DNA of 64,000 nt, taken from Akkermansia sp. Its GTDB lineage: Bacteria; Verrucomicrobiota; Verrucomicrobiia; Verrucomicrobiales; Akkermansiaceae. Shown one piece after another: positions 1 through 64,000 of the stretch. Every line of letters starts with the position of its first letter. The stretch's first letter is position 1. The notes under the pieces are model-generated. The model did not search any database. It was not told the DNA's origin and saw only the letters and a program-made list of their open reading frames with translations. The position numbers and the translations under genes were made by a program. The stretch covers positions 22,367-86,366 of the forward strand of contig JAFURE010000019.1 in NCBI GenBank assembly GCA_017471985.1, given 5' to 3'.

Positions 1-1
1 C

Positions 2-2296
2 CACCTCTACAAGGAAGGGCTTACCCTGCCTTACCCCGAAAATGCAGAACTGGAACCGTGCATAGCACAGCTTTACCGCGATTGGAAGGAGGCCCAGTTC
101 TCGAACTGCATCAGCCGTTTCTTCACCACACGCCGCATTCGCAAAGAGCTTCAGAAGTTGGCGTTCTCACACAAAAAACCCGATGTCGAGAAAGATTTGG
201 AGCGTCTCATTTCCATGCAGAAAATCCGGCACACAAAGGCTATCACCTCAACAGATCTGCCCCAATTCCGACGTGGCATCAACACTCAGCAATCTGACTA
301 CGAGGCTGCTTGCGCCATTGCCCATGAGCTTAAAAACCTGCCGGATATTCACCCGCTCTGCCGACTCTACCTCACCCGCGAAGGAAATCCCTTTACCCCC
401 GGAAGCCCGGCAACAACACAAGCAGCCACTCTGCAGCTCAGGCAGGATGAATACACCGCCCTGGCCAAGCGCGTAACGGAACTTCTGGGAACCGATGTCG
501 CTCAACATCCGGACTTCGCGCAGGAAGGTGCAGTCGCTCGCCTGTGCAACGAACTGCTCACACAGCGCAAGACCTGGCGCTCCATCGTACTCTGGAATTC
601 CTGCGCTCTTCAGGCCAGGAGCAAGACTGAGCGCGCCATGGTTGACCTGCTGCAGCGGAAAGAAGTTGAGCCCGATGAGCTCGAAAACCTGTTCCGCAAG
701 AACTATTCCCGCTACCGCCTGAGAGCTGCGGTGGACGCCAGCAAAACGCTCACGGCGTTCGACTCGACCACGCACGAAGCCCGCATCTCGGATTTCCGTT
801 CGCAGGACTCGGCACTGCTGACCGCCGCCGGTGCCGAGCTGCAGCAGATTCTCAGAACCAAGTCACTGGAGCACAGTGACCACGGTAAAGAACTGGCGGA
901 ACTCAATCACGAAATTAATAAGCAGCGCGCTCACAAGGCAATTCGCAAGCTGCTCACGCTCACACCGAACGTCAGCCGACTGCTCAAGCCCTGCATGCTC
1001 ATGAGCCCGCTCTCAGTAGCCCAGTACCTCACGCCCGATGCCGAGCCCTTCGATGTCGTTATCTTCGACGAGGCCTCGCAGATTCCCGTGTGGGATGCCA
1101 TCGGCGCCATCGGCCGCGGCAAGAGCGCTGTGATTGTGGGTGACCCACGACAGATGCCGCCTACCAGCTTCTTCAGCCGTACTAAGATTGACGAAAGCGA
1201 GGAGACGGAAGAAATCGAGCAGGATTTGGAGAGCATTCTCGATGAATGCCTGGCCTGCGGGATTCCGCAGATGAACCTCACCTGGCACTATCGCAGTAAG
1301 TCCGAGAGCCTGATTGCCTACTCCAACCGCAATTATTACGAAAACAAGCTGGTGACCTTCCCCGCCCCCGTGGCAAAGGATACCGCGCTGCAGTACCACT
1401 ACGTACAGGGCACCTACGAGCGCGGCAGCAGCAAGCGCTACAACAAAAAGGAGGCTCAGGTACTCGTGGACAACGTGTTGCAGGTGCTCCGCAGCCCGGG
1501 TTTCGAGTACAACGAGATGACCAGTATCGGTATCGTGACCTTCAACACCCAGCAGCAGGCACTCATTCTCGACCTCTTCGAAAAGGCCCGCGCTGAGGAT
1601 GAATCACTCGAGCCTTTCTTTGATGAAGAGAACCCCGAGGCCATCTTCGTGAAGAACCTCGAGAACGTACAGGGCGACGAGCGTGGAGTCATCTACTTCT
1701 CCACCACTTTCGGACCCGATGAAAAGGGGAATATCTCCATGAACTTCGGTCCGCTGAACCTGACAGGCGGTGAGCGCCGACTGAATGTAGCCATCACCCG
1801 AGCCCGTACCGGCATGCGTGTGTTCAGCTCCCTTAAGCCCGAGGACATCGACCTGAACCGTACCCGCGCCCGCGGTGCGGCAGACCTGCGCGGGTTCCTG
1901 GAGTGTGCCCGCATGGGCGCCAACGCCTACTTCAACACCAACGGCCCCGCTGCCGGGCAGGCTGAGAGCGGGCTACAGCGCTCCATCTGCACCGCTCTGC
2001 AGGCGCTTGGCTGGAACTGCGTGAGCAATCTGGGCGTATCGGGCTTCCGTATTGACATCGCTATAGCCGACCCATCGCGCCCCGGCAACATGCTGGCCGG
2101 CATCGTGCTGGACGGCCCGAGCTATGCCGGAGCCGCCACGGCACGCGACCGCGATGTATTGAGGGAGAGCGTGCTGCAGGCTCTGGGTTGGAATCTCTGC
2201 CACATTTGGGCGCTGGATTGGTGGCGCGACCCGCAGGGTTATGCCGACAAGGTAAATGAACAGCTGAAAAAGTTCTCAGCGCAGGCAGGACAATAA
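2..2296 (+). CDS. Superfamily 1 DNA helicase/nuclease, C-terminal part (5' end outside window)
   Basis: The frame is open from base 2, so the gene starts before the window. The visible 764 residues are the second half of an SF1 helicase. Walker B (VIFDEASQIP) lies near 1060-1085, motif III (GDPRQMPPT) follows at about 1140, and motifs V/VI (NVQGDERGVI, then RRLNVAITRAR) lie near 1670-1810. Walker A must lie upstream and is not seen. The last ~100 residues (from about 1970) form a PD-(D/E)XK-like fold resembling the REase_MTES_1575 domain found at the end of DUF4011-type helicases. These are very large proteins, often called defence- or repair-associated, and their biochemistry is poorly known. 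The 3' end overlaps the convergent hydrolase gene by 21 nt. The helicase-plus-nuclease class is secure; the precise role is unknown. Confidence 0.85.
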   Translation, partial: HLYKEGLTLPYPENAELEPCIAQLYRDWKEAQFSNCISRFFTTRRIRKELQKLAFSHKKPDVEKDLERLISMQKIRHTKAITSTDLPQFRRGINTQQSDYEAACAIAHELKNLPDIHPLCRLYLTREGNPFTPGSPATTQAATLQLRQDEYTALAKRVTELLGTDVAQHPDFAQEGAVARLCNELLTQRKTWRSIVLWNSCALQARSKTERAMVDLLQRKEVEPDELENLFRKNYSRYRLRAAVDASKTLTAFDSTTHEARISDFRSQDSALLTAAGAELQQILRTKSLEHSDHGKELAELNHEINKQRAHKAIRKLLTLTPNVSRLLKPCMLMSPLSVAQYLTPDAEPFDVVIFDEASQIPVWDAIGAIGRGKSAVIVGDPRQMPPTSFFSRTKIDESEETEEIEQDLESILDECLACGIPQMNLTWHYRSKSESLIAYSNRNYYENKLVTFPAPVAKDTALQYHYVQGTYERGSSKRYNKKEAQVLVDNVLQVLRSPGFEYNEMTSIGIVTFNTQQQALILDLFEKARAEDESLEPFFDEENPEAIFVKNLENVQGDERGVIYFSTTFGPDEKGNISMNFGPLNLTGGERRLNVAITRARTGMRVFSSLKPEDIDLNRTRARGAADLRGFLECARMGANAYFNTNGPAAGQAESGLQRSICTALQALGWNCVSNLGVSGFRIDIAIADPSRPGNMLAGIVLDGPSYAGAATARDRDVLRESVLQALGWNLCHIWALDWWRDPQGYADKVNEQLKKFSAQAGQ

Positions 2297-3352
2297 GCGC
2301 TGCACGCGCTTGCCGGGCAGATTACCCAGCTCCATACCGCGCATCACATACGCAAACGACAAGCCGGTGGCGGGACAACACAGTCCCAACGAGCCACCGG
2401 CTCCTGCGTGTCCGAACCCGCCCTCACCGAAAATGGACGTCGGCTCGCACATGGCACCGCAGGTGAAGGCCGTGGGCTCCAGCAAAGTAAGGTCCATCCC
2501 TGAGCACTGGGGAGTACTCATCCATTCCAGAACATCGTCTGCAAAGGGAGATTGTGGCAGTTGCCCCAGCAGAGCCTGATAAAACATAGCCAGACCACGA
2601 GCGGAAGCCACGCCTCCCTTGGCAGGCGAACCGCACTGCCACGCTGCGGGGGTATTCATCTCGCGGGCGGAACCGTATCCACTGATACTGTGGAATGAGC
2701 GGTACACGGAGCTACTCTCGTCAAAATACTCGCGGTAGAAGGGAGTGCGGGGCATAGCGCCCAGCATGCGCGCCGTTCTCAGCTCGGCCACGCTCTCATA
2801 GCACGACTCGGGCACATGGCCGATGTAGAACTCCAGACCGAGAGGACGGCGCACCCGTTCTTCCCAATAATCGCACACGCGCTGCCCCGTGAGTTCCAGC
2901 ATCAGGATGTCCACCAGCGGGCCGAAGGTCTGCGGGTGGTAACCATGCTGCGGGGGCGCCCACAGCGGACGGCTTTTCTCAATGGCACGGCGGCAGGCCC
3001 CGAGGTCATCGATAGGAGCCGGCTCGGCCAGAGCGGCAAATCCCCCCTGGTGCGAGAGCAACTGCCCCACAGTCAGGTGCGGCGAGGGGAATGAAGGCCA
3101 TAAATCTCCCACCTCTAGTTCAGGCCCGCGGCAGCAATCATACAGAGCCTGCAACAGACAGGCCGCGGCAGCCGGCTTAGTGGCGGAATAGATGGGCACA
3201 AGGGTGTGCGGCTGCCAGGCCACACCGCGCCGCGACTCACCACCGCAAACGAGCGCCATCTCCTGCCCGTCCTGCCAGACTGCGACAGAGCCCCCCTGCT
3301 CCAATCCCTCCTCGAGATTGAGGGCAAAGGCCTGCTGTAATTTCTGCAACAT
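2276..3352 (-). CDS. Class C beta-lactamase-like serine hydrolase
   Basis: A 358-residue protein of the beta-lactamase/esterase (EstB, PBP4*-like) family. The catalytic SxxK is visible as Ser-Ala-Thr-Lys near residues 55-58 (PIYSATKPAA). A Tyr-containing second motif (GYHPQTFG) follows at about residue 137. A His-Ala-Gly motif (FGHAGAGGSLG) near 315 replaces the KTG box, as in esterase-type members. No signal peptide is evident, so a cytoplasmic esterase or peptidase is more likely than antibiotic resistance. The substrate cannot be told. The gene follows trmO on the minus strand, with the trmO stop and this start codon touching at 3352, which suggests co-transcription. It converges on and slightly overlaps the helicase gene. 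Confidence 0.85.
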   Translation of the reverse strand: MLQKLQQAFALNLEEGLEQGGSVAVWQDGQEMALVCGGESRRGVAWQPHTLVPIYSATKPAAAACLLQALYDCCRGPELEVGDLWPSFPSPHLTVGQLLSHQGGFAALAEPAPIDDLGACRRAIEKSRPLWAPPQHGYHPQTFGPLVDILMLELTGQRVCDYWEERVRRPLGLEFYIGHVPESCYESVAELRTARMLGAMPRTPFYREYFDESSSVYRSFHSISGYGSAREMNTPAAWQCGSPAKGGVASARGLAMFYQALLGQLPQSPFADDVLEWMSTPQCSGMDLTLLEPTAFTCGAMCEPTSIFGEGGFGHAGAGGSLGLCCPATGLSFAYVMRGMELGNLPGKRVQRLLSCLR

Positions 3353-4014
3353 CAGGGTTCGGGGCGTATGGTGAGCACGTGAGCCACACCGTCCTGCACA
3401 CGAAAACTCACCTCATAAGGCTTCAGAATAATATGGTACACGCGCTCAGGGTCCTGCTGGTAAGCGGGTCGGGGATCCTGAGCCAGTACCTCCTGCATGG
3501 CCATAGCCCAATCGTGCGGAGCCGATTTCGGCACAGGACACTCTACCAACACCTGCAACATGGTGCGTGGTGTTTCGGTAAATCCGCCCGTAGCCTCGGG
3601 TATGCTGTCGGCATACGCAATATAGGGCTTAATGTCGTAGATGGGCGTGCCGTCTACCATATCAGCGCCACTCACACGCAGCACCGGGCCGTCCTCCACC
3701 GATACCAGCTTCACAACAGATAAGCCCAATCCATTCGGGCGGAAGGGTGAACGTGTGGCAAACACCCCCACTCGAGTATTGCCACCCAGTCGTGGCGGGC
3801 GCACCGTCGGGTGCCACCCGGCGCCCTCATTGCAATGAAAGCCCCATATCAGCCACAAGTGACTGAACGCAGCTATACCGCGCACAAAATCGGGGTTACG
3901 ATAGGCGGGTTCAAAGACAATTTCGCTGATGACATGTGGCGCGAGATTGCCCTGACGAGGCACCCCGAACTTGTCCGCAAACGGCGAGCGGATGTACGCC
4001 ACCGGTTCCATCAC
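3352..4014 (-). CDS. trmO: tRNA (N6-threonylcarbamoyladenosine(37)-N6)-methyltransferase TrmO
   Basis: A 220-residue TrmO/TsaA (UPF0066) family protein that N6-methylates the t6A37 base of tRNAs with S-adenosylmethionine. The family signature is intact: PVAYIRSPF at the N terminus, AAFSHLWLIWGFH near 45-58, GVFATRSPFRPNGLGLS near 80-96 and GTPIYDIKPYI near 122-132. The length is normal for the form with a C-terminal extension. The start (ATG at 4014) overlaps the rppH stop by 4 nt, an arrangement typical of translational coupling, so rppH, trmO and the hydrolase probably form one minus-strand transcript. Confidence 0.93.
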   Translation of the reverse strand: MMEPVAYIRSPFADKFGVPRQGNLAPHVISEIVFEPAYRNPDFVRGIAAFSHLWLIWGFHCNEGAGWHPTVRPPRLGGNTRVGVFATRSPFRPNGLGLSVVKLVSVEDGPVLRVSGADMVDGTPIYDIKPYIAYADSIPEATGGFTETPRTMLQVLVECPVPKSAPHDWAMAMQEVLAQDPRPAYQQDPERVYHIILKPYEVSFRVQDGVAHVLTIRPEP

Positions 4015-4481
4015 ACACCGAAGAAATCACGCATCACCTGCACATACACACCGCGCTTAAAGTCCGGCAGGGAGTCGTAGTCAAAATCAGCAGGCTTCAC
4101 CCACTTGTAGTCGCGGAACTCCTTGTTGTCCAGCCACGGCTCGGCGGCATCGCTGTGCATGCGGCACAGAAAGTAAAACTGCTCCTGCCCCGCATAGGGA
4201 ATACCACGCTTGCGCAACACCCTCTCGCGCTCCTTGGGCGGGTAATCATAGCGGTACGGGCCGTGCTCGGCTATCACCTCGTATTCGTTGGGGCGAAACC
4301 CCGTTTCCTCCATCCCCTCGCGACAGGCAGCACTCAGCGGGGACTCGCCGTTCTTAATCCCACCCTGCGGGAACTGCCAGGCTCCTACAGGTTTCACGCG
4401 CTCGCACACCAACACTGTGCCATCATTACGCTGATAGATGATGGCGGCATTCGGTCGATAAAGTTCCGTGGTCTGTGACAT
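4011..4481 (-). CDS. rppH: Nudix RNA pyrophosphohydrolase (RppH-like)
   Basis: A 156-residue Nudix hydrolase. The Nudix box is complete near residues 40-62 (GGIKNGES, then AACREGMEETGF, fitting GX5EX7REUXEEXGU). The flanking YRPNAAIIYQ and VGAWQFPQGG segments and the C-terminal aromatic DYKWVKPADF match RppH/NudH, which removes pyrophosphate from mRNA 5' ends to start decay. This enzyme would act directly on the leaderless 5'-triphosphate transcripts proposed elsewhere in the window, though that link is only inference. It is the first gene of the minus-strand rppH-trmO-hydrolase unit, with a good sigma-70 promoter just upstream. The other possibility is a dinucleoside polyphosphate hydrolase. 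Confidence 0.88.
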   Translation of the reverse strand: MSQTTELYRPNAAIIYQRNDGTVLVCERVKPVGAWQFPQGGIKNGESPLSAACREGMEETGFRPNEYEVIAEHGPYRYDYPPKERERVLRKRGIPYAGQEQFYFLCRMHSDAAEPWLDNKEFRDYKWVKPADFDYDSLPDFKRGVYVQVMRDFFGV

Positions 4482-4504
4482 ATAGACAAAAAGGTCGTGA
4501 AGTC

Positions 4505-4533
4505 AATATAACATACCCCGCTCTCTTTTGCAA
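4505..4533 (-). promoter_or_regulatory. Sigma-70 promoter of the rppH-trmO unit
   Basis: Reading the minus strand: TTGCAA (4533-4528), a 17-nt spacer and TATATT (4510-4505). The -10 lies 23 nt before the rppH ATG at 4481, giving a predicted leader of about 17 nt. Confidence 0.6.
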
Positions 4534-4585
4534 GCTCGGAACATCGAAAAGACTTGCTTAAGGCAGTGAATATGGTATTTTTATC

Positions 4586-5578
4586 ATGTATGGGACTGAA
4601 GTCCCATGCTCCGAAACAGATGTTATGCAGGCATATTTTCACAAATCGCTGAGGAACAAGAATATCAACTATAGACATGGTCGATATTTTGTGACGATGC
4701 AGGTGGCACACAACATGTCACTGTTGGGAGCAATTGTGGGTGAAAGAAGTGTATTGAACGAACTGGGGAAAGGCGTGGAAGCAGCTCTCGTGGACCTACC
4801 GCAGAAATACCCGGAGCTTAAATTAGGTGAGTACGTGATTATGCCTAACCATGTTCACATGATACTAACCATTCAACTTCAGGCCACGAATAAGGAAAAT
4901 CACTTGGGTTTTCTGGTTGGCCGCTTCAAGGGGACTACTGCCTATATTTATGGCAAATTGAAGCAAGCAGGTACTGTACCAGCCATCGGCGAACACCTTT
5001 GGCAGCGGGATTATTGGGACGATTTGATTTCAAGTGAAGAGGAGTTTCGAAACTTTGAAAAATATATACGCCTCAACCCGAGAAATTGGACTCGAGATCG
5101 CTGGGGCGCAGTTACAACATACATGCTGGGTGATGAGAGGCTGCTGGACTTACCGAAGTGTGCCTTTGTCGCCTCGCAGGGATTTTCGGCGGCAACATTA
5201 AATCCACGCCGCATCAAACTTTCGGAGCGAGGGACTTCAGTCCCTCATTCCCCGGAGATGGCCGTCATTTCCACCTTCACCAGTGCACAGGAGCGCGAAG
5301 TGCTTCGCATAGTTTTAGCCAGAGGTCGAAACATTATCCACGTTTGCCCACAGGGGATTCCCCGGAGGGAGGCGCTTTCCGCCACGCAGATACAAGCGCT
5401 GGAGGAAAAACGATTGTTGTTCATTTCACCGCAAGAGACCGGTTCCCGCCTGAATAAAAAAGTAGCAACTAGGTGCAATGAATATGTGCTGCGACATGCA
5501 GAGGAAATATGGGCGGGTGATATCACCGCCAACGGCACTCTGGCGTCGCTGATTGACGGGTTAACACAGGCACCATAA
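4586..5578 (+). CDS. REP-associated tyrosine transposase (HUH/Y1) with a C-terminal DprA/SLOG-like domain
   Basis: A 330-residue protein. Residues ~25-200 are a Y1/HUH single-strand transposase of the RAYT type: the metal-binding HUH motif is P-N-H-V-H near 87-91 and the catalytic tyrosine is in LWQRDYWDD near 143. The last ~100 residues (about 230-330: ARGRNIIHVCPQGIP, then EEKRLLFISP, then CNEYVLRHAEEIWAG) read like a short Rossmann-type DprA/SLOG domain and are not part of the usual transposase. A 25-bp imperfect inverted repeat (4592-4616 and 5220-5244) brackets only the transposase part. In-frame ATGs are at 4586 and 4625; 4625 avoids coding through the 5' repeat and may be the true start. 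RAYTs usually serve REP mobility in the host genome and are often domesticated. Upstream, TTGCTT (4554-4559) and TATTTT (4576-4581) make a possible promoter. Confidence 0.82.
   Translation: MYGTEVPCSETDVMQAYFHKSLRNKNINYRHGRYFVTMQVAHNMSLLGAIVGERSVLNELGKGVEAALVDLPQKYPELKLGEYVIMPNHVHMILTIQLQATNKENHLGFLVGRFKGTTAYIYGKLKQAGTVPAIGEHLWQRDYWDDLISSEEEFRNFEKYIRLNPRNWTRDRWGAVTTYMLGDERLLDLPKCAFVASQGFSAATLNPRRIKLSERGTSVPHSPEMAVISTFTSAQEREVLRIVLARGRNIIHVCPQGIPRREALSATQIQALEEKRLLFISPQETGSRLNKKVATRCNEYVLRHAEEIWAGDITANGTLASLIDGLTQAP
4592..4616 (+). repeat. REP-like palindrome, left copy of an inverted pair
   Basis: Bases 4591-4606 are a 16-nt palindrome (TGGGACT, GA, AGTCCCA). The 25-nt unit 4592-4616 is the reverse complement of 5220-5244 with 2 mismatches. 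It overlaps the longest-ORF start of the transposase. Confidence 0.85.
5220..5244 (-). repeat. REP-like palindrome, right copy of an inverted pair
   Basis: The palindrome core is GGGACT-TC-AGTCCC at 5231-5244. It matches 4592-4616 in inverted orientation at 23 of 25 positions. It lies inside the reading frame, coding for Ser-Glu-Arg-Gly-Thr-Ser-Val-Pro, at the junction between the transposase domain and the C-terminal domain. Confidence 0.85.
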
Positions 5579-5620
5579 AAAAGCCCCCGCGCAATCGGCC
5601 ATGAGCGCCGATGACGCGGG
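5577..5620 (-). terminator. Intrinsic terminator of the YlbF-family gene
   Basis: A 14-position stem (5586-5599 with 5607-5620, two mismatched positions) is followed on the minus strand by six U residues (A run at 5577-5582). It lies directly after the stop of the gene at 5645-6268. Confidence 0.8.
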
Positions 5621-5644
5621 TGTGAAAATCAATTAGCAGAGCTA

Positions 5645-6268
5645 TCAGTGCTTACCGCACTTGCACTCGTGGCCTTCACCGTGGCCACCGCAGCATTCGC
5701 CGTCACCATGACCGTGACCACCGCATTTGCACTCATGGCCTTCACCATGGCCACCGCAGCATTCACCGTCGCCGTGACCGCACTTGCACTCGTGCTCACC
5801 CTCACCGTGGTTCTTGCAGTCACTCTCGCAATCATCGCAGTTGCCGCTGCAACCGCCGCCACAGGAGCAGCTTACCTGCTGGTTCATGGAGTCGGCCACC
5901 TCCTCATCGGTGGGAGCGCAGCCCTTCTCGATGGCGATGCAGAGGTACTGGTGCACGATATTGAGCATTTCGTCGAGCTCCTGGCGAGCCTCAAGGAATC
6001 CCTTGCAGATGGGGTTGTCAATCACGTCCTGCCGCAGACCGTCGAAAGTCGAAATTTCCTCCTCAGAAGGGGGCATGCCCTCCATGTGCTTGTTGCGGAG
6101 CTTCTCGCCATACTCGTTGACCTTGCGGAAAAGATCAGTGGCTTCGGGGTTCTGGTAGAAAAGGCCGATGCGAGCGCGAGCGGAAACGACCTTCTGGCTC
6201 TGAGCAACGGCATTGGCCAGCTCGGTGGTGAGCTTCACCAGTTCGGGAGAAAGGGATGTATTTGACAT
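5645..6268 (-). CDS. YlbF/YmcA-family protein with Cys/His/Gly-rich metal-binding-like tail
   Basis: A 207-residue protein when started at the ATG at 6268, just 10 nt below a -10 box; the longer ORF start at 6307 would overlap the promoter. Residues ~1-125 are a helical YlbF/YmcA (Com_YlbF) domain (QSQKVVSARARIGLFYQNPEA, then FDGLRQDV). In Firmicutes such proteins form the Y-complex that guides RNase Y. Residues ~130-207 are a low-complexity tail built from Cys, His, Gly and acidic residues. It begins with CSCGGGC and includes two copies of a 20-residue unit of the form GHGDGECCGG plus HGEGHECKCG. Such a tail could bind zinc, copper or an Fe-S cofactor; this is inference. In some YlbF/YmcA proteins Cys residues hold Fe-S clusters. 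No membrane segment is seen. Confidence 0.8.
   Translation of the reverse strand: MSNTSLSPELVKLTTELANAVAQSQKVVSARARIGLFYQNPEATDLFRKVNEYGEKLRNKHMEGMPPSEEEISTFDGLRQDVIDNPICKGFLEARQELDEMLNIVHQYLCIAIEKGCAPTDEEVADSMNQQVSCSCGGGCSGNCDDCESDCKNHGEGEHECKCGHGDGECCGGHGEGHECKCGGHGHGDGECCGGHGEGHECKCGKH
5651..5782 (-). repeat. Tandem ~66-bp repeat encoding the Cys/His-rich tail
   Basis: Two adjacent near-identical copies of about 66 bp encode the repeated ECCGGHGEGHECKCG segment of the YlbF-family protein. Boundaries are approximate. Repeat-number variation between strains is expected. Confidence 0.65.
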
Positions 6269-6278
6269 AACGCGGCGC

Positions 6279-6307
6279 ATTTTAGCACAAATGTACCGCC
6301 TATGCAA
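6279..6307 (-). promoter_or_regulatory. Promoter of the YlbF-family gene (near-leaderless)
   Basis: Minus strand TTGCAT (6307-6302), 17-nt spacer, TAAAAT (6284-6279) with an extended TG. The start codon at 6268 is 10 nt downstream, so the leader would be only about 4 nt. Confidence 0.6.
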
Positions 6308-6382
6308 TGGCAGAGTCTGTCAAACAGCAGGCAAGAAATCCTAGTATGACACTAGGATTGTATCAGAATACACGTCACCTGC

Positions 6383-6411
6383 TTGACAAGGGGGCGATAT
6401 GGGGGTATGCT
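6383..6411 (+). promoter_or_regulatory. Near-consensus promoter inside the long ankyrin ORF
   Basis: TTGACA (6383-6388), exactly 17 nt, TATGCT (6406-6411). The next in-frame ATG (6421) is 9 nt downstream. This argues that translation starts at 6421 and not at the first ATG (6307). Confidence 0.75.
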
Positions 6412-6420
6412 GCGCTGCAG

Positions 6421-7047
6421 ATGGATAACGAAGCATATCAGACAGGAACACCGCTGTTCAGAGCGATTACGACCGGGGAAAGTGAGCAGGTACGCCTGCT
6501 GCTGGCAAAAGGCGAGGACGCGAATGAATGTTACGGTGAGGATGAGGAACCGGCTCTGCTGGTTGCGGCCATTGAAAACCGCGAACAGATATGCAAACAG
6601 CTCATTGCTGCCGGGGCCGCTGTGAATGCCTGCGACACGCGTGGCTACACGCCACTGATGGCAGCGGTATGCGCTGACAGTCTGAATATTGTAAAAATGC
6701 TACTGTCCGCCGGTGCCGATGTGAACCGCAGCTGTGCACAGAGCAATGCCACCGCCCTGCACGATGCAGCTACAGGAAACCATCTGGAAATTACCCGCGA
6801 GCTATTAGCTGCCGGCGCCGAGGTTAACGCCCCCGAGAACAATGAGGGAAACACCGTGCTGATGTGTGCCGTACAAGCACTGTCACCGGAAATCACCGAG
6901 CTACTGCTGACAGCAGGTGCCGACCGAGACACTCGCAGCAGCCGTGGCGACACAGCGCTCGAGCTCATTCGCACCGAGCTACTCTACCTCTGGGAGCCGG
7001 TGAAGTGCGCCCGTGCCCGACGCATCGAACAACTTCTGACTGTCTGA
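6421..7047 (+). CDS. Ankyrin-repeat protein
   Basis: A 208-residue protein made almost wholly of five ankyrin repeats (starting near residues 9, 43, 76, 110 and 143). The typical TPLM-AAV and LLL-AGADVN signatures are visible in each. The start at 6421 is chosen because a near-consensus promoter lies immediately before it and because the first repeat begins nine residues in; the ORF is open back to 6307. No signal peptide or membrane segment is present, so it is probably a cytoplasmic protein-protein interaction module. The partner is unknown. It is divergent from the YlbF-family gene and is followed 27 nt later by a lipoprotein gene on the same strand. Confidence 0.85.
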   Translation: MDNEAYQTGTPLFRAITTGESEQVRLLLAKGEDANECYGEDEEPALLVAAIENREQICKQLIAAGAAVNACDTRGYTPLMAAVCADSLNIVKMLLSAGADVNRSCAQSNATALHDAATGNHLEITRELLAAGAEVNAPENNEGNTVLMCAVQALSPEITELLLTAGADRDTRSSRGDTALELIRTELLYLWEPVKCARARRIEQLLTV

Positions 7048-7074
7048 AACGACTCACTCCAATATCCGAACTCT

Positions 7075-7767
7075 ATGAAAGCAAAACATTTACTTCTCTT
7101 CTGCTGTACCCTGCTCACTGCCTGCAGTACCCCGCACCCCTGCGAAGGCTCCATAGGCGACCCGTACAGTCTGGTACTCATTCCGCAGGCTGACGGGGAA
7201 AACATCCGTTATCGCTACGATGCGGATGGCTCCTGCAATCTGGAGTTACATAGCATGTACACCGACAGCCCCGGGCTAAAGGTTGAGGGGCTCACGCTCA
7301 CGGCGAAACCGGGAATCCAGGGCACACTGGAGCTCAGCTGCGCGGTTGGAACTCAGCACCACAGTGTGACCGTGCCGACAAACCAAACCACTACCCGCAG
7401 CATCGATGGTATTGAGTTCACATTCCGCCCGGTTGAGATTCACGAGTTTGAGGAGCGCATGCTCGAAATCTCATGGGAGCCGCCTGCAAATTTCCCGGAG
7501 CGTGTAGCAGGCATCAATACCCACTGCAATCTCTTCAGTCACTGCATGTTATCCTGCAGGGACACGAACGGCAAGCACTGTGAAGTACACCGCAGTTACG
7601 ACAAGTCGCAGATTGAGGTCAACGTATGGCTCTGGAACAAGCCCAACACTTACACCGTGGACTTCCGAGCCGGCGCTGCAGACGAACCGAAAGTGCTCCT
7701 GCTACCCGGGTATGAAAAGAAACGCGCAGAGCTCAACTCTGCGCGCTCACTGCCGGTTCCTCACTGA
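7075..7767 (+). CDS. Putative lipoprotein of unknown function
   Basis: A 230-residue protein. It begins with a lipoprotein signal: MKAKHLLLFCC then a lipobox Leu-Thr-Ala-Cys with Cys near residue 17. The mature part has a beta-strand-like pattern (alternating hydrophobics, a TTTRSIDGIEF segment) and five or so further Cys residues that could form disulphides. I do not recognise the family. It lies 27 nt after the ankyrin gene and may share its transcript, which would pair a cytoplasmic interaction protein with an envelope lipoprotein. An 8-bp perfect hairpin (7724-7744) lies inside the end of the gene, before the convergent EFR1 gene 11 nt away. Confidence 0.7.
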   Translation: MKAKHLLLFCCTLLTACSTPHPCEGSIGDPYSLVLIPQADGENIRYRYDADGSCNLELHSMYTDSPGLKVEGLTLTAKPGIQGTLELSCAVGTQHHSVTVPTNQTTTRSIDGIEFTFRPVEIHEFEERMLEISWEPPANFPERVAGINTHCNLFSHCMLSCRDTNGKHCEVHRSYDKSQIEVNVWLWNKPNTYTVDFRAGAADEPKVLLLPGYEKKRAELNSARSLPVPH

Positions 7768-7777
7768 GAGAGCGGCT

Positions 7778-8527
7778 TCAGATAAAAATCTCAGGCTGTT
7801 TGGGCTCAGACGCCACCATATTCAAGCGCTGGGTCATCCCCTCGAGCATGGGCGGGGGCAGCAGTCGCGAGCGGCGGGGACAGATAGCCACACAGCGCAT
7901 ACAGAGAATGCATTTGGCGGCATCCGTCGTGTGCGGGGCATTCGCCGGAATAGCCCCGACCGGGCACAGACGTGCACATTTACCACAACCTCGGCAGCTG
8001 TCAAGAGTAAGCGGAGCCACGGGCATCTGCGGACGCTCACGATAGGGCATGTTCCCGGGTACACAGACGGTGCTCAGGTTACCCTCTGCCAATTTGGCAG
8101 CCACGGTGCGGCCGAACTCAGCGGCTTTGTCCGCATCTGCACCGTGCGGACGCCCGGCTGCAATACTGCGCACGATTGAATGCTCTGCAATGAACGCAGC
8201 AGCGGCAATCACCTTGTAACCATTGGCAGTAAGCACGGTATGCAGCTCCAGCAGAGCATCCTCATAAGCTCGGTTACCATACACCACCACAGCAATGGCC
8301 GGGCCGCCGTTTCCTTTCAGCACACGCAAACGCTCCAGCGCGACCTCGGGTACACGACCACCATACACCGGCACTACGGCCAGGAGCGGAGCGCTCACCG
8401 ACTCTGCCGCCACTGGGGCGCACAGGTCTACGCGACGTACAGCCATCCCCTGAGTGATGGCCGAAGCTACCTTCTCACAGCCTCCCGTGGGGCTGAAAAC
8501 CGCTGAAATCCATTCTGCTGAGCTCAT
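7778..8527 (-). CDS. EFR1-type flavodoxin-ferredoxin protein
   Basis: A 249-residue protein with an N-terminal flavodoxin-like domain (FSPTGGCEKVA near residue 11, AVVPVYGGRVPEVA near 50, AVVVYGNRAYEDAL near 79) and a C-terminal 2[4Fe-4S] ferredoxin. The ferredoxin has two complete CxxCxxCxxxCP motifs: Cys 178/181/184/188 and Cys 206/209/212/216. This is the EFR1 architecture, common in anaerobes, which couples FMN and Fe-S electron transfer. The physiological partner is unknown. It suggests an anaerobic or microaerophilic lifestyle. The gene stands alone on the minus strand with its own near-leaderless promoter. Confidence 0.88.
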   Translation of the reverse strand: MSSAEWISAVFSPTGGCEKVASAITQGMAVRRVDLCAPVAAESVSAPLLAVVPVYGGRVPEVALERLRVLKGNGGPAIAVVVYGNRAYEDALLELHTVLTANGYKVIAAAAFIAEHSIVRSIAAGRPHGADADKAAEFGRTVAAKLAEGNLSTVCVPGNMPYRERPQMPVAPLTLDSCRGCGKCARLCPVGAIPANAPHTTDAAKCILCMRCVAICPRRSRLLPPPMLEGMTQRLNMVASEPKQPEIFI

Positions 8528-8533
8528 GCCCCC

Positions 8534-8562
8534 AGTCTAGCCATTAGTCAGAACTAATACAA
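8534..8562 (-). promoter_or_regulatory. Leaderless-type promoter of the EFR1 gene
   Basis: Minus strand TTGTAT (8562-8557), 17-nt spacer, TAGACT (8539-8534), then only 6 nt to the ATG at 8527. The predicted transcription start coincides with the start codon. Confidence 0.65.
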
Positions 8563-8565
8563 GAG

Positions 8566-11500
8566 CTATTTTTCCAATTCAGCACGAATAAAGGGAGCTG
8601 TAATGCTCTTTTTGTGGCGCGCGACCTGTTTCACAGTTCCCTCAGCCACAATGGTGCCGCCATCAGCACCGGCACCGGGACCCACGTCAATAACGTAGTC
8701 GGCCTCGCATATCAGCTCGAGGTTATGCTCAATGACCACTACTGTGTTGCCCATATCGACCAGACGGCGCAGCACACCGACCAGCAGACGGACATCGTGC
8801 GGGTGCAGACCAATGGTGGGTTCCTCGATGAGATAGAGGTCCTGCGGCAGAGCCCGCCCGCGGCGAATGGCCGTAAGGGCAGCCCGACGCCCCTTAATGA
8901 GCTCCGCAACCAGCTTAATGCGCTGCGCCTCGCCGCCGGAGAGCGTGTTACTGGCCTGCCCCAGCGTGAGGTAGCCCAGGCCGGTTTCGCAGAGCAATCG
9001 CAGCGGGTCAGCCAATCGGGGTTGCCCGGCAAAGAACTCAGCGGCGTCCTCCATATTCATATCGAGCACCTCAGCAATGGTCTTGCCCTTGTAGCGCACC
9101 TGCAGAGTACGCGAGTTGTAGCGGGCGCCGCGGCAAGTCTCGCAGGGCACATTGCAGGGCGGCAGGAAATCCATCTCCTGTCGCTGATAGCCGGTACCCT
9201 TGCAGCTCTCGCAATGCCCGGCAGCCGTGTTGAAAGAGAATCGGCCGGCATCGAAGCCCAGTCGGCGGGCATCGGCACTCTGGGCAAAGAGCTTGCGGAT
9301 TTCATCGAAAATACCGATATAGGTTGCGGGAGTGGAGCGCGGGGTCTTGCCCAACGGCGATTGGTCCACGCGGTACAGAGCCCTGACGGAATCGAGCCCG
9401 CGGGAGTTTTTCCAGGCAGCGCGTTCCTCCTTACTGATGGAAGCGCCAAGAGCCTGCTGCACGGCGGGTGCCAGCGTACCGGTAATGAGCGAAGTCTTGC
9501 CCGCACCGGATGAACCGGTTACAACCGTGAATCGGGCGCGGGGGATACGCAGGTTCACATTCTTCAGGTTGTGCAGGCAGCACCCGGTGAGCTCCAGCCA
9601 CTCGGCATCCTTCACCGGCAACCACTTACCGCAGTAGGGGTGACGACGGGACTCCGCCAGGGCTCGCCCCGTGACCGACTGAGGATTGGCTGCCACCTCA
9701 TCGAATGTACCCTGTGCCACAATTTCGCCGCCATGCACACCGGCCCCCGGGCCAAGGTCAATGATATGGTCGGCGCAGCGCATGGTATCTTCATCATGCT
9801 CAACCACCAGCAGCGTATTGCCTCGCTGCTTGAGGTCCGCCAGAGTGGAGAGCAGGCGCTCGTTATCACGGGGGTGAAGACCGATGGTCGGCTCGTCGAG
9901 CACATAGAGCACGCCTCGCAGCTCCGAACCCAGCTGAGCGGCCAGACGTATGCGCTGTGTCTCGCCGCCGGACAGCGTGGTAGCGGCTCGGTCCATGGAC
10001 AGGTAACCCAAGCCCACACGCTGCAGGAAACGCAGTCGCGGAGCAATCTCTGCCAGCACATTGCGTGCAATGTCGGCTTCCCGCCCCTCGAAATGCCAGG
10101 TATTCACCAGCTCCAGTGCGCTGACGGCATCCAGCCTGCCCACCTCGGCGATATTCTTGCCGAAGAGCGTCACACCGAGAGCGAACTTATGCAGGCGCTG
10201 CCCGTGGCAGGCCGGACACAAGCGACCGGGGCCATCCTTGGCTGCAGCTTTCTCGACCTCGCGGTCAAAGCGCAGTTCACGCTCCAGCTCGCTCATCTTT
10301 TCGTCATCCTTCCTGCTACCGCCCACATCAGCCACACGCCCGTGACCGGCGCAGACCGGGCACCAACCGCGCGGCGAATTGAACGAGAAGGTGGAAGGCT
10401 CGGGCTCGGCATAACTCTCACCACACTGCGGGCAGGTCAGGCGCGTACCCAGCAACTGACTGTGCGCCCCCTGTACCAGACGCAGGAAGCCATCGCCCAT
10501 TTCCAGAGCACGGCCCACGCCCTCCTGAAGCGCCGCAAAATCGCAATCCCTGCCATTCATCGTGATATGGTTACCCTGCACACAGACCTCAGCCAGCACG
10601 ATATCAACATCGTGGTTGGAGTAGCGGTCGAGCGGCGTGAAATCCTCGGTACGGCAAAGAGAGCCATCGGCAATCATGTAGGGGTATTTCTTCTTGGCCG
10701 CCCAGCGGGCCAGGTCGGCGTAGTGCCCCTTGCGGTTGCGCACCACGGGAGCGGCAATCATGAGCGAGGCGGGGCGCTTATCAATTTCCGCCATCACAAG
10801 GGCCCGAATCTCATCGGGCAGTCGGCGCCCCACCGGCACCTTGCAACGGGAACAATGCGGCTGCCCCAGCTTGGAATAGAGAAGGCGCAGGAACTGCCAT
10901 ATTTCCGTTACCGTACCCACGGTTGACTTACAGCCACCGCGGGAGCGGTTCTGCTCAATGGCCACCGTGGGCGGCAGTCCGGTCAGGCGGTCGATGTCGG
11001 GAGTCTCCATCTGCTCAGTAAACTGGCGGGCATAGGGGCTCATGACATCCATGAAGCGCTTCTGCCCCTCAGCAAACACAATATCAAAGGCCAGCGTACT
11101 CTTACCACTGCCGGAAAGTCCGGTGACCACAGTCATCTCATTGCGCGGAATGTCAACATCGATATTCTTGAGCTGGTGATGGCGGGCACCTCGCAGCGCA
11201 ATGACGCCGTCCGGCACCGCCACATCGCCCTCAATGGCCGAGGGCGCGGAGAGCAGTTCTGCCTGAGTGCCGAGAGCCTGCGCCAGATAACCGCTCGTGT
11301 AGCCGAGCCCGCAGGCAGCCACTTGCTCAGGAGTGCCCTGCACCACGATATGACCGCCCCCGGTACCGCCCTCGGGGCCGAGGTCAATCACATGGTCAGC
11401 GCACTTAATGAGCTCAAGGTTATGCTCGATGACAAGCAGAGTATTCCCCTGCTCCACCAAGCGGTCAAAGACGCGCAGCAACACCTCCAAATCACTGAAA

Positions 11501-14082
11501 TGCAGGCCGGTACCGGGTTCATCAAGAATGAGCAGGCAGCCCTTCCCGGCGGCTTCCTCAGTAAGAGCCTCGACAAGAATGTGGGCCAGTTTCAAGCGCT
11601 GATTCTCACCGCCGGACAAGGTATTGAGCGGCTGCCCGAGCCCGAGATGCCCCAGACCAACATCCACCAGCACCTGCAGCCGCTCGGCAATGCGCCGGGC
11701 CCGGGCATTCTTTTCGCGGGCAAAGAGCCGCTGAGCACTGCGGATATCCAGAGCGAGCAGCTCGGCCATGTTGTAGCCCAGCAGAGTGATGGTGAGGGCC
11801 TGGTCAGTGTAGCGCGTGCCGTGACAGAGCGCACAGGGCACAAAAATATCGGAGAGGAACTGCATTTCCACCTTCTCCTGCCCGAGCCCCGAGCAGCGGG
11901 GACAACGCCCATCGCCGCTGTTGAAGGAGAAATAGCCCGGTTTGAGTCCTCGGGCCTGAGCTGCGGGTTCTGCCACAAAAAGAGCGCGGATATCCTCGAA
12001 CACACCGATATAGACAGCCGGTGTCGAACGGGGCGTGCGTACAATGGGGCTCTGGTCCACCAGCACCACGTCATGCACCTTGTCCAGCCCCTTAATGCTG
12101 CGCACCTTGATTTCATCTTCATCATCAAGGGCATCCGCATGCACGGAACCGTAGAGCACCTGACAGGCCAGCGAGCTCTTGCCGCTGCCGCTCACACCGG
12201 TCAGACAGGTATATACGCCCAGCGGAATATCCACATCGAAGTTGTGCAGGTTGTGGCATTCAGCACCGCGAATGGCGATTTTACCCTTCCCCTTGCGGCG
12301 GCGGCGCGGCACGGCAATACAGCGAGCGGCACTCAGGTACTGCCCGGTGAGCGACTGCTTGGCCTTTTCAATTCCTGCAGGCGCACCGGCATACACCAGT
12401 TCACCTCCGGCAACACCACTGGCCGGCCCCATGTCCACAAGGTAATCGGCGGCACGCATCACTGCTTCCTCATGCTCAACCACGACAAGCGTATTCCCGC
12501 GGTGCGACAGGCGACGCATGGCAGAAATCAGACGGGCGGTATCACGAGAGTGCAGCCCGACGGTGGGTTCATCGAGCACAAAAAGTGTTTCGGTAAGTGC
12601 TGCGCCCAGACAGGCGGTCAAGCTCACTCGCTCAATTTCACCGCCTGACAATGAACGCGTCAGTCGATTGGCCGCGATATAACCCAGCCCCACCTCACAC
12701 AGATATGCCACGCGGCTGCGCAGCTCACGCACCCCCTGAGCCAGAGAGCGGTCGCTTCCGGTGGCAGGCAGCACATGAGCATCCAGCCAGGGCAGGAAAT
12801 CCACCATGGGCAGTGCCATGACCTGCGGCACGGTCAGCCCGCCGATGGTGAAAGCCAGTGCCTCGGGGCGCAGACGTCCGCCGTGACAGTCGGGGCACAC
12901 GCTGTACACGCGGTAGTAGGCCAGGAACACACGCACCGTCATCTTGTGGGCATGCTTCTCCATATCATCGAAAATCCCCTTATAGCCGTACCACAGCTCA
13001 TGGTCAGAGGCCGTCCAGGGGTCGAGCTCCCCGCAATTACCGTAGAAAACCCAGTCTTTTTCCTTCTGCGTAAGTTCATTCCACGGCACATTCATGCGCA
13101 CGGCCCGGTGGCGTTTGTTGGCCCGCATGAAGTCACCGTAGCAGATGGACAGAGTTTGCGAAGACAGCATCTTGAGTGCCCCGTCGGCTATGCTGACATC
13201 GGGCACAATACCACGGTTATAATCGTAAGTTATGGCGCGACCATAGCCCTTGCAGGCCGGACAGGCTCCCAGTGGCGAATTGCCACTGAACAGACCGGGA
13301 CGCGGTTCCACCAGCGGGAACCAGTCACTGCGGAACTCGCGCAGCGCTCCCCAGCCCGAATCCGTACGCAGAGCGGTGTACACCACATCCTGCCCCAGAC
13401 GCAGGGCTGTTTCGACAGCCTCTGTCAGACGCGGGGTGGACTCTGCCCGCAGTTTCACACGGTCCTGCAACACCAGCCAGCGCTCCATACCCAGCTGAGC
13501 TTCGGTAGCGGAATCCAGCCGCAGCACCTCACCCTTACAGAACACACGCAGGTAACCCTGCCCCTGCAGAGCCTGCACCATTTCCTCAAACGTACCCACC
13601 GGGCGCACGGCAAAACACACCAGCACCTCACCGCCCTCACTCTCAGTCAATAACTGAGCCGCCACTCCCTGCGGGGTGGCCGGGCGAACCTCCCGCCCCT
13701 CGGCATCATGCCCCACAGCCAGGCGGGAAAAAATGAGTTTCAGGTATTCATTGATACCCGTCATAGTGCCCACGGTGGAGCGCGAGTTCTTCACGGAATT
13801 GCGCTGCCCCAGAGCAATGGCCGGCGGCACGTTCTCCACGGCCTCCACATTCGGACGATCCATGCGGTCCATGAACTGACGCACATAAGGCGAAAAGGTC
13901 TCCACATAGCGTCGCTGCCCCTCAGCATACAGCGTGCTCATGGCCAGGGACGTCTTACCGCTGCCGCTCGGCCCGGTAACCACCGTAATGCCCCCCAGCG
14001 GAATATCCACATTGACATTCTTGAGGTTATGTTCCTTTGCCCCGCGTATGCGGATGCTGTTCACCGCACTCTCATTCTTCAT
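8566..14082 (-). CDS. uvrA: UvrA excinuclease subunit, tandem double-length form
   Basis: At 1,838 residues this is twice the usual ~940-residue UvrA. It is two complete UvrA units fused head to tail, with four ABC nucleotide-binding halves. Four Walker A motifs ([36 protein letters not shown]), four LSGGE signatures and four Walker B/GLH regions are visible. UvrA works as a dimer that detects bulky DNA lesions and loads UvrB, so the fusion would be a covalent dimer, as known in Chlamydiae. Odd points: the first unit has lost the CxxC zinc pair after LIFSRL (it reads GHDAEGREV) while the second keeps CSRC; Walker B of the second half reads DEPGTGLH and of the fourth half IEEP. The C-terminal zinc modules (CxGxGY, then CETCRGARY type) remain in both units. 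A TAAAAT -10 box (14089-14094) lies 6 nt before the ATG. Confidence 0.95.
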
Positions 14083-14088
14083 AGCGTC

Positions 14089-14094
14089 ATTTTA
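14089..14094 (-). promoter_or_regulatory. -10 box of uvrA
   Basis: TAAAAT on the minus strand, 6 nt upstream of the uvrA ATG. The -35 (TTTATC at 17 nt) is poor, so only the -10 is proposed. The spacing is that of the leaderless promoters seen elsewhere in the window. Confidence 0.4.
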
Positions 14095-14195
14095 CCTACT
14101 TTTTTGGCAGAGATAAAGCCAAATGTGCGTACACGCGGCGGGCCGTAACAGATTTCCGGCGGGCACCAACGGGTGTAACCACTAGCTATATTCAC

Positions 14196-14224
14196 TTGCC
14201 AATGATACGGTTAGAGCGTAAATT
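14196..14224 (+). promoter_or_regulatory. Promoter of the small membrane protein/P-type ATPase pair
   Basis: TTGCCA (14196-14201), 17-nt spacer, TAAATT (14219-14224). It lies 26 nt before the ATG at 14251 and almost touches the GTG at 14227, which argues against the GTG as the start. Confidence 0.6.
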
Positions 14225-14250
14225 GGGTGCTCAACGATCCAATTCCCCAT

Positions 14251-14520
14251 ATGAAGACAAGCCTATTGTTCTTTATCGGTGGCATGGTCGCTGCGACCGT
14301 TGCCAGATTAGCCTCTGCCTGCCCCTGTGCCCGCTCCATGGCCGTGAAAGGTCTGGCTCGCGGCATGAACGTGACAGAGAAAGCCAAAGAAAAACTCAAC
14401 AAGTTGAAGGAGGAAGCCGAGGGCATGTGCCGGGAGGCCAAAGCCTGCGCCGAAGCAGAAAAACAGAATAAGCCCTGCTGCCATCAGGACAGCTGCGAGG
14501 TGCCGCAGGACAAGAACTAA
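14251..14520 (+). CDS. Small membrane protein with CPC motif, partner of the metal ATPase (PacL/DUF6110-like)
   Basis: An 89-residue protein. One N-terminal membrane helix (residues ~4-24, SLLFFIGGMVAATVARLAS) runs into Cys-Pro-Cys at 24-26. An amphipathic, Lys/Glu-rich helix follows (~40-75), then a Cys/His-rich tail (PCCHQDSC). This layout matches the small proteins encoded next to some P1B ATPases (PacL of mycobacteria, DUF6110-type proteins elsewhere), which help stabilise or deliver metal to the pump. That assignment is inference from layout, not sequence identity. The start at 14251 is chosen over a GTG at 14227 because of the promoter position. It precedes the ATPase by 22 nt. Confidence 0.7.
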   Translation: MKTSLLFFIGGMVAATVARLASACPCARSMAVKGLARGMNVTEKAKEKLNKLKEEAEGMCREAKACAEAEKQNKPCCHQDSCEVPQDKN

Positions 14521-14542
14521 AGCCCACGGAACCGGTACTGCC

Positions 14543-16339
14543 ATGCTGCCCGCCAAAATCACCCGCCTGCTCCTGACTGCCGGTACGCTACGGCTGCTGC
14601 TGCCGCAATGGATGCGTCTGCCGCTAACCCTGTGGCGCTATCGGCATTTTTTTGCGGAGGGCATACGGTCACTGCTGGCCGGGCGGCTGGGAGTACCGGT
14701 TCTGGATGCTCTGGCCATCGGAGCGGGTATCATTACCCGTTCCTACGGAGCGGCCAACAGCATTATGATACTGCTGAGGATATCGGACATCCTGCAGCAC
14801 CGCACCCTGCGCAAAACGCGCAAGGCTCTGAGAAAAAGCCTGAGCCGGCGCATTAACCGCGTTTGGTTATTGCAGGGGGATGGTCTGGAAGTATCGGTCC
14901 CCCTGCGGGAAATTCAGCCAGGCGACAGCGTTGTGGTTCGCACCGGAGCGCTCATCGCTGTGGACGGCACCGTGACAGACGGTATGGCCGAAGTGAATGA
15001 AGCCCTCATGACGGGCGAGGCTGCTCCGGTCTGCAAGCAGCGCGGCAGCAGGGTCTATGCCGGCACAACCGTGAACTGCGGGCGGCTGGTGGTGTGTGTG
15101 GAATCGGTGGATGAGCGCACACGCATAAGCCGTATTGTCAACATGGTGGAACATGCCGACGAACACAAAGCCCTCATTCAGACCGACTGCGAGCACCTGG
15201 CCGACCGCATTGTTCCCTGGAGCCTGCTGGCAGCCGGGCTGACCTGGGCCATTTCCGGGCGAATCGGGCAGGCCTCTGCCGTGCTGATGGTAGACTACAG
15301 CTGCGCGCTCAAGCTCACAACGCCCATCGTGATGGCAACTGCTATGCGTCAGGCAGTGAAGCACGGCGTCATTGTGAAAGGCGGTAAATATCTGGAGGCC
15401 GTCGCCATGGCCGACACTATCATCTTCGACAAAACCGGCACGCTGACAACAGCCACGCCTTCCGTCAGCCGCATTCTGGCCCTGCCCCCCTATTCGCAGG
15501 ATGATGTGCTGCGTATTGTCGCCTGTATTGAAGAGCACTTTCACCACAGCATGGCGCAGGCCATTGTGAAGGAAGCACGCCACCGCCGCCTGCGACACCG
15601 GCGGGAAGAACACGGAGAAGTGCAACTGGTCGTGGCTCGCGGGGTACGCACCACCGTGCACGGTCAAAATGCCCTTGTGGGCAGCGCCCACTTCCTTTTT
15701 CGGGATGAAGGTGTGGAAGCAGCCCCCGAACTGGAGGCTCAGATAAACGAAGGCGACTCGGTCACTTGGCTGGCCATCGGCGGGCGGGCTGTCGGGGCTG
15801 TCTGCCTGCGCGACACCCTGCGGCCGGAAGCCGCAGAAGTCATACGCGACCTGCGTGCACTCGGGTTGAAAAACATCTTGCTGCTCACAGGAGATACCGC
15901 TCAGAGCACCGTACCGGTGGCACAGGCTCTGGGGATTACAGATTATTTCACCGGCATGTCACCCGAGCAGAAAGCCGCCGTAGTCTGCGAATTGCGGGAC
16001 ATGGGGCACAAAATCATCATGGTGGGTGACGGAGTGAACGACTCGCCGGCCATGACATGTGCCGAAGCGGCGGTATCAATGAAAGACGCCGCCGATCTGG
16101 CCCGCGAAGTGGCCGACATCACCCTGCTGGAAAACTCGCTCAGCGGGCTCGTTGACCTGCGGCGACTGTCAGTGGCAGCCCTGCGGCGCATTCACAGCAA
16201 CTACCGTTTCATAGCCGCCTTCAATTCCGCCCTTATTGCAGCCGGAGCGTTCGGGGTATTTCCCCCGCTACTCTCGGCCTGGCTTCACAACCTGTCCACT
16301 GTGGGCGTGTGCGTGACCAGCCGCCGTTCCTTTGAATAA
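14543..16339 (+). CDS. P1B-type heavy-metal-transporting ATPase lacking the CPC motif
   Basis: A 598-residue P-type ATPase. The catalytic motifs are intact: actuator TGEA near residue 156, phosphorylation site DKTGTLT near 295, hinge MVGDGVNDSPA near 494. It has no N-terminal HMA domain. The membrane metal site that is usually CPC reads D-Y-S-C-A-L-K-L near 250, and the conserved HP dipeptide of the nucleotide domain reads EEHFHHSMA near 331. These changes fit the CtpC-like branch linked to Mn or Zn, so classical Cu export is unlikely. The metal is not known from the sequence. It is co-transcribed with the small CPC-bearing membrane protein upstream. The N terminus (MLPAKITRLLL) shows little room for the first helices of longer family members. 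Confidence 0.88.
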   Translation: MLPAKITRLLLTAGTLRLLLPQWMRLPLTLWRYRHFFAEGIRSLLAGRLGVPVLDALAIGAGIITRSYGAANSIMILLRISDILQHRTLRKTRKALRKSLSRRINRVWLLQGDGLEVSVPLREIQPGDSVVVRTGALIAVDGTVTDGMAEVNEALMTGEAAPVCKQRGSRVYAGTTVNCGRLVVCVESVDERTRISRIVNMVEHADEHKALIQTDCEHLADRIVPWSLLAAGLTWAISGRIGQASAVLMVDYSCALKLTTPIVMATAMRQAVKHGVIVKGGKYLEAVAMADTIIFDKTGTLTTATPSVSRILALPPYSQDDVLRIVACIEEHFHHSMAQAIVKEARHRRLRHRREEHGEVQLVVARGVRTTVHGQNALVGSAHFLFRDEGVEAAPELEAQINEGDSVTWLAIGGRAVGAVCLRDTLRPEAAEVIRDLRALGLKNILLLTGDTAQSTVPVAQALGITDYFTGMSPEQKAAVVCELRDMGHKIIMVGDGVNDSPAMTCAEAAVSMKDAADLAREVADITLLENSLSGLVDLRRLSVAALRRIHSNYRFIAAFNSALIAAGAFGVFPPLLSAWLHNLSTVGVCVTSRRSFE

Positions 16340-16366
16340 GCGGCCGGTCATACAATCGGCGCAGAA

Positions 16367-17467
16367 TCACTTGCCGAGCAGCTCGGCCAGTACCTCCAGG
16401 CAGCGGGCATTCTCACGCTCCGTGCCGACGGTGATGCGCACATACTCAGGCAGGCCGTAGCCGTCCATGTGGCGCAGAATAACCCCCTTAGCCAAAGCGT
16501 CATTGAACACCTTACGTCCCTGCCCCGTCTTCACCAGAATGAAGTTGGCCTGACTGGGCACGTACTCAATCCCCCAGGACTTGAAGGCGGAGTAGTACTG
16601 CTCCTTGCCGCGGTTCACCATATCCACCGATTTGGCGAGGTGTTCCTCATCATCGAGCGCAGCAGCGGCTGCGGCCTGTGACATGAGGTTCATATTGAAG
16701 GGCGTGCGCGCCTTGTTGAGCAGGTCGGCAATCTCGGGAATCGTGACGCCGTAACCGGCACGCAGACCGGCCAGACCGTAGGCCTTGGAGAAAGTGCGCA
16801 GCAGAATAACGTTGCGCCCCTGCTTCACATACTTCAGCGTATCGGGTTTGTCGTCCGCAAAGTCGATGTAGGCTTCGTCGAATGCCACAATGACATGCTC
16901 CGGCACCTGCTCCATGAAGGAGTCCATCTCGGCCTGAGTGACCACCGTACCGAGCGGGTTGGCCGGGTTCGTTATGAATACCAGACGCGTCTGCGGAGTA
17001 ATCGCCGCCAGAATAGCCTGCAGGTCAGAGCTGAAGTCAGGCTTGATGGGAGCCTCCACATACTTAGCCCCGAAGAGTTTGCACATGATGGGGTACATGG
17101 AGAAGCTGTGCTTTGCGGCGATAAGCTCAATTCCCTCGTGCAGGCAGGCGTGGCACAGCAGCTCGATAAGCTCACTGCTGCCGCTGCCCACCACAGTCTG
17201 GTTGAACTCCACCCCGAAACGGGCGGCAATCTTGCTGCGCAGGTTGAACGATGCGCCATCGGGATAAATATGCACACCGGCAGCCGTTTTCACCATGGCC
17301 TCCACAGCCTTAGGAGAGGGGCCGAGCGAGTTTTCATTCGAGGCGAGCTTCACGATATCGACGGGGTCCATTCCCAGCTCGCGGGCGGTTTCCTCGATGG
17401 GCTTGCCGGGCTGGTAAGCGACCAGCTCCAGCACGTACTGATTGGCATACTGTGCGATGTTGCTCAT
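16367..17467 (-). CDS. hisC: Histidinol-phosphate aminotransferase
   Basis: A 366-residue class I/II PLP aminotransferase that converts imidazole acetol-phosphate to histidinol phosphate in histidine synthesis. Visible marks are KLASNENSLGPSPKA near 40, the substrate/PLP segment VFITNPANPLGT near 155, FDEAYIDF near 185, and the PLP lysine in RTFSKAYGLAGLRAGYG near 215. The start at 17467 (MSNIAQYANQ) is chosen because a TATAAT box lies upstream of it and because family members begin there. The ORF could extend to 17518, but that would overlap the promoter. The gene stands alone; no other his genes are in the window. Confidence 0.9.
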   Translation of the reverse strand: MSNIAQYANQYVLELVAYQPGKPIEETARELGMDPVDIVKLASNENSLGPSPKAVEAMVKTAAGVHIYPDGASFNLRSKIAARFGVEFNQTVVGSGSSELIELLCHACLHEGIELIAAKHSFSMYPIMCKLFGAKYVEAPIKPDFSSDLQAILAAITPQTRLVFITNPANPLGTVVTQAEMDSFMEQVPEHVIVAFDEAYIDFADDKPDTLKYVKQGRNVILLRTFSKAYGLAGLRAGYGVTIPEIADLLNKARTPFNMNLMSQAAAAAALDDEEHLAKSVDMVNRGKEQYYSAFKSWGIEYVPSQANFILVKTGQGRKVFNDALAKGVILRHMDGYGLPEYVRITVGTERENARCLEVLAELLGK

Positions 17468-17489
17468 GGTTTGCGCGTGTTCGCGGGGC

Positions 17490-17518
17490 ATTATAATACC
17501 TGTCATGAGTAAACACAA
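17490..17518 (-). promoter_or_regulatory. hisC promoter
   Basis: Minus strand TTGTGT (17518-17513), 17-nt spacer, perfect TATAAT (17495-17490), 22 nt before the chosen ATG. Confidence 0.7.
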
Positions 17519-17521
17519 GCC

Positions 17522-17550
17522 TTGAATAAGCCATGAATATCAGATAAAAT
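17522..17550 (+). promoter_or_regulatory. Promoter of the anchored hypothetical protein
   Basis: TTGAAT (17522-17527), 17-nt spacer, TAAAAT (17545-17550). The -10 overlaps the first ATG (17549), so the ATG at 17558, 7 nt downstream, is the likely start of a leaderless mRNA. Confidence 0.55.
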
Positions 17551-17557
17551 GTCGTGC

Positions 17558-18565
17558 ATGAAAAAATGGCATAAGCGAACCCTGTTTGTTCTGGCACTGG
17601 GCTTACTCGGCACTGTGGCCGTGGCCTATCGACCGGCGCTCACTCCGGACGAGGTGCAGGAAATCAAGCACTTTGAACAGGAAGTCGCTCTGCCGGAGCA
17701 CCTCAGCGATTCCACGTTTGCCTTCACCCACACCATTCAGCTGCACAACCCGCAGAAGGGTACCTGGTACGCCGGCGGTCTGCAGGAGGTGCACAAGCAG
17801 CTCACCCCCGCCGAGTGGCCGATAGAAGTCCGCTGTGAAAACGGTAAACTGAAAGTCCTGGCACCGCCGCCCTCATTGAGCGCACCGCTCGCCCACCTGA
17901 AAGCCACCTGGGTGGTGGGAATCGGCGATGTATCCCGCGTGCGCCGTCCCAATGGGCGCCTGCATACCGAGTACCAGCTGCACATTTCCTGCAATCTGGA
18001 ACACACACCAAGTCTGTGGCGCCCGAAACAGCGGGAGATGTTCGTGCAGTTCATCACGGTTGATGTGGAAGACAAAGCTGCCGACATGGGAACCGCCCTG
18101 CTGGCAGAAACAGTCGGCCCCTTTTTCGGGCAATTCCGCATGAGCACCACCGGACCGGAACCACAGTTACCGGCCCGCTACTGCGAGTCGGCTCTTTCCA
18201 ATGCCATGTTGCGCCTGCTGCACACACTGGCAGCCTGCACCCCCGACACCCATGAGCAGCTCACCCCGCGATTGATTAACGGAGCAGCCCAACTCAGCCG
18301 ATTCGCAACCGATGCCCCCTGGCCCGAGTGCTGGGGGCACTCAGATGAAATGGCTCGCACGATTGCCTACCGCGTAGGCCCCGTGCTCGAGTACCTGGCA
18401 GAGAAAGAATGTTTCGGCAATCAGCAACTGGCAGATTTCATCAATGGCGAGCATTTTGCCCGGATTTTTGGTGAAAGTTTTGTGGACGCAAAAAGTTCCG
18501 ACATTCAAGCAGATTTAGAAGATATTGAAATTGAATACATTGAATCACCTAGCTCACAAAATTGA
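17558..18565 (+). CDS. Hypothetical exported or membrane-anchored protein
   Basis: A 335-residue protein I do not recognise. It starts with a short basic segment and one hydrophobic helix (KRTLFVLALGLLGTVAVAY, residues ~6-24) that is a signal peptide or a membrane anchor; no lipobox is present. The rest is soluble and mixed alpha/beta. A segment YPxLxxxEY-like HTEYQLHISCNLEHT lies near 140, and the C-terminal end is acidic (SSDIQADLEDIEIEYIE). The start at 17558 follows from the promoter at 17522-17550. It is divergent from hisC and is followed by a 177-nt intergenic stretch carrying a possible small RNA. Confidence 0.65.
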   Translation: MKKWHKRTLFVLALGLLGTVAVAYRPALTPDEVQEIKHFEQEVALPEHLSDSTFAFTHTIQLHNPQKGTWYAGGLQEVHKQLTPAEWPIEVRCENGKLKVLAPPPSLSAPLAHLKATWVVGIGDVSRVRRPNGRLHTEYQLHISCNLEHTPSLWRPKQREMFVQFITVDVEDKAADMGTALLAETVGPFFGQFRMSTTGPEPQLPARYCESALSNAMLRLLHTLAACTPDTHEQLTPRLINGAAQLSRFATDAPWPECWGHSDEMARTIAYRVGPVLEYLAEKECFGNQQLADFINGEHFARIFGESFVDAKSSDIQADLEDIEIEYIESPSSQN

Positions 18566-18600
18566 AAAATTAAATAAAAAAAATACACTTTTTCTGTAGA

Positions 18601-18629
18601 TTTTCAGAATTCTTTGCGTTCTCTATAGT
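18601..18629 (+). promoter_or_regulatory. Promoter candidate for an intergenic small RNA
   Basis: TTTTCA (18601-18606), 17-nt spacer, TATAGT (18624-18629). No ORF follows on this strand before the terminator at 18701-18736. Confidence 0.45.
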
Positions 18630-18632
18630 GTA

Positions 18633-18736
18633 GGCCGGGGTGAGAGCCGGCCGAGAGAAGACAGAAAACTGTTTTTCATAGAGTAGGTGTAAGTACAAGG
18701 TCGACCGGAGAACCCAGATGGGTGCCGGTCGATTTT
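18633..18736 (+). ncRNA. Candidate small structured RNA (~100 nt)
   Basis: A ~100-nt segment between a promoter-like element and a strong intrinsic terminator, with no plausible ORF. A 5' hairpin (GGCCGG at 18633 pairing with CCGGCC at 18647-18652) is followed by an unpaired A/G-rich stretch and the terminator hairpin. It does not show the conserved cores of SRP RNA, tmRNA, 6S RNA or RNase P. Its function is unknown. The alternative is an untranslated 3' region of the upstream gene. Confidence 0.4.
18701..18736 (+). terminator. Strong intrinsic terminator
   Basis: Stem TCGACCGG (18701-18708) with CCGGTCGA (18725-18732), plus an inner ACCC/GGGT stem, followed by TTTTGTTG. It acts in the + direction and stops just before the convergent MBL-fold gene. 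Confidence 0.8.
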
Positions 18737-18742
18737 GTTGTG

Positions 18743-19546
18743 TCAGAGGATGATGCGCTCCATATCATCGGGCACATGGATGGCGCCGCGAAAATGCTCC
18801 GCAGCCTCAGCCGAGTAGGCAGAGCGACGGGTGGATAGTGTCTTGTCCTCGGTATGGTAGAGCAGCAGGTTACTCACATTGAGCCCTGCGGCCAGGCGCC
18901 CGGCATCGAGCGCGGTGCTGTGGTGTTTTTCATAAGGCTTAAAGCGCTCGCGGTCGGCGTACAGGCAGAAAGCCTCGCAGAGCAACCAATCGGCCCCGAT
19001 GGCGTATTGCCCGGCGCGCTCGTTGTATGGCTCATCGCCCAGACAGGTCAGACGGCGACCGTCGGGTAGCTGCAGGCAGAAACCGTATTGCTTTGCCTTG
19101 GTTGAACCTATATCAAAGGCCTGAGCCCGCATCCCGGCCACAGAGAACCCCTCACCGTCGGCCAGAGCATGCAGCAGAATGTCATCGTGAAGGTGCTTGC
19201 AAACCTTGCCCGGCAAAGTCAGGCGGCAGATAGACTCCAGCGCAGCCAGGCCCTCGTCGTGCCCGAAAAGGTGCAATTCACCGCTGTACTTGCCGGAGTT
19301 CATAGCCTGAGCAATCATACGAACAACCCACACGACGCCGAAAATGTGGTCGGTATGGGTGTGGGTCAGAAAAATGTCGTGAATGTCACTCAGCGACACT
19401 CCGGCCTGCTCCAGTCGGGCCAATATACCGTTGCCGCCACCGGCATCCACCAGCAGCACCTGCTGCCCGTTGCGGATGGTGAAACAAGTATTGTAGCAGC
19501 GTGTTACCGCTGCATTTCCCGTGCCCAACATGGTAAGTTCCGTCAT
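18743..19546 (-). CDS. MBL-fold metallo-hydrolase (RNase Z-like)
   Basis: A 267-residue metallo-beta-lactamase-fold protein. The metal motif THTHTDH is near residues 61-67, preceded by LLVDAGGGNG. Other ligands fit LGDEPYNERA near 170 and a later histidine (LLYHTEDK near 229). The layout is that of the RNase Z/ElaC-like and phosphodiesterase branch. True RNase Z usually has HxHxDH within a longer set of motifs, and here the exosite arm is not obvious, so the substrate is left open. The gene stands alone, divergent from pyrF; the two promoters occupy the 90 nt between them and both are leaderless-type. Confidence 0.8.
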   Translation of the reverse strand: MTELTMLGTGNAAVTRCYNTCFTIRNGQQVLLVDAGGGNGILARLEQAGVSLSDIHDIFLTHTHTDHIFGVVWVVRMIAQAMNSGKYSGELHLFGHDEGLAALESICRLTLPGKVCKHLHDDILLHALADGEGFSVAGMRAQAFDIGSTKAKQYGFCLQLPDGRRLTCLGDEPYNERAGQYAIGADWLLCEAFCLYADRERFKPYEKHHSTALDAGRLAAGLNVSNLLLYHTEDKTLSTRRSAYSAEAAEHFRGAIHVPDDMERIIL

Positions 19547-19553
19547 GATTGGC

Positions 19554-19582
19554 AGTATATCAGCCTGAAGGCTTCATTACAA
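19554..19582 (-). promoter_or_regulatory. Leaderless-type promoter of the MBL-fold gene
   Basis: Minus strand TTGTAA (19582-19577), 17-nt spacer, TATACT (19559-19554), then 7 nt to the ATG at 19546. Confidence 0.7.
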
Positions 19583-19598
19583 GACTGTAATTTGTATG

Positions 19599-19627
19599 TT
19601 GCAATAAGGTATATTTTATGCTATTAT
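19599..19627 (+). promoter_or_regulatory. Near-leaderless promoter of the pyrF operon
   Basis: TTGCAA (19599-19604), 17-nt spacer, TATTAT (19622-19627), then 9 nt to the ATG at 19637. This places the pyrF start at 19637, although the frame is open much further upstream. Confidence 0.7.
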
Positions 19628-19636
19628 CGCCTCAAC

Positions 19637-20416
19637 ATGAAATTCACCGATAAACTTCAGGCTCGTATTCAGGCCACCCGCTCTGCTCTCTGCGTGGGGC
19701 TTGACCCTCGTCCGCAGACGGAAAACATGAACGAACTGGCCGATTGGCTGCGCAAGGTAGTGGCAGAGACCGCTCCCTACACCGCGGCTTACAAGCCCAA
19801 TATCGCCTATTTCGAGGCCATGGGCCTGCCCGGTCTGAAGGTGCTCGAGGAGCTGCTGCCTGATATGCCCAAGGACATTCCGGTGATTCTCGATGCCAAG
19901 CGCGGTGACATCGGCGAAACCCAGAAATACTACGCCCAGGCCTACTTTGAGCGCATGCAGGTGGATGCCGTGACACTCAATCCCTTCATGGGCTACGATA
20001 TTCTGGAGCCCTTCCTGAACCACCCCGGCAAGGCCGTATACCTGCTGGCCGTTACCTCCAACGCCGGTTCTGCCGATATTGAGCGTCAGGTACTGGCCAA
20101 TGGCCGCAAGGTCTACCAGCTGGTAGGCGATATGGTAGAGCGCGCCCGCGCTGAGGGTGCCGCTACCGAAGTCGGCATGGTCATGGGTCTGACCAATGCC
20201 AGCAGTGAATTACTGGCAGAGCTGCCCGATGCCCCCCTGCTTATCCCCGGTCTGGGCGCTCAGGGCGGCGATTTGAGCGCGCTGACTGGCGGCACCCGTG
20301 TGGCCCCGCCCGTCATCAACGTATCCCGCGGCATCCTTTACCGTGAGCCGGAGCTGAGCTTTGCCGAAAAGGCCGAGAAGTACGCGCTGGAAATCCGCGA
20401 GGCGCTGTCCCTCTGA
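19637..20416 (+). CDS. pyrF: Orotidine-5'-phosphate decarboxylase
   Basis: A 259-residue OMP decarboxylase, the last step of UMP synthesis. The catalytic signature [10 protein letters not shown] lies near residue 90, substrate contacts include CVGLDPRPQ near 20 and [12 protein letters not shown] near 54, and the phosphate-binding end is [10 protein letters not shown] near 205. The sequence fits the type 2 (mycobacterial-like) subfamily. The start is set by the promoter and by homology of [11 protein letters not shown]. It leads a tight operon pyrF, thyA, methyltransferase, folA, with gaps of 14-17 nt, which joins pyrimidine and folate metabolism for thymidylate supply. Confidence 0.93.
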
Positions 20417-20430
20417 ACAGAAGCATAGCC

Positions 20431-21246
20431 ATGAAACAATATCTGGAGCTGCTCGATGATGTGCTGACCAACGGTGTGGGGAGGGATGACCGCACCGGCA
20501 CGGGTACCGTGGGTGTATTCGGTCGTCAAGTTCGCTTTGACCTGCGCAAGGGATTCCCCTGCCTGACCACCAAGAAACTGCACCTGCGCTCCATCATCTA
20601 TGAGTTGCTCTGGTTCCTGAAAGGCAGCACCAACGTGCGCTACCTGCAGGAAAACGGTGTGAGTATATGGGACGAGTGGGCCGATGAAAACGGCGACCTC
20701 GGCCCCGTATACGGCAGCCAGTGGCGCAAGTGGCCCGATGGTCAGGGCGGCAGCATTGACCAGATAGCCAAGCTCATTGACGGGTTGAAGAACAACCCCT
20801 GGAGCCGCCGTCACATTGTGACCGCGTGGAATGTGGCAGAGGTAGACAACATGGCCCTGCCCCCCTGCCACTGCCTGTACCAGTTCTGTGTGATTCCCGC
20901 TCAGAAGGAGGGCGAAAAACACGGGCTGAGCCTGCAGCTCTACCAGCGCAGTTGTGACTTGTTCCTGGGAGTGCCGTTCAACATCGCCAGTTATGCACTG
21001 TTGCTCATGATGGTAGCTCAGGTGTGCGGGTACGAGGCTCGAGAGTTCGTGCACACATTCGGCGACCTGCACCTTTACAGGAACCATCTGGAGCAGGCGC
21101 GCCTGCAGCTCACCCGCGAGCCGCGTCCCCTGCCCACCATGCGCCTCAACCCGAATGTGACTGAGATTGACGGCTTTGACTACGCGGATTTCACGCTCGA
21201 AAACTACGACCCGCACCCCCATATCAAGGCTCCCATTTCGGTGTAA
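20431..21246 (+). CDS. thyA: Thymidylate synthase
   Basis: A 271-residue ThyA that methylates dUMP to dTMP using methylene-tetrahydrofolate. The catalytic cysteine is in [10 protein letters not shown] near residue 150. Also visible are DRTGTGT near 20, the dUMP phosphate arginines in NPWSRRHI near 130, [20 protein letters not shown] near 172-191, and the C-terminal end KAPISV with the usual aliphatic last residue. The length is normal. It is second in the pyrF operon. Its product dihydrofolate is recycled by FolA encoded two genes downstream. Confidence 0.97.
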
Positions 21247-21263
21247 GCCGTCCCGCTGTTGCC

Positions 21264-22373
21264 ATGTCCGTACCCGTGGAGTGTGAGGAGAACCCTGCTT
21301 ATCTGACAGAGCAGATTATCACCTACATCGGCAACAAGCGCGCCCTGCTATCCTTCCTGGAGTCGGGCGTGCGCAAGGTACGGGAACGACTGGGAGGTCG
21401 CAAGCTCAGCTGTCTGGATGCCTTTTCAGGCTCAGGCATTGTGGCCCGCATGCTCAAACAGCATGCCGATGAGCTCTACGTGAATGACTTGGAAGATTAC
21501 TCACGTATTATCAACACATGCTATCTGGCCAACACTGACGAGCTGAATAGCGATGAACTAGCCGCACACCTGAAGGAGCTGCAAGATAAACTCCGCACCC
21601 CGAGCCCGGGATTTATTACCGAAATGTACGCCCCGGCAGATGACGCCGACATTCAGTCCGGCGAGCGTGCTTTCTATACCCGACGCAATGCACTGTATCT
21701 GGACACTGCCTGCCGGGCCATTCATGCCCTGCCGCCGCAGCTTTTCCCGTATTTCATGGGGCCGCTGCTTTACGGGGCCTCTGTCCACACCAATACGGCA
21801 GGAGTTTTCAAAGGCTTTTACAAAAACCGCAAGGGCGTGGGCCAGTTCGGCGGCGAAGCACGCAATGCCCTACAGCGCATACTGAGAGATATTGAACTGA
21901 CGCTGCCTGTGTTCTCCCGCTTCCACACGCAGAACCATATTATGCAAATGCCGGCCAATGAGCTTGTAGCTCAGCTGCCTGAGCTTGATTTCGCCTACCT
22001 GGATCCCCCATACAACCAACACCCCTACGGTTCCAATTATTTCATGCTCAACCTGATAGCCAACTATCAGCGACCGGAGCACACATCTGCGGAATCGGGC
22101 ATACCCCGCAACTGGAACCGCTCTGCCTATAACCGCCCGCAGTCTGCACAGGCCGAACTCTTTCGCCTGGTGGAGCAGTGTCCGGCGCGCTTTATTCTCA
22201 TTTCATACAACTCTGAAGGCTTTGTGAAGTATGATGACTTCATGAACCACCTGCAGAAACTCGGCCGGGTTGACTTTCTGCAGACGGAGTACAATACCTT
22301 CCGTGGCTGTCGCAACCTCAGAAGCCGCGATATCAAGGTTCGCGAATTCCTCTTTCTACTGGAAAAACACTAA
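21264..22373 (+). CDS. D12-class DNA adenine N6-methyltransferase, orphan
   Basis: A 369-residue class D12 (Dam-like) methyltransferase. The SAM site is CLDAFSGSGIVARML near residues 48-62, and the catalytic DPPY is in FAYLDPPYNQHPYGSNY near 245. It starts with the family's ITYIGNKRALLSFL segment near 15. An insertion of about 60 residues between ~90 and ~150 separates the SAM site from the target region. No restriction enzyme is adjacent, so it is an orphan and might act in epigenetic marking or mismatch timing. Its place between thyA and folA in one transcript is unusual. The recognition site cannot be read from the sequence. Confidence 0.87.
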   Translation: MSVPVECEENPAYLTEQIITYIGNKRALLSFLESGVRKVRERLGGRKLSCLDAFSGSGIVARMLKQHADELYVNDLEDYSRIINTCYLANTDELNSDELAAHLKELQDKLRTPSPGFITEMYAPADDADIQSGERAFYTRRNALYLDTACRAIHALPPQLFPYFMGPLLYGASVHTNTAGVFKGFYKNRKGVGQFGGEARNALQRILRDIELTLPVFSRFHTQNHIMQMPANELVAQLPELDFAYLDPPYNQHPYGSNYFMLNLIANYQRPEHTSAESGIPRNWNRSAYNRPQSAQAELFRLVEQCPARFILISYNSEGFVKYDDFMNHLQKLGRVDFLQTEYNTFRGCRNLRSRDIKVREFLFLLEKH

Positions 22374-22387
22374 ACCACCACCTCATT

Positions 22388-22873
22388 ATGTCACTTACCT
22401 TTACCGGAGTCGTCGCCATGGCCGCAGATAGAGCCATAGGGCTGAACAATACCATGCCCTGGCGTCTGTCCGATGACCTCAAGCTCTTCAAGCGTCTGAC
22501 CATGGGCCACCCTATTCTCATGGGCCGCAAGACCTGGCAGAGCCTGGGGCGCCCCCTGCCCGGTCGCCAGAATATCGTGCTCACTCGCGCAGCTGATTTT
22601 GAGGCCCCGGGAGCTACTGTCATTCACGATATTTCAGAGCTCAACGGGCTCGAACTGCAGAGTGATGAAATCATGGTGATTGGCGGAGCCCAGATTTACG
22701 AACTCATGTTGCCCCACATGCAGGGTATTTACGTGTCGGAAGTTCATGGTGAGTGGGACGCCGATACCTATTTCCCGCCCTTCCGTGATATTTTCCCCCA
22801 CCGGGAACTGCTGGAGCACTTCGAGTGCTTTGACTCCGTGCTTTATACCAAGACCAGTATGAAAAACGCTTAA
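22388..22873 (+). CDS. folA: Dihydrofolate reductase
   Basis: A 161-residue DHFR that reduces dihydrofolate with NADPH. Visible residues include the Met20 loop region AIGLNNTMPWRLSDDLKLFK near 17-36 with the catalytic acid Asp in SDD, MGRKTWQSLGRPLPGR near 50, and the NADPH segment IMVIGGAQIYELM near 97. It is the last gene of the pyrF-thyA-methyltransferase-folA operon. A large hairpin lies 68 nt downstream. Confidence 0.96.
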   Translation: MSLTFTGVVAMAADRAIGLNNTMPWRLSDDLKLFKRLTMGHPILMGRKTWQSLGRPLPGRQNIVLTRAADFEAPGATVIHDISELNGLELQSDEIMVIGGAQIYELMLPHMQGIYVSEVHGEWDADTYFPPFRDIFPHRELLEHFECFDSVLYTKTSMKNA

Positions 22874-22935
22874 AGTTAAAACGAACACCATTTAAGTGGT
22901 GACCGGACATTTAGCCCCGGAAAGAAAATGTCCAT

Positions 22936-22987
22936 AAAAAAGCGCCGCTGAGTTTTCCGGTGATTACGGAGATAACTCAGCGGCGCT
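22936..22987 (-). terminator. Bidirectional intrinsic terminator between folA and the small secreted protein
   Basis: A perfect 14-bp stem (22941-22954 with 22974-22987). On the minus strand it is followed by six U (A run 22936-22941), ending the small secreted protein gene. On the plus strand it may also end the folA operon, with a weaker U tract (GTTTTC at 22998-23003). Confidence 0.85.
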
Positions 22988-23045
22988 GTGTAGTTATGTT
23001 TTCTGTCTGTGGTGGGTCATCCATGGTTATTTGCAGTATATCGGG

Positions 23046-23333
23046 TTAACGGCGTCCATCCTTGCGGCGATTATCCCTGTGAACAACGGCACCCTTGCGC
23101 TTGTTGTCGTGTTTCTTCACCTGGTGGCGATGGTCATGACGTTTCACCTCTTTGCGGTGCACTACCTTCTTGTGATCAACATGATGGTGGCAGCAGTCAT
23201 CCTGCACAGCGACGTTCACCTTGCCATTTACCAAATTCAGGCTGAGGGATACACCTGCCGCACTTGCCTGTGCGCTGACCATTCCCAGTACCATTACCGC
23301 CAGAGCGGCCATCTTAACGAATTGCTTTTTCAT
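23046..23333 (-). CDS. Small secreted His/Lys/Arg-rich protein
   Basis: A 95-residue protein with a clear Sec signal peptide (MKKQFVK, hydrophobic AALAVMVLGMVS, cleavage near QASAAG at 23-26). The mature part of about 70 residues has a short hydrophobic strand region (VSLSLNLVNGKVNVAV) and then a strongly basic tail. The tail starts DDCCHHH and is filled with His, Lys and Arg (KRHDHRHQVKKH). Such a tail could bind metal or polyanions in the periplasm or outside the cell; this is inference. I do not recognise a family. A hairpin leader (GGGCC/GGCCC near 23366-23382) precedes it. Confidence 0.7.
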   Translation of the reverse strand: MKKQFVKMAALAVMVLGMVSAQASAAGVSLSLNLVNGKVNVAVQDDCCHHHVDHKKVVHRKEVKRHDHRHQVKKHDNKRKGAVVHRDNRRKDGRR

Positions 23334-23451
23334 AATCGTGTTTTCTATCTGTTTGTTGTTGCGGGCCTCGGTGTGGCCCTCTGTTTATACAGACACAGGC
23401 AAAAGCAAATCCGTTCAATAAAAGTTTTATTTTTGTAATTTTTATTACTTT

Positions 23452-24153
23452 TTAACTTTCTTCATTCAAAAACCCGCTCTCCTCAGCATAGGCGAGAGCT
23501 CGCATTTCTGCGAACTCAGCTATTGCATATTTATCGCCCGGGTCCCTGCCCTCTGCCAGAAAGCAATCATACTCCCAGGGGAGCAGGCCGTCATCATATA
23601 ACGTTTCGCTGAACAACTGTTCACAACGGCGCTCATTGACGATATGAGTCACAATCTCGCGCTCAGCGGCAGTTAAAGGCTCAACCCTTCTTTTACTCGA
23701 GGTCAGGTCGCTTGAACAGAGATAATAAAAGACGGTATGGTTACCAAGCCCGGGATTTTGCAGACATTGGCGTAAATAGGCAGGCACGAGGTAGCAGAAA
23801 GCGACCGGTTCGACATAGGCCAGAGCGTCCTCGCAGGCGTACAGCAGCTCAGGTGTGATAGCCGGCCAATAATTCCGCGGAGTTGGGTCTGTAGCAGTAA
23901 TGCGCTCAATCACCCTGGGCGGTCTGTAATCATCTTCCGCCAACCCGCCCAGAAGAAGATTGATACGAGGCGGGCATGTGCGCTTGCGGAAGGCCTCCTC
24001 CAACCGCATAAGCAGGTCGCGATTGCGTGGTGACAAGTCCGGGGGAGAATAATTCGCAAGTTCTTCCCGCCAGCTTTTCAGGGAGTGAGCGACCCACTCC
24101 TCGTGCTCAGCAAGCTCATTCTTCTCGCATTGCTCCAGTGAAGGTAACTTCAT
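23452..24153 (-). CDS. Hypothetical protein (DUF6714-like)
   Basis: A 233-residue cytoplasmic protein without signal or membrane segment. The central segment CEDALAYVEPVAFCYLVPAYLRQCL (residues ~105-130) resembles the conserved core of DUF6714 proteins, where a length-matched acidic/aromatic motif is followed by a C-terminal LTxAEREIVTHIV segment; this is from memory. The function is unknown. It follows folD on the minus strand after a terminator and has no clear promoter of its own. The stop lies 118 nt upstream of the next gene's start. Confidence 0.65.
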   Translation of the reverse strand: MKLPSLEQCEKNELAEHEEWVAHSLKSWREELANYSPPDLSPRNRDLLMRLEEAFRKRTCPPRINLLLGGLAEDDYRPPRVIERITATDPTPRNYWPAITPELLYACEDALAYVEPVAFCYLVPAYLRQCLQNPGLGNHTVFYYLCSSDLTSSKRRVEPLTAAEREIVTHIVNERRCEQLFSETLYDDGLLPWEYDCFLAEGRDPGDKYAIAEFAEMRALAYAEESGFLNEES

Positions 24154-24193
24154 AAAAAAGAGAAAGCCGCCTGCTCCGGTATGAACAGGCGGC
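24154..24193 (-). terminator. Intrinsic terminator after folD
   Basis: Stem GCCGCCTG (24166-24173) with CAGGCGGC (24186-24193). On the minus strand it is followed by a U-rich tract (CTTTCTCTTTTTT). Confidence 0.75.
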
Positions 24194-24207
24194 CGGAAAA
24201 CAAGAAA

Positions 24208-25086
24208 TCAGCGGGTCAACTGGCGGCAGGCCTTCACTGTATTGGCCATGAGCATAGCAATGGTCATGGGGCCTACACCACCGGGAACCGGGGTAATGGC
24301 GGAGCACTTGTCCTTTACCGCCTCGTAATCCACGTCACCCACAATGCGGTAGCCACGGGGGCGAGTGGAATCGGGAATGCGGTTAATACCCACGTCAAGC
24401 ACAACAGCACCGTCCTTCACATAATCGGCTTTCACCATCTCAGGGCGTCCCACAGCGGCCACGATAATGTCTGCCGTGCGGCAGAGCCCGGGAAGGTCAG
24501 CCGTGCGGGAATGAGCGATTGTGACAGTGGCATTGGACTTCTTACTGACAAGCAGGTTCGCCATGGGCTTGCCGACAATCAGACTGCGACCAATGACCAC
24601 GGCATGCTTGCCGGCGGTCGGTATGCCGTAGGCCTTCAGCAGCTCCATGCAGCCCAGCGGCGTGCAGGGAACAAAGCCTTCTTCATCCTCAAGCACCAGC
24701 TTAGCCACATTTGCGGGGTGGAAACCGTCTACATCCTTGCGCGGATCGATGTTAAGTATGACTGCCTCCTCATCGATATGAGGCGGGGGCGGGCTCTGCA
24801 CCAGAATACCATGAATACGGTCATCGGCATTGAGCTTGTGAATGAGCTCCACGAGCTGCTCCTGAGTGGTATCGGCCGGCAGCTCCCACTTCTGGGAATA
24901 GAGGCCGAGTTCCTCGCATGCGCGCACCTTGGACCCCACATACACCTGAGAGGCCGGATCCTCGCCCACCAGCACCACAGCCAGACCGGGAGTTTTACCC
25001 TGAGCCTTGAGTTCTGCAATTTCTGCGGCCAACCCTTCGCGAATCTGGCGGGCGACCTCCTTACCATCGATGATAGTAGTAGACAT
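24208..25086 (-). CDS. folD: Methylenetetrahydrofolate dehydrogenase/cyclohydrolase FolD
   Basis: A 292-residue bifunctional FolD that interconverts methylene-, methenyl- and formyl-tetrahydrofolate. Visible motifs are the catalytic lysine segment [13 protein letters not shown] near 53, [12 protein letters not shown] near 93-104, [11 protein letters not shown] near 122, the NADP site [16 protein letters not shown] near 163, and the C-terminal [15 protein letters not shown] near 270. The ORF is open upstream to 25185, but [15 protein letters not shown] at 25086 is the natural start, 4 nt after the acyltransferase stop. It is the last gene of the secretin-led minus-strand unit, ending at the hairpin at 24166-24193. 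Confidence 0.95.
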
Positions 25087-25090
25087 AGTG

Positions 25091-25777
25091 TTATTTTGTT
25101 TCGTCAATTTCAAGCGGACCGAAATCCGGTGTACCGTGAGCCAGAGCTTCCTCAACCATGCGGCAATATTCGGCCTGCTGCTCATCTGTTATATCGGCAG
25201 GTACGTATATCTTTTTACCCCAGGTGACAGTGACTTTCGAGAATGGCTTGGGAATGATGAAGCCATCCCACGCCTTTTTAATACGCCAGTACGAGGAATA
25301 AGAAATACAGGCAGGAATGATAGGATAGCCGCTCATCGATGCCAGTCGCACCACACCGGGGCGGCATTTGTAGAGCGGGCCGCGAGGGCCGTCGGGGGTA
25401 ATGCACATGCAGCAGCCATCCTGCAACTCACGCACCATATCACGGAACCCGGCAGCACCACGTCTGTGGCTGGAACCCCGCACGGTACGCATGCCGTAGT
25501 CCCCGGCCACGGTGGAAAGCAGAGCACCATCCTTACTGGCGCTGGTCAGCATGCTCATAGGCAACTTACCCTTCACCACATAGCGATACACATGACAGGG
25601 GGAGAACACACGGTTGTGCCAGAGAGCGATAATGCACTGGTAATCGCCCCAAGGATCATCAGGCCCATTGAGGTTAACAGCCTTCTTGCGCAGAGTGGCA
25701 CATACAGCAGCCATCAGGAGCCATACCAGATGCCCTACCGGAACAGTCCACCACTTCTTTCGGATTTCATTGGACAT
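25091..25777 (-). CDS. DUF374-type lysophospholipid/lipid A acyltransferase-like protein
   Basis: A 228-residue membrane-associated protein of the COG2121/DUF374 family in the LPLAT superfamily. One hydrophobic segment near residues 12-28 may anchor it. Typical motifs are [10 protein letters not shown] near 52-61, [10 protein letters not shown] near 80, RGSSHRRGA near 98-106 and ITPDGPRGP near 125-133. Family members are thought to acylate lipid A-Kdo or lysophospholipids at the inner membrane; direct proof is limited. It lies 23 nt after the anchored AsmA-like gene, within an envelope gene group. Confidence 0.85.
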
Positions 25778-25800
25778 ATTACAGGAAGTAAGCGTTATCT

Positions 25801-27603
25801 TTAATTGCCACTCGTCGGGAAAAACGAAGAGTCTGCCGGCACACTCAGACCTTCCCCGCCTTTATTACCAGTCGAGAACGGGTCATTCGAACCGGAACCG
25901 AAGGGGTCACTCGAACCGGTGCCGAAGGGGTCTGTAATCGGATTCCCCTGATTAGGTCGGTCGAATGTGACGTTCCCCGTCGGTTCAGCCGGATTCTGAG
26001 AATCGCCATCAGTTCCTACACTTTGCTCATTGAGAAGTTGCTCAGAAATCGCATCCACATCAATAGAATCAAACGGCGTTCTCTGCGGTCTGTCGCGACG
26101 CAGTTCATCGGCAGCCTTCTCAAGCTCTTCAATATTATCAGTCGGGGAACCGGAGTTCCCGCTGATTTTGGTAGAAACCCATGCAAGAGCCCCCTCGTCG
26201 CGGAATAACGGGTCGGCCTGACCATCCGGATATTCCACTCGCGTAAGCATCCCCGGGATGCCATAATCCAGAGTACCGCTGATTTCGTTATCAGGACTTA
26301 CACTAAGGCTGCCACTCAAACTGACAACGTCCAGCTGACGGAAAGTGTCAGACTCGAAACTGAGGGTCATGGTACCATCCTTGTGCTCAAGATTCACCCG
26401 CCCCTGCTCAATCTTAAGCGGTCTATAGGCTTTACGCTTAGCAGGCTCAATGTGCTCCAGCAGCGCAATAAGCGCAGGCATGGCAGTCACCTTGATATCT
26501 TTCAGGTAGAACACACCCGAGAATGAAGGGCGGTCAGCCCCAAAAGGCAGAGATACACTTGCATGGTTAACGTCATCTGACTTCGGAGATACTTCAGTCT
26601 TTGCAGAAAGAAGCGCGGCAAAACGCCCATCCGTAAAATCTGCAAAGTTCATGTTAGAGGAAGAAATCTGCAGCGGTGTAGAAAGAGGTTGTCCTTTAAG
26701 CAGGTGACCTGAGAGCTCAATATACGAGCCGGGTTGACGATTAGCGGCTCTGTTTGTCTCTACCGTGAAGCGCATGCGCATATTCTCCATCGCAACGGGA
26801 GAAATCTGCACTTTACTTTCCAGGATTTCCATCGGGCGCCAGCCTTTTATTTTAAAAGCGCCGCCTCTCATCACTAAAACACGGGCATCGGATGCGCGCC
26901 CCGGGCTATACATGTAGGCTTTCGTATTCTTAATAACGAAAGGACCACTCGCTTCATCCCCTACTAAACAACTGAAATCGGCGCACTCAACTCTGGCGAT
27001 ATCCCAAAGCGGTTCGCCATTCCAAGTCGGAACTTCGAACGTTTGAGCATCGCCAGCAAGCTGCACAGTCGCGCGGTCCATCTTCAATTCCGATATTTTC
27101 AGCACCCCGGTAAAGAATGATGTTGTCCCAAGATTACCTTTAAGACCACTCATCTCAACGTGGCGCACAATGCTCGTCTCGGGCATTTCAACGAGCACAT
27201 TGTCCACAGACAACTCGTAACCATTCAACCGAGCGCCAATCAATTGAACTTGCTGCGCTCCGAAAGCAGTGGTAATTTCCTGCTCAAGTTTTTTGTAATA
27301 CTCATCAGTTGAAAACTGAGATACGCGGAACATGAACGCACCGGCCAGACACAAAGCCAGCAGTACGAACCCCAAAAGCCCCAGCACAAAGTTCCGCCGA
27401 GCGCGCTTGCTCTGCTCCTCTCGACTCTTCATGACCCTGCGCTTCTTTACGACACGCACGCACTTTGTGCCGTCCGGACGCACAACCACCTCTCGCGATT
27501 TCTCGTGAGAGGGGCGGTCAGAATTCAGTTGATTGATAATATTTCTTACCTGTGATTCGCGATCTGAATCGCTCGTGTATTTATCGTTCTCTAGTTTACC
27601 CAT
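25801..27603 (-). CDS. Single-pass membrane protein with AsmA-like periplasmic part, partner of the secretin
   Basis: A 600-residue protein. The cytoplasmic N terminus (~90 residues) is charged and ends in basic KKRRVMKSREEQSKRARR. One membrane helix follows (FVLGLLGFVLLALCLAGAFMF, about residues 92-112). The ~440-residue periplasmic region is beta-rich with AsmA/DUF3971-like style (LNGYELSVDNVLVEMP, MSGLKGNLGTTSFFTG, DGTMTLSFESDT). The C-terminal tail is Gly/Asn/Pro-rich with DPFGxGSxDPF repeats. The start at 27603 (MGKLENDKY) is 16 nt after the secretin stop; the upstream ORF extension overlaps the secretin gene. I do not recognise a named family. Placement suggests it works with the secretin at the inner membrane. 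Confidence 0.75.
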   Translation of the reverse strand: MGKLENDKYTSDSDRESQVRNIINQLNSDRPSHEKSREVVVRPDGTKCVRVVKKRRVMKSREEQSKRARRNFVLGLLGFVLLALCLAGAFMFRVSQFSTDEYYKKLEQEITTAFGAQQVQLIGARLNGYELSVDNVLVEMPETSIVRHVEMSGLKGNLGTTSFFTGVLKISELKMDRATVQLAGDAQTFEVPTWNGEPLWDIARVECADFSCLVGDEASGPFVIKNTKAYMYSPGRASDARVLVMRGGAFKIKGWRPMEILESKVQISPVAMENMRMRFTVETNRAANRQPGSYIELSGHLLKGQPLSTPLQISSSNMNFADFTDGRFAALLSAKTEVSPKSDDVNHASVSLPFGADRPSFSGVFYLKDIKVTAMPALIALLEHIEPAKRKAYRPLKIEQGRVNLEHKDGTMTLSFESDTFRQLDVVSLSGSLSVSPDNEISGTLDYGIPGMLTRVEYPDGQADPLFRDEGALAWVSTKISGNSGSPTDNIEELEKAADELRRDRPQRTPFDSIDVDAISEQLLNEQSVGTDGDSQNPAEPTGNVTFDRPNQGNPITDPFGTGSSDPFGSGSNDPFSTGNKGGEGLSVPADSSFFPTSGN

Positions 27604-27619
27604 GAATCCACAATATTCA

Positions 27620-30118
27620 TTAGTTTTCAGTTGAAGCAGATGGGCGCTCACCGGTCACAACGTCACGGCCGGTCGGGTCGACCACATCTACCTTGGCAAA
27701 ATAAATGAGGGCTTTGCGCTTCTTGTGTTCACCTTCAGAACGGAAAAGACGCCCTACCAGCGGCAAATCGCCCAGTACAGGAACCTTGTCCTCAAAACGC
27801 ACGACACTGGCTTCCTTCAAACCACCCATCACAATGACACTACCGGGAACCACCGTAATTTTGGTATTCTCGACATATCGCTTAATCATGGGCTGAAGGA
27901 TATAGTTCTGGTTAATTTTGAAATAAGCGATATCGCCGCCATCACCGGCCCACATAGCGCTGTATATCGGGGTACCCCAGTTGATAAATCCTTCAAACTC
28001 GTTCGTGGTTGTTGTAAGAGCCAGAGTAATGAAACGCCCATTCTCCGAGATATCTGCACTATGTACCTGCAGTATGGTACCAATACCACCGATGGTATCC
28101 TCGGTCATGCCGAAGCGGACGAAATCAGTGGGGGTTGCCCCCTTTGCCGTAATAGACATCATATTGGAGCTATTACCGTTACCCCCGTTGTTGTTGTAGT
28201 TATAGTTACCGCCGTTACTACTGCTGTTGGAGTTCATCTCAGGCGCCTCCCACGTTTCGGGGAAGAAGAGTTCATTCACATTGGCAAATACCACCTGCTC
28301 CTCAGCACCCGGGCTGAAAATGAGACGGGGATTATGCAGAATATCCACGCCCTTGCGCTGCGCAAGACCTCGCATAATCATGGTGACATCGACGGCCTCC
28401 CACACGCCGCGTATACCGAAAATGCCGGGAGAAACCTGACTGGAAGTGCCCCTGTAATCGCTGACAGAACCGGTACTGATAAGGTCCTCAAGCGAACCAC
28501 TACCGCTGGACAACACCGCGCGACCGCTGCGCAGGCCACTTGTCACACTGTGATTCCCCTGAGCTCCCTGAGTTCCCACAAAGCCCTCGAACGTGGGCAT
28601 ACCCGTTGCTGTGGATGCCAGCTCCTGCCCGCCGGTGGAATGCAGTTCACCGTTGAAGTTAACGTTCAGCAACCAGTCAAAGCCCAACTGGTTCAGGTCA
28701 TCCTCCGACACCTCCATTACGATAACATTCAGCACTACCTGACGTTCTTCCGTAAGGGGAACATTGAGCAAATCCTGAATTTCATCAAGATTGTGAGCAG
28801 TATTGCGAACTGTCAGACGACGAGTCGATGCAGAATAGCGCGCAGTAGCCCCCTCGGGGAATGAAATACCCTGGCTCTTGAGAACCTGCACAGGGTTTAC
28901 ACGGCGAATAGCCATGCGGCTACCGCTCTCATCACCAAACTCACTCTCTGCCTCATCCTCGGACTCGTCATCCTTGCGGGGATCAAAGAAATGCGGCGGC
29001 ACGTTGAATGTGCGCTCAATCATAGGACCGAAGTCCTTACCGGAATAGGAAATCTCGACACCGGAGGGGGTATAGTAATAACTGATACCAAGCTGATTGG
29101 CCAACAAATCGAGCAAATCCTTAACAGAGATATTTGTAAGGTTCAGGCGCACAGTCTGAGCCATAATCTGTTTGTAGCCGGGGGAGTCGGGCGTGCCGAA
29201 ATTAGTGGTAATGTTGATATGACGGTCACCCCTCAATCCGGAACTTTCAAAACGGGTAATCTGGTTTTGAAGAGCATCCACCACATCTGTTATCGGAGCA
29301 TCGTCAAATATAATGCTGGGCAATACCATTTCGGCCAGACGCTCCGAGTAGGAGTTCTGCAGTTCCTCATCCAAACCGGGCGAGAAAGGTTCATCGGTCC
29401 CCATATCCACAGGGGCGCCGTCGGTTACAGACTCCTCCCACATGGCATCGACCTCTGAGAGCATCTTGGCGCGGGTGGAATTGCGCGAGACCTTATAATA
29501 CTGAGAGCGCTGACGGGCAGCTGACTCAATACCCTGCTGAGCGGCCGTATTGTAGGAGTCTATTTTAAGGACAGCTTTGAACGTCTTCTCAGCTTCATCA
29601 AACTTGCCGAGGTCAATCTGCGCATATCCCAGCTCCAGCAGGCGTGTAACCTCAGCCACATCGCCCACATGCTGCGGGGTGAGCGCCGGATTGTGACGCA
29701 CCGGATCGGAGGTATAGATAAGCTCCTGCTCGGCACGCTTGTTGTCAGGTGCAAGCTTGATAGCCTCCTGCAGGAAAGAAATGGCCTCATCATAGCGCCC
29801 AACGGTACGGTAATCCATAGCCTTGGCAATAAGCGCGTCGGACAGGCTCAGGCGGATAAACTGAGCAAGTTTGGTATTCTCGGCAGAATCGGGCAAGGTC
29901 AGCAATGCGCTGCGGTAATGCTCCACCGCCTGACTATAGCGCTTGGCCTGATAGGCAAGGCGAGCCTCCTGCACAAGCTGGCGGGCATCTCGGGTTGCCA
30001 TACGTCGGCGAGCCACTTCAGTTGTATCGGCCGATTGGGCACAGACACACGGAGCCAGGGAGAGAGCCCCCATGGCCATCAGAGAGAAAATTGCAGTACG
30101 AGAAAACGGTCTCATCAT
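27620..30118 (-). CDS. Secretin with N-terminal TPR repeats (type II/IV pilus-type outer membrane channel)
   Basis: An 832-residue secretin. A signal peptide (MMRPFSRTAIFSLMAMGALSLAPCVCAQS) is followed by TPR-like repeats (about residues 45-190: YQAKRYSQAVEHYRSAL, YDEAISFLQEAIKLAPD, KFDEAEKTFKAVLKI). Secretin N domains follow (NLTNISVKDLLDLLANQLGISYYY; RRLTVRNTAHNLDEIQDLL). The conserved secretin domain comes last (VVLNVIVMEVSEDDLNQLGFDW, then GSVIVMGGLKEASVVRFEDKVPVLGDLPLVGRLF). An Asn/Gly/Ser-rich insert lies in the barrel region. The layout resembles the Akkermansia TPR-secretin linked to type IV pili (Amuc_1098-like, from memory), but no pil genes adjoin it. It heads the minus-strand group with the AsmA-like protein, acyltransferase and folD. 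Confidence 0.9.
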   Translation of the reverse strand: MMRPFSRTAIFSLMAMGALSLAPCVCAQSADTTEVARRRMATRDARQLVQEARLAYQAKRYSQAVEHYRSALLTLPDSAENTKLAQFIRLSLSDALIAKAMDYRTVGRYDEAISFLQEAIKLAPDNKRAEQELIYTSDPVRHNPALTPQHVGDVAEVTRLLELGYAQIDLGKFDEAEKTFKAVLKIDSYNTAAQQGIESAARQRSQYYKVSRNSTRAKMLSEVDAMWEESVTDGAPVDMGTDEPFSPGLDEELQNSYSERLAEMVLPSIIFDDAPITDVVDALQNQITRFESSGLRGDRHINITTNFGTPDSPGYKQIMAQTVRLNLTNISVKDLLDLLANQLGISYYYTPSGVEISYSGKDFGPMIERTFNVPPHFFDPRKDDESEDEAESEFGDESGSRMAIRRVNPVQVLKSQGISFPEGATARYSASTRRLTVRNTAHNLDEIQDLLNVPLTEERQVVLNVIVMEVSEDDLNQLGFDWLLNVNFNGELHSTGGQELASTATGMPTFEGFVGTQGAQGNHSVTSGLRSGRAVLSSGSGSLEDLISTGSVSDYRGTSSQVSPGIFGIRGVWEAVDVTMIMRGLAQRKGVDILHNPRLIFSPGAEEQVVFANVNELFFPETWEAPEMNSNSSSNGGNYNYNNNGGNGNSSNMMSITAKGATPTDFVRFGMTEDTIGGIGTILQVHSADISENGRFITLALTTTTNEFEGFINWGTPIYSAMWAGDGGDIAYFKINQNYILQPMIKRYVENTKITVVPGSVIVMGGLKEASVVRFEDKVPVLGDLPLVGRLFRSEGEHKKRKALIYFAKVDVVDPTGRDVVTGERPSASTEN

Positions 30119-30180
30119 GGTAAGTGGATGTATGATACCAAATTGCTCAAGCAAAGTCACTCATAAAGTGAGCCACTATG

Positions 30181-30234
30181 AAAAAAAAGACAAAAAAACA
30201 GTGCTTGCTGCCCAACAATCGGGCAGAAGCACTG
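30181..30234 (-). terminator. Intrinsic terminator of rpoD
   Basis: A 14-bp stem with one bulged base (30199-30213 with 30221-30234). On the minus strand it is followed by runs of U (A runs at 30192-30198 and 30181-30188). It lies 26 nt after the rpoD stop. Confidence 0.85.
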
Positions 30235-30259
30235 AAAAACGAGGAGTTCAACAGCCGAC

Positions 30260-32713
30260 TCAGGACACAGTCGAATCCAGGAACCCCTTGATGCAACCGA
30301 TACGCGTAGGATGCCTGAGCTTACGGAGAGCCTTTGCCTCAATCTGACGAATTCGCTCACGAGTAACGTTAAACTGGCGCCCCACTTCCTCCAGTGTGCG
30401 GGGATTGCCATCCTTCAGACCAAAACGCTGCTCAATCACAGCCCGCTCACGCTCATTGAGCGTATTGAGCACGCCCGAGAGTTTCTCTCGCAGCGAGTTA
30501 AAGGCGGCACCATCCATGGGGTTCTCTGCGCTCTTATCCTCCAGGAAATCACCGAAGGAAGTATCATCGGAATCACCCACGGGCTGCTGCATGGAGATAG
30601 GCTGCTGAGCCATCTTCAGCACGCTACGCACACGTTCCACCTGCATACCGCTTTCTGCAGCAATTTCATCGGGCGTAGGTTCGCGTCCCAAATCCTGCAC
30701 AAGCTTTTTCTGCACACGCATGAGCTTATTGATTGTCTCAATCATGTGCACCGGTATACGGATAGTACGAGCCTGGTCCGCAATAGAGCGGGTAATAGCC
30801 TGGCGAATCCACCATGTAGCATAGGTGGAGAACTTGTAACCACGGCGGTATTCAAACTTCTCAACCGCCTTCATCAGACCCATATTACCCTCCTGAATCA
30901 AATCCAGGAAGGCCAGACCTCGGTTGGTATATTTCTTAGCAATGGAGATTACCAGACGCAGGTTAGCCTCAATCATTTCTTTCTTGGCTGCCTTGGCCTC
31001 CTTCATGGACTCCTTCATAGCCTGATAGTTCTCCAGGAAGTCACTGATGGGCATCCAGAGCTGAACCTCCAGCTCCGTTATCACGTCCTTGTAATCCTTG
31101 TTCTCGAAATCACCATCATACTGACGGCGCAGCTTCATTACACGCTGGCGAACCTCTCGCATGCGAGCCACAAAGTCCTCGTAGACCTTTCCTTTGAAGC
31201 TGAATTTGCGATACAGAGCATCGAGGGACTCAAGAAGGGTATCGAACTCCTTCTGTGCAGCATCCACCCCTTTATTGCGACGACGGGCGCGGCGCAGGTT
31301 GTTGTAAGCCACCTGAGCGTCATCATGCAGCTCATAAATCTTGTTAATGAGAGGTTGAATCTCACGGAAGTACTGCTCGCGATGGTCAATATTCTTATCG
31401 GCCACCACACGGTCAAAGCGCTCCTTGTTCTGCAATATACGCTGAGCAGTTTCGAGATACCACATGGAAACAAGACCGAACTTATGCAGGCGCGTTTGCA
31501 AGTCATTCTCGGCATGGTCTATCCGGATAGACAGGCTCACTTCCTGCTCGCGCTTAAGGAGGTCCTTCTGCCCCATTTGCTTAAGGTACATGCGCACCGG
31601 GTCATCGAGGATGTCGAGCTTAGCCTCCATCTTTTCATTCTCATCCTCCTCGCCGGATTCCTCCAAACGCTTACGCTCACTGTAATTATCGACGTCAGAG
31701 GCATCAATGATAGCAAAGTTCATATCGCGCAGACGCTCCATGATTTCCTCATGGTCTGCGGGATTAATCATATCATTGGGGAGCACATCATTGATGTCAT
31801 CATAGGTAAGGTACCCCTGCTCTGTCGCAAGAACAATCAGCTCACGAACTTTCTCCTGAACCACCGGAGTATCCACCAGACGCCCACTCTTGCTCTTGTG
31901 CCCCTTGATGTCAGCCAGAGAAATGGGAGCAATTGTTGCCGACTCATCCCGCACCTCTACACCGATGGAGTGCAGGCGCTCGAACAGACGTTCGGTGTCC
32001 TGCTCTTCATAACCATCCATCGGCAGAGATGAGAAAATATCATCATCTGTCACGTAGCCGTTGTTTTTCTTGGCTATAGTCAAGAGATTTTTGAACGCAG
32101 TTTTCAGCGTAATATCATCGGGGAAGAAATCCTGCAATTCCTTTGCCGTGATACGCGGTGGCGTATAGGTATTCTTGCGACGAGAGGCCGCTCCTTTCTT
32201 GCGGGAAATTTCTTCAAACTCCGCCATCTCTGCTTCGATAGCGACATCGAGAGAAGACGGTTCTTTAACCGCTTCCTTTTTCTCCTTAGCCTTTTTATCC
32301 TTGTCTTTATCAACGGCAGGCTTAGCTACTGCTTTTTTAGGCTCTGCTTTATCTACCGTTTTAGCAGCTTTTGCCGCCGCCTTCGCAGCCGGTTTTGCAG
32401 CCGCCTTCGCAGCCGGTTTTGCAGCCGGTTTTGCAGCCGGTTTCGCAGCCGCCTTCGCAGCTGGTTTTGCCGCGACCTTCGCAGTCGGTTTCGCCACCGG
32501 CTTCGATGTTGTCTTAGCCACTGATTTTGCAGCAGTTTTTGGGGCAGCCTTTGTGGCAGGTTTCACTGTCTCAGCAGAATCCGCCGGGCTGGCTTTGCTC
32601 TCAGCAAACTTAGTCGGCTTCTTTACAGCCACTTTAGGCTTGGGCTGACTTTCAACCTTATTTCTGGAGCTCTTCGCCTTGGCGGGTTCTGATTTCTTTT
32701 TTGGTGTAGACAT
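30260..32713 (-). CDS. rpoD: Primary sigma factor RpoD with two region 1.1-like domains and a histone H1-like N-terminal tail
   Basis: An 817-residue primary sigma factor (start at 32713, [10 protein letters not shown]). Residues 1-150 form a Lys/Ala/Pro-rich tail of AAAKPAAK repeats like histone H1 tails. Two successive region 1.1-like helical modules follow (about 203-258, ending near IGVEVRDE, and 284-338, ending [10 protein letters not shown]). Region 1.2 starts at [12 protein letters not shown] near 371. Regions 2 ([17 protein letters not shown], then [17 protein letters not shown]), 3 and 4 ([27 protein letters not shown]) are standard. Region 2.4 and the HTH therefore recognise TATAAT/TTGACA promoters, in line with the promoters in this window. 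The transcript has its own promoter and a 26-nt palindrome at its 5' end. Confidence 0.97.
32365..32480 (-). repeat. Short tandem repeats encoding Lys/Ala/Pro-rich tail of RpoD
   Basis: Imperfect 12- and 24-bp units (GCCGCCTTCGCAGCCGGTTT type) encode the AAAKPAAK repeats. Boundaries are approximate; strain-to-strain length variation is likely. Confidence 0.7.
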
Positions 32714-32752
32714 GATTAAAGTGTAAAATTTGGCGATAATCCACCCTTTACT

Positions 32753-32778
32753 CATTTTGTCAAGTGTTTGACAAAATG
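32753..32778. promoter_or_regulatory. 26-nt perfect palindrome at the 5' end of the rpoD transcript
   Basis: CATTTTGTCAA (32753-32763) and its exact complement TTGACAAAATG (32768-32778), separated by GTGT. It begins 1 nt below the predicted start site of the upstream rpoD promoter, so it is either an operator or a 5' mRNA hairpin. On the minus strand it also contains TTGACA (32763-32758) with a poor -10 (ATTATC) 17 nt away, a possible second promoter. Confidence 0.65.
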
Positions 32779-32785
32779 CGAGTGA

Positions 32786-32813
32786 AGTATAGCTGATTAT
32801 TATTGTACGTCAA
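32786..32813 (-). promoter_or_regulatory. rpoD promoter
   Basis: Minus strand TTGACG (32813-32808), 16-nt spacer, TATACT (32791-32786). A TGTCA-N5-TGACA dyad (32821-32835) lies just upstream of the -35 and could bind a regulator. Confidence 0.65.
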
Positions 32814-32842
32814 CCCCAAATGTCACAGTATGACACACTTTA

Positions 32843-32886
32843 CAAAAAACAACAACAGAGCGGGTGCGAATACATCTCGCACCCGC
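32843..32886 (-). terminator. Intrinsic terminator of glnN
   Basis: Perfect 10-bp stem GCGGGTGCGA (32860-32869) with TCGCACCCGC (32877-32886). On the minus strand it is followed by a U-rich tract (GTTGTTGTTTTTTG). Confidence 0.8.
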
Positions 32887-32910
32887 CACAAAATAAATCA
32901 TCAGCTCTCT

Positions 32911-35016
32911 TTATTTGCTATGAATATTCAACATCTGAGCATAAGTGGGAACCGGCCAGAGATCAGCAGCCACAACAGCCTCGAGAGCATCCACCGTCAG
33001 GCGGGCATCCTCCATCGCAGCGCGCATGGCCATCGGTTCACCACAGTTTATGGCGTCCTCCAGAGCATCCACCCGGGGCACAAGCTCATCGTACAGCGAA
33101 CCAACCACTCCGGCCCTGGCGCGAGCGGCTTTCAGTCCTGCAGGTACACCGGCAGCGATAATAGCACTCACAGTACCGCAGATTTCAGACATCTGGCGGG
33201 CCACTGCGGGCAGATAGATGGTACGCAGCATGTTAAGGCAGGTTTTTGCCTCAATATCGATGAGTTTCTCGAAGTTCTCAATCTGAATTTCACGGCGAGC
33301 CAACAATTCAGAGCGATTGAGAACGCCATACTTCTCCATGAGAGCAATCGTGTCGGGGCGAGCGAGCACGTCCAAAGCCTCGGGAGTAGATTTGATGTGA
33401 GGCAGGCCACGGCGCTCAGCCTCCTGCACCCATTCATCTGAATAGCCGTTACCATTGAACACCACACGGTCGTGACGGGTAATAAGCTCGCGAATAAGCT
33501 CACGCACGGCATCCTTAAATTCAGGAGTACCGGCAGCAGGCTCCAGACGCGTAGCTACGATATCGAGAGCCTCGGCCATAATGGTATTGAGTACTGCCAT
33601 AGGCCAGGCGCAGGTCTGGGAAGAACCGACGGCACGGAACTCGAACTTGTTGCCGGTGAAGGCAAAGGGAGATGTGCGGTTACGGTCGGTAGTATCCTTC
33701 GGCAGTTCAGGCAGCACATCCACACCAAGCTCCATCGTAGTCTTGGAAGCAGAGGACTTTGCTCCACCGGCCTTTATCTGCTCAATGATATCAGTGAGCT
33801 GGTCACCCAGGAAAATAGAAATAATAGCAGGCGGAGCTTCTGCAGCACCCAATCGGTGATCATTGCCGGCCTTCGCAATCGAAGCACGCAGCAAGTCAGC
33901 ATGCTTGTCCACCCCCATGATTACCGCAGACAGGAACGTCAGGAACAGCAGATTACTGTGCGGAGTCTTACCGGGCGAGAACAGAGAGCCGAGCTCGGGA
34001 GTAGAAAGCGACCAGTTATTGTGCTTACCGGAGCCGTTCACGCTGGCATAAGGCTTCTCGTGCAGCAGACAAACCAGATTATATTTCAGAGCCTGGCGCT
34101 GCAGGATATCCATAATCATGACATTATGGTCAACCGCTACGTTGCAGGGCTCAAAGAGAGGGCAGATTTCAAACTGCCCGGGCGCAGCCTCGTTGTGACG
34201 GGTCTTGGCAGGCACACCAAGAGCCCACAGAGCTCGGTCTACGCTCATCATGAACTCCAGCACTCGCTCCTTGATGGAACCGAAGTAGTGGTCCTCCATC
34301 TGCTGGTGCTTAGGCGGCAGGCAACCGAAGAGCGTACGGCCGGTTTCAATGAGATCCATACGCTTGAGGTACAGATCGCGGTCGATTAGGAAGTACTCCT
34401 GCTCCGCCCCGAGATTGCTGACAACATAGCTCGGTTCAATGCCGAAGCAGTTAAGAACACGCGTGGTCTGGTGAGCCACGGCAGCCATGGAACGCAGGAG
34501 AGGAGTCTTCTTGTCGAGAGCCTCGCCCGTATAGCTGCAGAAAGCCGTGGGAATACACAGGGTCACCGTGTGCTCGGTGCGCTTAATGAATGCCGGGCTG
34601 GTGGGGTCCCATGCGGTATAGCCACGAGCCTCGAACGTGGCACGAATACCGCCACTGGGGAACGAAGATGCATCCGGCTCGGCCTGAATGAGGTTCTTGC
34701 CGGTAAACTCACAAATCATGCCCCCCTTGCCATCAGGCTCCACAAAGGAGTCATGCTTTTCAGCCGTAGCGTCAGTCAGCGGCTGGAACCAGTGAGTATA
34801 GTGGGTAGCACCTTTGCTGAGAGCCCACACCTTCATGGCTTGAGCAACTTCGTCGGCAATGCTGATATCAAGTTTACCGCCTTTCTGCACGGTAAGCATC
34901 ATCTTCTTAAACGCACTCTTGGAGAGGAACTTCTCCATCGTTTTAATCCCGAAGGTATCGCTGCCATAAAGGGCATTGAGTGCGGACTCGGCGTCGGTCA
35001 TTGTCTCTGTTGCCAT
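32911..35016 (-). CDS. glnN: Glutamine synthetase, class III (GlnN)
   Basis: A 701-residue GSIII, the large hexamer/dodecamer form typical of Bacteroidetes, cyanobacteria and PVC bacteria. It makes glutamine from glutamate and ammonia. Visible motifs are AEQEYFLIDRDLY near 205, the GSIII-specific KTRHNEAAPGQFEICPLFE near 265-283, VNGSGKHNNWSLST near 328, and GAAEAPPAIISIFLG near 400. The length matches the family. Regulation: it has its own consensus promoter 34 nt upstream. It ends at a strong terminator, so it is monocistronic and separate from rpoD. Confidence 0.96.
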   Translation of the reverse strand: MATETMTDAESALNALYGSDTFGIKTMEKFLSKSAFKKMMLTVQKGGKLDISIADEVAQAMKVWALSKGATHYTHWFQPLTDATAEKHDSFVEPDGKGGMICEFTGKNLIQAEPDASSFPSGGIRATFEARGYTAWDPTSPAFIKRTEHTVTLCIPTAFCSYTGEALDKKTPLLRSMAAVAHQTTRVLNCFGIEPSYVVSNLGAEQEYFLIDRDLYLKRMDLIETGRTLFGCLPPKHQQMEDHYFGSIKERVLEFMMSVDRALWALGVPAKTRHNEAAPGQFEICPLFEPCNVAVDHNVMIMDILQRQALKYNLVCLLHEKPYASVNGSGKHNNWSLSTPELGSLFSPGKTPHSNLLFLTFLSAVIMGVDKHADLLRASIAKAGNDHRLGAAEAPPAIISIFLGDQLTDIIEQIKAGGAKSSASKTTMELGVDVLPELPKDTTDRNRTSPFAFTGNKFEFRAVGSSQTCAWPMAVLNTIMAEALDIVATRLEPAAGTPEFKDAVRELIRELITRHDRVVFNGNGYSDEWVQEAERRGLPHIKSTPEALDVLARPDTIALMEKYGVLNRSELLARREIQIENFEKLIDIEAKTCLNMLRTIYLPAVARQMSEICGTVSAIIAAGVPAGLKAARARAGVVGSLYDELVPRVDALEDAINCGEPMAMRAAMEDARLTVDALEAVVAADLWPVPTYAQMLNIHSK

Positions 35017-35050
35017 ATAATTGGTATAGTAGAAAAACGTATCTGTGTTG

Positions 35051-35079
35051 ATTCTAGCGACTTTCCGTCAGACTGTCAA
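35051..35079 (-). promoter_or_regulatory. glnN promoter
   Basis: Minus strand perfect TTGACA (35079-35074), 17-nt spacer, TAGAAT (35056-35051). The ATG at 35016 is 34 nt further, so this gene has a leader of about 28 nt. Confidence 0.8.
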
Positions 35080-35085
35080 GCGCAT

Positions 35086-36003
35086 TCAGCTCAGTTCACC
35101 CCGGGCACGAAGATCAGCATTGATAGCCTCGAGAATATCCAGCTCGGGTCTGAAGTTGGCATCGTGGTGCGAGGAGCGAATCAACGGACCACTGGCTACA
35201 TGGCGGAACCCCTTGCCGAGAGCCACTTCGCGCAACTCTTCGAACACCTCGGGACGTATGTAGTCAATCACCGGCAGGTGACGAGCCGAAGGGCGCAGGT
35301 ACTGCCCCATGGTCAGCACAGTTACACCATGAGCACACAGGTCGTCCATCGTCTGTTCAATCTCTTCGCGAGTTTCTCCCAGACCGAGCATAATACCGCT
35401 CTTAGTCACAACCATACCGGGGGCCATCTCAAGAGCACGCTGCAGCATGTGCAGGGATTTACGATAACGGGCGCGGAATCGCACGATGGGCGACAGACGC
35501 TCCACCGTCTCGAGATTATGATTGAAAATGTGCGGGCGGGCATCCATGACCATGGCAAGAGCATCCTCATTGCCGTTGAAATCAGAAGTAAGCACCTCGA
35601 TGACGGTCTGAGGGCTGGATTTGCGGATTTCGCGGATAATAGCCGCCATGTGCGCAGCAGCACCATCCTTCAAATCATCGCGCGTCACCATGGTAACCAC
35701 GGTATGTGTAAGGTTCATACGGCTCACGGCATCTGCAATCTTAGCCGGCTCCTCAGGGTCCAGCGGCTTAGGCTTGGCCGTGCGGGTTGCGCAGAATCCG
35801 CAGGCACGCGTGCAGACATCGCCACAGGCCATAAACGTAGCGGTACCGTGGCTCCAGCACTCACCGCGATTCGGGCACATAGCCTCCTCGCACACGGTTA
35901 CCAGTGAGTTACCCTTCACCAGATTATTCACATGTTTAAATGCCTGCCCTTTGGGCAGCTTTACCTTCAACCAGGAGGGCTTGCGCGCGCGTTCGTCCGT
36001 CAT
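35086..36003 (-). CDS. lipA: Lipoyl synthase
   Basis: A 305-residue radical SAM enzyme that inserts two sulfurs into octanoyl-lipoyl domains. The auxiliary cluster motif CEEAMCPNRGEC is near residues 38-49 and the radical SAM motif CTRACGFC near 64-71. The C-terminal arginine-serine pair is seen in SGPLIRSSHHDA near 280, where Ser provides a ligand to the sacrificial cluster. The length is normal. No lipB or 2-oxoacid dehydrogenase gene is adjacent. The stop lies just upstream of the glnN promoter. Confidence 0.96.
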   Translation of the reverse strand: MTDERARKPSWLKVKLPKGQAFKHVNNLVKGNSLVTVCEEAMCPNRGECWSHGTATFMACGDVCTRACGFCATRTAKPKPLDPEEPAKIADAVSRMNLTHTVVTMVTRDDLKDGAAAHMAAIIREIRKSSPQTVIEVLTSDFNGNEDALAMVMDARPHIFNHNLETVERLSPIVRFRARYRKSLHMLQRALEMAPGMVVTKSGIMLGLGETREEIEQTMDDLCAHGVTVLTMGQYLRPSARHLPVIDYIRPEVFEELREVALGKGFRHVASGPLIRSSHHDANFRPELDILEAINADLRARGELS

Positions 36004-36014
36004 AACTGCGCAGC

Positions 36015-36043
36015 GTTATGCAACAAAAAGCCTGAAAATGCAA
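36015..36043 (-). promoter_or_regulatory. lipA promoter candidate
   Basis: Minus strand TTGCAT (36043-36038), 17-nt spacer, CATAAC (36020-36015), 11 nt before the ATG at 36003. The -10 is weak. Further upstream, an 8-bp hairpin/dyad (TTTACCCG at 36058 with CGGGTAAA at 36071) could be an operator. Confidence 0.4.
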
Positions 36044-36246
36044 GCAAAATCTCACATTTTACCCGATTTCCGGGTAAATAAAGGCGAAAGCTCCCGCAAA
36101 TCCCCCACTCAAACAAGTCCCAGTCGCCACATTACTTAAGAAAAGTCACTCATCAGACAAAACCGACAACAAACATTCCCTGAATCCTAACGGGTTCATA
36201 ATTCAACTTCAGGAACACAGCTAACGAAATAAAAGCGACATTTGGC

Positions 36247-36274
36247 TTGATTGTAAGCCCCAATCGTATATAAT
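36247..36274 (+). promoter_or_regulatory. Promoter of the murC/B-ddl-ftsQ operon
   Basis: TTGATT (36247-36252), 16-nt spacer, perfect TATAAT (36269-36274), 14 nt before the ATG at 36289. Confidence 0.75.
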
Positions 36275-36288
36275 AGCGCGCAAGAGCT

Positions 36289-38589
36289 ATGATTGAACAG
36301 TTACGCAAAAGGCTTCTGGATCGGGAAAACCCCGTACGCATTCATCTCATTGGTGTAGCAGGCGCAGGCATGAGTGGTCTTGCCCGCATGTTGCTGGAAA
36401 TGGGGCACCGTGTGAGCGGCTGCGACCGAGTAACCAGCGACGAGACCGAGCGACTGCAACAGGCAGGGCTTGTGTTCTCCTGCCCCCACAGCGCCGCCGC
36501 CGTGAGCGATGCCGAGGTAGTCATCTATTCCAGCGCCATTCGCGAGGAAAACGTAGCTCTGGCCGCGGCTCGCCAGAACGGCTGCCTGTGCCTGCGCCGC
36601 GCTGAATGTCTGGCCGCCATTCTTAACAACAAGAAAGGCGTGGTCGTTGCCGGCACACACGGAAAGACCACTACCTCAGCCATGAGCGCCCATCTGCTGC
36701 GCGAAGGTCGCAAGCGCCCCTGCCACTACGTCGGTGCTGAAATTCCCGTATTGGGAGCCAACGCGCACTGGACAGAGGACAGCGAGTATCTGGTAGCAGA
36801 AGGCGATGAGAGTGACGGCACTCTGGTGAACTACATACCGGAGCACAGCATAATCCTTAACGTCGAGGCCGAACATCTGGACTTCTACCGTGACCTTGAC
36901 CATATTAAGAGCGTATTCCACCGCCTGTGCCGCCAGACGCGCGGCAAGCTCATCTACTGCAAGAGCGATGCCGGTGCTGCAGATGTGTGCTCCCAATACC
37001 CCAATACCATTTCATACGGCTGGCAGGATGCTGATTATACGGCTACCGATATGACCGTAAAGCGCGGTCGCACCCTGTACACCATCAACTACAAAGGCGA
37101 GCCCCTGGGGCGTGTGGAGTTGGGTATACCCGGTCGTCACAACGTGCTCAACTCACTGGCAGCCACAGCCCTTGCACTAGAACTCGGATGCGACTTTGCC
37201 AGCGTAACCCGAGGGCTGGTGAGCTTTGCCGGTGCCCGGCGCCGATTCGAGACCAAATACCTGTCACGCGACTACCGTATTGTGGACGACTACGGCCACC
37301 ACCCGACCGAAATTGCCGCCACACTTCAGACCGCTCAGAGCCTGAAACCCGAGCGTCTTGTTGTACTCTTCCAACCCCACCGTTACACCCGCACTCAACT
37401 GCTCCGCAACGACTTCGGGCGCGTGTTGCAGAACGTTGACAAACTGTATGTAGCAGATGTCTACCCGGCCAGTGAGCCGCCGATTCCCGGTATCAGCGGA
37501 CAAACGATTGTTGATGCCGTACTCGAGAATGGCCCGGTGGATGCCGAGTTCCTGCCCAATCTTGCACTGGCTCACCACAAGGTAGGTAACATACTGCGCC
37601 CCGGTGACCTCTTCATCACACTGGGAGCCGGCAACGTACACGAATCGGGCAAGAAAATTGCAGCCGACCTGCGCGTGCTTGCCGAAATGCAGCAGGAGTG
37701 CGGCAACGCTTTCACCTGCAGACTGTACGAGCCCATGAGCAAGCACACCACTGCCGGCGTAGGCGGCGAAGCTCAGTACTGGATTGAGCCCGATACCTTC
37801 GAGCGTATGCAGGCTGTTGTAAACTTCTTCAAGGATCGCAACATTCCGGTGCACACAGTAGGGCGCGGTTCCAACCTCATTGTTCGTGAAGGTGGCATAC
37901 GTGGCGCGGTCATTCACCCGGTGGCCGGCGAATTCCAGAAGTTGGAGCTGCGAGGCAGCAAAATTATAGCCGGAGCCGGCGTAAAACTCAAAAAACTCGC
38001 AGCCTTTGCAGCCCAGAACGGCATAAGCGGTTTTGAATGGATGGACGGTATTCCCGGTTACGTAGGCGGGAGCCTGCGCCAGAATGCCGGAGCTATGGAG
38101 GGTGACATGTGGAGTGTGTTCCACTCTGCCATTGCCCTCAATGACGATGGTGATATCGTCGAGTTCGAGAAAGAGAGCATGCGCCCTGCCCGTTATCGCC
38201 TGATACCCGATTTCGAGCACAACATCGTCATGCAGGCAACCTTCTGCGGCACCCCCGGAGATCCCAGGGAAATTGAGGCTCGTACAGAAGAGAGCCGTGC
38301 ACGACGGAAAGCAACCCAGCCCGTAGAACCCAGTGCCGGCTGCACCTTCGTAAACCCCGAGGAAATCCCCGCCGGCAAACTTATCGACGAAATGGGGCTC
38401 AAGGGGTATACTATCGGCGGCGCTCAGATTTCAACCAAACATGCTAATTTCATCGTCAACATCAACAAGGCCAAAGCCACCGATGTTACCGAACTCATCG
38501 ACTACATCCGCAATCAGGCAAAAGCCGAGCGCGGTATAACCCTGCGTACTGAAATACAGGTTATCGGCGACCGTGATGCCGAGTTCTGA
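36289..38589 (+). CDS. murC: MurC-MurB fusion: UDP-MurNAc L-alanine ligase and UDP-MurNAc dehydrogenase
   Basis: A 766-residue fusion of two peptidoglycan precursor enzymes. Residues ~1-465 are MurC: GVAGAGMSGLARMLL near 16, the ATP loop VVAGTHGKTTTSAM near 119-132, DDYGHHPTEIAATL near 328. Residues ~475-766 are MurB: KHTTAGVGGEAQYWI near 484, HTVGRGSNLIVREGG near 520, FEWMDGIPGYVGGSLRQNAGAM near 585, and the proton-donor site PSAGCTFVNPE near 680, where Cys stands in place of the usual Ser. MurB makes the UDP-MurNAc that MurC then uses, so the order in the protein is the reverse of the pathway. It leads a dcw-type cluster with ddl and ftsQ. Confidence 0.96.
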   Translation: MIEQLRKRLLDRENPVRIHLIGVAGAGMSGLARMLLEMGHRVSGCDRVTSDETERLQQAGLVFSCPHSAAAVSDAEVVIYSSAIREENVALAAARQNGCLCLRRAECLAAILNNKKGVVVAGTHGKTTTSAMSAHLLREGRKRPCHYVGAEIPVLGANAHWTEDSEYLVAEGDESDGTLVNYIPEHSIILNVEAEHLDFYRDLDHIKSVFHRLCRQTRGKLIYCKSDAGAADVCSQYPNTISYGWQDADYTATDMTVKRGRTLYTINYKGEPLGRVELGIPGRHNVLNSLAATALALELGCDFASVTRGLVSFAGARRRFETKYLSRDYRIVDDYGHHPTEIAATLQTAQSLKPERLVVLFQPHRYTRTQLLRNDFGRVLQNVDKLYVADVYPASEPPIPGISGQTIVDAVLENGPVDAEFLPNLALAHHKVGNILRPGDLFITLGAGNVHESGKKIAADLRVLAEMQQECGNAFTCRLYEPMSKHTTAGVGGEAQYWIEPDTFERMQAVVNFFKDRNIPVHTVGRGSNLIVREGGIRGAVIHPVAGEFQKLELRGSKIIAGAGVKLKKLAAFAAQNGISGFEWMDGIPGYVGGSLRQNAGAMEGDMWSVFHSAIALNDDGDIVEFEKESMRPARYRLIPDFEHNIVMQATFCGTPGDPREIEARTEESRARRKATQPVEPSAGCTFVNPEEIPAGKLIDEMGLKGYTIGGAQISTKHANFIVNINKAKATDVTELIDYIRNQAKAERGITLRTEIQVIGDRDAEF

Positions 38590-39542
38590 TGAGTCTCAAT
38601 AGCAGAAATACAACAAACATGAATACACTGACAAAAGATACGGCCATAGCCCTGCTGATGGGTGGCCCCGGTTCCGAGCGCAAGGTTTCCCTGGTTTCAG
38701 GCAATGCAGTTCTGGAAGCCCTGCGCGCCGAAGGTTTCACCAACGTCACCCCGGTCGTTGTAGACAGTGAGCGCCCCACTATACCCGAGGGCACAGAACT
38801 GTGCTACAATATGATTCACGGCACTTACGGAGAAGATGGCGGCCTGCAGAGCTACCTGGAAGAACTGGGGGTACCCTACACCGGTGCCGGCTCTGCAACA
38901 AGTCGCAATTGTTTTGATAAAATCCTGACCAAGAAAGCATTCTTTGCCGCGGGGGTTCCCACTCCTTCAGACGAGGTTATCCCCTCCGGCCACATGCCCA
39001 CCATCGGTGTGCCCTGTGTCATCAAACCCCCGTGCGAAGGGTCATCCGTTGGCGTCAGCATTGTTAAAACCGAGGAAGAACTTCCGGCCGCAGTAGCAGA
39101 GGCCGCCAAGTACGGCACCGACATACTGGTCGAGGAGTACATAGAAGGCAAGGAACTGACGGTAGCTATATTCAACGGTACCCCCCTGCCCGTCATTCAT
39201 ATTGCGCCACGCGAAGGTTTCTACGACTTTGCTAACAAATATCCCGCGCTTTCAGGCGGTGTGGGCTCCGACTATATATGCCCGGCCGACATCAGCGAGG
39301 AAGAGACAAAGGCCGTACAAGCCGCAGCACTTGCTGCATACAATGCCCTTGGTGTCGAAGTCTACGGGCGAGTAGACGTACTACTGACTGCCGACGGAAA
39401 ACCTTATGTACTGGAAATCAATACCATTCCCGGCATGACAAGTGCCTCTCTCTTCCCCAAGGCAGCAGCAGCAGTGGGCATTAGCTTCGGTGAGCTCTGC
39501 AAGCAAATTGCCGAGATTTCCCTCAATCAGCCCCGCGGCTGA
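38589..39542 (+). CDS. ddl: D-alanine--D-alanine ligase
   Basis: A 317-residue ATP-grasp enzyme that joins two D-alanines for the peptidoglycan stem. Motifs: ALLMGGPGSERKVSLVSG near 20-37, GTYGEDGGLQSYLEELGVPYTG near 77-98, CVIKPPCEGSSVGVSIV near 143, VEEYIEGKELTVAI near 183, and VLEINTIPGMTSASLFPKAA near 272-291. The start codon overlaps the murC/B stop by one base (TGATG), which points to coupled translation; an internal ATG at 38619 is the alternative. Chlamydiae fuse MurC to Ddl, whereas here Ddl stays separate and MurC is fused to MurB. Confidence 0.95.
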   Translation: MSLNSRNTTNMNTLTKDTAIALLMGGPGSERKVSLVSGNAVLEALRAEGFTNVTPVVVDSERPTIPEGTELCYNMIHGTYGEDGGLQSYLEELGVPYTGAGSATSRNCFDKILTKKAFFAAGVPTPSDEVIPSGHMPTIGVPCVIKPPCEGSSVGVSIVKTEEELPAAVAEAAKYGTDILVEEYIEGKELTVAIFNGTPLPVIHIAPREGFYDFANKYPALSGGVGSDYICPADISEEETKAVQAAALAAYNALGVEVYGRVDVLLTADGKPYVLEINTIPGMTSASLFPKAAAAVGISFGELCKQIAEISLNQPRG

Positions 39543-39556
39543 ATTTCCAACCGCGC

Positions 39557-40486
39557 ATGAAAGGCCGGAACAAATACCGCAGCGAAAAGCAGAATGTCCA
39601 TCTGCTCGAACAGGCGCTCTCACTCAAAGAACGCCTGTTCAGCCTGCTGGCGCTCAAGCGCGGCGCCCGCAGATTACGCAAGTGGCTTATTATTGCCCTC
39701 ATTGCAGCCCCCCTTATATGGGGAATCAAGCTCGCCGTGGATTATGCCATTGAGAAGGCATACAGCATGAGCATTGAAAATGTGAGCTACGTTTCACGCC
39801 ATGGGCTGATATCCCGCTCTCAGGTCATGGAGATTCTCGGCATCAAACACGCCATCAACATGGCCACGCTGGACGTGAGCGGCATGCAGGCAACCCTGTC
39901 AGCTCACCCCTGCATAGCCAATGCCACCATCAGGGCCGAAATGCCAGAAACTCTGCATATCGAAATAGATGAACGCATACCGGTCGTGTACGTGGAAATG
40001 GAAAACGGGGCAGAGACCGGCAATCGCACCCGGCTTTTCATGGATCCCCGAGGAGTTCTTTTCCCCGTGGTTGAGGACTACCACCGGAACTTCCTGAACG
40101 TCCCAACCTGGTACCTCCAGCCGGAGGATATCAGAGAACTGAAAGCCGGAGCCACTATCACTGATAAGAAAAGTCGCCCCATCAAGGAACTCATTGCAGC
40201 GTCCAACGCCTACACGCTGGTGGAAATACCGGCTATCTGCGAGATTTTCTGCCCAAAAGAATGGAAGATGGTTGTCACTCTTGACAACGGTACGGAAGTG
40301 ATTATGCAGGCGTATGAAATCAAAGAACAACTCGAGCGCCTTGCCATGATTCTGGAGCACTCAAGAGTGACTCATAAACCTATTCGCAGCGTCAATGTCA
40401 TCCCCAAAATCAATCCGGCCGTCATATATGCCGATACGCCGGCAACAGCCCCCGACGAAAAGGAGAAAAAAAACGATGACAAATGA
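39557..40486 (+). CDS. ftsQ: Cell division protein FtsQ/DivIB
   Basis: A 309-residue bitopic membrane protein. The cytoplasmic N terminus (~1-40) is basic. One membrane helix follows (WLIIALIAAPLIWGIKLAV, ~43-61), then a POTRA domain (MSIENVSYVSRHGLISRSQVMEILGI; LSAHPCIANATIRAEMPETLHIEIDERIPVVYVE) and the FtsQ beta-domain. It ends with a Lys/Asp-rich tail. FtsQ links FtsL/FtsB to the septal peptidoglycan synthase. Position after murC/B-ddl (14 nt gap) matches the dcw gene order. ftsA and ftsZ do not follow; nusA does, after a promoter and leader. Confidence 0.88.
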   Translation: MKGRNKYRSEKQNVHLLEQALSLKERLFSLLALKRGARRLRKWLIIALIAAPLIWGIKLAVDYAIEKAYSMSIENVSYVSRHGLISRSQVMEILGIKHAINMATLDVSGMQATLSAHPCIANATIRAEMPETLHIEIDERIPVVYVEMENGAETGNRTRLFMDPRGVLFPVVEDYHRNFLNVPTWYLQPEDIRELKAGATITDKKSRPIKELIAASNAYTLVEIPAICEIFCPKEWKMVVTLDNGTEVIMQAYEIKEQLERLAMILEHSRVTHKPIRSVNVIPKINPAVIYADTPATAPDEKEKKNDDK

Positions 40487-40517
40487 ACGTTTTTTCCAAC
40501 ATAGTCAGGCATTTTAC

Positions 40518-40546
40518 TTGACTTAAACAGTTCCGCATGCTAGTAT
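40518..40546 (+). promoter_or_regulatory. Promoter of the nusA-infB-rbfA operon
   Basis: TTGACT (40518-40523), 17-nt spacer, TAGTAT (40541-40546). Predicted start near 40553, leaving a ~91-nt leader before nusA. Confidence 0.75.
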
Positions 40547-40561
40547 CACGGCGAACAAGTT

Positions 40562-40614
40562 CCGGTCATTATAGATTGGGGCGGGTCTGGGACCCGCTCT
40601 TTTTTTATGACCGG
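40562..40614 (+). terminator. Terminator/attenuator-like structure in the nusA leader
   Basis: Inner hairpin GCGGGTC (40581-40587) with GACCCGC (40591-40597) is followed by TCTTTTTTT, a canonical intrinsic terminator located after the promoter and before nusA. It is enclosed by an outer 8-bp stem CCGGTCAT (40562-40569) with ATGACCGG (40607-40614). This suggests attenuation of the operon, for instance NusA self-control. Confidence 0.7.
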
Positions 40615-40643
40615 TTAACATACAAACATAAGCATCAATCACT

Positions 40644-41930
40644 ATGGCAGCCACAGACATCTCCGCACTGATCGATTTCTACGTTCGCGAAAAAGACCTC
40701 ACTCGTGAACGCGTACTGCAGGCTCTTGAAGCTTCTTTCATCACCGCTTACTCCAAGATGGTAGACGGTGCAGACCGCATACGGCACCTCAAGGCCGTTA
40801 TCGACCCGCAGAAAAACAGCGTAAAGATTAAGGCTCGCATGGAGATTGTGGCAGACGAGGACTTCACAGACCCGTTCAACGAGGTTAAGCTCTCAGAGGC
40901 CGAGGCCATGGCTGCCCGCAGCGGCAAGACCGTAACCATCGGGCAGCGAATCAGCATGAATATCACCCCCAAGGATTTCGGTCGCATAGCCGTGCAGACC
41001 GCCCGCCAGACCATGCAGCAGCGCATACGCAAGGCTGAGCAGGAAATGCTGGCAGATGCCTTCAAAGATCGTATCGGTGAACTGGTGACCGGCACCGTAC
41101 GCCGCTATGACAAAGGTGACGTCATTGTAGAGGTCGACAAGTTCGAAGGTCTGGTTCCGCAGCGCCAGCGCATTCCCGGCGAAGAGTACTCTGCCGGGGA
41201 CAAAATGCGATTCTATGTAGTGGAAGTTCGTGACGGAGTTCGCGGCAATGAGCTGATACTCTCCCGCAGCCACCCCAACCTGGTGCGCCGCCTGTTTGAG
41301 AGCGAAGTCATGGAGATTTATGATCACACGGTGGAAATCGTGAACATTGTACGCGATGCCGGTTACCGCACCAAGATGGTGGTGAAGAGCGATGACCCCA
41401 ACATCGACCCCATAGGTGCCTGTGTCGGTATGCGCGGAGCCCGAGTGAAGAACGTTGTCAACGAGCTGAACCGCGAGAAGGTTGACATTCTGGAGTACTC
41501 GGACGACAAGGCCGCGATGGTCCAGGAATCTCTGGCTCCCATTGATCCGGTCAGGATTGATGTAGATGATGCACGCCGTCTTGTAACCGTATACGTAGCA
41601 GACGACAAGGCCGCCGCCAAAGCCAAGGGGCGCAAAGGTCAGAACGTACGCCTGACAGCTCGTCTCATTTCATCTCCCAGCGACCGTTGGGAGGTGCGCA
41701 TAGAGCCCTACGACAATTCAGCCCGCGCCAAGAGCATTGCCAACGAAGGAGCCGATGAGCTGACGAACATACTGGGGGTAAGCCCTGAGCTTGCAGCGAA
41801 CATGATTGCAGCAGGGTTCACCACCGTGCAGGGTATCGCCAGCTACGTGCAGCCCGAAGATTTGGTGGACGCTCTGGGAATCAGCGAGGAGCAGGCCTTC
41901 GCCATCGTCGATAAAGCCAAGAACGCCTGA
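40644..41930 (+). CDS. nusA: Transcription termination/antitermination factor NusA
   Basis: A 428-residue NusA that binds RNA polymerase and modulates pausing, termination and antitermination. N-terminal polymerase-binding domain (residues ~1-125), S1 domain (GELVTGTVRRYDKGDVIVEVD near 137), KH1 (DPIGACVGMRGARVKNVVNEL near 253) and KH2 (KAKGRKGQNVRLTARL near 328) are present. A single C-terminal helix-hairpin-helix repeat ends the protein (GVSPELAANMIAAGF near 378). The promoter and the terminator-like leader suggest self-regulation. rimP, normally upstream of nusA, is absent here; ftsQ is the neighbour. Confidence 0.95.
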   Translation: MAATDISALIDFYVREKDLTRERVLQALEASFITAYSKMVDGADRIRHLKAVIDPQKNSVKIKARMEIVADEDFTDPFNEVKLSEAEAMAARSGKTVTIGQRISMNITPKDFGRIAVQTARQTMQQRIRKAEQEMLADAFKDRIGELVTGTVRRYDKGDVIVEVDKFEGLVPQRQRIPGEEYSAGDKMRFYVVEVRDGVRGNELILSRSHPNLVRRLFESEVMEIYDHTVEIVNIVRDAGYRTKMVVKSDDPNIDPIGACVGMRGARVKNVVNELNREKVDILEYSDDKAAMVQESLAPIDPVRIDVDDARRLVTVYVADDKAAAKAKGRKGQNVRLTARLISSPSDRWEVRIEPYDNSARAKSIANEGADELTNILGVSPELAANMIAAGFTTVQGIASYVQPEDLVDALGISEEQAFAIVDKAKNA

Positions 41931-41991
41931 TTGATATATAAGCATAGAGGAGGAGCAATCCCTCACAGCAAACAATATTTTAATCGTACAC

Positions 41992-44097
41992 ATGTCTGAA
42001 AAGAACAACAAAAAACCCGAGGTGCTCGACTTGCTCGGTGGCACCAAAAAGAAGAAGACCGCCCCGGTAAAGCCTGCCGGCAAGAGCACGCAGGCTCCGG
42101 CTCAGACGCAACCTCGCAGTGAATCCCCCCGCCCCGCACGCAAAGCTGCGCTCGATTTGCTGAACCCCTCAAAAAAGAAATCGGCGGCTCCCAAGCAGCA
42201 GGCACCGGCAAATACCCCGGCGCCACAATCGGCACCGGCTCCTAAGCCTGAGCCCAAACCCGCTCCTGCAGCAGCTGCCCCGGCTCCGGCAGCAACAGCC
42301 TCTGCAGGCGATAAACTCATCAACGTCAAACCGCCGGTCTCTGTTGCAGAACTTGCTGCACAGATGAACCTGAAGCCCTTCAAGCTCATCGCAGACCTCC
42401 TGCCCATGGGAGTGTTTGCCAACCCTGCAACCACACTCGACAGTGACCAGGTAGCTGCACTCTGTGAGAAGCACGGGTTTGCTTTTGAGCGCGTCAAACG
42501 CGAAAAAGGAGCCGGCGTAAAGGCCCCGGTTGAGGTAGTGAAGGAACCCGAGCCTGTCGCCGTTGAGGAGGAACCCGAGGACAGTCTGAAGGTTCGTACC
42601 CCCATCATCACCGTTATGGGGCACGTTGACCATGGTAAGACCTCCCTGCTCGACTACATTCGACGAACAAAGGTAGTAGCCGGCGAGGCCGGAGGCATCA
42701 CCCAGCACATTGGTGCCTACTCTGTCGACCACGGCGGCAATATACTCACCTTCATTGACACCCCCGGTCACGCCATCTTTACCGAAATGCGCGCCCGCGG
42801 TGCCGACGTAACCGACATTGTGGTACTTGTTGTAGCCGCCAATGACGGTATTATGCCCCAGACCCGCGAGGCTATCACCCACGCCAAGGCAGCAGGCAAA
42901 ACCATCATCGTTGCAGTGAATAAGTGCGACCTGCCCGCCGCTGACCCGCTTCGCGTACGCACTCAGCTTATGGAGGAAGGGCTCATGCCCACCGATTTCG
43001 GTGGTGAAATTGAGTGTGTGGATGTATCTGCCCACACCGGAGCCGGTATTGATGACCTGCTCGACCTGCTCTGCCTGCAGGCAGAAGTTCTGGAGCTGAA
43101 GGCCAACCCCCGCGCCAACTGCCGTGCCTCCATCATCGAGGCTCGCATGGAACAGGGTAAGGGCAGCTCCGCTACCGTCATCGTACAGAGCGGCACTCTT
43201 AAAGTAGGCATGCCCTTCATCTGCGGCCCCTATGCCGGTAAGATTAAGACCCTTTTCAACGACCAGGGCAAATCCATTAAAAAGGTAACTCCCGGTATGC
43301 CTGCCGAGGTATCGGGCTTCCTGCAGACCCCCAACGTGGGCGATGAGCTCGTAGAGATGAAGAACGAGCGTGAAGCCCGTAAACTGGCAGAAGAGCGTCA
43401 GGAGGAGCTGCGCCAGCAGCGCCTGAGTGCCCCGCGCCGTTCCCGTATGGAGGATATTCTCGCCATGATGGGTGACGGTAATCAGAAGGCCGTGCTGAAA
43501 CTCTACCTGAAGGGTGACGTACAGGGCTCTGTCGAGGCCATTAAGAAGGCAATTCTCGACATCGAGAGCGACAAGGTGGAATGTCAGTTCATCGGTGCAG
43601 CCGCCGGCCCCATCTCTGAGAGTGATATTCTGCTGGCCTCCTCGTCCGATGCTGTTATTCTGGGCTTCAACGTGAAGGTGGAAAGCAACGCCGTAAAGGC
43701 AGTTAAGCGCGAGGGTGTGCAGGTTAAAATCTACTCCATTGTCTATGAGTTGATTGATCAGGTGAAGGACGCCATGCTCGGCTTGCTTGAGCCCGAGACC
43801 CGCGAAACAATTCTGGGTCATGCTGAAATTAAGCAGGTGTTCAAGTTGAACAAAGGCCGCGCAGCCGGGTCTTATGTATCGGACGGTAAAATGCTGCGCA
43901 CAGCCGAAGCCCGTGTACTGCGCGATGGTCAGGTTGTGTTCGACGGCAAGATGTCTACCCTTCGCCGATTCCAGGATGAAGTGGAAGAAGTCAAGGCCGG
44001 CCTCGAATGTGGTATCCGTCTGGCAGACTACAACGATTACGAAGAGGGCGATGTAATCGAATGCTACACCCTCGAAAAGATTAAGCAGACCCTGTAA
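41992..44097 (+). CDS. infB: Translation initiation factor IF-2
   Basis: A 701-residue IF-2, the GTPase that brings fMet-tRNA to the 30S subunit. The N terminus (~1-105) is a Lys/Pro/Ala-rich linker. An IF2_N domain follows ([20 protein letters not shown] near 110). The G domain has [16 protein letters not shown] near 207, DTPGHAIF near 255 and NKCDLP near 309. The C-terminal domains end with the fMet-tRNA-binding C2 region ([19 protein letters not shown] near 660). The length is short to normal. IF-2 can start translation on leaderless mRNA with 70S ribosomes, relevant given the promoters here. Gap to nusA is 61 nt and to rbfA 3 nt. Confidence 0.97.
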
Positions 44098-44100
44098 ATT

Positions 44101-44487
44101 ATGGCCACCCGTCGCCTCGATAAAGTCAACGAGTTGATGAAACGTGAAATCGGCTCCTTCATTCAGAAGGAGTTCGAATGGAACGGCACCATCGTCTCCA
44201 TCCTTCAGGTCGAAATTACAGAAGACCTGAAGGAGGGGCGCGTGTGGGTCGGAGTAGTGGGCCGCATGGCCCCCGCTCAGGTTATTGAAAAACTTACCCG
44301 CAATCGCGGGGCCATACAGAAAGCCGTCAGCAAGCGAGTAATCCTCCGCAATACGCCGAAACTCACCTTCAAGCACGATAACTCGGCACAAAGGGGCGTT
44401 GACCTCGTCAATCTGCTGGACGACATCGAACAAAACCTACCCAAAGCTCCGCCCCTTCCGGAGGGCGAATATGACCCCGAGATTTAA
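44101..44487 (+). CDS. rbfA: 30S ribosome-binding factor RbfA
   Basis: A 128-residue RbfA, needed for late 30S maturation and 16S 5' processing. It begins TRRLDKVNELMKREIGSFIQKEF, contains the KH-like core ITEDLKEGRVWVGVVG near 40, and ends RNTPKLTFKHDNSAQRGVDLVNLLDDIE near 83, the usual last helix. It sits 3 nt after infB and is followed by the large AsmA-like gene 26 nt later, so all are probably one transcript. Confidence 0.92.
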   Translation: MATRRLDKVNELMKREIGSFIQKEFEWNGTIVSILQVEITEDLKEGRVWVGVVGRMAPAQVIEKLTRNRGAIQKAVSKRVILRNTPKLTFKHDNSAQRGVDLVNLLDDIEQNLPKAPPLPEGEYDPEI

Positions 44488-44513
44488 GTTCTTACCCACT
44501 GAAAATTAAAAAC

Positions 44514-47500
44514 GTGAAACGAAAACTCACCATCAGACGCGTTGGAAACCACATACCGACCATCACACTGGTGGGTTTTCTGTTTTTGTGTATTACCATT
44601 GCCTGGCTGTCATTCGTAGGCCTGCCGGACAGCCTGCTGAGAAAAATTGAGCACGCGGCCGCAAACGAGGGCATATATCTGAAGCTCGACGCCCTGCACC
44701 TCGAACCCTCAAGAGGTATTGCCGTCCGCGCAGATAAGATAGTTCTTTATCCCGATAAGGGGGTATCGACAGCACTTTTGAAAGCAAAATCAGTAACTGT
44801 CGGACTTAGCTTCTCCGAATTGTTCAGAGGAAAACTCGCCCCCGGACTTCTGGAACTAAAAAATGCTCAGGCGGACATACCGGTGTCCGATACCCCCGAT
44901 GCTAAGCTCAAACTCAGCAACATCAACCTGACGGTTCATGCAGATAGCGAAGCGAATCTCAACATCAGCTCAGCTGTGCTGCACCTTCACGGAATTGTGA
45001 TTCGGATGAGCGGCGAAATCACCGATTACCGCAGATTCCTCACAGCCCCGGCGGAGCCAAGCGGAGAGCAGGAGTCCCGCCCTGTAGCCATTTCTGACCT
45101 CCTGGCACAGCTGGCTCCCTATACAGACAAGGCCTATCACCTTATTGAAAATCAGAAGTGGACAACACAAGAAGCCCCGGAAGTTCGCCTCGATATAGTT
45201 TACCGTGAGAAATTGACTGCCATCATCAGTGGAGAAATACCCCGGTACGATTTTGATATCTTTCACATCCGCAATACGCGACTTAATCTCTCGTACAAGG
45301 ACGACACGATAACGATTAACAATCTGGCATTTGACACTATAGACCCACCCTCAACAGTGTCTCTGCAAGCCGCTTTTGCCCGAGAGAGCCGAGAACTGGG
45401 GTTCAACTTTGAGAGCGATGCATCCCTGATACCCATGCTCACACAAGCTCTGGGAGATGATGCCGGTATACTTAAAAAAATTACCCACAAAGCAGAGCAT
45501 GCGCCGCATATCACGCTGACCGGAGCCGCAGCATTCGGAGATGATTTCACTCTCAGCAAACTTCGCCTGAATGGAGAACTGGTGCAGAAACAACTTCTGA
45601 TTGGTGAGCATATACTTGACCAATTGAAGCTGGTGTTCTATTATAATGATGGCAACTTTAATATCAATCAGTTAGAGTTAAACTTCGACAATAACCACCT
45701 CAGTCTGAATGCCGCAGCCAACAACGGCATGGGTACTGCAGAATTAAGAGCAGACCTTCACATAGAGCAAACGCTCGCCCTGGTGAACGAGTTTACCCCC
45801 GAGCCAATAGCCATACCGGAGCAATACACCGTTGGGGAAAGGCTCAAACTCCGTGCATCCGCAGCTCTGACCACCCCGGATTTCAAAGCTGGTAAAAAAG
45901 AATGGCAACACTTCACCCCCAACATTCATAATTTTGATATTGAAATCTCGCTCAATCACCTGCAAACAAAGGATATTGAGCTGACTGCCCCTGCTCTGCA
46001 CCTGCAACTGGCGGGCCTGACTCAGACAGAACACAAAGTACCCACCGGTGCGGATAAACTCGCTATAACCCTGACAGCAGATGAAGTCACAGCCGCTGAC
46101 TGCAACGTACGCAAACCGGCAATCAAGATAGAGGCTGAGCAGATATCATACACCGATGACATTCTGAATATAGGAAGTCTGGCATTTACACCGGCGGCCT
46201 CTCATAGTCTATCACAACTAACCATTGCCGGGCTCTGCATCAAAGATGCCGGACTGCAGACCACCATAAGCGAGCTCAGATGGGAAGACAATCTGCTGAC
46301 CATAGGCAAAGTGAGCGGTAATCTGTCGGTATCAACCCTGACCCATGGCGACATTCAATTGGGACAGGTTGAGCTTAATCTTGCTCAGGTCAGAGAATTG
46401 ACCTTGCCGGCAGCCCCTCCCGTTCATTTATTTGCCGGAGCAGACATAACCACCTCGGTGGGAGAAATAACCTACGAGGGGCGCCGTATGGGCAATCTGA
46501 AAAGCGAAATCAGCGTAGCCGAGGGGCGCACGGGTAAAATCAATATGGCATTGTTCATTCCCTCGACCGATGGAAAAGATACTGCCGAAAACACACTGGC
46601 AGCCAATGTGGATTGGACCAATACGAGCCGCATCATAATCAATGACATTGAGCTAAAAACACTCCCCGCCTCCTTCGAGGGGATTCTGGAACATTTCAAG
46701 ATTGATATACCACAAATCCGCTTGCCCAATACCTTGTCAGCAACCGGCAGCCTGATATGCGACACGGAAAGCGGCAAGGCTGAAGACGTTAAAATCCAAC
46801 TCAGCATACCGGAACTCATCCGCAAACCGCTTAGGGTAAAGGCATTTGCCGGTGAAGAAATAAACATAGGACTGACCGCCGATATTACCATGAATCCATC
46901 AGCGGGGGAAGGCTATGACTACGATGCTGATTTACACATCACGCATGGTAGCAATGAGTTCACCGGGCAAATAAATGGCAGCACTGTGGGCAAGCTACAT
47001 GTTACCGGCAGCAATACAATAAGAGCCGATGTGATAGACAGGCTCATCGACTCACAGACCGCTCATGCCATTATCCGCGATTTCCGGTTCCGGGATAACA
47101 GCCGCAATATTGTTACCGGTATCGATGTAACGGTTGACTACTCCAATGGGCTCAGTGTCGATACATACTGTAATGCCGAATTGGTGAACGTCGGATATCA
47201 ACTTGCTGTTATTGAAGAAGATGCCGCCGGGAATGAAAAGTTACGTACCGATTTAGGCAAAAATCCCTATACAATCGCGGAGCATGCCACATGCTACGTG
47301 AGAACCAAAGTCCGTTACGACGTATTGAAAGATGGCAAGCCCACGAAGGATGAATGTGCCGTCACCATCGGCAACATCACCATGAATTACAACAATTCAG
47401 AGTGGTTGGGGCGGCAGGATTTCACAGAAATAGGATACACACCTCAGCAGATTGCTGATATTCGAAAGCGCCATAAAACAACAACCCTGCTGGGCGATGC

Positions 47501-48620
47501 TGTCATCATTGATGTCGAGAACAGCTTTGTCGAGCTGGTCAATGTCCGTGGTAGCATATACCCATCATATTCCCTTGGCATGTTTTACGCCCCGCTGCAC
47601 GAGTTCCTGGGGGATATTGTTATGCCCCACCCGGCAGACATAGAAACAAAGAGTTGTGTGTTCCCGATATATTCAGATTGCAAGCGCCCGATGAGCGGTT
47701 CCATCAGCGCAGCAAGCAAAACAAAATGTGGGTTCCGCTTTCTGGGCACTACCATTCCGCTGCACAACTTCAGTGGTTTCATACACCTGACAGACGACTA
47801 CGTTTTGCTGGACAAGATGAATGCCGCCAGCTGGGAGGGTGTGCTCGATGCCGTGGTGAAAATAGGATTTCGCGGCAAGCGCACTTCATTTGACGGAATG
47901 ATTAATGCTCGCAACATGAACCTGAAGAGTATTCTGGCATCGTACAACACTGAGTTCAAACCGGCTCTCTGCAATGGGTTCTTACGCTTCCGCGCGCCCT
48001 CACCGGATTTGAATGACATACAGGGTTACGGTGAAGTTCACGTTGAGAATGGCGATTTGATGGGCTTTACCCTGTTCCAGCCTATCGGCGATTTGGTGAC
48101 TGATCTGCCGGCCAAATTACTGATGCTGGAAACAGCCGCAAAAAATGAAACGATTAAACAAGACACCGGCTATATATCCAAGGTCTTTTCCGGCACGGGC
48201 AATATGATTAGCAGCATTGGTAACAAAGCTAAAATCATACCGGGCTACAACCATATATTCGCCTACGATATTCAGGATGCCTTTGCCAAGTTCGTCATAG
48301 CCGACGGTAAACTCAGAGCCTATGACATGAAGGCTCTGGGGTACAACCTCAATGTCGACATGAAACTGTCCATCGATTTGGAAACCCTCTATATTAAGGG
48401 TAACCTGTGGCCCAAAATCACCAGTCTGCCCACAGTCATTCTCTCCCCCATCACCTTCCTGTCGGACTTTATGATCGACATCCTCATATTCGGTGAAATT
48501 GATGACCTGAATTGGAAATTCGGTCTGGATCGCAATCTAAAGGGAGAGCCCCCCTCTGTCTCATCAAAGAAGGGGGCCCGGAACTATAAACCTGTAGCAG
48601 AAAAAAAGAAAAAGCGTTAG
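44514..48620 (+). CDS. Giant AsmA-like (TamB/YhdP-type) envelope protein
   Basis: A 1,368-residue protein with one N-terminal membrane helix (IPTITLVGFLFLCITIAWLSFVG, about residues 14-36). The remainder is a long periplasmic beta-rich region of the AsmA superfamily. The start of the region shows the typical LDALHLEPSRGIAVRADKIVLYP and LLKAKSVTVGLSFSELFRGKLAPG. The C-terminal segment has the AsmA-like pattern TSFDGMINARNMNLKSILASYN, GYGEVHVENGDLMGFTLFQPIGDL near 1180. Relatives such as TamB, YhdP and YdbH form lipid-carrying bridges between the membranes; that role is inferred. It follows rbfA by 26 nt and ends with a basic KKGARNYKPVAEKKKKR tail. Base composition looks more AT-rich than infB. 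The 3' end overlaps the convergent TolC-like gene by 4 nt. Confidence 0.82.
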   Translation: MKRKLTIRRVGNHIPTITLVGFLFLCITIAWLSFVGLPDSLLRKIEHAAANEGIYLKLDALHLEPSRGIAVRADKIVLYPDKGVSTALLKAKSVTVGLSFSELFRGKLAPGLLELKNAQADIPVSDTPDAKLKLSNINLTVHADSEANLNISSAVLHLHGIVIRMSGEITDYRRFLTAPAEPSGEQESRPVAISDLLAQLAPYTDKAYHLIENQKWTTQEAPEVRLDIVYREKLTAIISGEIPRYDFDIFHIRNTRLNLSYKDDTITINNLAFDTIDPPSTVSLQAAFARESRELGFNFESDASLIPMLTQALGDDAGILKKITHKAEHAPHITLTGAAAFGDDFTLSKLRLNGELVQKQLLIGEHILDQLKLVFYYNDGNFNINQLELNFDNNHLSLNAAANNGMGTAELRADLHIEQTLALVNEFTPEPIAIPEQYTVGERLKLRASAALTTPDFKAGKKEWQHFTPNIHNFDIEISLNHLQTKDIELTAPALHLQLAGLTQTEHKVPTGADKLAITLTADEVTAADCNVRKPAIKIEAEQISYTDDILNIGSLAFTPAASHSLSQLTIAGLCIKDAGLQTTISELRWEDNLLTIGKVSGNLSVSTLTHGDIQLGQVELNLAQVRELTLPAAPPVHLFAGADITTSVGEITYEGRRMGNLKSEISVAEGRTGKINMALFIPSTDGKDTAENTLAANVDWTNTSRIIINDIELKTLPASFEGILEHFKIDIPQIRLPNTLSATGSLICDTESGKAEDVKIQLSIPELIRKPLRVKAFAGEEINIGLTADITMNPSAGEGYDYDADLHITHGSNEFTGQINGSTVGKLHVTGSNTIRADVIDRLIDSQTAHAIIRDFRFRDNSRNIVTGIDVTVDYSNGLSVDTYCNAELVNVGYQLAVIEEDAAGNEKLRTDLGKNPYTIAEHATCYVRTKVRYDVLKDGKPTKDECAVTIGNITMNYNNSEWLGRQDFTEIGYTPQQIADIRKRHKTTTLLGDAVIIDVENSFVELVNVRGSIYPSYSLGMFYAPLHEFLGDIVMPHPADIETKSCVFPIYSDCKRPMSGSISAASKTKCGFRFLGTTIPLHNFSGFIHLTDDYVLLDKMNAASWEGVLDAVVKIGFRGKRTSFDGMINARNMNLKSILASYNTEFKPALCNGFLRFRAPSPDLNDIQGYGEVHVENGDLMGFTLFQPIGDLVTDLPAKLLMLETAAKNETIKQDTGYISKVFSGTGNMISSIGNKAKIIPGYNHIFAYDIQDAFAKFVIADGKLRAYDMKALGYNLNVDMKLSIDLETLYIKGNLWPKITSLPTVILSPITFLSDFMIDILIFGEIDDLNWKFGLDRNLKGEPPSVSSKKGARNYKPVAEKKKKR

Positions 48621-49867
48621 GAGTCGAGCCCGTATTCAATGATGACGGCGGTCTCGCTCTCAATGGCCTTCGTTTCCTGACTGAGGAGTTCTGACCTCAT
48701 ATCCAACACCGTGGAATCTCTCTCGATTTGCTCCTCAGCGGTTTCGGGCTGAGACTCCTGCAGATATTCGATACGCTTATTCATGTAACTGCACCAACTG
48801 AGGTAATCCTGCACACTGGTCTTGAGCTGCATGAGCTTATGCTTATGGTCAATAATATCGGCCTGAACCTCACGACAGGTGTTTTCATAATCAGCTTTGC
48901 GGTCCAGGTACTGGTTCCAATTAGAAAGCTGTGTATCGAGCGTATAACTGAGGTTCAGGTTCAATTTGGTATCATCACCGTTCAGGAATGCGCCCTCATA
49001 TGTACCACCTGTGGAAGAAAAGAGCGACGGGCTGTACAGATTGGTGCTGATGGTCGGCAGGTATTGCAACGCAACCCCATACTGACTCAATCGGGACTGC
49101 TCCAGACGGATGGCAAAACGAGCAACGGAAAGCTCGGATAATCTGGAGAATCGGGGCAGATATCGGTTCCACTTCACACGGGGCATTGATTCCGGCAAGA
49201 TATTCCATCGTGCGGAATAATCGCCAAGGATTCCGGCTACATTTTTCCAATGCGCGGCATCGGTAAGACGTTGTGAACTTTCGGCAAGCATGCGCTCCTT
49301 CTCACTGAGCTCAGGTTTAAGCCGGGCAAGCTCACGTTTTTTAAGCTCGACCTCACGACTGCGCACGGCTGAATAAAGTTTAGCAGTCAGGTCGCGCTCT
49401 CTCAATTCCCTGGTCTTAATGGCAGCAAATGTACTGGCTCGAGTCGAATATACCCTGTAGGGGATATTGGTGATGGTGGGCATGCTGAAGGTGATATTGA
49501 CATTGGAGCTCAAGTCATCTGTCGCCAATCCCCCCAAATCACCGATAGACTTGGTGAAATACCCATAGTAGGAAAGGCCGGGAATCATATCGGTGTAGAT
49601 ACTCCACCCCTGTCGCTCATACCTGTCGATGGCGGAACTGAGTTTTTTGAGTTCGATATTATTCTGCTGCACCATGGACATGGCCTGCTGCCAGGAAATG
49701 GTTTTGATGGGCAGCTGATCCCATTCCCGGGCATCTGCATAGCTCGTCTCAATTTTTGATGACAGGACAGACAGGCGCTGCTCCATGCTGCACCCGCACA
49801 GACTCAGAATCAATACCCCCGAAATCGACAGCCAGAAAGAGGATAATAACAGATTACGTCTTAACAT
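48617..49867 (-). CDS. TolC-like outer membrane lipoprotein
   Basis: A 416-residue protein with a lipoprotein signal (lipobox Leu-Cys-Gly-Cys, Cys near 26). The rest is mostly long alpha-helices with heptad patterns (TRELRERDLTAKLYSAVRSREVELKKRELARLKPELSEKERML near 155-200; a second long helix near 330-410) and short beta segments rich in Ser/Asn/Tyr (TNLYSPSLFSSTGGTYEG). This is the outer membrane efflux protein (TolC/OEP) pattern with its two helix pairs. No membrane fusion protein or pump of the RND class is adjacent; instead an LplT-like MFS gene lies 14 nt upstream. It is the last gene of the trxB-led minus-strand unit. Confidence 0.72.
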   Translation of the reverse strand: MLRRNLLLSSFWLSISGVLILSLCGCSMEQRLSVLSSKIETSYADAREWDQLPIKTISWQQAMSMVQQNNIELKKLSSAIDRYERQGWSIYTDMIPGLSYYGYFTKSIGDLGGLATDDLSSNVNITFSMPTITNIPYRVYSTRASTFAAIKTRELRERDLTAKLYSAVRSREVELKKRELARLKPELSEKERMLAESSQRLTDAAHWKNVAGILGDYSARWNILPESMPRVKWNRYLPRFSRLSELSVARFAIRLEQSRLSQYGVALQYLPTISTNLYSPSLFSSTGGTYEGAFLNGDDTKLNLNLSYTLDTQLSNWNQYLDRKADYENTCREVQADIIDHKHKLMQLKTSVQDYLSWCSYMNKRIEYLQESQPETAEEQIERDSTVLDMRSELLSQETKAIESETAVIIEYGLDS

Positions 49868-49881
49868 ATAGACTATAAGTT

Positions 49882-51147
49882 TTATGAAATTGAGCGCATG
49901 CTCCTGTATACAAAAATGGCAACCAGAGCACTGCTAACGGCCAAAAGGCCACACTGAAGCTGCGGGCTGATGCCAACATACCTCATACCGGCCTGCACCA
50001 CCACAGACATGATACCCAGAAAGCAATCCACCAGATTGCCCGCGGCAATCACATCTCCGCGTTTGTCATTGTCGGCTCTGTCCTGCAGCAAAGCATTGAG
50101 GGGTACCAGGTACCCTGCTGCCACAAAACCGGTAATAGCAAGCGACACGTAAAATATCGGCGTACCATACGGAACCAGAGCCAACAGCACACAACCGATG
50201 GTCATGCCAACACCACCAACGGTGGCCACCCAGGTGCGTATGCGGCGCGCACAAATGATAGAGGCGGTCACACCACCCACAATGGAGCCACCGCTAATCC
50301 AGGCCATCAGCAGAGCAGAATCCTTCTGCTGCCCCAGCACCTGCATGAAATCCTTAGTGGATGCCACGGGATTGGCCTCTGCTGCCATCTGCAGAGCAAT
50401 GAGCATCATCGTACCGGCAATGAACCAGAAATAGCCGATACCAATCTCACTGTTGCGCAAAACAGGTACCCGCCAGAGCATGCGCAGCTGTGAGAAGTGC
50501 TCCCACAACAGGCTCCACTTGAACACACGACGACTTTCCGGCTTAAAGCGCGGTATGAACAGGCTCAGAATAAACACCAGAACCGCACCGCACATACACA
50601 CGGCACAGGGCCAGGCAGCGGCCTCCCAACCGGCATCGGGCCCCCACTTTCGGAGCAGGCTGTACACAATGAACAACGCGCCAATCTGCCCCAGCAGCAG
50701 TGCCAGCATCGAAGTAATTTCCAGTATACCACTGGCAAAGCCGATATTCTCGGACCCAACAATATCCTTCACCAGCCCCTTTTTGGCAGGGCTGAAAAAC
50801 ATAGCCTGCACGCAGAAAACGGTGAAAAAGCCCACTGTCACCCACAGATTATGCATAAAGAGCCCGACCGTCATGCCGGCCAGTACCACCACCTGCAGCA
50901 AAACCATGGCCTGCAACAGTCGGGTTTTACAATATCGGTCAGCCAACCACCCTGCCAAGGGGGAGAACAATACGAACGGCAATACGATGAGTACGGAAAG
51001 CGGATATTGCAAATCCTTCATCATCCATATTCCCAGCGCAATGAGCATGAACTGCACCCCCTTTTCGTTGAGGGAGTTCATGGACTGAATAAAACTCAGG
51101 CTCCAGAACGAAGCCCACGGAGTCTTCTTACCCGGTTGCGAATTCAT
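49882..51147 (-). CDS. MFS transporter, LplT-like (lysophospholipid transporter family)
   Basis: A 421-residue polytopic membrane protein with about 12 hydrophobic segments. The N-terminal half carries the MFS loop motif GWLADRYCKTRLLQAM near 65-80 and the LplT-like segment FFSPAKKGLVKDIVGSENIGFASGILE near 118-144, which matches the lysophospholipid transporter LplT and its Aas-linked relatives. LplT flips lysophospholipids inward for re-acylation. The substrate here is inferred. Its neighbours are a Sel1 lipoprotein (21 nt upstream) and the TolC-like lipoprotein (14 nt downstream), an unusual combination suggesting an envelope-maintenance role. Confidence 0.8.
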   Translation of the reverse strand: MNSQPGKKTPWASFWSLSFIQSMNSLNEKGVQFMLIALGIWMMKDLQYPLSVLIVLPFVLFSPLAGWLADRYCKTRLLQAMVLLQVVVLAGMTVGLFMHNLWVTVGFFTVFCVQAMFFSPAKKGLVKDIVGSENIGFASGILEITSMLALLLGQIGALFIVYSLLRKWGPDAGWEAAAWPCAVCMCGAVLVFILSLFIPRFKPESRRVFKWSLLWEHFSQLRMLWRVPVLRNSEIGIGYFWFIAGTMMLIALQMAAEANPVASTKDFMQVLGQQKDSALLMAWISGGSIVGGVTASIICARRIRTWVATVGGVGMTIGCVLLALVPYGTPIFYVSLAITGFVAAGYLVPLNALLQDRADNDKRGDVIAAGNLVDCFLGIMSVVVQAGMRYVGISPQLQCGLLAVSSALVAIFVYRSMRSIS

Positions 51148-51168
51148 CCTTCAGATTAGGCAAGAAAT

Positions 51169-51804
51169 TTACTCCCAGTTATTATCTTTCATGAAGGCGG
51201 CCGCATTCTGATGGCCCTGAGCGGCGGCCCGGCTAATCCACAAGCGGGCTTCATCCATATCGGCGGGCACCCCGAGACCATGAAAATAGCTCCGACCAAG
51301 GTTGTACTGCCCGTTGGCATTTCCCTGCATGGCAGACTGCATAAAACACTCGGTAGCCTTGGAATGGTCAACCGCGACCCCTTCTCCGTTGCGGTAGCAA
51401 AGACCGAGGTTGTTGTAGGCAAAGGCATTCCCCTGCGCAGCTGAGGCACTGTACCAGCGGAAGGCTTTGGCGAGGTCTTTGGGCACGCCATAGCCTTCCG
51501 CATAACAGGTGGCCAGGTTATCCTGAGCATCGGCATTACCGGCTTCGGCAGCACGGGTATACCAACGAACAGCCTCTGCCGGATTAGCTGTCACACCGCG
51601 ACCGAAATCATAGCATTTACCAAGGGCAAGCTGCGCCTCGGGCGAGCCGGCCTCCGCCGCCTGACGGTACAGGGGGAAAGCCGCAGCATGATTGCCGGCT
51701 GCAGCGTATGACGCGGCCTCAGCAAGTGCCACATCAGGGGATTGACAGGCACTCAGCAAAACCCCGCCAACCAGCGCTGCTGTAGTCAGAATAACCTTTT
51801 TCAT
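51169..51804 (-). CDS. Sel1-repeat lipoprotein
   Basis: A 211-residue protein with a lipobox (Leu-Ser-Ala-Cys, Cys near residue 20) followed by about five Sel1-like repeats (GSPEAQLALGKCYDFGRGV, GNADAQDNLATCYAEGYGV, GNAFAYNNLGLCYRNGEGV, GNANGQYNLGRSYFHGLGV, GHQNAAAFM). Cys residues at the same repeat position (KCYDFG, TCYAEG, LCYRNG) are conserved within it. Sel1 repeats mediate protein interaction in the envelope. It lies 22 nt after trxB in the same transcript. Confidence 0.85.
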   Translation of the reverse strand: MKKVILTTAALVGGVLLSACQSPDVALAEAASYAAAGNHAAAFPLYRQAAEAGSPEAQLALGKCYDFGRGVTANPAEAVRWYTRAAEAGNADAQDNLATCYAEGYGVPKDLAKAFRWYSASAAQGNAFAYNNLGLCYRNGEGVAVDHSKATECFMQSAMQGNANGQYNLGRSYFHGLGVPADMDEARLWISRAAAQGHQNAAAFMKDNNWE

Positions 51805-51826
51805 ATATTAAGGGAATGAGTTAATA

Positions 51827-52759
51827 TTACTCCTGAGCAAGCAGATACCGCTCGGCCTCGATAGCTGCCCAGCAGCCCATACCTGCGGCAGAAATTGCCT
51901 GGCGATATACGGGGTCAGCCACATCGCCGGCTGCGAACAGGCCGGGAGTCTTGGTCGCGGCTCCGCCCGTGGGGCGAATGATGAAGCCGGCGGCATCCAC
52001 ATCCACCAAATCACCCAGGAACTTGCTGTTGGGAGTATGACCGATAGCCATGAACACGCACTTAACCTCAAGCGGGCGCTCCTCGCCGGTGACGGTATCT
52101 TTCAGTGTTACGCCGCAGACCTCACCGGCCTCATCGGTGTTATAAGCTGCGATGGTGCTGTTCCATACCGGCTCAATTTTGGGGTTGGAGAGCACGCGCT
52201 GCTGCATGGCCTTGCTGGCACGCAACTGGTCACGGCGGTGAATCAGGTACACCTTGGAGGCAAAGCGGGTGAGGAAGGAGGCCTCCTCACAAGCACTGTC
52301 GCCACCGCCGACCACGCAGACGGGCACATCGCGGTAGAAAGCCCCGTCGCAGGTAGCACAGGCGGTCAGGCCATGACCAATCAGGGCTTTCTCGCCCTCC
52401 ACTCCAAGATAGCGGGCAGTTGCACCCGTGGCCACGATAACAGCCTTTGCCTTGTAGGCACCGCCGGAGGTTGTCACGACAAACAGGTCGCTGCAGGCCT
52501 CCTTCGTTACCGAAATCACGTTCTCATAAGCATAGCGGGCGCCGTGCTTTTCGGCCTGCTGGCTCATGTTGAACATAAGGTCAGGCCCCATGATACCCTC
52601 CGGGAAACCGGGGAAGTTCTCGACCTCGGTTGTTGTCGTGAGCTGACCGCCGAGCTGCTCGCCGGTGAACACCAGCGGGTTCAGGTCTGCGCGGGCTGCA
52701 TAGATGGCTGCCGTGTAACCGGCAGGCCCCGTTCCGATAATAATCAATTTCTCGTCCAT
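51827..52759 (-). CDS. trxB: Thioredoxin reductase
   Basis: A 310-residue FAD/NADPH enzyme. The FAD site IIIGTGPAGYTAAIYAARA lies near 6-24, the redox centre CATCDG near 140 (Ala-Cys-Ala-Thr-Cys-Asp), the NADPH site VVGGGDSACEEASFL near 157, and the C-terminal FAD site GLFAAGDVADPVYRQAISAAGMGC near 280. The start at 52759 is chosen because a GAGG ribosome-binding element is placed correctly before it (the ORF could extend to 52795, but that would run through the promoter). It leads the trxB-Sel1-MFS-TolC-like unit. Confidence 0.96.
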   Translation of the reverse strand: MDEKLIIIGTGPAGYTAAIYAARADLNPLVFTGEQLGGQLTTTTEVENFPGFPEGIMGPDLMFNMSQQAEKHGARYAYENVISVTKEACSDLFVVTTSGGAYKAKAVIVATGATARYLGVEGEKALIGHGLTACATCDGAFYRDVPVCVVGGGDSACEEASFLTRFASKVYLIHRRDQLRASKAMQQRVLSNPKIEPVWNSTIAAYNTDEAGEVCGVTLKDTVTGEERPLEVKCVFMAIGHTPNSKFLGDLVDVDAAGFIIRPTGGAATKTPGLFAAGDVADPVYRQAISAAGMGCWAAIEAERYLLAQE

Positions 52760-52766
52760 TGACCTC

Positions 52767-52795
52767 ATCTTACACGTCCGCGCGTACCCACGCAA
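52767..52795 (-). promoter_or_regulatory. Leaderless-type promoter of trxB
   Basis: Minus strand TTGCGT (52795-52790), 17-nt spacer, TAAGAT (52772-52767), 7 nt before the ATG. It is divergent from the lolC-like promoter. Confidence 0.5.
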
Positions 52796-52837
52796 GGGTT
52801 TAGTGCGTCAGCATGGCAGAGGGGGCAATATTTGGGC

Positions 52838-52866
52838 TTGCAAGAAAATGGAATATGAGAGATACT
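52838..52866 (+). promoter_or_regulatory. Near-leaderless promoter of the LolC-like gene
   Basis: TTGCAA (52838-52843), 17-nt spacer, GATACT (52861-52866), 10 nt before the ATG at 52877. Confidence 0.6.
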
Positions 52867-52876
52867 GTCCGCGAGC

Positions 52877-54529
52877 ATGAAAATACTGAGACGCAATCTG
52901 AGCCTGATGTTGGCTCTCCGATACCTGAACCCGCTTCGCACCCTTTTTTCTGTCATCACCCTTATCTGTCTGGTAGGTGTGGCGCTGGGTGTCATGGTAC
53001 TCATCGTGGTACTCTCAGTCATGGGCGGTTTGCAGAAAGAGATGGAGGAGCGCGTACTGGCCTTCACCCCGCACTATGTCATTGCTCAGTCCGATGGCAT
53101 GAAGCGCATTGCCCTCAGCCAGGAGCGCACTGATTGGGAACAACTTGTCGAACAGTTGCAGGCCATGCCCAATGTAGCCAGTGCATACCCCCAGCTTGAA
53201 GGGCAGGCATTTGCTCAGAGCGAAGCCGGGCGAATCATGGCTCAATTTGCTGCCCTGCAGCCGCACAACCAGGCCCAACTGGCGCCCCTGCTTCCCATGC
53301 TCAAGGAGGGTACATTTGACTTTGGCGAGGGGTTTGACACCGAGTGCGTGATTTCCCGAAAGACCGCCACCGCCCTCGGGCTGCAACTGGGCGATGAACT
53401 GCACCTGACCCCGGTAGGCAGTATCGATGAAGTTGCCGCCATTTACGCCATGATTCAGAACCCGCTCATCACCCAGAGCGATGAGCAGTTCATGCAGAAC
53501 ATTCGTGGCTTATTCGACGGAGCCACACCGGCTAACGGCGGCGAAGTCGTGGAACTTGCCAAACTCGAGAGTATCATCAACACCATTCGTGCCTACGACC
53601 CCAAGAAGATGCGCCAGAGCGAGATTGAAGCCTGCGGCACCCTCTATAAACTTGCGGTCAGTCACACCGGCGGAGTCCCCTTCACCGCAGAGGAAAAAGA
53701 GCTCTGGCAGAACACTGCAAACGGCATTGCAGAACTTGACCGCGACCGGGAAGACGGCAAAGCCGTGAAAAGCATCAACGAAATGGTCATGCCCGTTGAT
53801 TTGCGGGTAGTGGGCATTTACCAGGCACCGGAGAATATGGACGGCCCGAATGTCTACATGCCGCTGAGTATTGCACAAGAAGTGGTAGGCTACTCCAACG
53901 AAGCCGCCGGCAATGTGATGGGCCTGTGCGTGCGCTTGCAGAACGCGCACGAACCCGGGGACATTCAACAGCAGATGGAGAGCATACTGCCCGACAATAC
54001 AGCGTCGACCGAGGAGCTCCCCCTTGGCGCCCACTGGTTCATCACCCCGTGGACATCGGCATTTGAGCAATGGCACAAGCTCATTGCCAACGAGCGAATC
54101 ATGATGAACTTCGTACTCTCTGCCATCAATCTGATTGCGAGTTTCTGCATTATGGCGGTGATGTTCACCATGTCCATACAGCGTAAGCGCGAGATTGCCG
54201 TCTTGCAGGCGCTGGGGGCCACGCCCGGCAAAATTATGGGCATATTTGCCTGGCAGGGTGTTATCATCGGCTTAGCCGGTTCCATATTGGGCATTATGCT
54301 GGCGCTGCTGGTACTCTACTACCGATTTGAGATTCAGGCGGCTCTGGCCAGCATCGGCATGGACCCCTTCCCGATGGAGGCTCACGGCATCACCATTCCC
54401 GCAGAGTATGACCCCGTAACATTCGGAAAACAGGCGCTCATGGCATTTATCATGGTCGTTATTGCCTCCATCGTGCCGGCCTTCATCGTCTCCCGTCAAG
54501 ACCCGGCCAAGGCTCTGCGCTCCAACTGA
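52877..54529 (+). CDS. LolC/LolE-type ABC transporter permease
   Basis: A 550-residue FtsX/MacB-type permease. The first helix is near 20-48 (FSVITLICLVGVALGVMVLIVVLSVMGGLQ), three further helices lie in the last 150 residues (FVLSAINLIASFCIMAVMFTMS; GIFAWQGVIIGLAGSILGIMLALLVLYY; the C-terminal one before FIVSRQDPAKALRSN). The N-terminal NPLRTLFSVI and GGLQKEMEERV pattern is that of LolC/LolE, which extracts lipoproteins from the inner membrane. At 550 residues it is ~140 longer than LolC, owing to an insert in the periplasmic domain (about 190-310). No LolD ATPase gene is adjacent. The next gene starts 20 nt downstream. Confidence 0.85.
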   Translation: MKILRRNLSLMLALRYLNPLRTLFSVITLICLVGVALGVMVLIVVLSVMGGLQKEMEERVLAFTPHYVIAQSDGMKRIALSQERTDWEQLVEQLQAMPNVASAYPQLEGQAFAQSEAGRIMAQFAALQPHNQAQLAPLLPMLKEGTFDFGEGFDTECVISRKTATALGLQLGDELHLTPVGSIDEVAAIYAMIQNPLITQSDEQFMQNIRGLFDGATPANGGEVVELAKLESIINTIRAYDPKKMRQSEIEACGTLYKLAVSHTGGVPFTAEEKELWQNTANGIAELDRDREDGKAVKSINEMVMPVDLRVVGIYQAPENMDGPNVYMPLSIAQEVVGYSNEAAGNVMGLCVRLQNAHEPGDIQQQMESILPDNTASTEELPLGAHWFITPWTSAFEQWHKLIANERIMMNFVLSAINLIASFCIMAVMFTMSIQRKREIAVLQALGATPGKIMGIFAWQGVIIGLAGSILGIMLALLVLYYRFEIQAALASIGMDPFPMEAHGITIPAEYDPVTFGKQALMAFIMVVIASIVPAFIVSRQDPAKALRSN

Positions 54530-54549
54530 TTTTCCCTACCACCCGACGT

Positions 54550-55497
54550 ATGGATATATACTGGATTAAAGATAAACAGCGCCGTGGTCCGGCAACCGTG
54601 CCGGACATCATTGCGCTGGTGCAAATGGGCGAGCTTACCCCCGATACAAAGGGTTGGCACGCAGGTTGCGATAGCTGGGTCCCCCTCAAAGAGCTGCCTG
54701 CTCTGGTTGATTTTCTGGGTGAATTAAAGGATAAAAGCAAAAATCCCGAGCCGGAGTCTCCCAACCTCCCCCCCTTACCTCCCCAGGTTACAGAAACGCC
54801 TCAATCGGCACCGACAGCACAGACTCCCAGTATTGACATCACGATTGCCGGGGTGCCGAAGAATGGCATAACCGGGCCGGTCACCCTGCCGCCCCCCTGG
54901 GCCAGACTGGCAGCCAGATTGGTAGACAGCAGCTTGTATGCAGCCATCGCCATGGGGTTATTGAGCCTGACCGGCATCAGCTATGGCGACATTATCATGC
55001 CCCTATTCTGGTTGCCGATGATTTTTCTGGAAGCCCTCATGCTCTGGCGCAAAGGCACTACCCCCGGCAAGGCTATCATGGGCATAACCGTGAGCACCAT
55101 CGGTACCGGGCAGCGCATGCGTTTCAGCAGAGCTTTCTTCCGCAGCCTCTCTGTCAATCTTATCGGCATGGGCTGTTATCTGTTCCCCATCTGCATGGTG
55201 ACAATGTGTATTTCCTATTTCATGCTTACCCGACGAGGTATGACCATGTGGGATGCCCAGAGCATGACCCTGCCCATTCAGCTGCGCAAGACAGGAGTTC
55301 TGCACTACATCATGTCCGCCATCCTCATCTACGTCATGATGCAGGTAACGGCTTTCTCCCTGCTGCGGATTCCCGGGGCACTCGAAACGGTGGAGCAGAT
55401 TTCCCCCGATACTGCGCGCCAGTTGCGCCAGGTCATGCCGAACTTACCCGACAGCACATCTGCCGACAAAACAACCACACCGCAACCGCTCCAGTAA
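54550..55497 (+). CDS. GYF_2-RDD membrane protein
   Basis: A 315-residue protein. A GYF_2-like domain is at residues 1-55 (YWIKDKQRRGPATVPDIIAL then WVPLKELPALVDF). A Pro/Thr/Ser-rich linker (~62-110) comes next. An RDD domain follows (PPPWARLAARLVDSSLYAAIA near 118, then WRKGTTPGKAIMGI near 165) with about four membrane helices. The combination is common in PVC and Bacteroidetes genomes, with unknown function. RDD proteins are sometimes linked to ion or polar lipid transport. It may be co-transcribed with the LolC-like permease. Confidence 0.85.
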   Translation: MDIYWIKDKQRRGPATVPDIIALVQMGELTPDTKGWHAGCDSWVPLKELPALVDFLGELKDKSKNPEPESPNLPPLPPQVTETPQSAPTAQTPSIDITIAGVPKNGITGPVTLPPPWARLAARLVDSSLYAAIAMGLLSLTGISYGDIIMPLFWLPMIFLEALMLWRKGTTPGKAIMGITVSTIGTGQRMRFSRAFFRSLSVNLIGMGCYLFPICMVTMCISYFMLTRRGMTMWDAQSMTLPIQLRKTGVLHYIMSAILIYVMMQVTAFSLLRIPGALETVEQISPDTARQLRQVMPNLPDSTSADKTTTPQPLQ

Positions 55498-55533
55498 AAT
55501 CGCGAGAAAAGCACATACTGCAACACATTTTGC

Positions 55534-55562
55534 TTTTCTAACGGGTACAAATGGCGTATAAT
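55534..55562 (+). promoter_or_regulatory. argG promoter
   Basis: Perfect TATAAT at 55557-55562 with a weak TTTTCT (55534-55539) 17 nt upstream. The leader of ~32 nt contains GCACGCGTGC and GCGGTAAACCGC hairpins. argG is the rare gene here with a clear 5' leader. Confidence 0.5.
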
Positions 55563-55600
55563 GCACGCGTGCGCGGTAAACCGCCGTGTACCCTGTTAAC

Positions 55601-56887
<1,287 letters not shown>

Positions 56888-56898
56888 GACTTCAACAA

Positions 56899-56935
56899 AA
56901 GCCCTCGCTGTGTTCTGCATAAGCGAGGGCTTATT
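56899..56935 (+). terminator. argG terminator
   Basis: Perfect 11-bp stem AAGCCCTCGCT (56899-56909) with AGCGAGGGCTT (56922-56932). The U tract is short (TTATT), so efficiency is uncertain. It ends 6 nt before the glycosyltransferase start. Confidence 0.7.
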
Positions 56936-56941
56936 CATACT

Positions 56942-58069
56942 ATGGGCCGAACTAAGGTAGCCATTTTAAGTACATTTCCCGCATGGACGGTAGATGAGTC
57001 CATCCCTGCCTCGCGCGCGCACTATGCGGTGTGGCTTCTTCCACTATATGAACGATTCGGGCAACAAGATCAATGGGAGATTCACTGGATCTGTTCGGCT
57101 GATTCTGTAGTTGAGCCCAAATATATTCAAAGAAACAATCAACATTTTCACATTCTACCAAAAAAATCGCTTACAGTCGGTCTGTTTACTGCATATATTC
57201 GGGAAAGACTCAGTGTAAATAAAATACTCAGGGAAATACAACCGGATATTGTTCATTCCTGGGGCACTGAGTGTTTTTATGGTCTTTGCGGCATGGACTA
57301 CAAGGGGGCCATATGGCTGCATACAGTACAAGGTCTCCTCAAGGCATATATGAAAAGAGGGGAAATATCGTGGTTTCATAAAGTTCACAGCATTTATGAA
57401 CCGGGCGTTTTGAAATCAGCAAAGCACCTGACAACAGAATCAGAATGGGCAGCAGACTGTGTGAGAGAAACGGCACCTGAGGCACATCCGATCATATGGG
57501 ATTATGCAGTAGAAAATCGTTTTTTCACCACAAAACGCAATCTCTCAGACGAACCCACATGTTTATACTGTGGCAGCAGCGCAGAAATAAAAAACTTAGA
57601 TACACTCATCAGAGTATTCTCAGCCCCTGAACTTTCACATGTAAAACTTATTCTTGCCGGTCCTGACCACAAAGAGAGCTTTCCACCCAACATTATAGGA
57701 CTGGGACGTCAGCCACGGGAGAAAGTTGCAGAGCTGCTGGCAGAAACATGGTGTCTGGTGCATCCCAGTAAGGCCGACACGGGTCCCACAGCACTAAAGG
57801 AAGCCAGAGTTATGGGCGTACCTGTCATTGCCACTACCTCCTGCGGAGCAAAGCGATATATTAAGGAAGGAAAGTCCGGGTATATCGTCAGTCCCAATGA
57901 TGAACAGGCATACATCAAAGCCATATTGAAAATTACGGTCGACAAAGCAACAGTACTAGCATTTGGTCGTCATGAACAGGCCGAAACAAGAAATCTGTTA
58001 TCAGCAGAGGCCATGTATGATGGTCTGATTGATATATATTCCAATTTGCTTGCTTCAACAGGGAATTGA
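56942..58069 (+). CDS. GT4-type glycosyltransferase
   Basis: A 375-residue GT-B glycosyltransferase of the family 4 type. The N-terminal half is Rossmann-like (ILSTFPAWTVDES near 9; HSWGTECFYGLCG near 103). The C-terminal half carries the sugar-nucleotide part: CLYCGSSAEIKNLDTLIRVF near 200-220, VHPSKADTGPTALKEARVMGVPVIATT near 278-304. The latter is the E-x7-E-like segment. It would add a sugar to an envelope glycan or glycoprotein; the acceptor is unknown. Composition looks clearly more AT-rich than argG, and codons such as ATA and AAA are more frequent, which could reflect transfer. It has no promoter apart from argG read-through. Confidence 0.85.
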   Translation: MGRTKVAILSTFPAWTVDESIPASRAHYAVWLLPLYERFGQQDQWEIHWICSADSVVEPKYIQRNNQHFHILPKKSLTVGLFTAYIRERLSVNKILREIQPDIVHSWGTECFYGLCGMDYKGAIWLHTVQGLLKAYMKRGEISWFHKVHSIYEPGVLKSAKHLTTESEWAADCVRETAPEAHPIIWDYAVENRFFTTKRNLSDEPTCLYCGSSAEIKNLDTLIRVFSAPELSHVKLILAGPDHKESFPPNIIGLGRQPREKVAELLAETWCLVHPSKADTGPTALKEARVMGVPVIATTSCGAKRYIKEGKSGYIVSPNDEQAYIKAILKITVDKATVLAFGRHEQAETRNLLSAEAMYDGLIDIYSNLLASTGN

Positions 58070-59023
58070 TTATTTATTTTTGATCCTATCCGCAACAGAG
58101 AAAATTGCCGCTATCAGAGTACCCGATATCGAGTGCCATACGCATGAAATTGCCGCAGCAATGGCAGCCTCGGGCAGCAGCGGGAAGTGACGCCCCGCCA
58201 GTACTGTGGCCAAACCGGCATTCTGCATGCCTACCTCAATGGACAATGTGCGCCGCTTGGCCTTGTTCATGCGCGTCAGCACACCCGTGAAATAGCCCAG
58301 CAGATACCCCAGGCCATTGTGCAGGAAAATACACAGGAAAATCAGCGCCCCGCTTTCAAAGAACTTGCTGCCGTGAGCCGATGTCACACCGCCCACAATA
58401 CAGGCCAGTCCCAGTACGGCCAACCCGGGCATGAGCGCACAAGCAGTGCTGAACCCTCTGCATTTACCGAAAAGACGGTTACATAAAGTACCCACACCTA
58501 CCGGCAGTAGAGTAACAAGCAAAATACTGCGGAACAACCCCACGGCATCCACCTCAATACTCTCACCAACCAGCCAGAGCACAAGCAGCGGGGTCATCAA
58601 CGGGGCCAGCAGAGTGGACGCCGTGGTCATTCCCACAGAGTAGGCCACATCCCCCTTACAGAGCAGGCTCATGATATTACTCGACACCCCGCCGGGGCTG
58701 CACCCCACCAATATAAGCCCGGCTGCAATCCCCTTCGGCAAATGGAAGAAATACACAAGAGCAAAGGCAAGCAGCGGCATGATGGTGTACTGAGCAACCG
58801 ACCCGATAAAAATATCGAGCGGGCGCTGTGCCAGAACCCGGAAATCAGCCGTTGTAAGGGTCATACCCATGGTGAGCATGATAAATCCCAATATGCAGGT
58901 CTGCACATCTCCCCGCACCCAATCAAACAAGCCGGGGAAAACAAAGGTAAGCGCCGCCACCGCTATGATAAACGGTGCCGTACGTGAAGAAAGCCAGGCC
59001 GAGGCTGCCAACAAAACCTGCAT
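58070..59023 (-). CDS. Bile acid:sodium symporter (BASS) family transporter
   Basis: A 317-residue membrane protein with about 9-10 helices. The family signature is TTADFRVLAQRPLDIFIGSVAQYTIMPL near 57-84, followed by GLILVGCSPGGVSSNIMSLLCKGDVAYSV near 102-130 and EVGMQNAGLATVLAGRHFP near 260. The GCSPGG and MQNAGLA sites are the Na+ and substrate regions of BASS proteins, which also carry pantoate, pyruvate and other organic anions. The substrate is open; bile acid is only one possibility, attractive for a gut bacterium. It abuts the glycosyltransferase stop (58069/58070) in a convergent layout. Confidence 0.9.
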   Translation of the reverse strand: MQVLLAASAWLSSRTAPFIIAVAALTFVFPGLFDWVRGDVQTCILGFIMLTMGMTLTTADFRVLAQRPLDIFIGSVAQYTIMPLLAFALVYFFHLPKGIAAGLILVGCSPGGVSSNIMSLLCKGDVAYSVGMTTASTLLAPLMTPLLVLWLVGESIEVDAVGLFRSILLVTLLPVGVGTLCNRLFGKCRGFSTACALMPGLAVLGLACIVGGVTSAHGSKFFESGALIFLCIFLHNGLGYLLGYFTGVLTRMNKAKRRTLSIEVGMQNAGLATVLAGRHFPLLPEAAIAAAISCVWHSISGTLIAAIFSVADRIKNK

Positions 59024-59032
59024 ATTCGTGAG

Positions 59033-59065
59033 AGCAAAAGGCCCGACCGCACATGTGGTCGGGCC
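59033..59065 (-). terminator. Terminator after the MenC-like gene
   Basis: Stem GGCCCGACC (59040-59048) with GGTCGGGCC (59057-59065), followed on the minus strand by CTTTTGC. It lies between the MenC-like stop and the BASS start, so the BASS gene may rely on read-through or an unseen promoter. Confidence 0.65.
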
Positions 59066-59088
59066 CGGTGATAAAAATCAGCGCAGCA

Positions 59089-60030
59089 TCACAGCTTCTT
59101 CCACGGCAGCGACTTCAGCAGGGAGTCGAAGCCCAGACCGGTTCCCTTGGGAGCATGGAACTCAGGTGTCACATCCATACCCAGCTCTTCCGAGAAGGGA
59201 TTGGGACGGAACACATGCTGCGTAACAAGCCCGCACAGGGGCACCTCCTCTGCCGGCTTGCCGGTGTAGAACTTGGCAGCATTGTATGCAGCCCAGCACT
59301 GACCGAGCGGGTGGTCGAGGTAGGTTGTGAACACGGGCAGACCACTGTTGCTGTGGTGGCGGGCCGGCTTCACAAGGCGCATCATCGGCTTGCTGGTACG
59401 GGCGGGAATGGCACTCTCCTGCAGCGGGGTATCGTAGCCCAGCGGCATACCGACATCCTGCAGAGCCTGCCAGGTCTCCACATCATAGTAGCAGGGGTCC
59501 TCCACAAAGTCTATGCGCTCCTTCATGGCATCGGAAAGCATGTCCCAGAACTTCAGGGCGGCATCCAGTGACAGAGTGCAGTTGAAGTCCACACGCCACT
59601 TCCAATCGGGCACCATCGAGGCCAGGTTGGTCAGGCGCTCCACCGTTGCGGCCAGCTTGGGAACAACCTTAATCTTACCCACACGAAAACCACGCTGGTG
59701 CAGATTGTACACCTGAGCGGGAGTGGCACTCACGGTGAGAGTGGCATGGCTGCGGGGAATAGTCAGACCTTCAAACAGACTCACGCCATTGGCACGGGCC
59801 TCGCCATCGAGCTCAATGCACTTCAGCGCACGCTCGCCAAGGCGCAGCGGGGTACCGTCACGCAGGGCGTCCAGCTCATACTCAAGCGGGGAATCCCCCA
59901 ACTCGGGCCAGGACTGCAGGCAGGCATAACCGCCGTTATCACCGCGCAGAAGCACGCCCTCACGCGGCTGGGCGGCAGCACGAGCGCTCAGAGCGCCCAC
60001 GGGATAAAGTGTGTAAGGAGTATAGTGCAT
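59089..60030 (-). CDS. Enolase-superfamily enzyme, o-succinylbenzoate synthase (MenC)-like
   Basis: A 313-residue protein of the muconate-lactonizing/enolase superfamily. The MenC-type catalytic set can be traced: KxK in FRVGKIKVVPK near 120-126, the metal ligands Asp in WRVDFNCTLSLDAAL near 152, Glu in IDFVEDPCYYD near 178, Asp in LGYDTPLQE near 200, and a late lysine in MMRLVKPAR near 218. This points to o-succinylbenzoate synthase (menaquinone synthesis), but the N-terminal lid is unusual and dipeptide epimerases or other MLE enzymes cannot be excluded. No other men genes are in the window. The gene is alone on the minus strand with a strong near-leaderless promoter. Confidence 0.65.
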   Translation of the reverse strand: MHYTPYTLYPVGALSARAAAQPREGVLLRGDNGGYACLQSWPELGDSPLEYELDALRDGTPLRLGERALKCIELDGEARANGVSLFEGLTIPRSHATLTVSATPAQVYNLHQRGFRVGKIKVVPKLAATVERLTNLASMVPDWKWRVDFNCTLSLDAALKFWDMLSDAMKERIDFVEDPCYYDVETWQALQDVGMPLGYDTPLQESAIPARTSKPMMRLVKPARHHSNSGLPVFTTYLDHPLGQCWAAYNAAKFYTGKPAEEVPLCGLVTQHVFRPNPFSEELGMDVTPEFHAPKGTGLGFDSLLKSLPWKKL

Positions 60031-60035
60031 ACGGC

Positions 60036-60064
60036 ATTCTACTCCATCGTAGAGCCTTTGTCAC
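60036..60064 (-). promoter_or_regulatory. Leaderless-type promoter of the MenC-like gene
   Basis: Minus strand GTGACA (60064-60059), 17-nt spacer, TAGAAT (60041-60036), only 5 nt before the ATG at 60030. Confidence 0.7.
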
Positions 60065-60319
60065 GCCCATTCTGCGTATTCTCGCTTTTTTGAGGGCAAA
60101 AATGGGGCAGAATGACGCTTTCGAACAACCAATCTGCATCCCCCCTCGCCCCTCCGTATCTCTCCGACTCACCCCACCAACGCCGGAAAGCCTCGATAGG
60201 TTGCTCCATAGGCAGGTTCTCGGCAGCAGCAATCCCGGTTCTGTATAACGATACCGCCCGTCTACATACACGCGTAGCAGATCCACAGATTACAGACCTA
60301 CAACCTACCGATAAAAAGG

Positions 60320-60348
60320 TTGACTAAAACACTTCAGAGACTTACAAT
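60320..60348 (+). promoter_or_regulatory. Orphan promoter in the intergenic region
   Basis: TTGACT (60320-60325), 17-nt spacer, TACAAT (60343-60348). It has no ORF downstream on this strand; the terminator follows about 55 nt later. Confidence 0.65.
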
Positions 60349-60354
60349 AATCTC

Positions 60355-60438
60355 GTCAAGTTGACATCTTCACGAAAGATTTTCTTTCTGAATTTGACAG
60401 TCCCCCTGATAGGCTTAGACTTATCGGGGAGATTTTTT
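60355..60438 (+). ncRNA. Candidate small RNA (~84 nt)
   Basis: An intergenic segment bounded by a near-consensus promoter and an intrinsic terminator, with no start codon-led reading frame of note. The 5' half is single-stranded, U/A-rich (TTTTCTTTCTG), as in trans-acting sRNAs, and the 3' half is the terminator hairpin. It resembles no known conserved RNA that I can recognise. The alternative is that the elements are chance or belong to a short peptide gene. Confidence 0.5.
60402..60438 (+). terminator. Intrinsic terminator of the candidate small RNA
   Basis: Stem CCCC-GATA with TATC-GGGG (60402-60410 and 60422-60429, one bulged T), followed by TTTTTT at 60433-60438. Confidence 0.7.
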
Positions 60439-60440
60439 GA

Positions 60441-60475
60441 AAACTAAAAGGAGTAGTAGCAATCTCTACTACTCC
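60441..60475 (-). terminator. Terminator candidate for the autotransporter transcript
   Basis: Perfect 10-bp stem GGAGTAGTAG (60450-60459) with CTACTACTCC (60466-60475), followed on the minus strand by CTTTTAGTTTTC. It is 188 nt past the autotransporter stop. Confidence 0.65.
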
Positions 60476-60620
60476 CTTATGATTTTACGAGTATATCCCA
60501 TGTTCTTTTCAACCCCTACGCCCACCCTCCGGCGTTTGCAGGCAAGATCCCGCCCGGCCGGGGAAAAAGGTCAATAAGCCTACCTGTCGCGCAGAGAGAA
60601 ATAGATAGCTCGAGACGCCT

Positions 60621-60650
60621 GCGAGATTGCGGCATGCGCCGCAATCTCGC
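60621..60650. repeat. 30-nt near-perfect palindrome just after the autotransporter stop
   Basis: A perfect 13-bp stem (60621-60633 with 60638-60650) and a 4-nt ATGC loop. It lies 12 nt past the stop codon, with no U tract. It could be a stabilising 3' mRNA hairpin or a Rho-type or REP-like element. Confidence 0.7.
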
Positions 60651-60662
60651 CGATTTCCGACA

Positions 60663-63600
60663 TCAGAATGCATACTGCACGCCCACATTGGCGTTCCATT
60701 CATTCGAATCGCCGCGCAGGATGGCTTCGCCGCCCATGTTCACCGCAGCAGTCTCGCTGATGGGCAGGTGGAGGGTAGCGCCCAGGTTGTAGCCCCAGCG
60801 GTCGCGGTCGGCGCCACTCTGCGTGAAGCCATGCTTACGAGCACCGGCAAAGCGCATGTTCATATCGCAGCCCGTATCACCCAGACTTGCAGTCACACCG
60901 GCCTGCAGAGTAAAGTTCGCACTCGGGAGGGCGAAACCACCAAAGCTCTGCACGTAGCGCAGGCCCAGCGTCACATCCGTAGCCCAGGCATCCTGTGCGT
61001 CTGTTTCCAGAGAAGCTGTACCGGCTCCCGTCTCGCGGAAACCATCGATACGGTTCCAGCTGCTCTCCACTGTACCGAACACCAGCAGGTAGCTGCTCGG
61101 CTCCAGTATGAACTCGTAGGCACTCTCGTGCATGAAGTTTACAGAGAAGCCATCCGCCTGCGCCTCTGTGCGCATACCCATCACACGGCGCTCCAGGTCG
61201 TAGTCGTGCGTACCGAAGCCCATGGAGAGCTTACCGCTGTAGCCGCCCCGGCGGGAGTCGTTGCTGCGGTAGGAGGTGTAGAAGTCCACGCGCACATCAT
61301 CGCTGTGTTGCTTCAGCGCGGCATCCGGCTGCAGGGTCGTGCGCCCGGCGGCTATAGAAACACCGCTGTTGAAGTGTATGCAGCCCTCCAGCTCCAGGGT
61401 GAAACGCCCGCCCGTCTCGGTGCGGTCGTATCCGCGCCCGTTTCCATCGGCATCCAACTCGCTGCGCTGGCTGTATAGCTCCAGAGCGGCGCGCAGGTGG
61501 TTACTGCCCACCAACTGCCAGCCGCGCCCCATGCCGCTGCGCAGGTTGCGCAGGTGAGCCAGATTACCATCCATCTGACTGCTCATCAGCACAGCATACT
61601 CGCTACCGCCAACGACATCCAGCAGCTCGCGCAGCTCAGCCTCGTTGCGCGTGCCGCTTATCAAATCAACCAGCTCACCCAGCTCGCCCTCCGGCTTCTC
61701 GCCCCCGGCCACGATATCCTTCACCGTATCGTAGACCTCCTGCTGGTTGCGGTTCAGGTCAGGACGGAAATCATCCGGCTTCCGGGCCTCCGCCAGCGAG
61801 AGCACACCCGTAGTGGCATCGAAGTTCAACACCAGCCCGGCGGCCGCTCCGCGCAGGGTCAGGCTCTCCTCCGTATAGCCACTGTTGCTGCTGAAGGAGG
61901 CCAGCTCCGTACCGGCCTCAGCCCCCTGCCAGCCCGCTACGTTCACGATGGTGGTGGTCCCGGAACCAAAGCTTACATGCCCCTCCACCGTCAGGTGCTC
62001 ATTGAGCGTCAGTTCACCACCTCCCAGTGTCAGCGCACCGCGATATACCGTGCCCCCCACACGAGCCGCGCGGCTGCGGGCAAATGCGGCCATACCCGCT
62101 CCCACCGTCAGGTTCTTGCCCTCGCTCAGCTCAAAGCCGTTCGCGAAGCCGGCATTCGCCCCACTCTGCAGCAGAATGTTGCTTGCTCCGTCCGCATGCG
62201 CAAGAGTGGCTTCCCCGCTCAGCAGCACGCGGTTCGCTACGGTGCAGGCACCCAAATCCAGCGTGCCGCCGTCATTCACCGCCACATCCTCACTGCCGAA
62301 AGCCGTGTTGCTGCCGGCCACCAGCGTGCCACCGTTCACCGTGGTGCCACCGCTGTAGCTGTTATCACCGCTCACGGTTATCGTGCCGCCGTTCACTTCC
62401 AGGGTCGTGTCGCCCTTCAGGAGTGCGGAAATCACGCTGCTGTAGTCACCGGTAGCCGTGCTCACCGCCGCATCCTCAACCGTACCGTTCAGTACTGCAT
62501 CATCGGTGTTATTGATGCTGCCGCCGGTGGCATTCACGGCCATGCTCCGGTCTACTTCCAGCGTACCGCTGTCCATGGTCACCCCGGCCAGCGTTTCCTG
62601 ATGCTGATTCGAAACATCCGCAATCTCACTCACCGCCGCAGAATCGCCACCTGTCAGGAAGAAGTGCGTGTAATCCACCGCACCACCTGCGCGGGCCACA
62701 CCATCCTCACCCAGCACCAGCTGCGTGCGGCTCAGGTAGTCCCTGTGGCTGATAGATACTCCATTATTCACTGTGGTACCGCCCTCCACAATCTGCACAC
62801 TGTACTCCACCCCGCGGGCAAAGCCACTCTCCGTCAGCGATACCTTCGTACCACTGAGCGCAAAGCGCCCCTCCTCCGTGCGGTTCAGCGTCAGTCCGCT
62901 GGCATCAAAGCAGCCGCTCAGCGTCAGCTTCCCGGTGTTCGCAATGCTGTCACTCAGCACCAGCGGAGCCGTACCTTCCACCGTTAGGCGGCTCTCGCCC
63001 GTGCTCACGATATCGCCGGTTCCCAGCGCGTTGGTATGCGTTACGGTCAACGCACCATCTGCCAAGGTGGTCACGCCGCTGTGCGTATTAGCCGCGCTCA
63101 TGCTCACCTCACCGGTGATGGTCACAGCCGTAATGCCGCTCAGAGTAGCCGCAATGCTGCCCTTCTCTGCCGTCAAACGGGCATCAGACACGCTGCCACT
63201 CAGCGTGGCATCGGACAGAATGATGCTGCCGCCTGTGGTGTTCACCATCGTGGTATCATTCACCGTCAGCAGACCACCATCCTGGCGCACCGTGGCGCCT
63301 GCGCCTTCGCCGGTGTGAATCATATTCGTGCTCACCTTGTCGCTGCCGGTCAGAAGATAGGTACTCCAATCGGTCTTACCCTCTGTACGGGCATAACCAT
63401 CCGCACCCAGGGTCAGGTCTATAGTACCATGCTTCACGGTCGCGCCGTTTATCGTCAGCTCGCCGCCGTTGATAAGCTGCACATAGCTGTCGCCATACTT
63501 CAGGAAACCGCTGTTGCCGCTATTGCCGGTCACGACATCAATGCGAGACTTCTCCGTTGTCACCAGACTCAGTTCATCGGCAATAAAGCTGCCGCTGATG

Positions 63601-64000
63601 CTCACCTCTCCGCTCACCTGCAGCACCTCGCTCAGAGCGTAATCACTACCGATGAGGCTGCCACCACTGATGCTCGCATTCACAGCTCCGCTCGTCAGGG
63701 TGAGTGCGGTATTAGACACGCTGCCATTCAGTGTACCGCCGTTCAAATTGATGGCACCACCGGTGGAGGTCACGGTGGCCGTGTCATCCACCGTCAGAGT
63801 ACCATTGCTCAGGGTCACATCTGCCAGGGCGGATTGGGTATGGATAGCTCTGGTGCTTACGCTGCCATCATTCAGGTAGAACATACCCATGTCTACCTCA
63901 CCACCGGCGGAGGCTGTACCATCGGTGTTAAGAGACAGGACTGTGTCGCCGTATTTAATCGTGGCTCCGGCATCGGCGGTTGTGCCTCTGGCTATCTCCA
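60663..64000 (-). CDS. Autotransporter with repeated passenger and C-terminal beta-barrel (5' end outside window)
   Basis: The frame stays open through the right edge, so the gene starts beyond 64000; 1,112 residues are visible. The passenger consists of tandem modules of about 200 residues, each ending in LxLGxDGxAxxxGxxD then a phenylalanine/tyrosine segment (for example VDYTHFFLTGGD, TDWSTYLLTGSD, VDMGMFYLNDGS). PATR-type segments follow (NSYSGGTTVNGGTLVAGSN, about residue 505 of the ATG-led part). The last ~280 residues form the type V barrel, ending in Phe as needed for BAM insertion (NANVGVQYAF). Such surface proteins mediate adhesion, aggregation or enzymatic activity. No catalytic motif is visible in the visible part. 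Confidence 0.9.
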   Translation of the reverse strand, partial: EIARGTTADAGATIKYGDTVLSLNTDGTASAGGEVDMGMFYLNDGSVSTRAIHTQSALADVTLSNGTLTVDDTATVTSTGGAINLNGGTLNGSVSNTALTLTSGAVNASISGGSLIGSDYALSEVLQVSGEVSISGSFIADELSLVTTEKSRIDVVTGNSGNSGFLKYGDSYVQLINGGELTINGATVKHGTIDLTLGADGYARTEGKTDWSTYLLTGSDKVSTNMIHTGEGAGATVRQDGGLLTVNDTTMVNTTGGSIILSDATLSGSVSDARLTAEKGSIAATLSGITAVTITGEVSMSAANTHSGVTTLADGALTVTHTNALGTGDIVSTGESRLTVEGTAPLVLSDSIANTGKLTLSGCFDASGLTLNRTEEGRFALSGTKVSLTESGFARGVEYSVQIVEGGTTVNNGVSISHRDYLSRTQLVLGEDGVARAGGAVDYTHFFLTGGDSAAVSEIADVSNQHQETLAGVTMDSGTLEVDRSMAVNATGGSINNTDDAVLNGTVEDAAVSTATGDYSSVISALLKGDTTLEVNGGTITVSGDNSYSGGTTVNGGTLVAGSNTAFGSEDVAVNDGGTLDLGACTVANRVLLSGEATLAHADGASNILLQSGANAGFANGFELSEGKNLTVGAGMAAFARSRAARVGGTVYRGALTLGGGELTLNEHLTVEGHVSFGSGTTTIVNVAGWQGAEAGTELASFSSNSGYTEESLTLRGAAAGLVLNFDATTGVLSLAEARKPDDFRPDLNRNQQEVYDTVKDIVAGGEKPEGELGELVDLISGTRNEAELRELLDVVGGSEYAVLMSSQMDGNLAHLRNLRSGMGRGWQLVGSNHLRAALELYSQRSELDADGNGRGYDRTETGGRFTLELEGCIHFNSGVSIAAGRTTLQPDAALKQHSDDVRVDFYTSYRSNDSRRGGYSGKLSMGFGTHDYDLERRVMGMRTEAQADGFSVNFMHESAYEFILEPSSYLLVFGTVESSWNRIDGFRETGAGTASLETDAQDAWATDVTLGLRYVQSFGGFALPSANFTLQAGVTASLGDTGCDMNMRFAGARKHGFTQSGADRDRWGYNLGATLHLPISETAAVNMGGEAILRGDSNEWNANVGVQYAF

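What the first reader, a model, noticed from the sequence alone, without database searches (positions are those of the whole stretch)
6268..60030. Recurrent leaderless sigma-70 promoters: -35, 17-nt spacer, -10 directly before the start codon
At ten genes the -10 box sits 5-10 nt before the ATG, so transcription would start on or next to the start codon. Cases: 6268 (gap 10), 6421 (9), 8527 (6), 14082 (6, -35 poor), 17558 (7), 19546 (7), 19637 (9), 52759 (7), 52877 (10), 60030 (5). In nine the -35 hexamer (TTG-type or GTGACA) is exactly 17 nt away. Sites such as TTGACA-N17-TATGCT (6383-6411) are too close to consensus to be chance. Several lie inside the longest ORF and would move start codons. 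This implies widespread leaderless translation, paired with IF-2 (infB) and weak Shine-Dalgarno use. I know of no description of it for this group.
Basis: partly seen in the sequence, partly recalled or inferred. Interest (0 to 1): 0.75.

Follow-up and report, generated by a model that had tools for sequence, protein, structure and literature searches.

The report
Leaderless gene starts in Akkermansia
In this Akkermansia-type gut bacterium many genes have a promoter sequence directly in front of their start codon, so their messages would likely begin at or next to the start codon with no leader; the same habit has already been mapped in Akkermansia muciniphila, so this is a well-supported new case of a known thing.

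Summary
All ten sites have the stated gaps and 17-nt spacers; a mechanical scan of the window returns those ten plus one weak extra hit. In a 331-kb sample of the genome, ATG is the strongest outlier among triplets 6-10 nt after promoter-like sites (76 seen, 29.0 expected). At score 9 or more, 28 of 130 candidate first genes have a promoter 5-11 nt before the ATG, against 1 of 69 operon-internal genes and 0 of 142 E. coli first genes. The placement is kept across the genus: 87 of 106 copies of five genes, 18 of 20 for uvrA, and at one gene although five of the proteins are only 28-32% identical. Shine-Dalgarno motifs are at background. Best reading: leaderless mRNAs from ordinary sigma-70-type promoters; no transcript was mapped here. 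The claim that this is undescribed for the group fails: Cappable-seq put 10% of A. muciniphila start sites at annotated gene starts (PMC4782308), and Akkermansia is classed as Shine-Dalgarno-scarce (PMC10783764). IF-2 carries no weight. One congener, G015, shows almost no peak.

The parts
6279..6307 (-). Promoter TTGCAT-N17-TAAAAT, gap 10 to the ATG at 6268 (gene 5645-6268, no NCBIfam hit)
   Evidence: score 12.7; 0 of 1000 shuffles; relatives not examined
6383..6411 (+). Promoter TTGACA-N17-TATGCT, gap 9 to the ATG at 6421 (ankyrin-repeat-like gene ending 7047)
   Evidence: score 14.0; 0 of 1000 shuffles; lies inside the longer frame 6307-7047; relatives not examined
8534..8562 (-). Promoter TTGTAT-N17-TAGACT, gap 6 to the ATG at 8527 (ferredoxin-like gene 7778-8527)
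   Evidence: score 10.5; 6 of 1000 shuffles; 8 of 13 relatives fetched have it at gap 5-12 (13 of 16 found were fetched)
14089..14117 (-). Promoter TTTATC-N17-TAAAAT, gap 6 to the ATG at 14082 (UvrA, 1838 aa)
   Evidence: score 12.1; 2 of 1000 shuffles; 18 of 20 genus relatives fetched at gap 5-12, 15 of them at gap 6 (20 of 23 found were fetched)
17522..17550 (+). Promoter TTGAAT-N17-TAAAAT, gap 7 to the ATG at 17558 (gene 17558-18565, no NCBIfam hit)
   Evidence: score 15.1; 0 of 1000 shuffles; 8 of 8 copies with an N-terminal match (this genome included; 3 of 11 loci had none) at gap 6-8
19554..19582 (-). Promoter TTGTAA-N17-TATACT, gap 7 to the ATG at 19546 (RNase Z-like metallo-hydrolase 18743-19546)
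   Evidence: score 13.8; 0 of 1000 shuffles; 11 of 14 copies at gap 6-7 although the N-terminus length varies
19599..19627 (+). Promoter TTGCAA-N17-TATTAT, gap 9 to the ATG at 19637 (pyrF 19637-20416)
   Evidence: score 12.9; 8 of 1000 shuffles; 27 of 30 copies at gap 5-12; the other three sit 23-29 nt behind a 318-codon frame
52767..52795 (-). Promoter TTGCGT-N17-TAAGAT, gap 7 to the ATG at 52759 (thioredoxin reductase 51827-52759)
   Evidence: score 8.8; 2 of 1000 shuffles; 20 of 30 copies at gap 5-12, four of them before GTG
52838..52866 (+). Promoter TTGCAA-N17-GATACT, gap 10 to the ATG at 52877 (LolC/E-like permease 52877-54529)
   Evidence: score 9.0; 16 of 1000 shuffles; 10 of 10 copies with an N-terminal match, gaps 9-12 (20 of 30 loci had none)
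60036..60064 (-). Promoter GTGACA-N17-TAGAAT, gap 5 to the ATG at 60030 (MenC-like 59089-60030)
   Evidence: score 12.2; 1 of 1000 shuffles; 19 of 22 genus copies at gap 5-12; five order-level copies seen have none

Best explanation
These are conserved sigma-70-type promoter sequences whose -10 box sits 5-12 nt before the start codon, so RNA polymerase would likely begin the transcript on the start codon or a few bases before it, and the ribosome would then likely start on the 5'-terminal AUG without a leader or a Shine-Dalgarno site.

Shown here: the placement of the promoter sequences, its excess over chance, its near-restriction to genes that can head a transcript, its conservation across most of the genus, and the absence of Shine-Dalgarno enrichment. 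Inferred: the exact transcription start (from the usual 6-8 nt between -10 box and start, recalled) and initiation on the 5'-terminal AUG (recalled from work on other bacteria). In the published A. muciniphila data the first inferred step was measured for the species as a whole, not for these genes.
For: 1. Gene-calling-free scan of 331 kb of this genome: among the 331 best promoter-like hits, an ATG opening 80 or more codons lies 6, 7, 8, 9 and 10 nt downstream 15, 14, 7, 9 and 7 times, against 2.18 per position at gaps 20-79. Gaps 5-11: 54 seen, 15.0 expected; E. coli 6 seen, 12.8 expected.
2. Among all triplets 6-10 nt after such hits, ATG leads (76 vs 29.0, z 8.7); next are TGA (50 vs 28.2, z 4.1) and CAT (44 vs 28.2, z 3.0). 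GTG (25 vs 24.1) and TTG (26 vs 29.1) do not stand out.
3. At score 9 or more, 28 of 130 candidate first genes have a promoter at gap 5-11; six other gap windows give 7, 11, 10, 2, 1, 2; operon-internal genes 1 of 69; E. coli 0 of 142 (1 of 142 at score 8). Same genus: 17 of 91 in G001, G021 and G014 together, 28 of 164 in G004.
4. Of 41 first genes with TANNNT 5-10 nt before the ATG, 12 have TTG at spacer 17 and 6 at spacer 16, against 0-2 at the 18 other offsets tested.
5. Relatives: the best promoter in the 80 gaps scanned falls at gap 5-12 in 27/30 pyrF, 20/30 trxB, 10/10 lolC, 19/22 menC, 11/14 RNase Z-like copies, this genome included (87 of 106, about 10.6 expected); uvrA 18/20, ferredoxin 8/13; ORF 17558 8/8 with an N-terminal match.
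6. The three pyrF exceptions lie 23-29 nt behind a 318-codon frame on the same strand, as operon-internal genes would.
7. RNase Z-like relatives differ in N-terminal length, yet the ATG stays 6-7 nt after the -10 in 11 of 14.
8. SD core 4-mers at -17..-8: first genes 8% (controls 9 and 9%), internal genes 4% (controls 9 and 19%); E. coli 50 and 68% (controls 2-6%).
9. Published: 10% of A. muciniphila start sites (886 positions) are leaderless, E. coli 0.4% (PMC4782308, passages).
Against: No transcript end was measured here, for this genome or these genes. By the test used the rule does not hold in ten of 30 trxB, three of 30 pyrF, three of 22 menC and three of 14 RNase Z-like copies, and in two of 20 uvrA and five of 13 ferredoxin copies. 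Five order-level menC copies shown have no promoter-like site near the start; they were left out of the 22. G015, a large complete genome of the same genus, shows hardly any peak (5 seen, 4.2 expected; 1 of 31 first genes). In G004 SD cores are 11% (first) and 17% (internal) against controls of 7-12%, so a small residue of SD use there is not excluded. The pyrimidine before the start codon, which would fit a YR start on the AUG, is no evidence: internal genes have it too (58 of 69). At a lax threshold the window by itself is not above its own controls.
Confidence: 0.92

Rival explanations
1. The promoters are real but transcription starts a few bases up or down, giving leaders of about 3-6 nt or, for gap 5, a start inside the AUG; the genes would be short-leadered rather than strictly leaderless.
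For: Gaps of 9-12 nt occur in part of the set: lolC copies at gaps 9-12, pyrF copies up to 12.
Against: Gaps 6 and 7 are the commonest in the gene-calling-free scan (15 and 14 of the 54 at gaps 5-11) and among aligned relatives (6 and 7: 53 of 91), which places the usual start on the A.
Confidence: 0.25
2. The AT-rich box before the AUG is a translation-initiation element (unstructured or S1-binding), not a -10 box.
For: Shine-Dalgarno sites are at background, so some other initiation signal is needed for leadered genes.
Against: The box comes with TTG at spacer 16-17 (18 of 41, 0-2 at each other offset), with TG one base before the -10 in aligned copies (chosen by the matrix), and it is nearly missing at operon-internal genes (1 of 69), which also have to be translated.
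Confidence: 0.03
3. Chance matches and wrong start codons: the reader picked AT-rich hexamers next to convenient ATGs.
For: At score 8 the window has 11 hits at gap 5-11 and 5 to 11 in other gap windows.
Against: Excess in a sample five times as large without any gene calling, 87 of 106 conserved placements, 0 of 142 in E. coli by the same method at score 9.
Confidence: 0.01

Closest known systems
Leaderless transcripts of Akkermansia muciniphila, Cappable-seq (Ettwiller et al. 2016, PMC4782308; passages seen)
   Same: Same group (nearest named relatives of the window are Akkermansia and Akkermansiaceae MAGs), same feature: transcription start at the annotated start codon, with -10 and -35 signals upstream.
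   Different: There it is measured (10% of start sites, 886 positions of all kinds). Here it is predicted from sequence in another genome, per gene, and shown to be conserved in the genus; the share is of candidate first genes (28 of 130), so the two figures are not the same measure.
TA-led (leaderless) genes of bacteria (Zheng et al. 2011, PMC3160421; abstract and outline seen)
   Same: TA-like signal about 10 bp before the start codon read as a leaderless gene.
   Different: The abstract names Actinobacteria and Deinococcus-Thermus as the rich groups (over 20% of genes); Akkermansia and Verrucomicrobia do not occur in the main text held. My Meiothermus control has TANNNT at gaps 6-8 together with strong Shine-Dalgarno use, whereas this genome has none above background.
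[quoted passage not shown] passages and section 19 seen)
   Same: Akkermansia is listed; anti-SD kept (read here in G015 of the same genus), SD sites at background.
   Different: In the passages I saw that paper does not tie Akkermansia to leaderless promoters; here both features are seen in the same genome.

Membership tests
Leaderless genes of bacteria | Promoter -10 box placed so that the start site falls on or within a few nt of the start codon | tested here: met
Leaderless genes of bacteria | Mapped 5' end of the primary transcript at the start codon | not testable with these tools
   no transcript data for this genome; published for A. muciniphila as a class
Leaderless genes of bacteria | AUG (sometimes GUG) as first codon | tested here: met
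   ATG is the top outlier triplet after promoters, GTG and TTG are not; four trxB and two menC relatives have GTG
Sigma-70-type promoter | -35 TTG-type hexamer and -10 TAnnnT at 16-18 nt spacing | tested here: met
   99 aligned promoters (picked with the matrix) give cTTG at the -35 and TAnAAT at the -10
Sigma-70-type promoter | Recognition by the housekeeping sigma factor | not testable with these tools
   sequence only
SD-scarce organism with intact anti-SD | SD motifs upstream of starts at background level | tested here: met
SD-scarce organism with intact anti-SD | CCTCC at the 16S 3' end | tested here: inconclusive
   no 16S found in this MAG; present in G015 of the same genus and G041 of the same order; the tails of G004 and G017 were not read because their loci were in the other orientation

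The most novel reading that the evidence does not exclude
In this Akkermansia clade the start codon is set by transcription and not by Shine-Dalgarno pairing: leaderless is the commonest promoter position at gene starts, leadered and operon-internal genes also lack Shine-Dalgarno sites and carry a G-poor, C/A-rich stretch instead, and the anti-Shine-Dalgarno sequence is kept for some other use. It would be a natural bacterium that runs on leaderless and SD-free initiation only.
Probability: 0.5. Interest if true: 0.55.

Novelty: new member of a known kind. Interest (0 to 1): 0.35.

Why it matters
It makes the leaderless habit of Akkermansia predictable gene by gene from sequence, and shows that for several genes it is conserved across the genus, not an accident of one strain. 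It matters in practice: gene finders that pick the longest frame would place several starts wrongly (pyrF by 156 codons here), and expression constructs for Akkermansia that rely on an added Shine-Dalgarno site may be badly designed. It also gives a clean system in which to ask how ribosomes choose starts when neither a leader nor SD pairing helps.

Tried and rejected
Fixed IUPAC patterns (CTTG-N19-21-TANNNT and five others) were tried as a cheap way to compare many genomes; the peak shows in this genome but the background is high, so I did not scan collections with them.

Pyrimidine at -1 as evidence for a YR start on the AUG: rejected, internal genes have it nearly as often (58 of 69 against 28 of 28).

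bS21 (rpsU) with a strong SD, as recalled for Flavobacteriia: looked for in 30 genus loci; 2 of 30 have an SD core 4-mer at -17..-8 and 0 of 30 a promoter of score 7 or more at gap 5-12.

IF-2 as support: infB is next to nusA and ordinary.

Phylum-level comparison of loci (gaps 5-11, stricter cut): Fibrobacter 5 seen / 5.0 expected, Lentisphaerota and Kiritimatiellota 14 / 7.8 (16 / 19.0 at the laxer cut), Opitutales 3 / 1.8, Planctomycetota 7 / 6.2, Actinobacteria 2 / 4.2. The E. coli matrix may be unfit for some (Actinobacteria are leaderless-rich, PMC3160421 abstract), so I draw no conclusion. Elsewhere in the order, G057 with G042 comes near this genome (12 / 3.1 in 100 kb); G041, G050, G051 and G052 with G038 are weaker.

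PMC11968815 (passages) held the words only in its reference list. One search (promoter and ribosome-binding-site terms) listed two papers, not opened.

In one search my printed table headed '-10' showed spacer bases by mistake; one search gives the right columns. In one search minus-strand loci were skipped and one search failed to find rpsU; both were redone, but for menC with the 22 genus loci only, leaving out 8 order-level loci (five of them readable, none with a promoter-like site near the start). The locus tables were capped: 30 of 54 pyrF places and 30 of 46 trxB places were cut out, all from the genus.
Full report
What the window is. It lies in a 2.54-Mb draft genome in 123 contigs. 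The nearest named relatives, by a 701-residue glutamine-synthetase-like protein, are an Akkermansia sp. MAG from sheep cecum (96% identity) and an Akkermansiaceae MAG (84%), so the organism is an Akkermansia-type member of the Verrucomicrobiota. Of the genes behind the ten sites, UvrA, PyrF and thioredoxin reductase pass NCBIfam's curated cut-offs; the LolC/E-like permease, RNase Z-like hydrolase, MenC-like, ferredoxin-like and ankyrin-repeat-like proteins match below them, and two have no hit.

The observation. A mechanical scan of the window (ATG, at least 80 open codons, score 8 or more, gap 5-11) returns those ten and one further weak site at 25067. Shuffles of each upstream region reach the observed score 0 to 16 times in 1000. 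The window alone is a small sample: at score 8 other gap windows give 5 to 11 hits against 11, at score 12 they give 0 to 3 against 7.

Beyond the window. I took 267 kb more of the same genome (20 contig stretches). Without any gene calling, an ATG that opens a long frame stands 6-10 nt after promoter-like sites far more often than elsewhere (15, 14, 7, 9, 7 against 2.18 per position). ATG is the strongest outlier of all triplets there, while GTG and TTG are at expectation. E. coli K-12 by the same method shows no peak (6 seen, 12.8 expected). Meiothermus, from a group known for leaderless genes, shows a small one with this matrix (13 seen, 9.8 expected) and a clear TANNNT peak at gaps 6-8 before called starts. 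With called genes, 28 of 130 candidate first genes but only 1 of 69 internal genes have such a promoter at score 9. Six control gap windows of equal width give 7, 11, 10, 2, 1 and 2, so gap 5-11 is the commonest of the seven promoter positions tested in this genome, and about a fifth of candidate first genes are predicted leaderless before background is taken off. The gene caller is my own and simple, and its starts are approximate.

These boxes look like promoters. In the 41 first genes with TANNNT 5-10 nt before the ATG, TTG stands at spacer 17 in 12 and spacer 16 in 6, and 0-2 times at each of the 18 other offsets tested. Aligned copies from the genus, picked with the matrix, give cTTG at the -35, TG one base before the -10, and TAnAAT (99 promoters); spacers are 16 or 17 in 89 of 91.

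Conservation. For five genes, 87 of 106 copies from the genus (this genome included) have their best promoter at gap 5-12 of the 80 gaps scanned; about 10.6 are expected. The three pyrF exceptions lie 23-29 nt behind a 318-codon frame on the same strand. uvrA: 18 of 20; ferredoxin: 8 of 13. ORF 17558: 8 of 8 copies with an N-terminal match, five of them only 28-32% identical (3 of 11 loci had no N-terminal match). Flanking sequence differs between species, and the RNase Z-like gene was found beside pyrF in only 1 of 30 loci, this genome's own. In the RNase Z-like gene the N-terminus differs in length between species, yet the ATG stays 6-7 nt after the -10 in 11 of 14: the start codon follows the promoter. 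Five order-level menC copies have no promoter-like site near the start. The sites at 6268 and 6421 were not compared with relatives.

Shine-Dalgarno. SD cores at -17..-8 occur in 8% of first genes and 4% of internal genes, no more than at control positions; E. coli gives 50 and 68%, Meiothermus 45 and 56%; G004 of the genus gives 11 and 17% against controls of 7-12%. The 16S tail of G015, same genus, keeps CCTCC; no 16S was found in the MAG itself. Internal genes have a G-poor, C/A-rich stretch before the start.

Mechanism. The likely course: the sigma-70 holoenzyme binds, starts 6-8 nt after the -10 box, which is the AUG or a few bases before it, and ribosomes enter on the 5'-terminal AUG. 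The first part is supported by sequence and by published mapping in A. muciniphila; the second is inferred from work on other bacteria (recalled).

What is known. Ettwiller et al. 2016 (PMC4782308, passages) found 10% of A. muciniphila start sites at gene starts, 15% in Bifidobacterium pseudolongum and 0.4% in E. coli. PMC10783764 (passages and section 19) lists Akkermansia as SD-scarce with CCUCC kept. Zheng et al. 2011 (abstract) describe leaderless genes across bacteria; the group is not named in its main text. Searches for Akkermansia or Verrucomicrobia/Verrucomicrobiota with leaderless, Shine-Dalgarno, Cappable-seq or transcription start sites listed no other title that looks like a report on this; only four papers were opened. 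So the kind is known, in this very group; new are the genome, the gene-level prediction, the conservation, and the joint view of leaderless promoters and absent SD.

Limits. G015 of the same genus shows almost no peak in 100 kb, so the habit is not uniform. In the order, G057 with G042 comes near this genome, the others sampled are weaker. The matrix is recalled from E. coli and may be unfit for some phyla.

One search was run for this: it corrected the rpsU statement (2 of 30 do have an SD core) and explained the pyrF exceptions.

Noticed in passing
own sample and L207-L220, operon-internal genes: The stretch before operon-internal start codons is G-poor and C/A-rich (L207-L220: G 12-14%, C 30-34% at -20..-6), the opposite of a Shine-Dalgarno site; -1 is a pyrimidine in 58 of 69 internal genes of this genome.
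   Followed up: partly
L246-L275, upstream of rpsU: 21 of 30 genus loci keep a GTTCC(C/T)G(A/G)AC block 33-37 nt before the bS21 start codon; 2 of 30 have an SD core and none a promoter at the start; perhaps a leader element.
   Followed up: partly
window 60059-60064 and L306-L327: MenC promoters mostly keep GTGACA(AA) rather than TTGACA at the -35, which might mark a regulator or another sigma factor.
   Followed up: no
L296, L297, L299, L300: Four trxB relatives have GTG instead of ATG at the same gap of 7, which suggests leaderless GTG starts.
   Followed up: partly
window 8566-14082: UvrA is 1838 aa, about twice the length of the UvrA models it matches; its first 200 residues match again further down the same frame, and frames of 1800 codons or more occur in most genomes searched.
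   Followed up: no
G015 (L202-L206): A complete 3.5-Mb genome of the same genus shows almost no leaderless peak in 100 kb.
   Followed up: no
window 6268/6421, 19546/19637, 52759/52877: Three divergent gene pairs each fit two complete leaderless-type promoters into 90-152 nt between the start codons.
   Followed up: no
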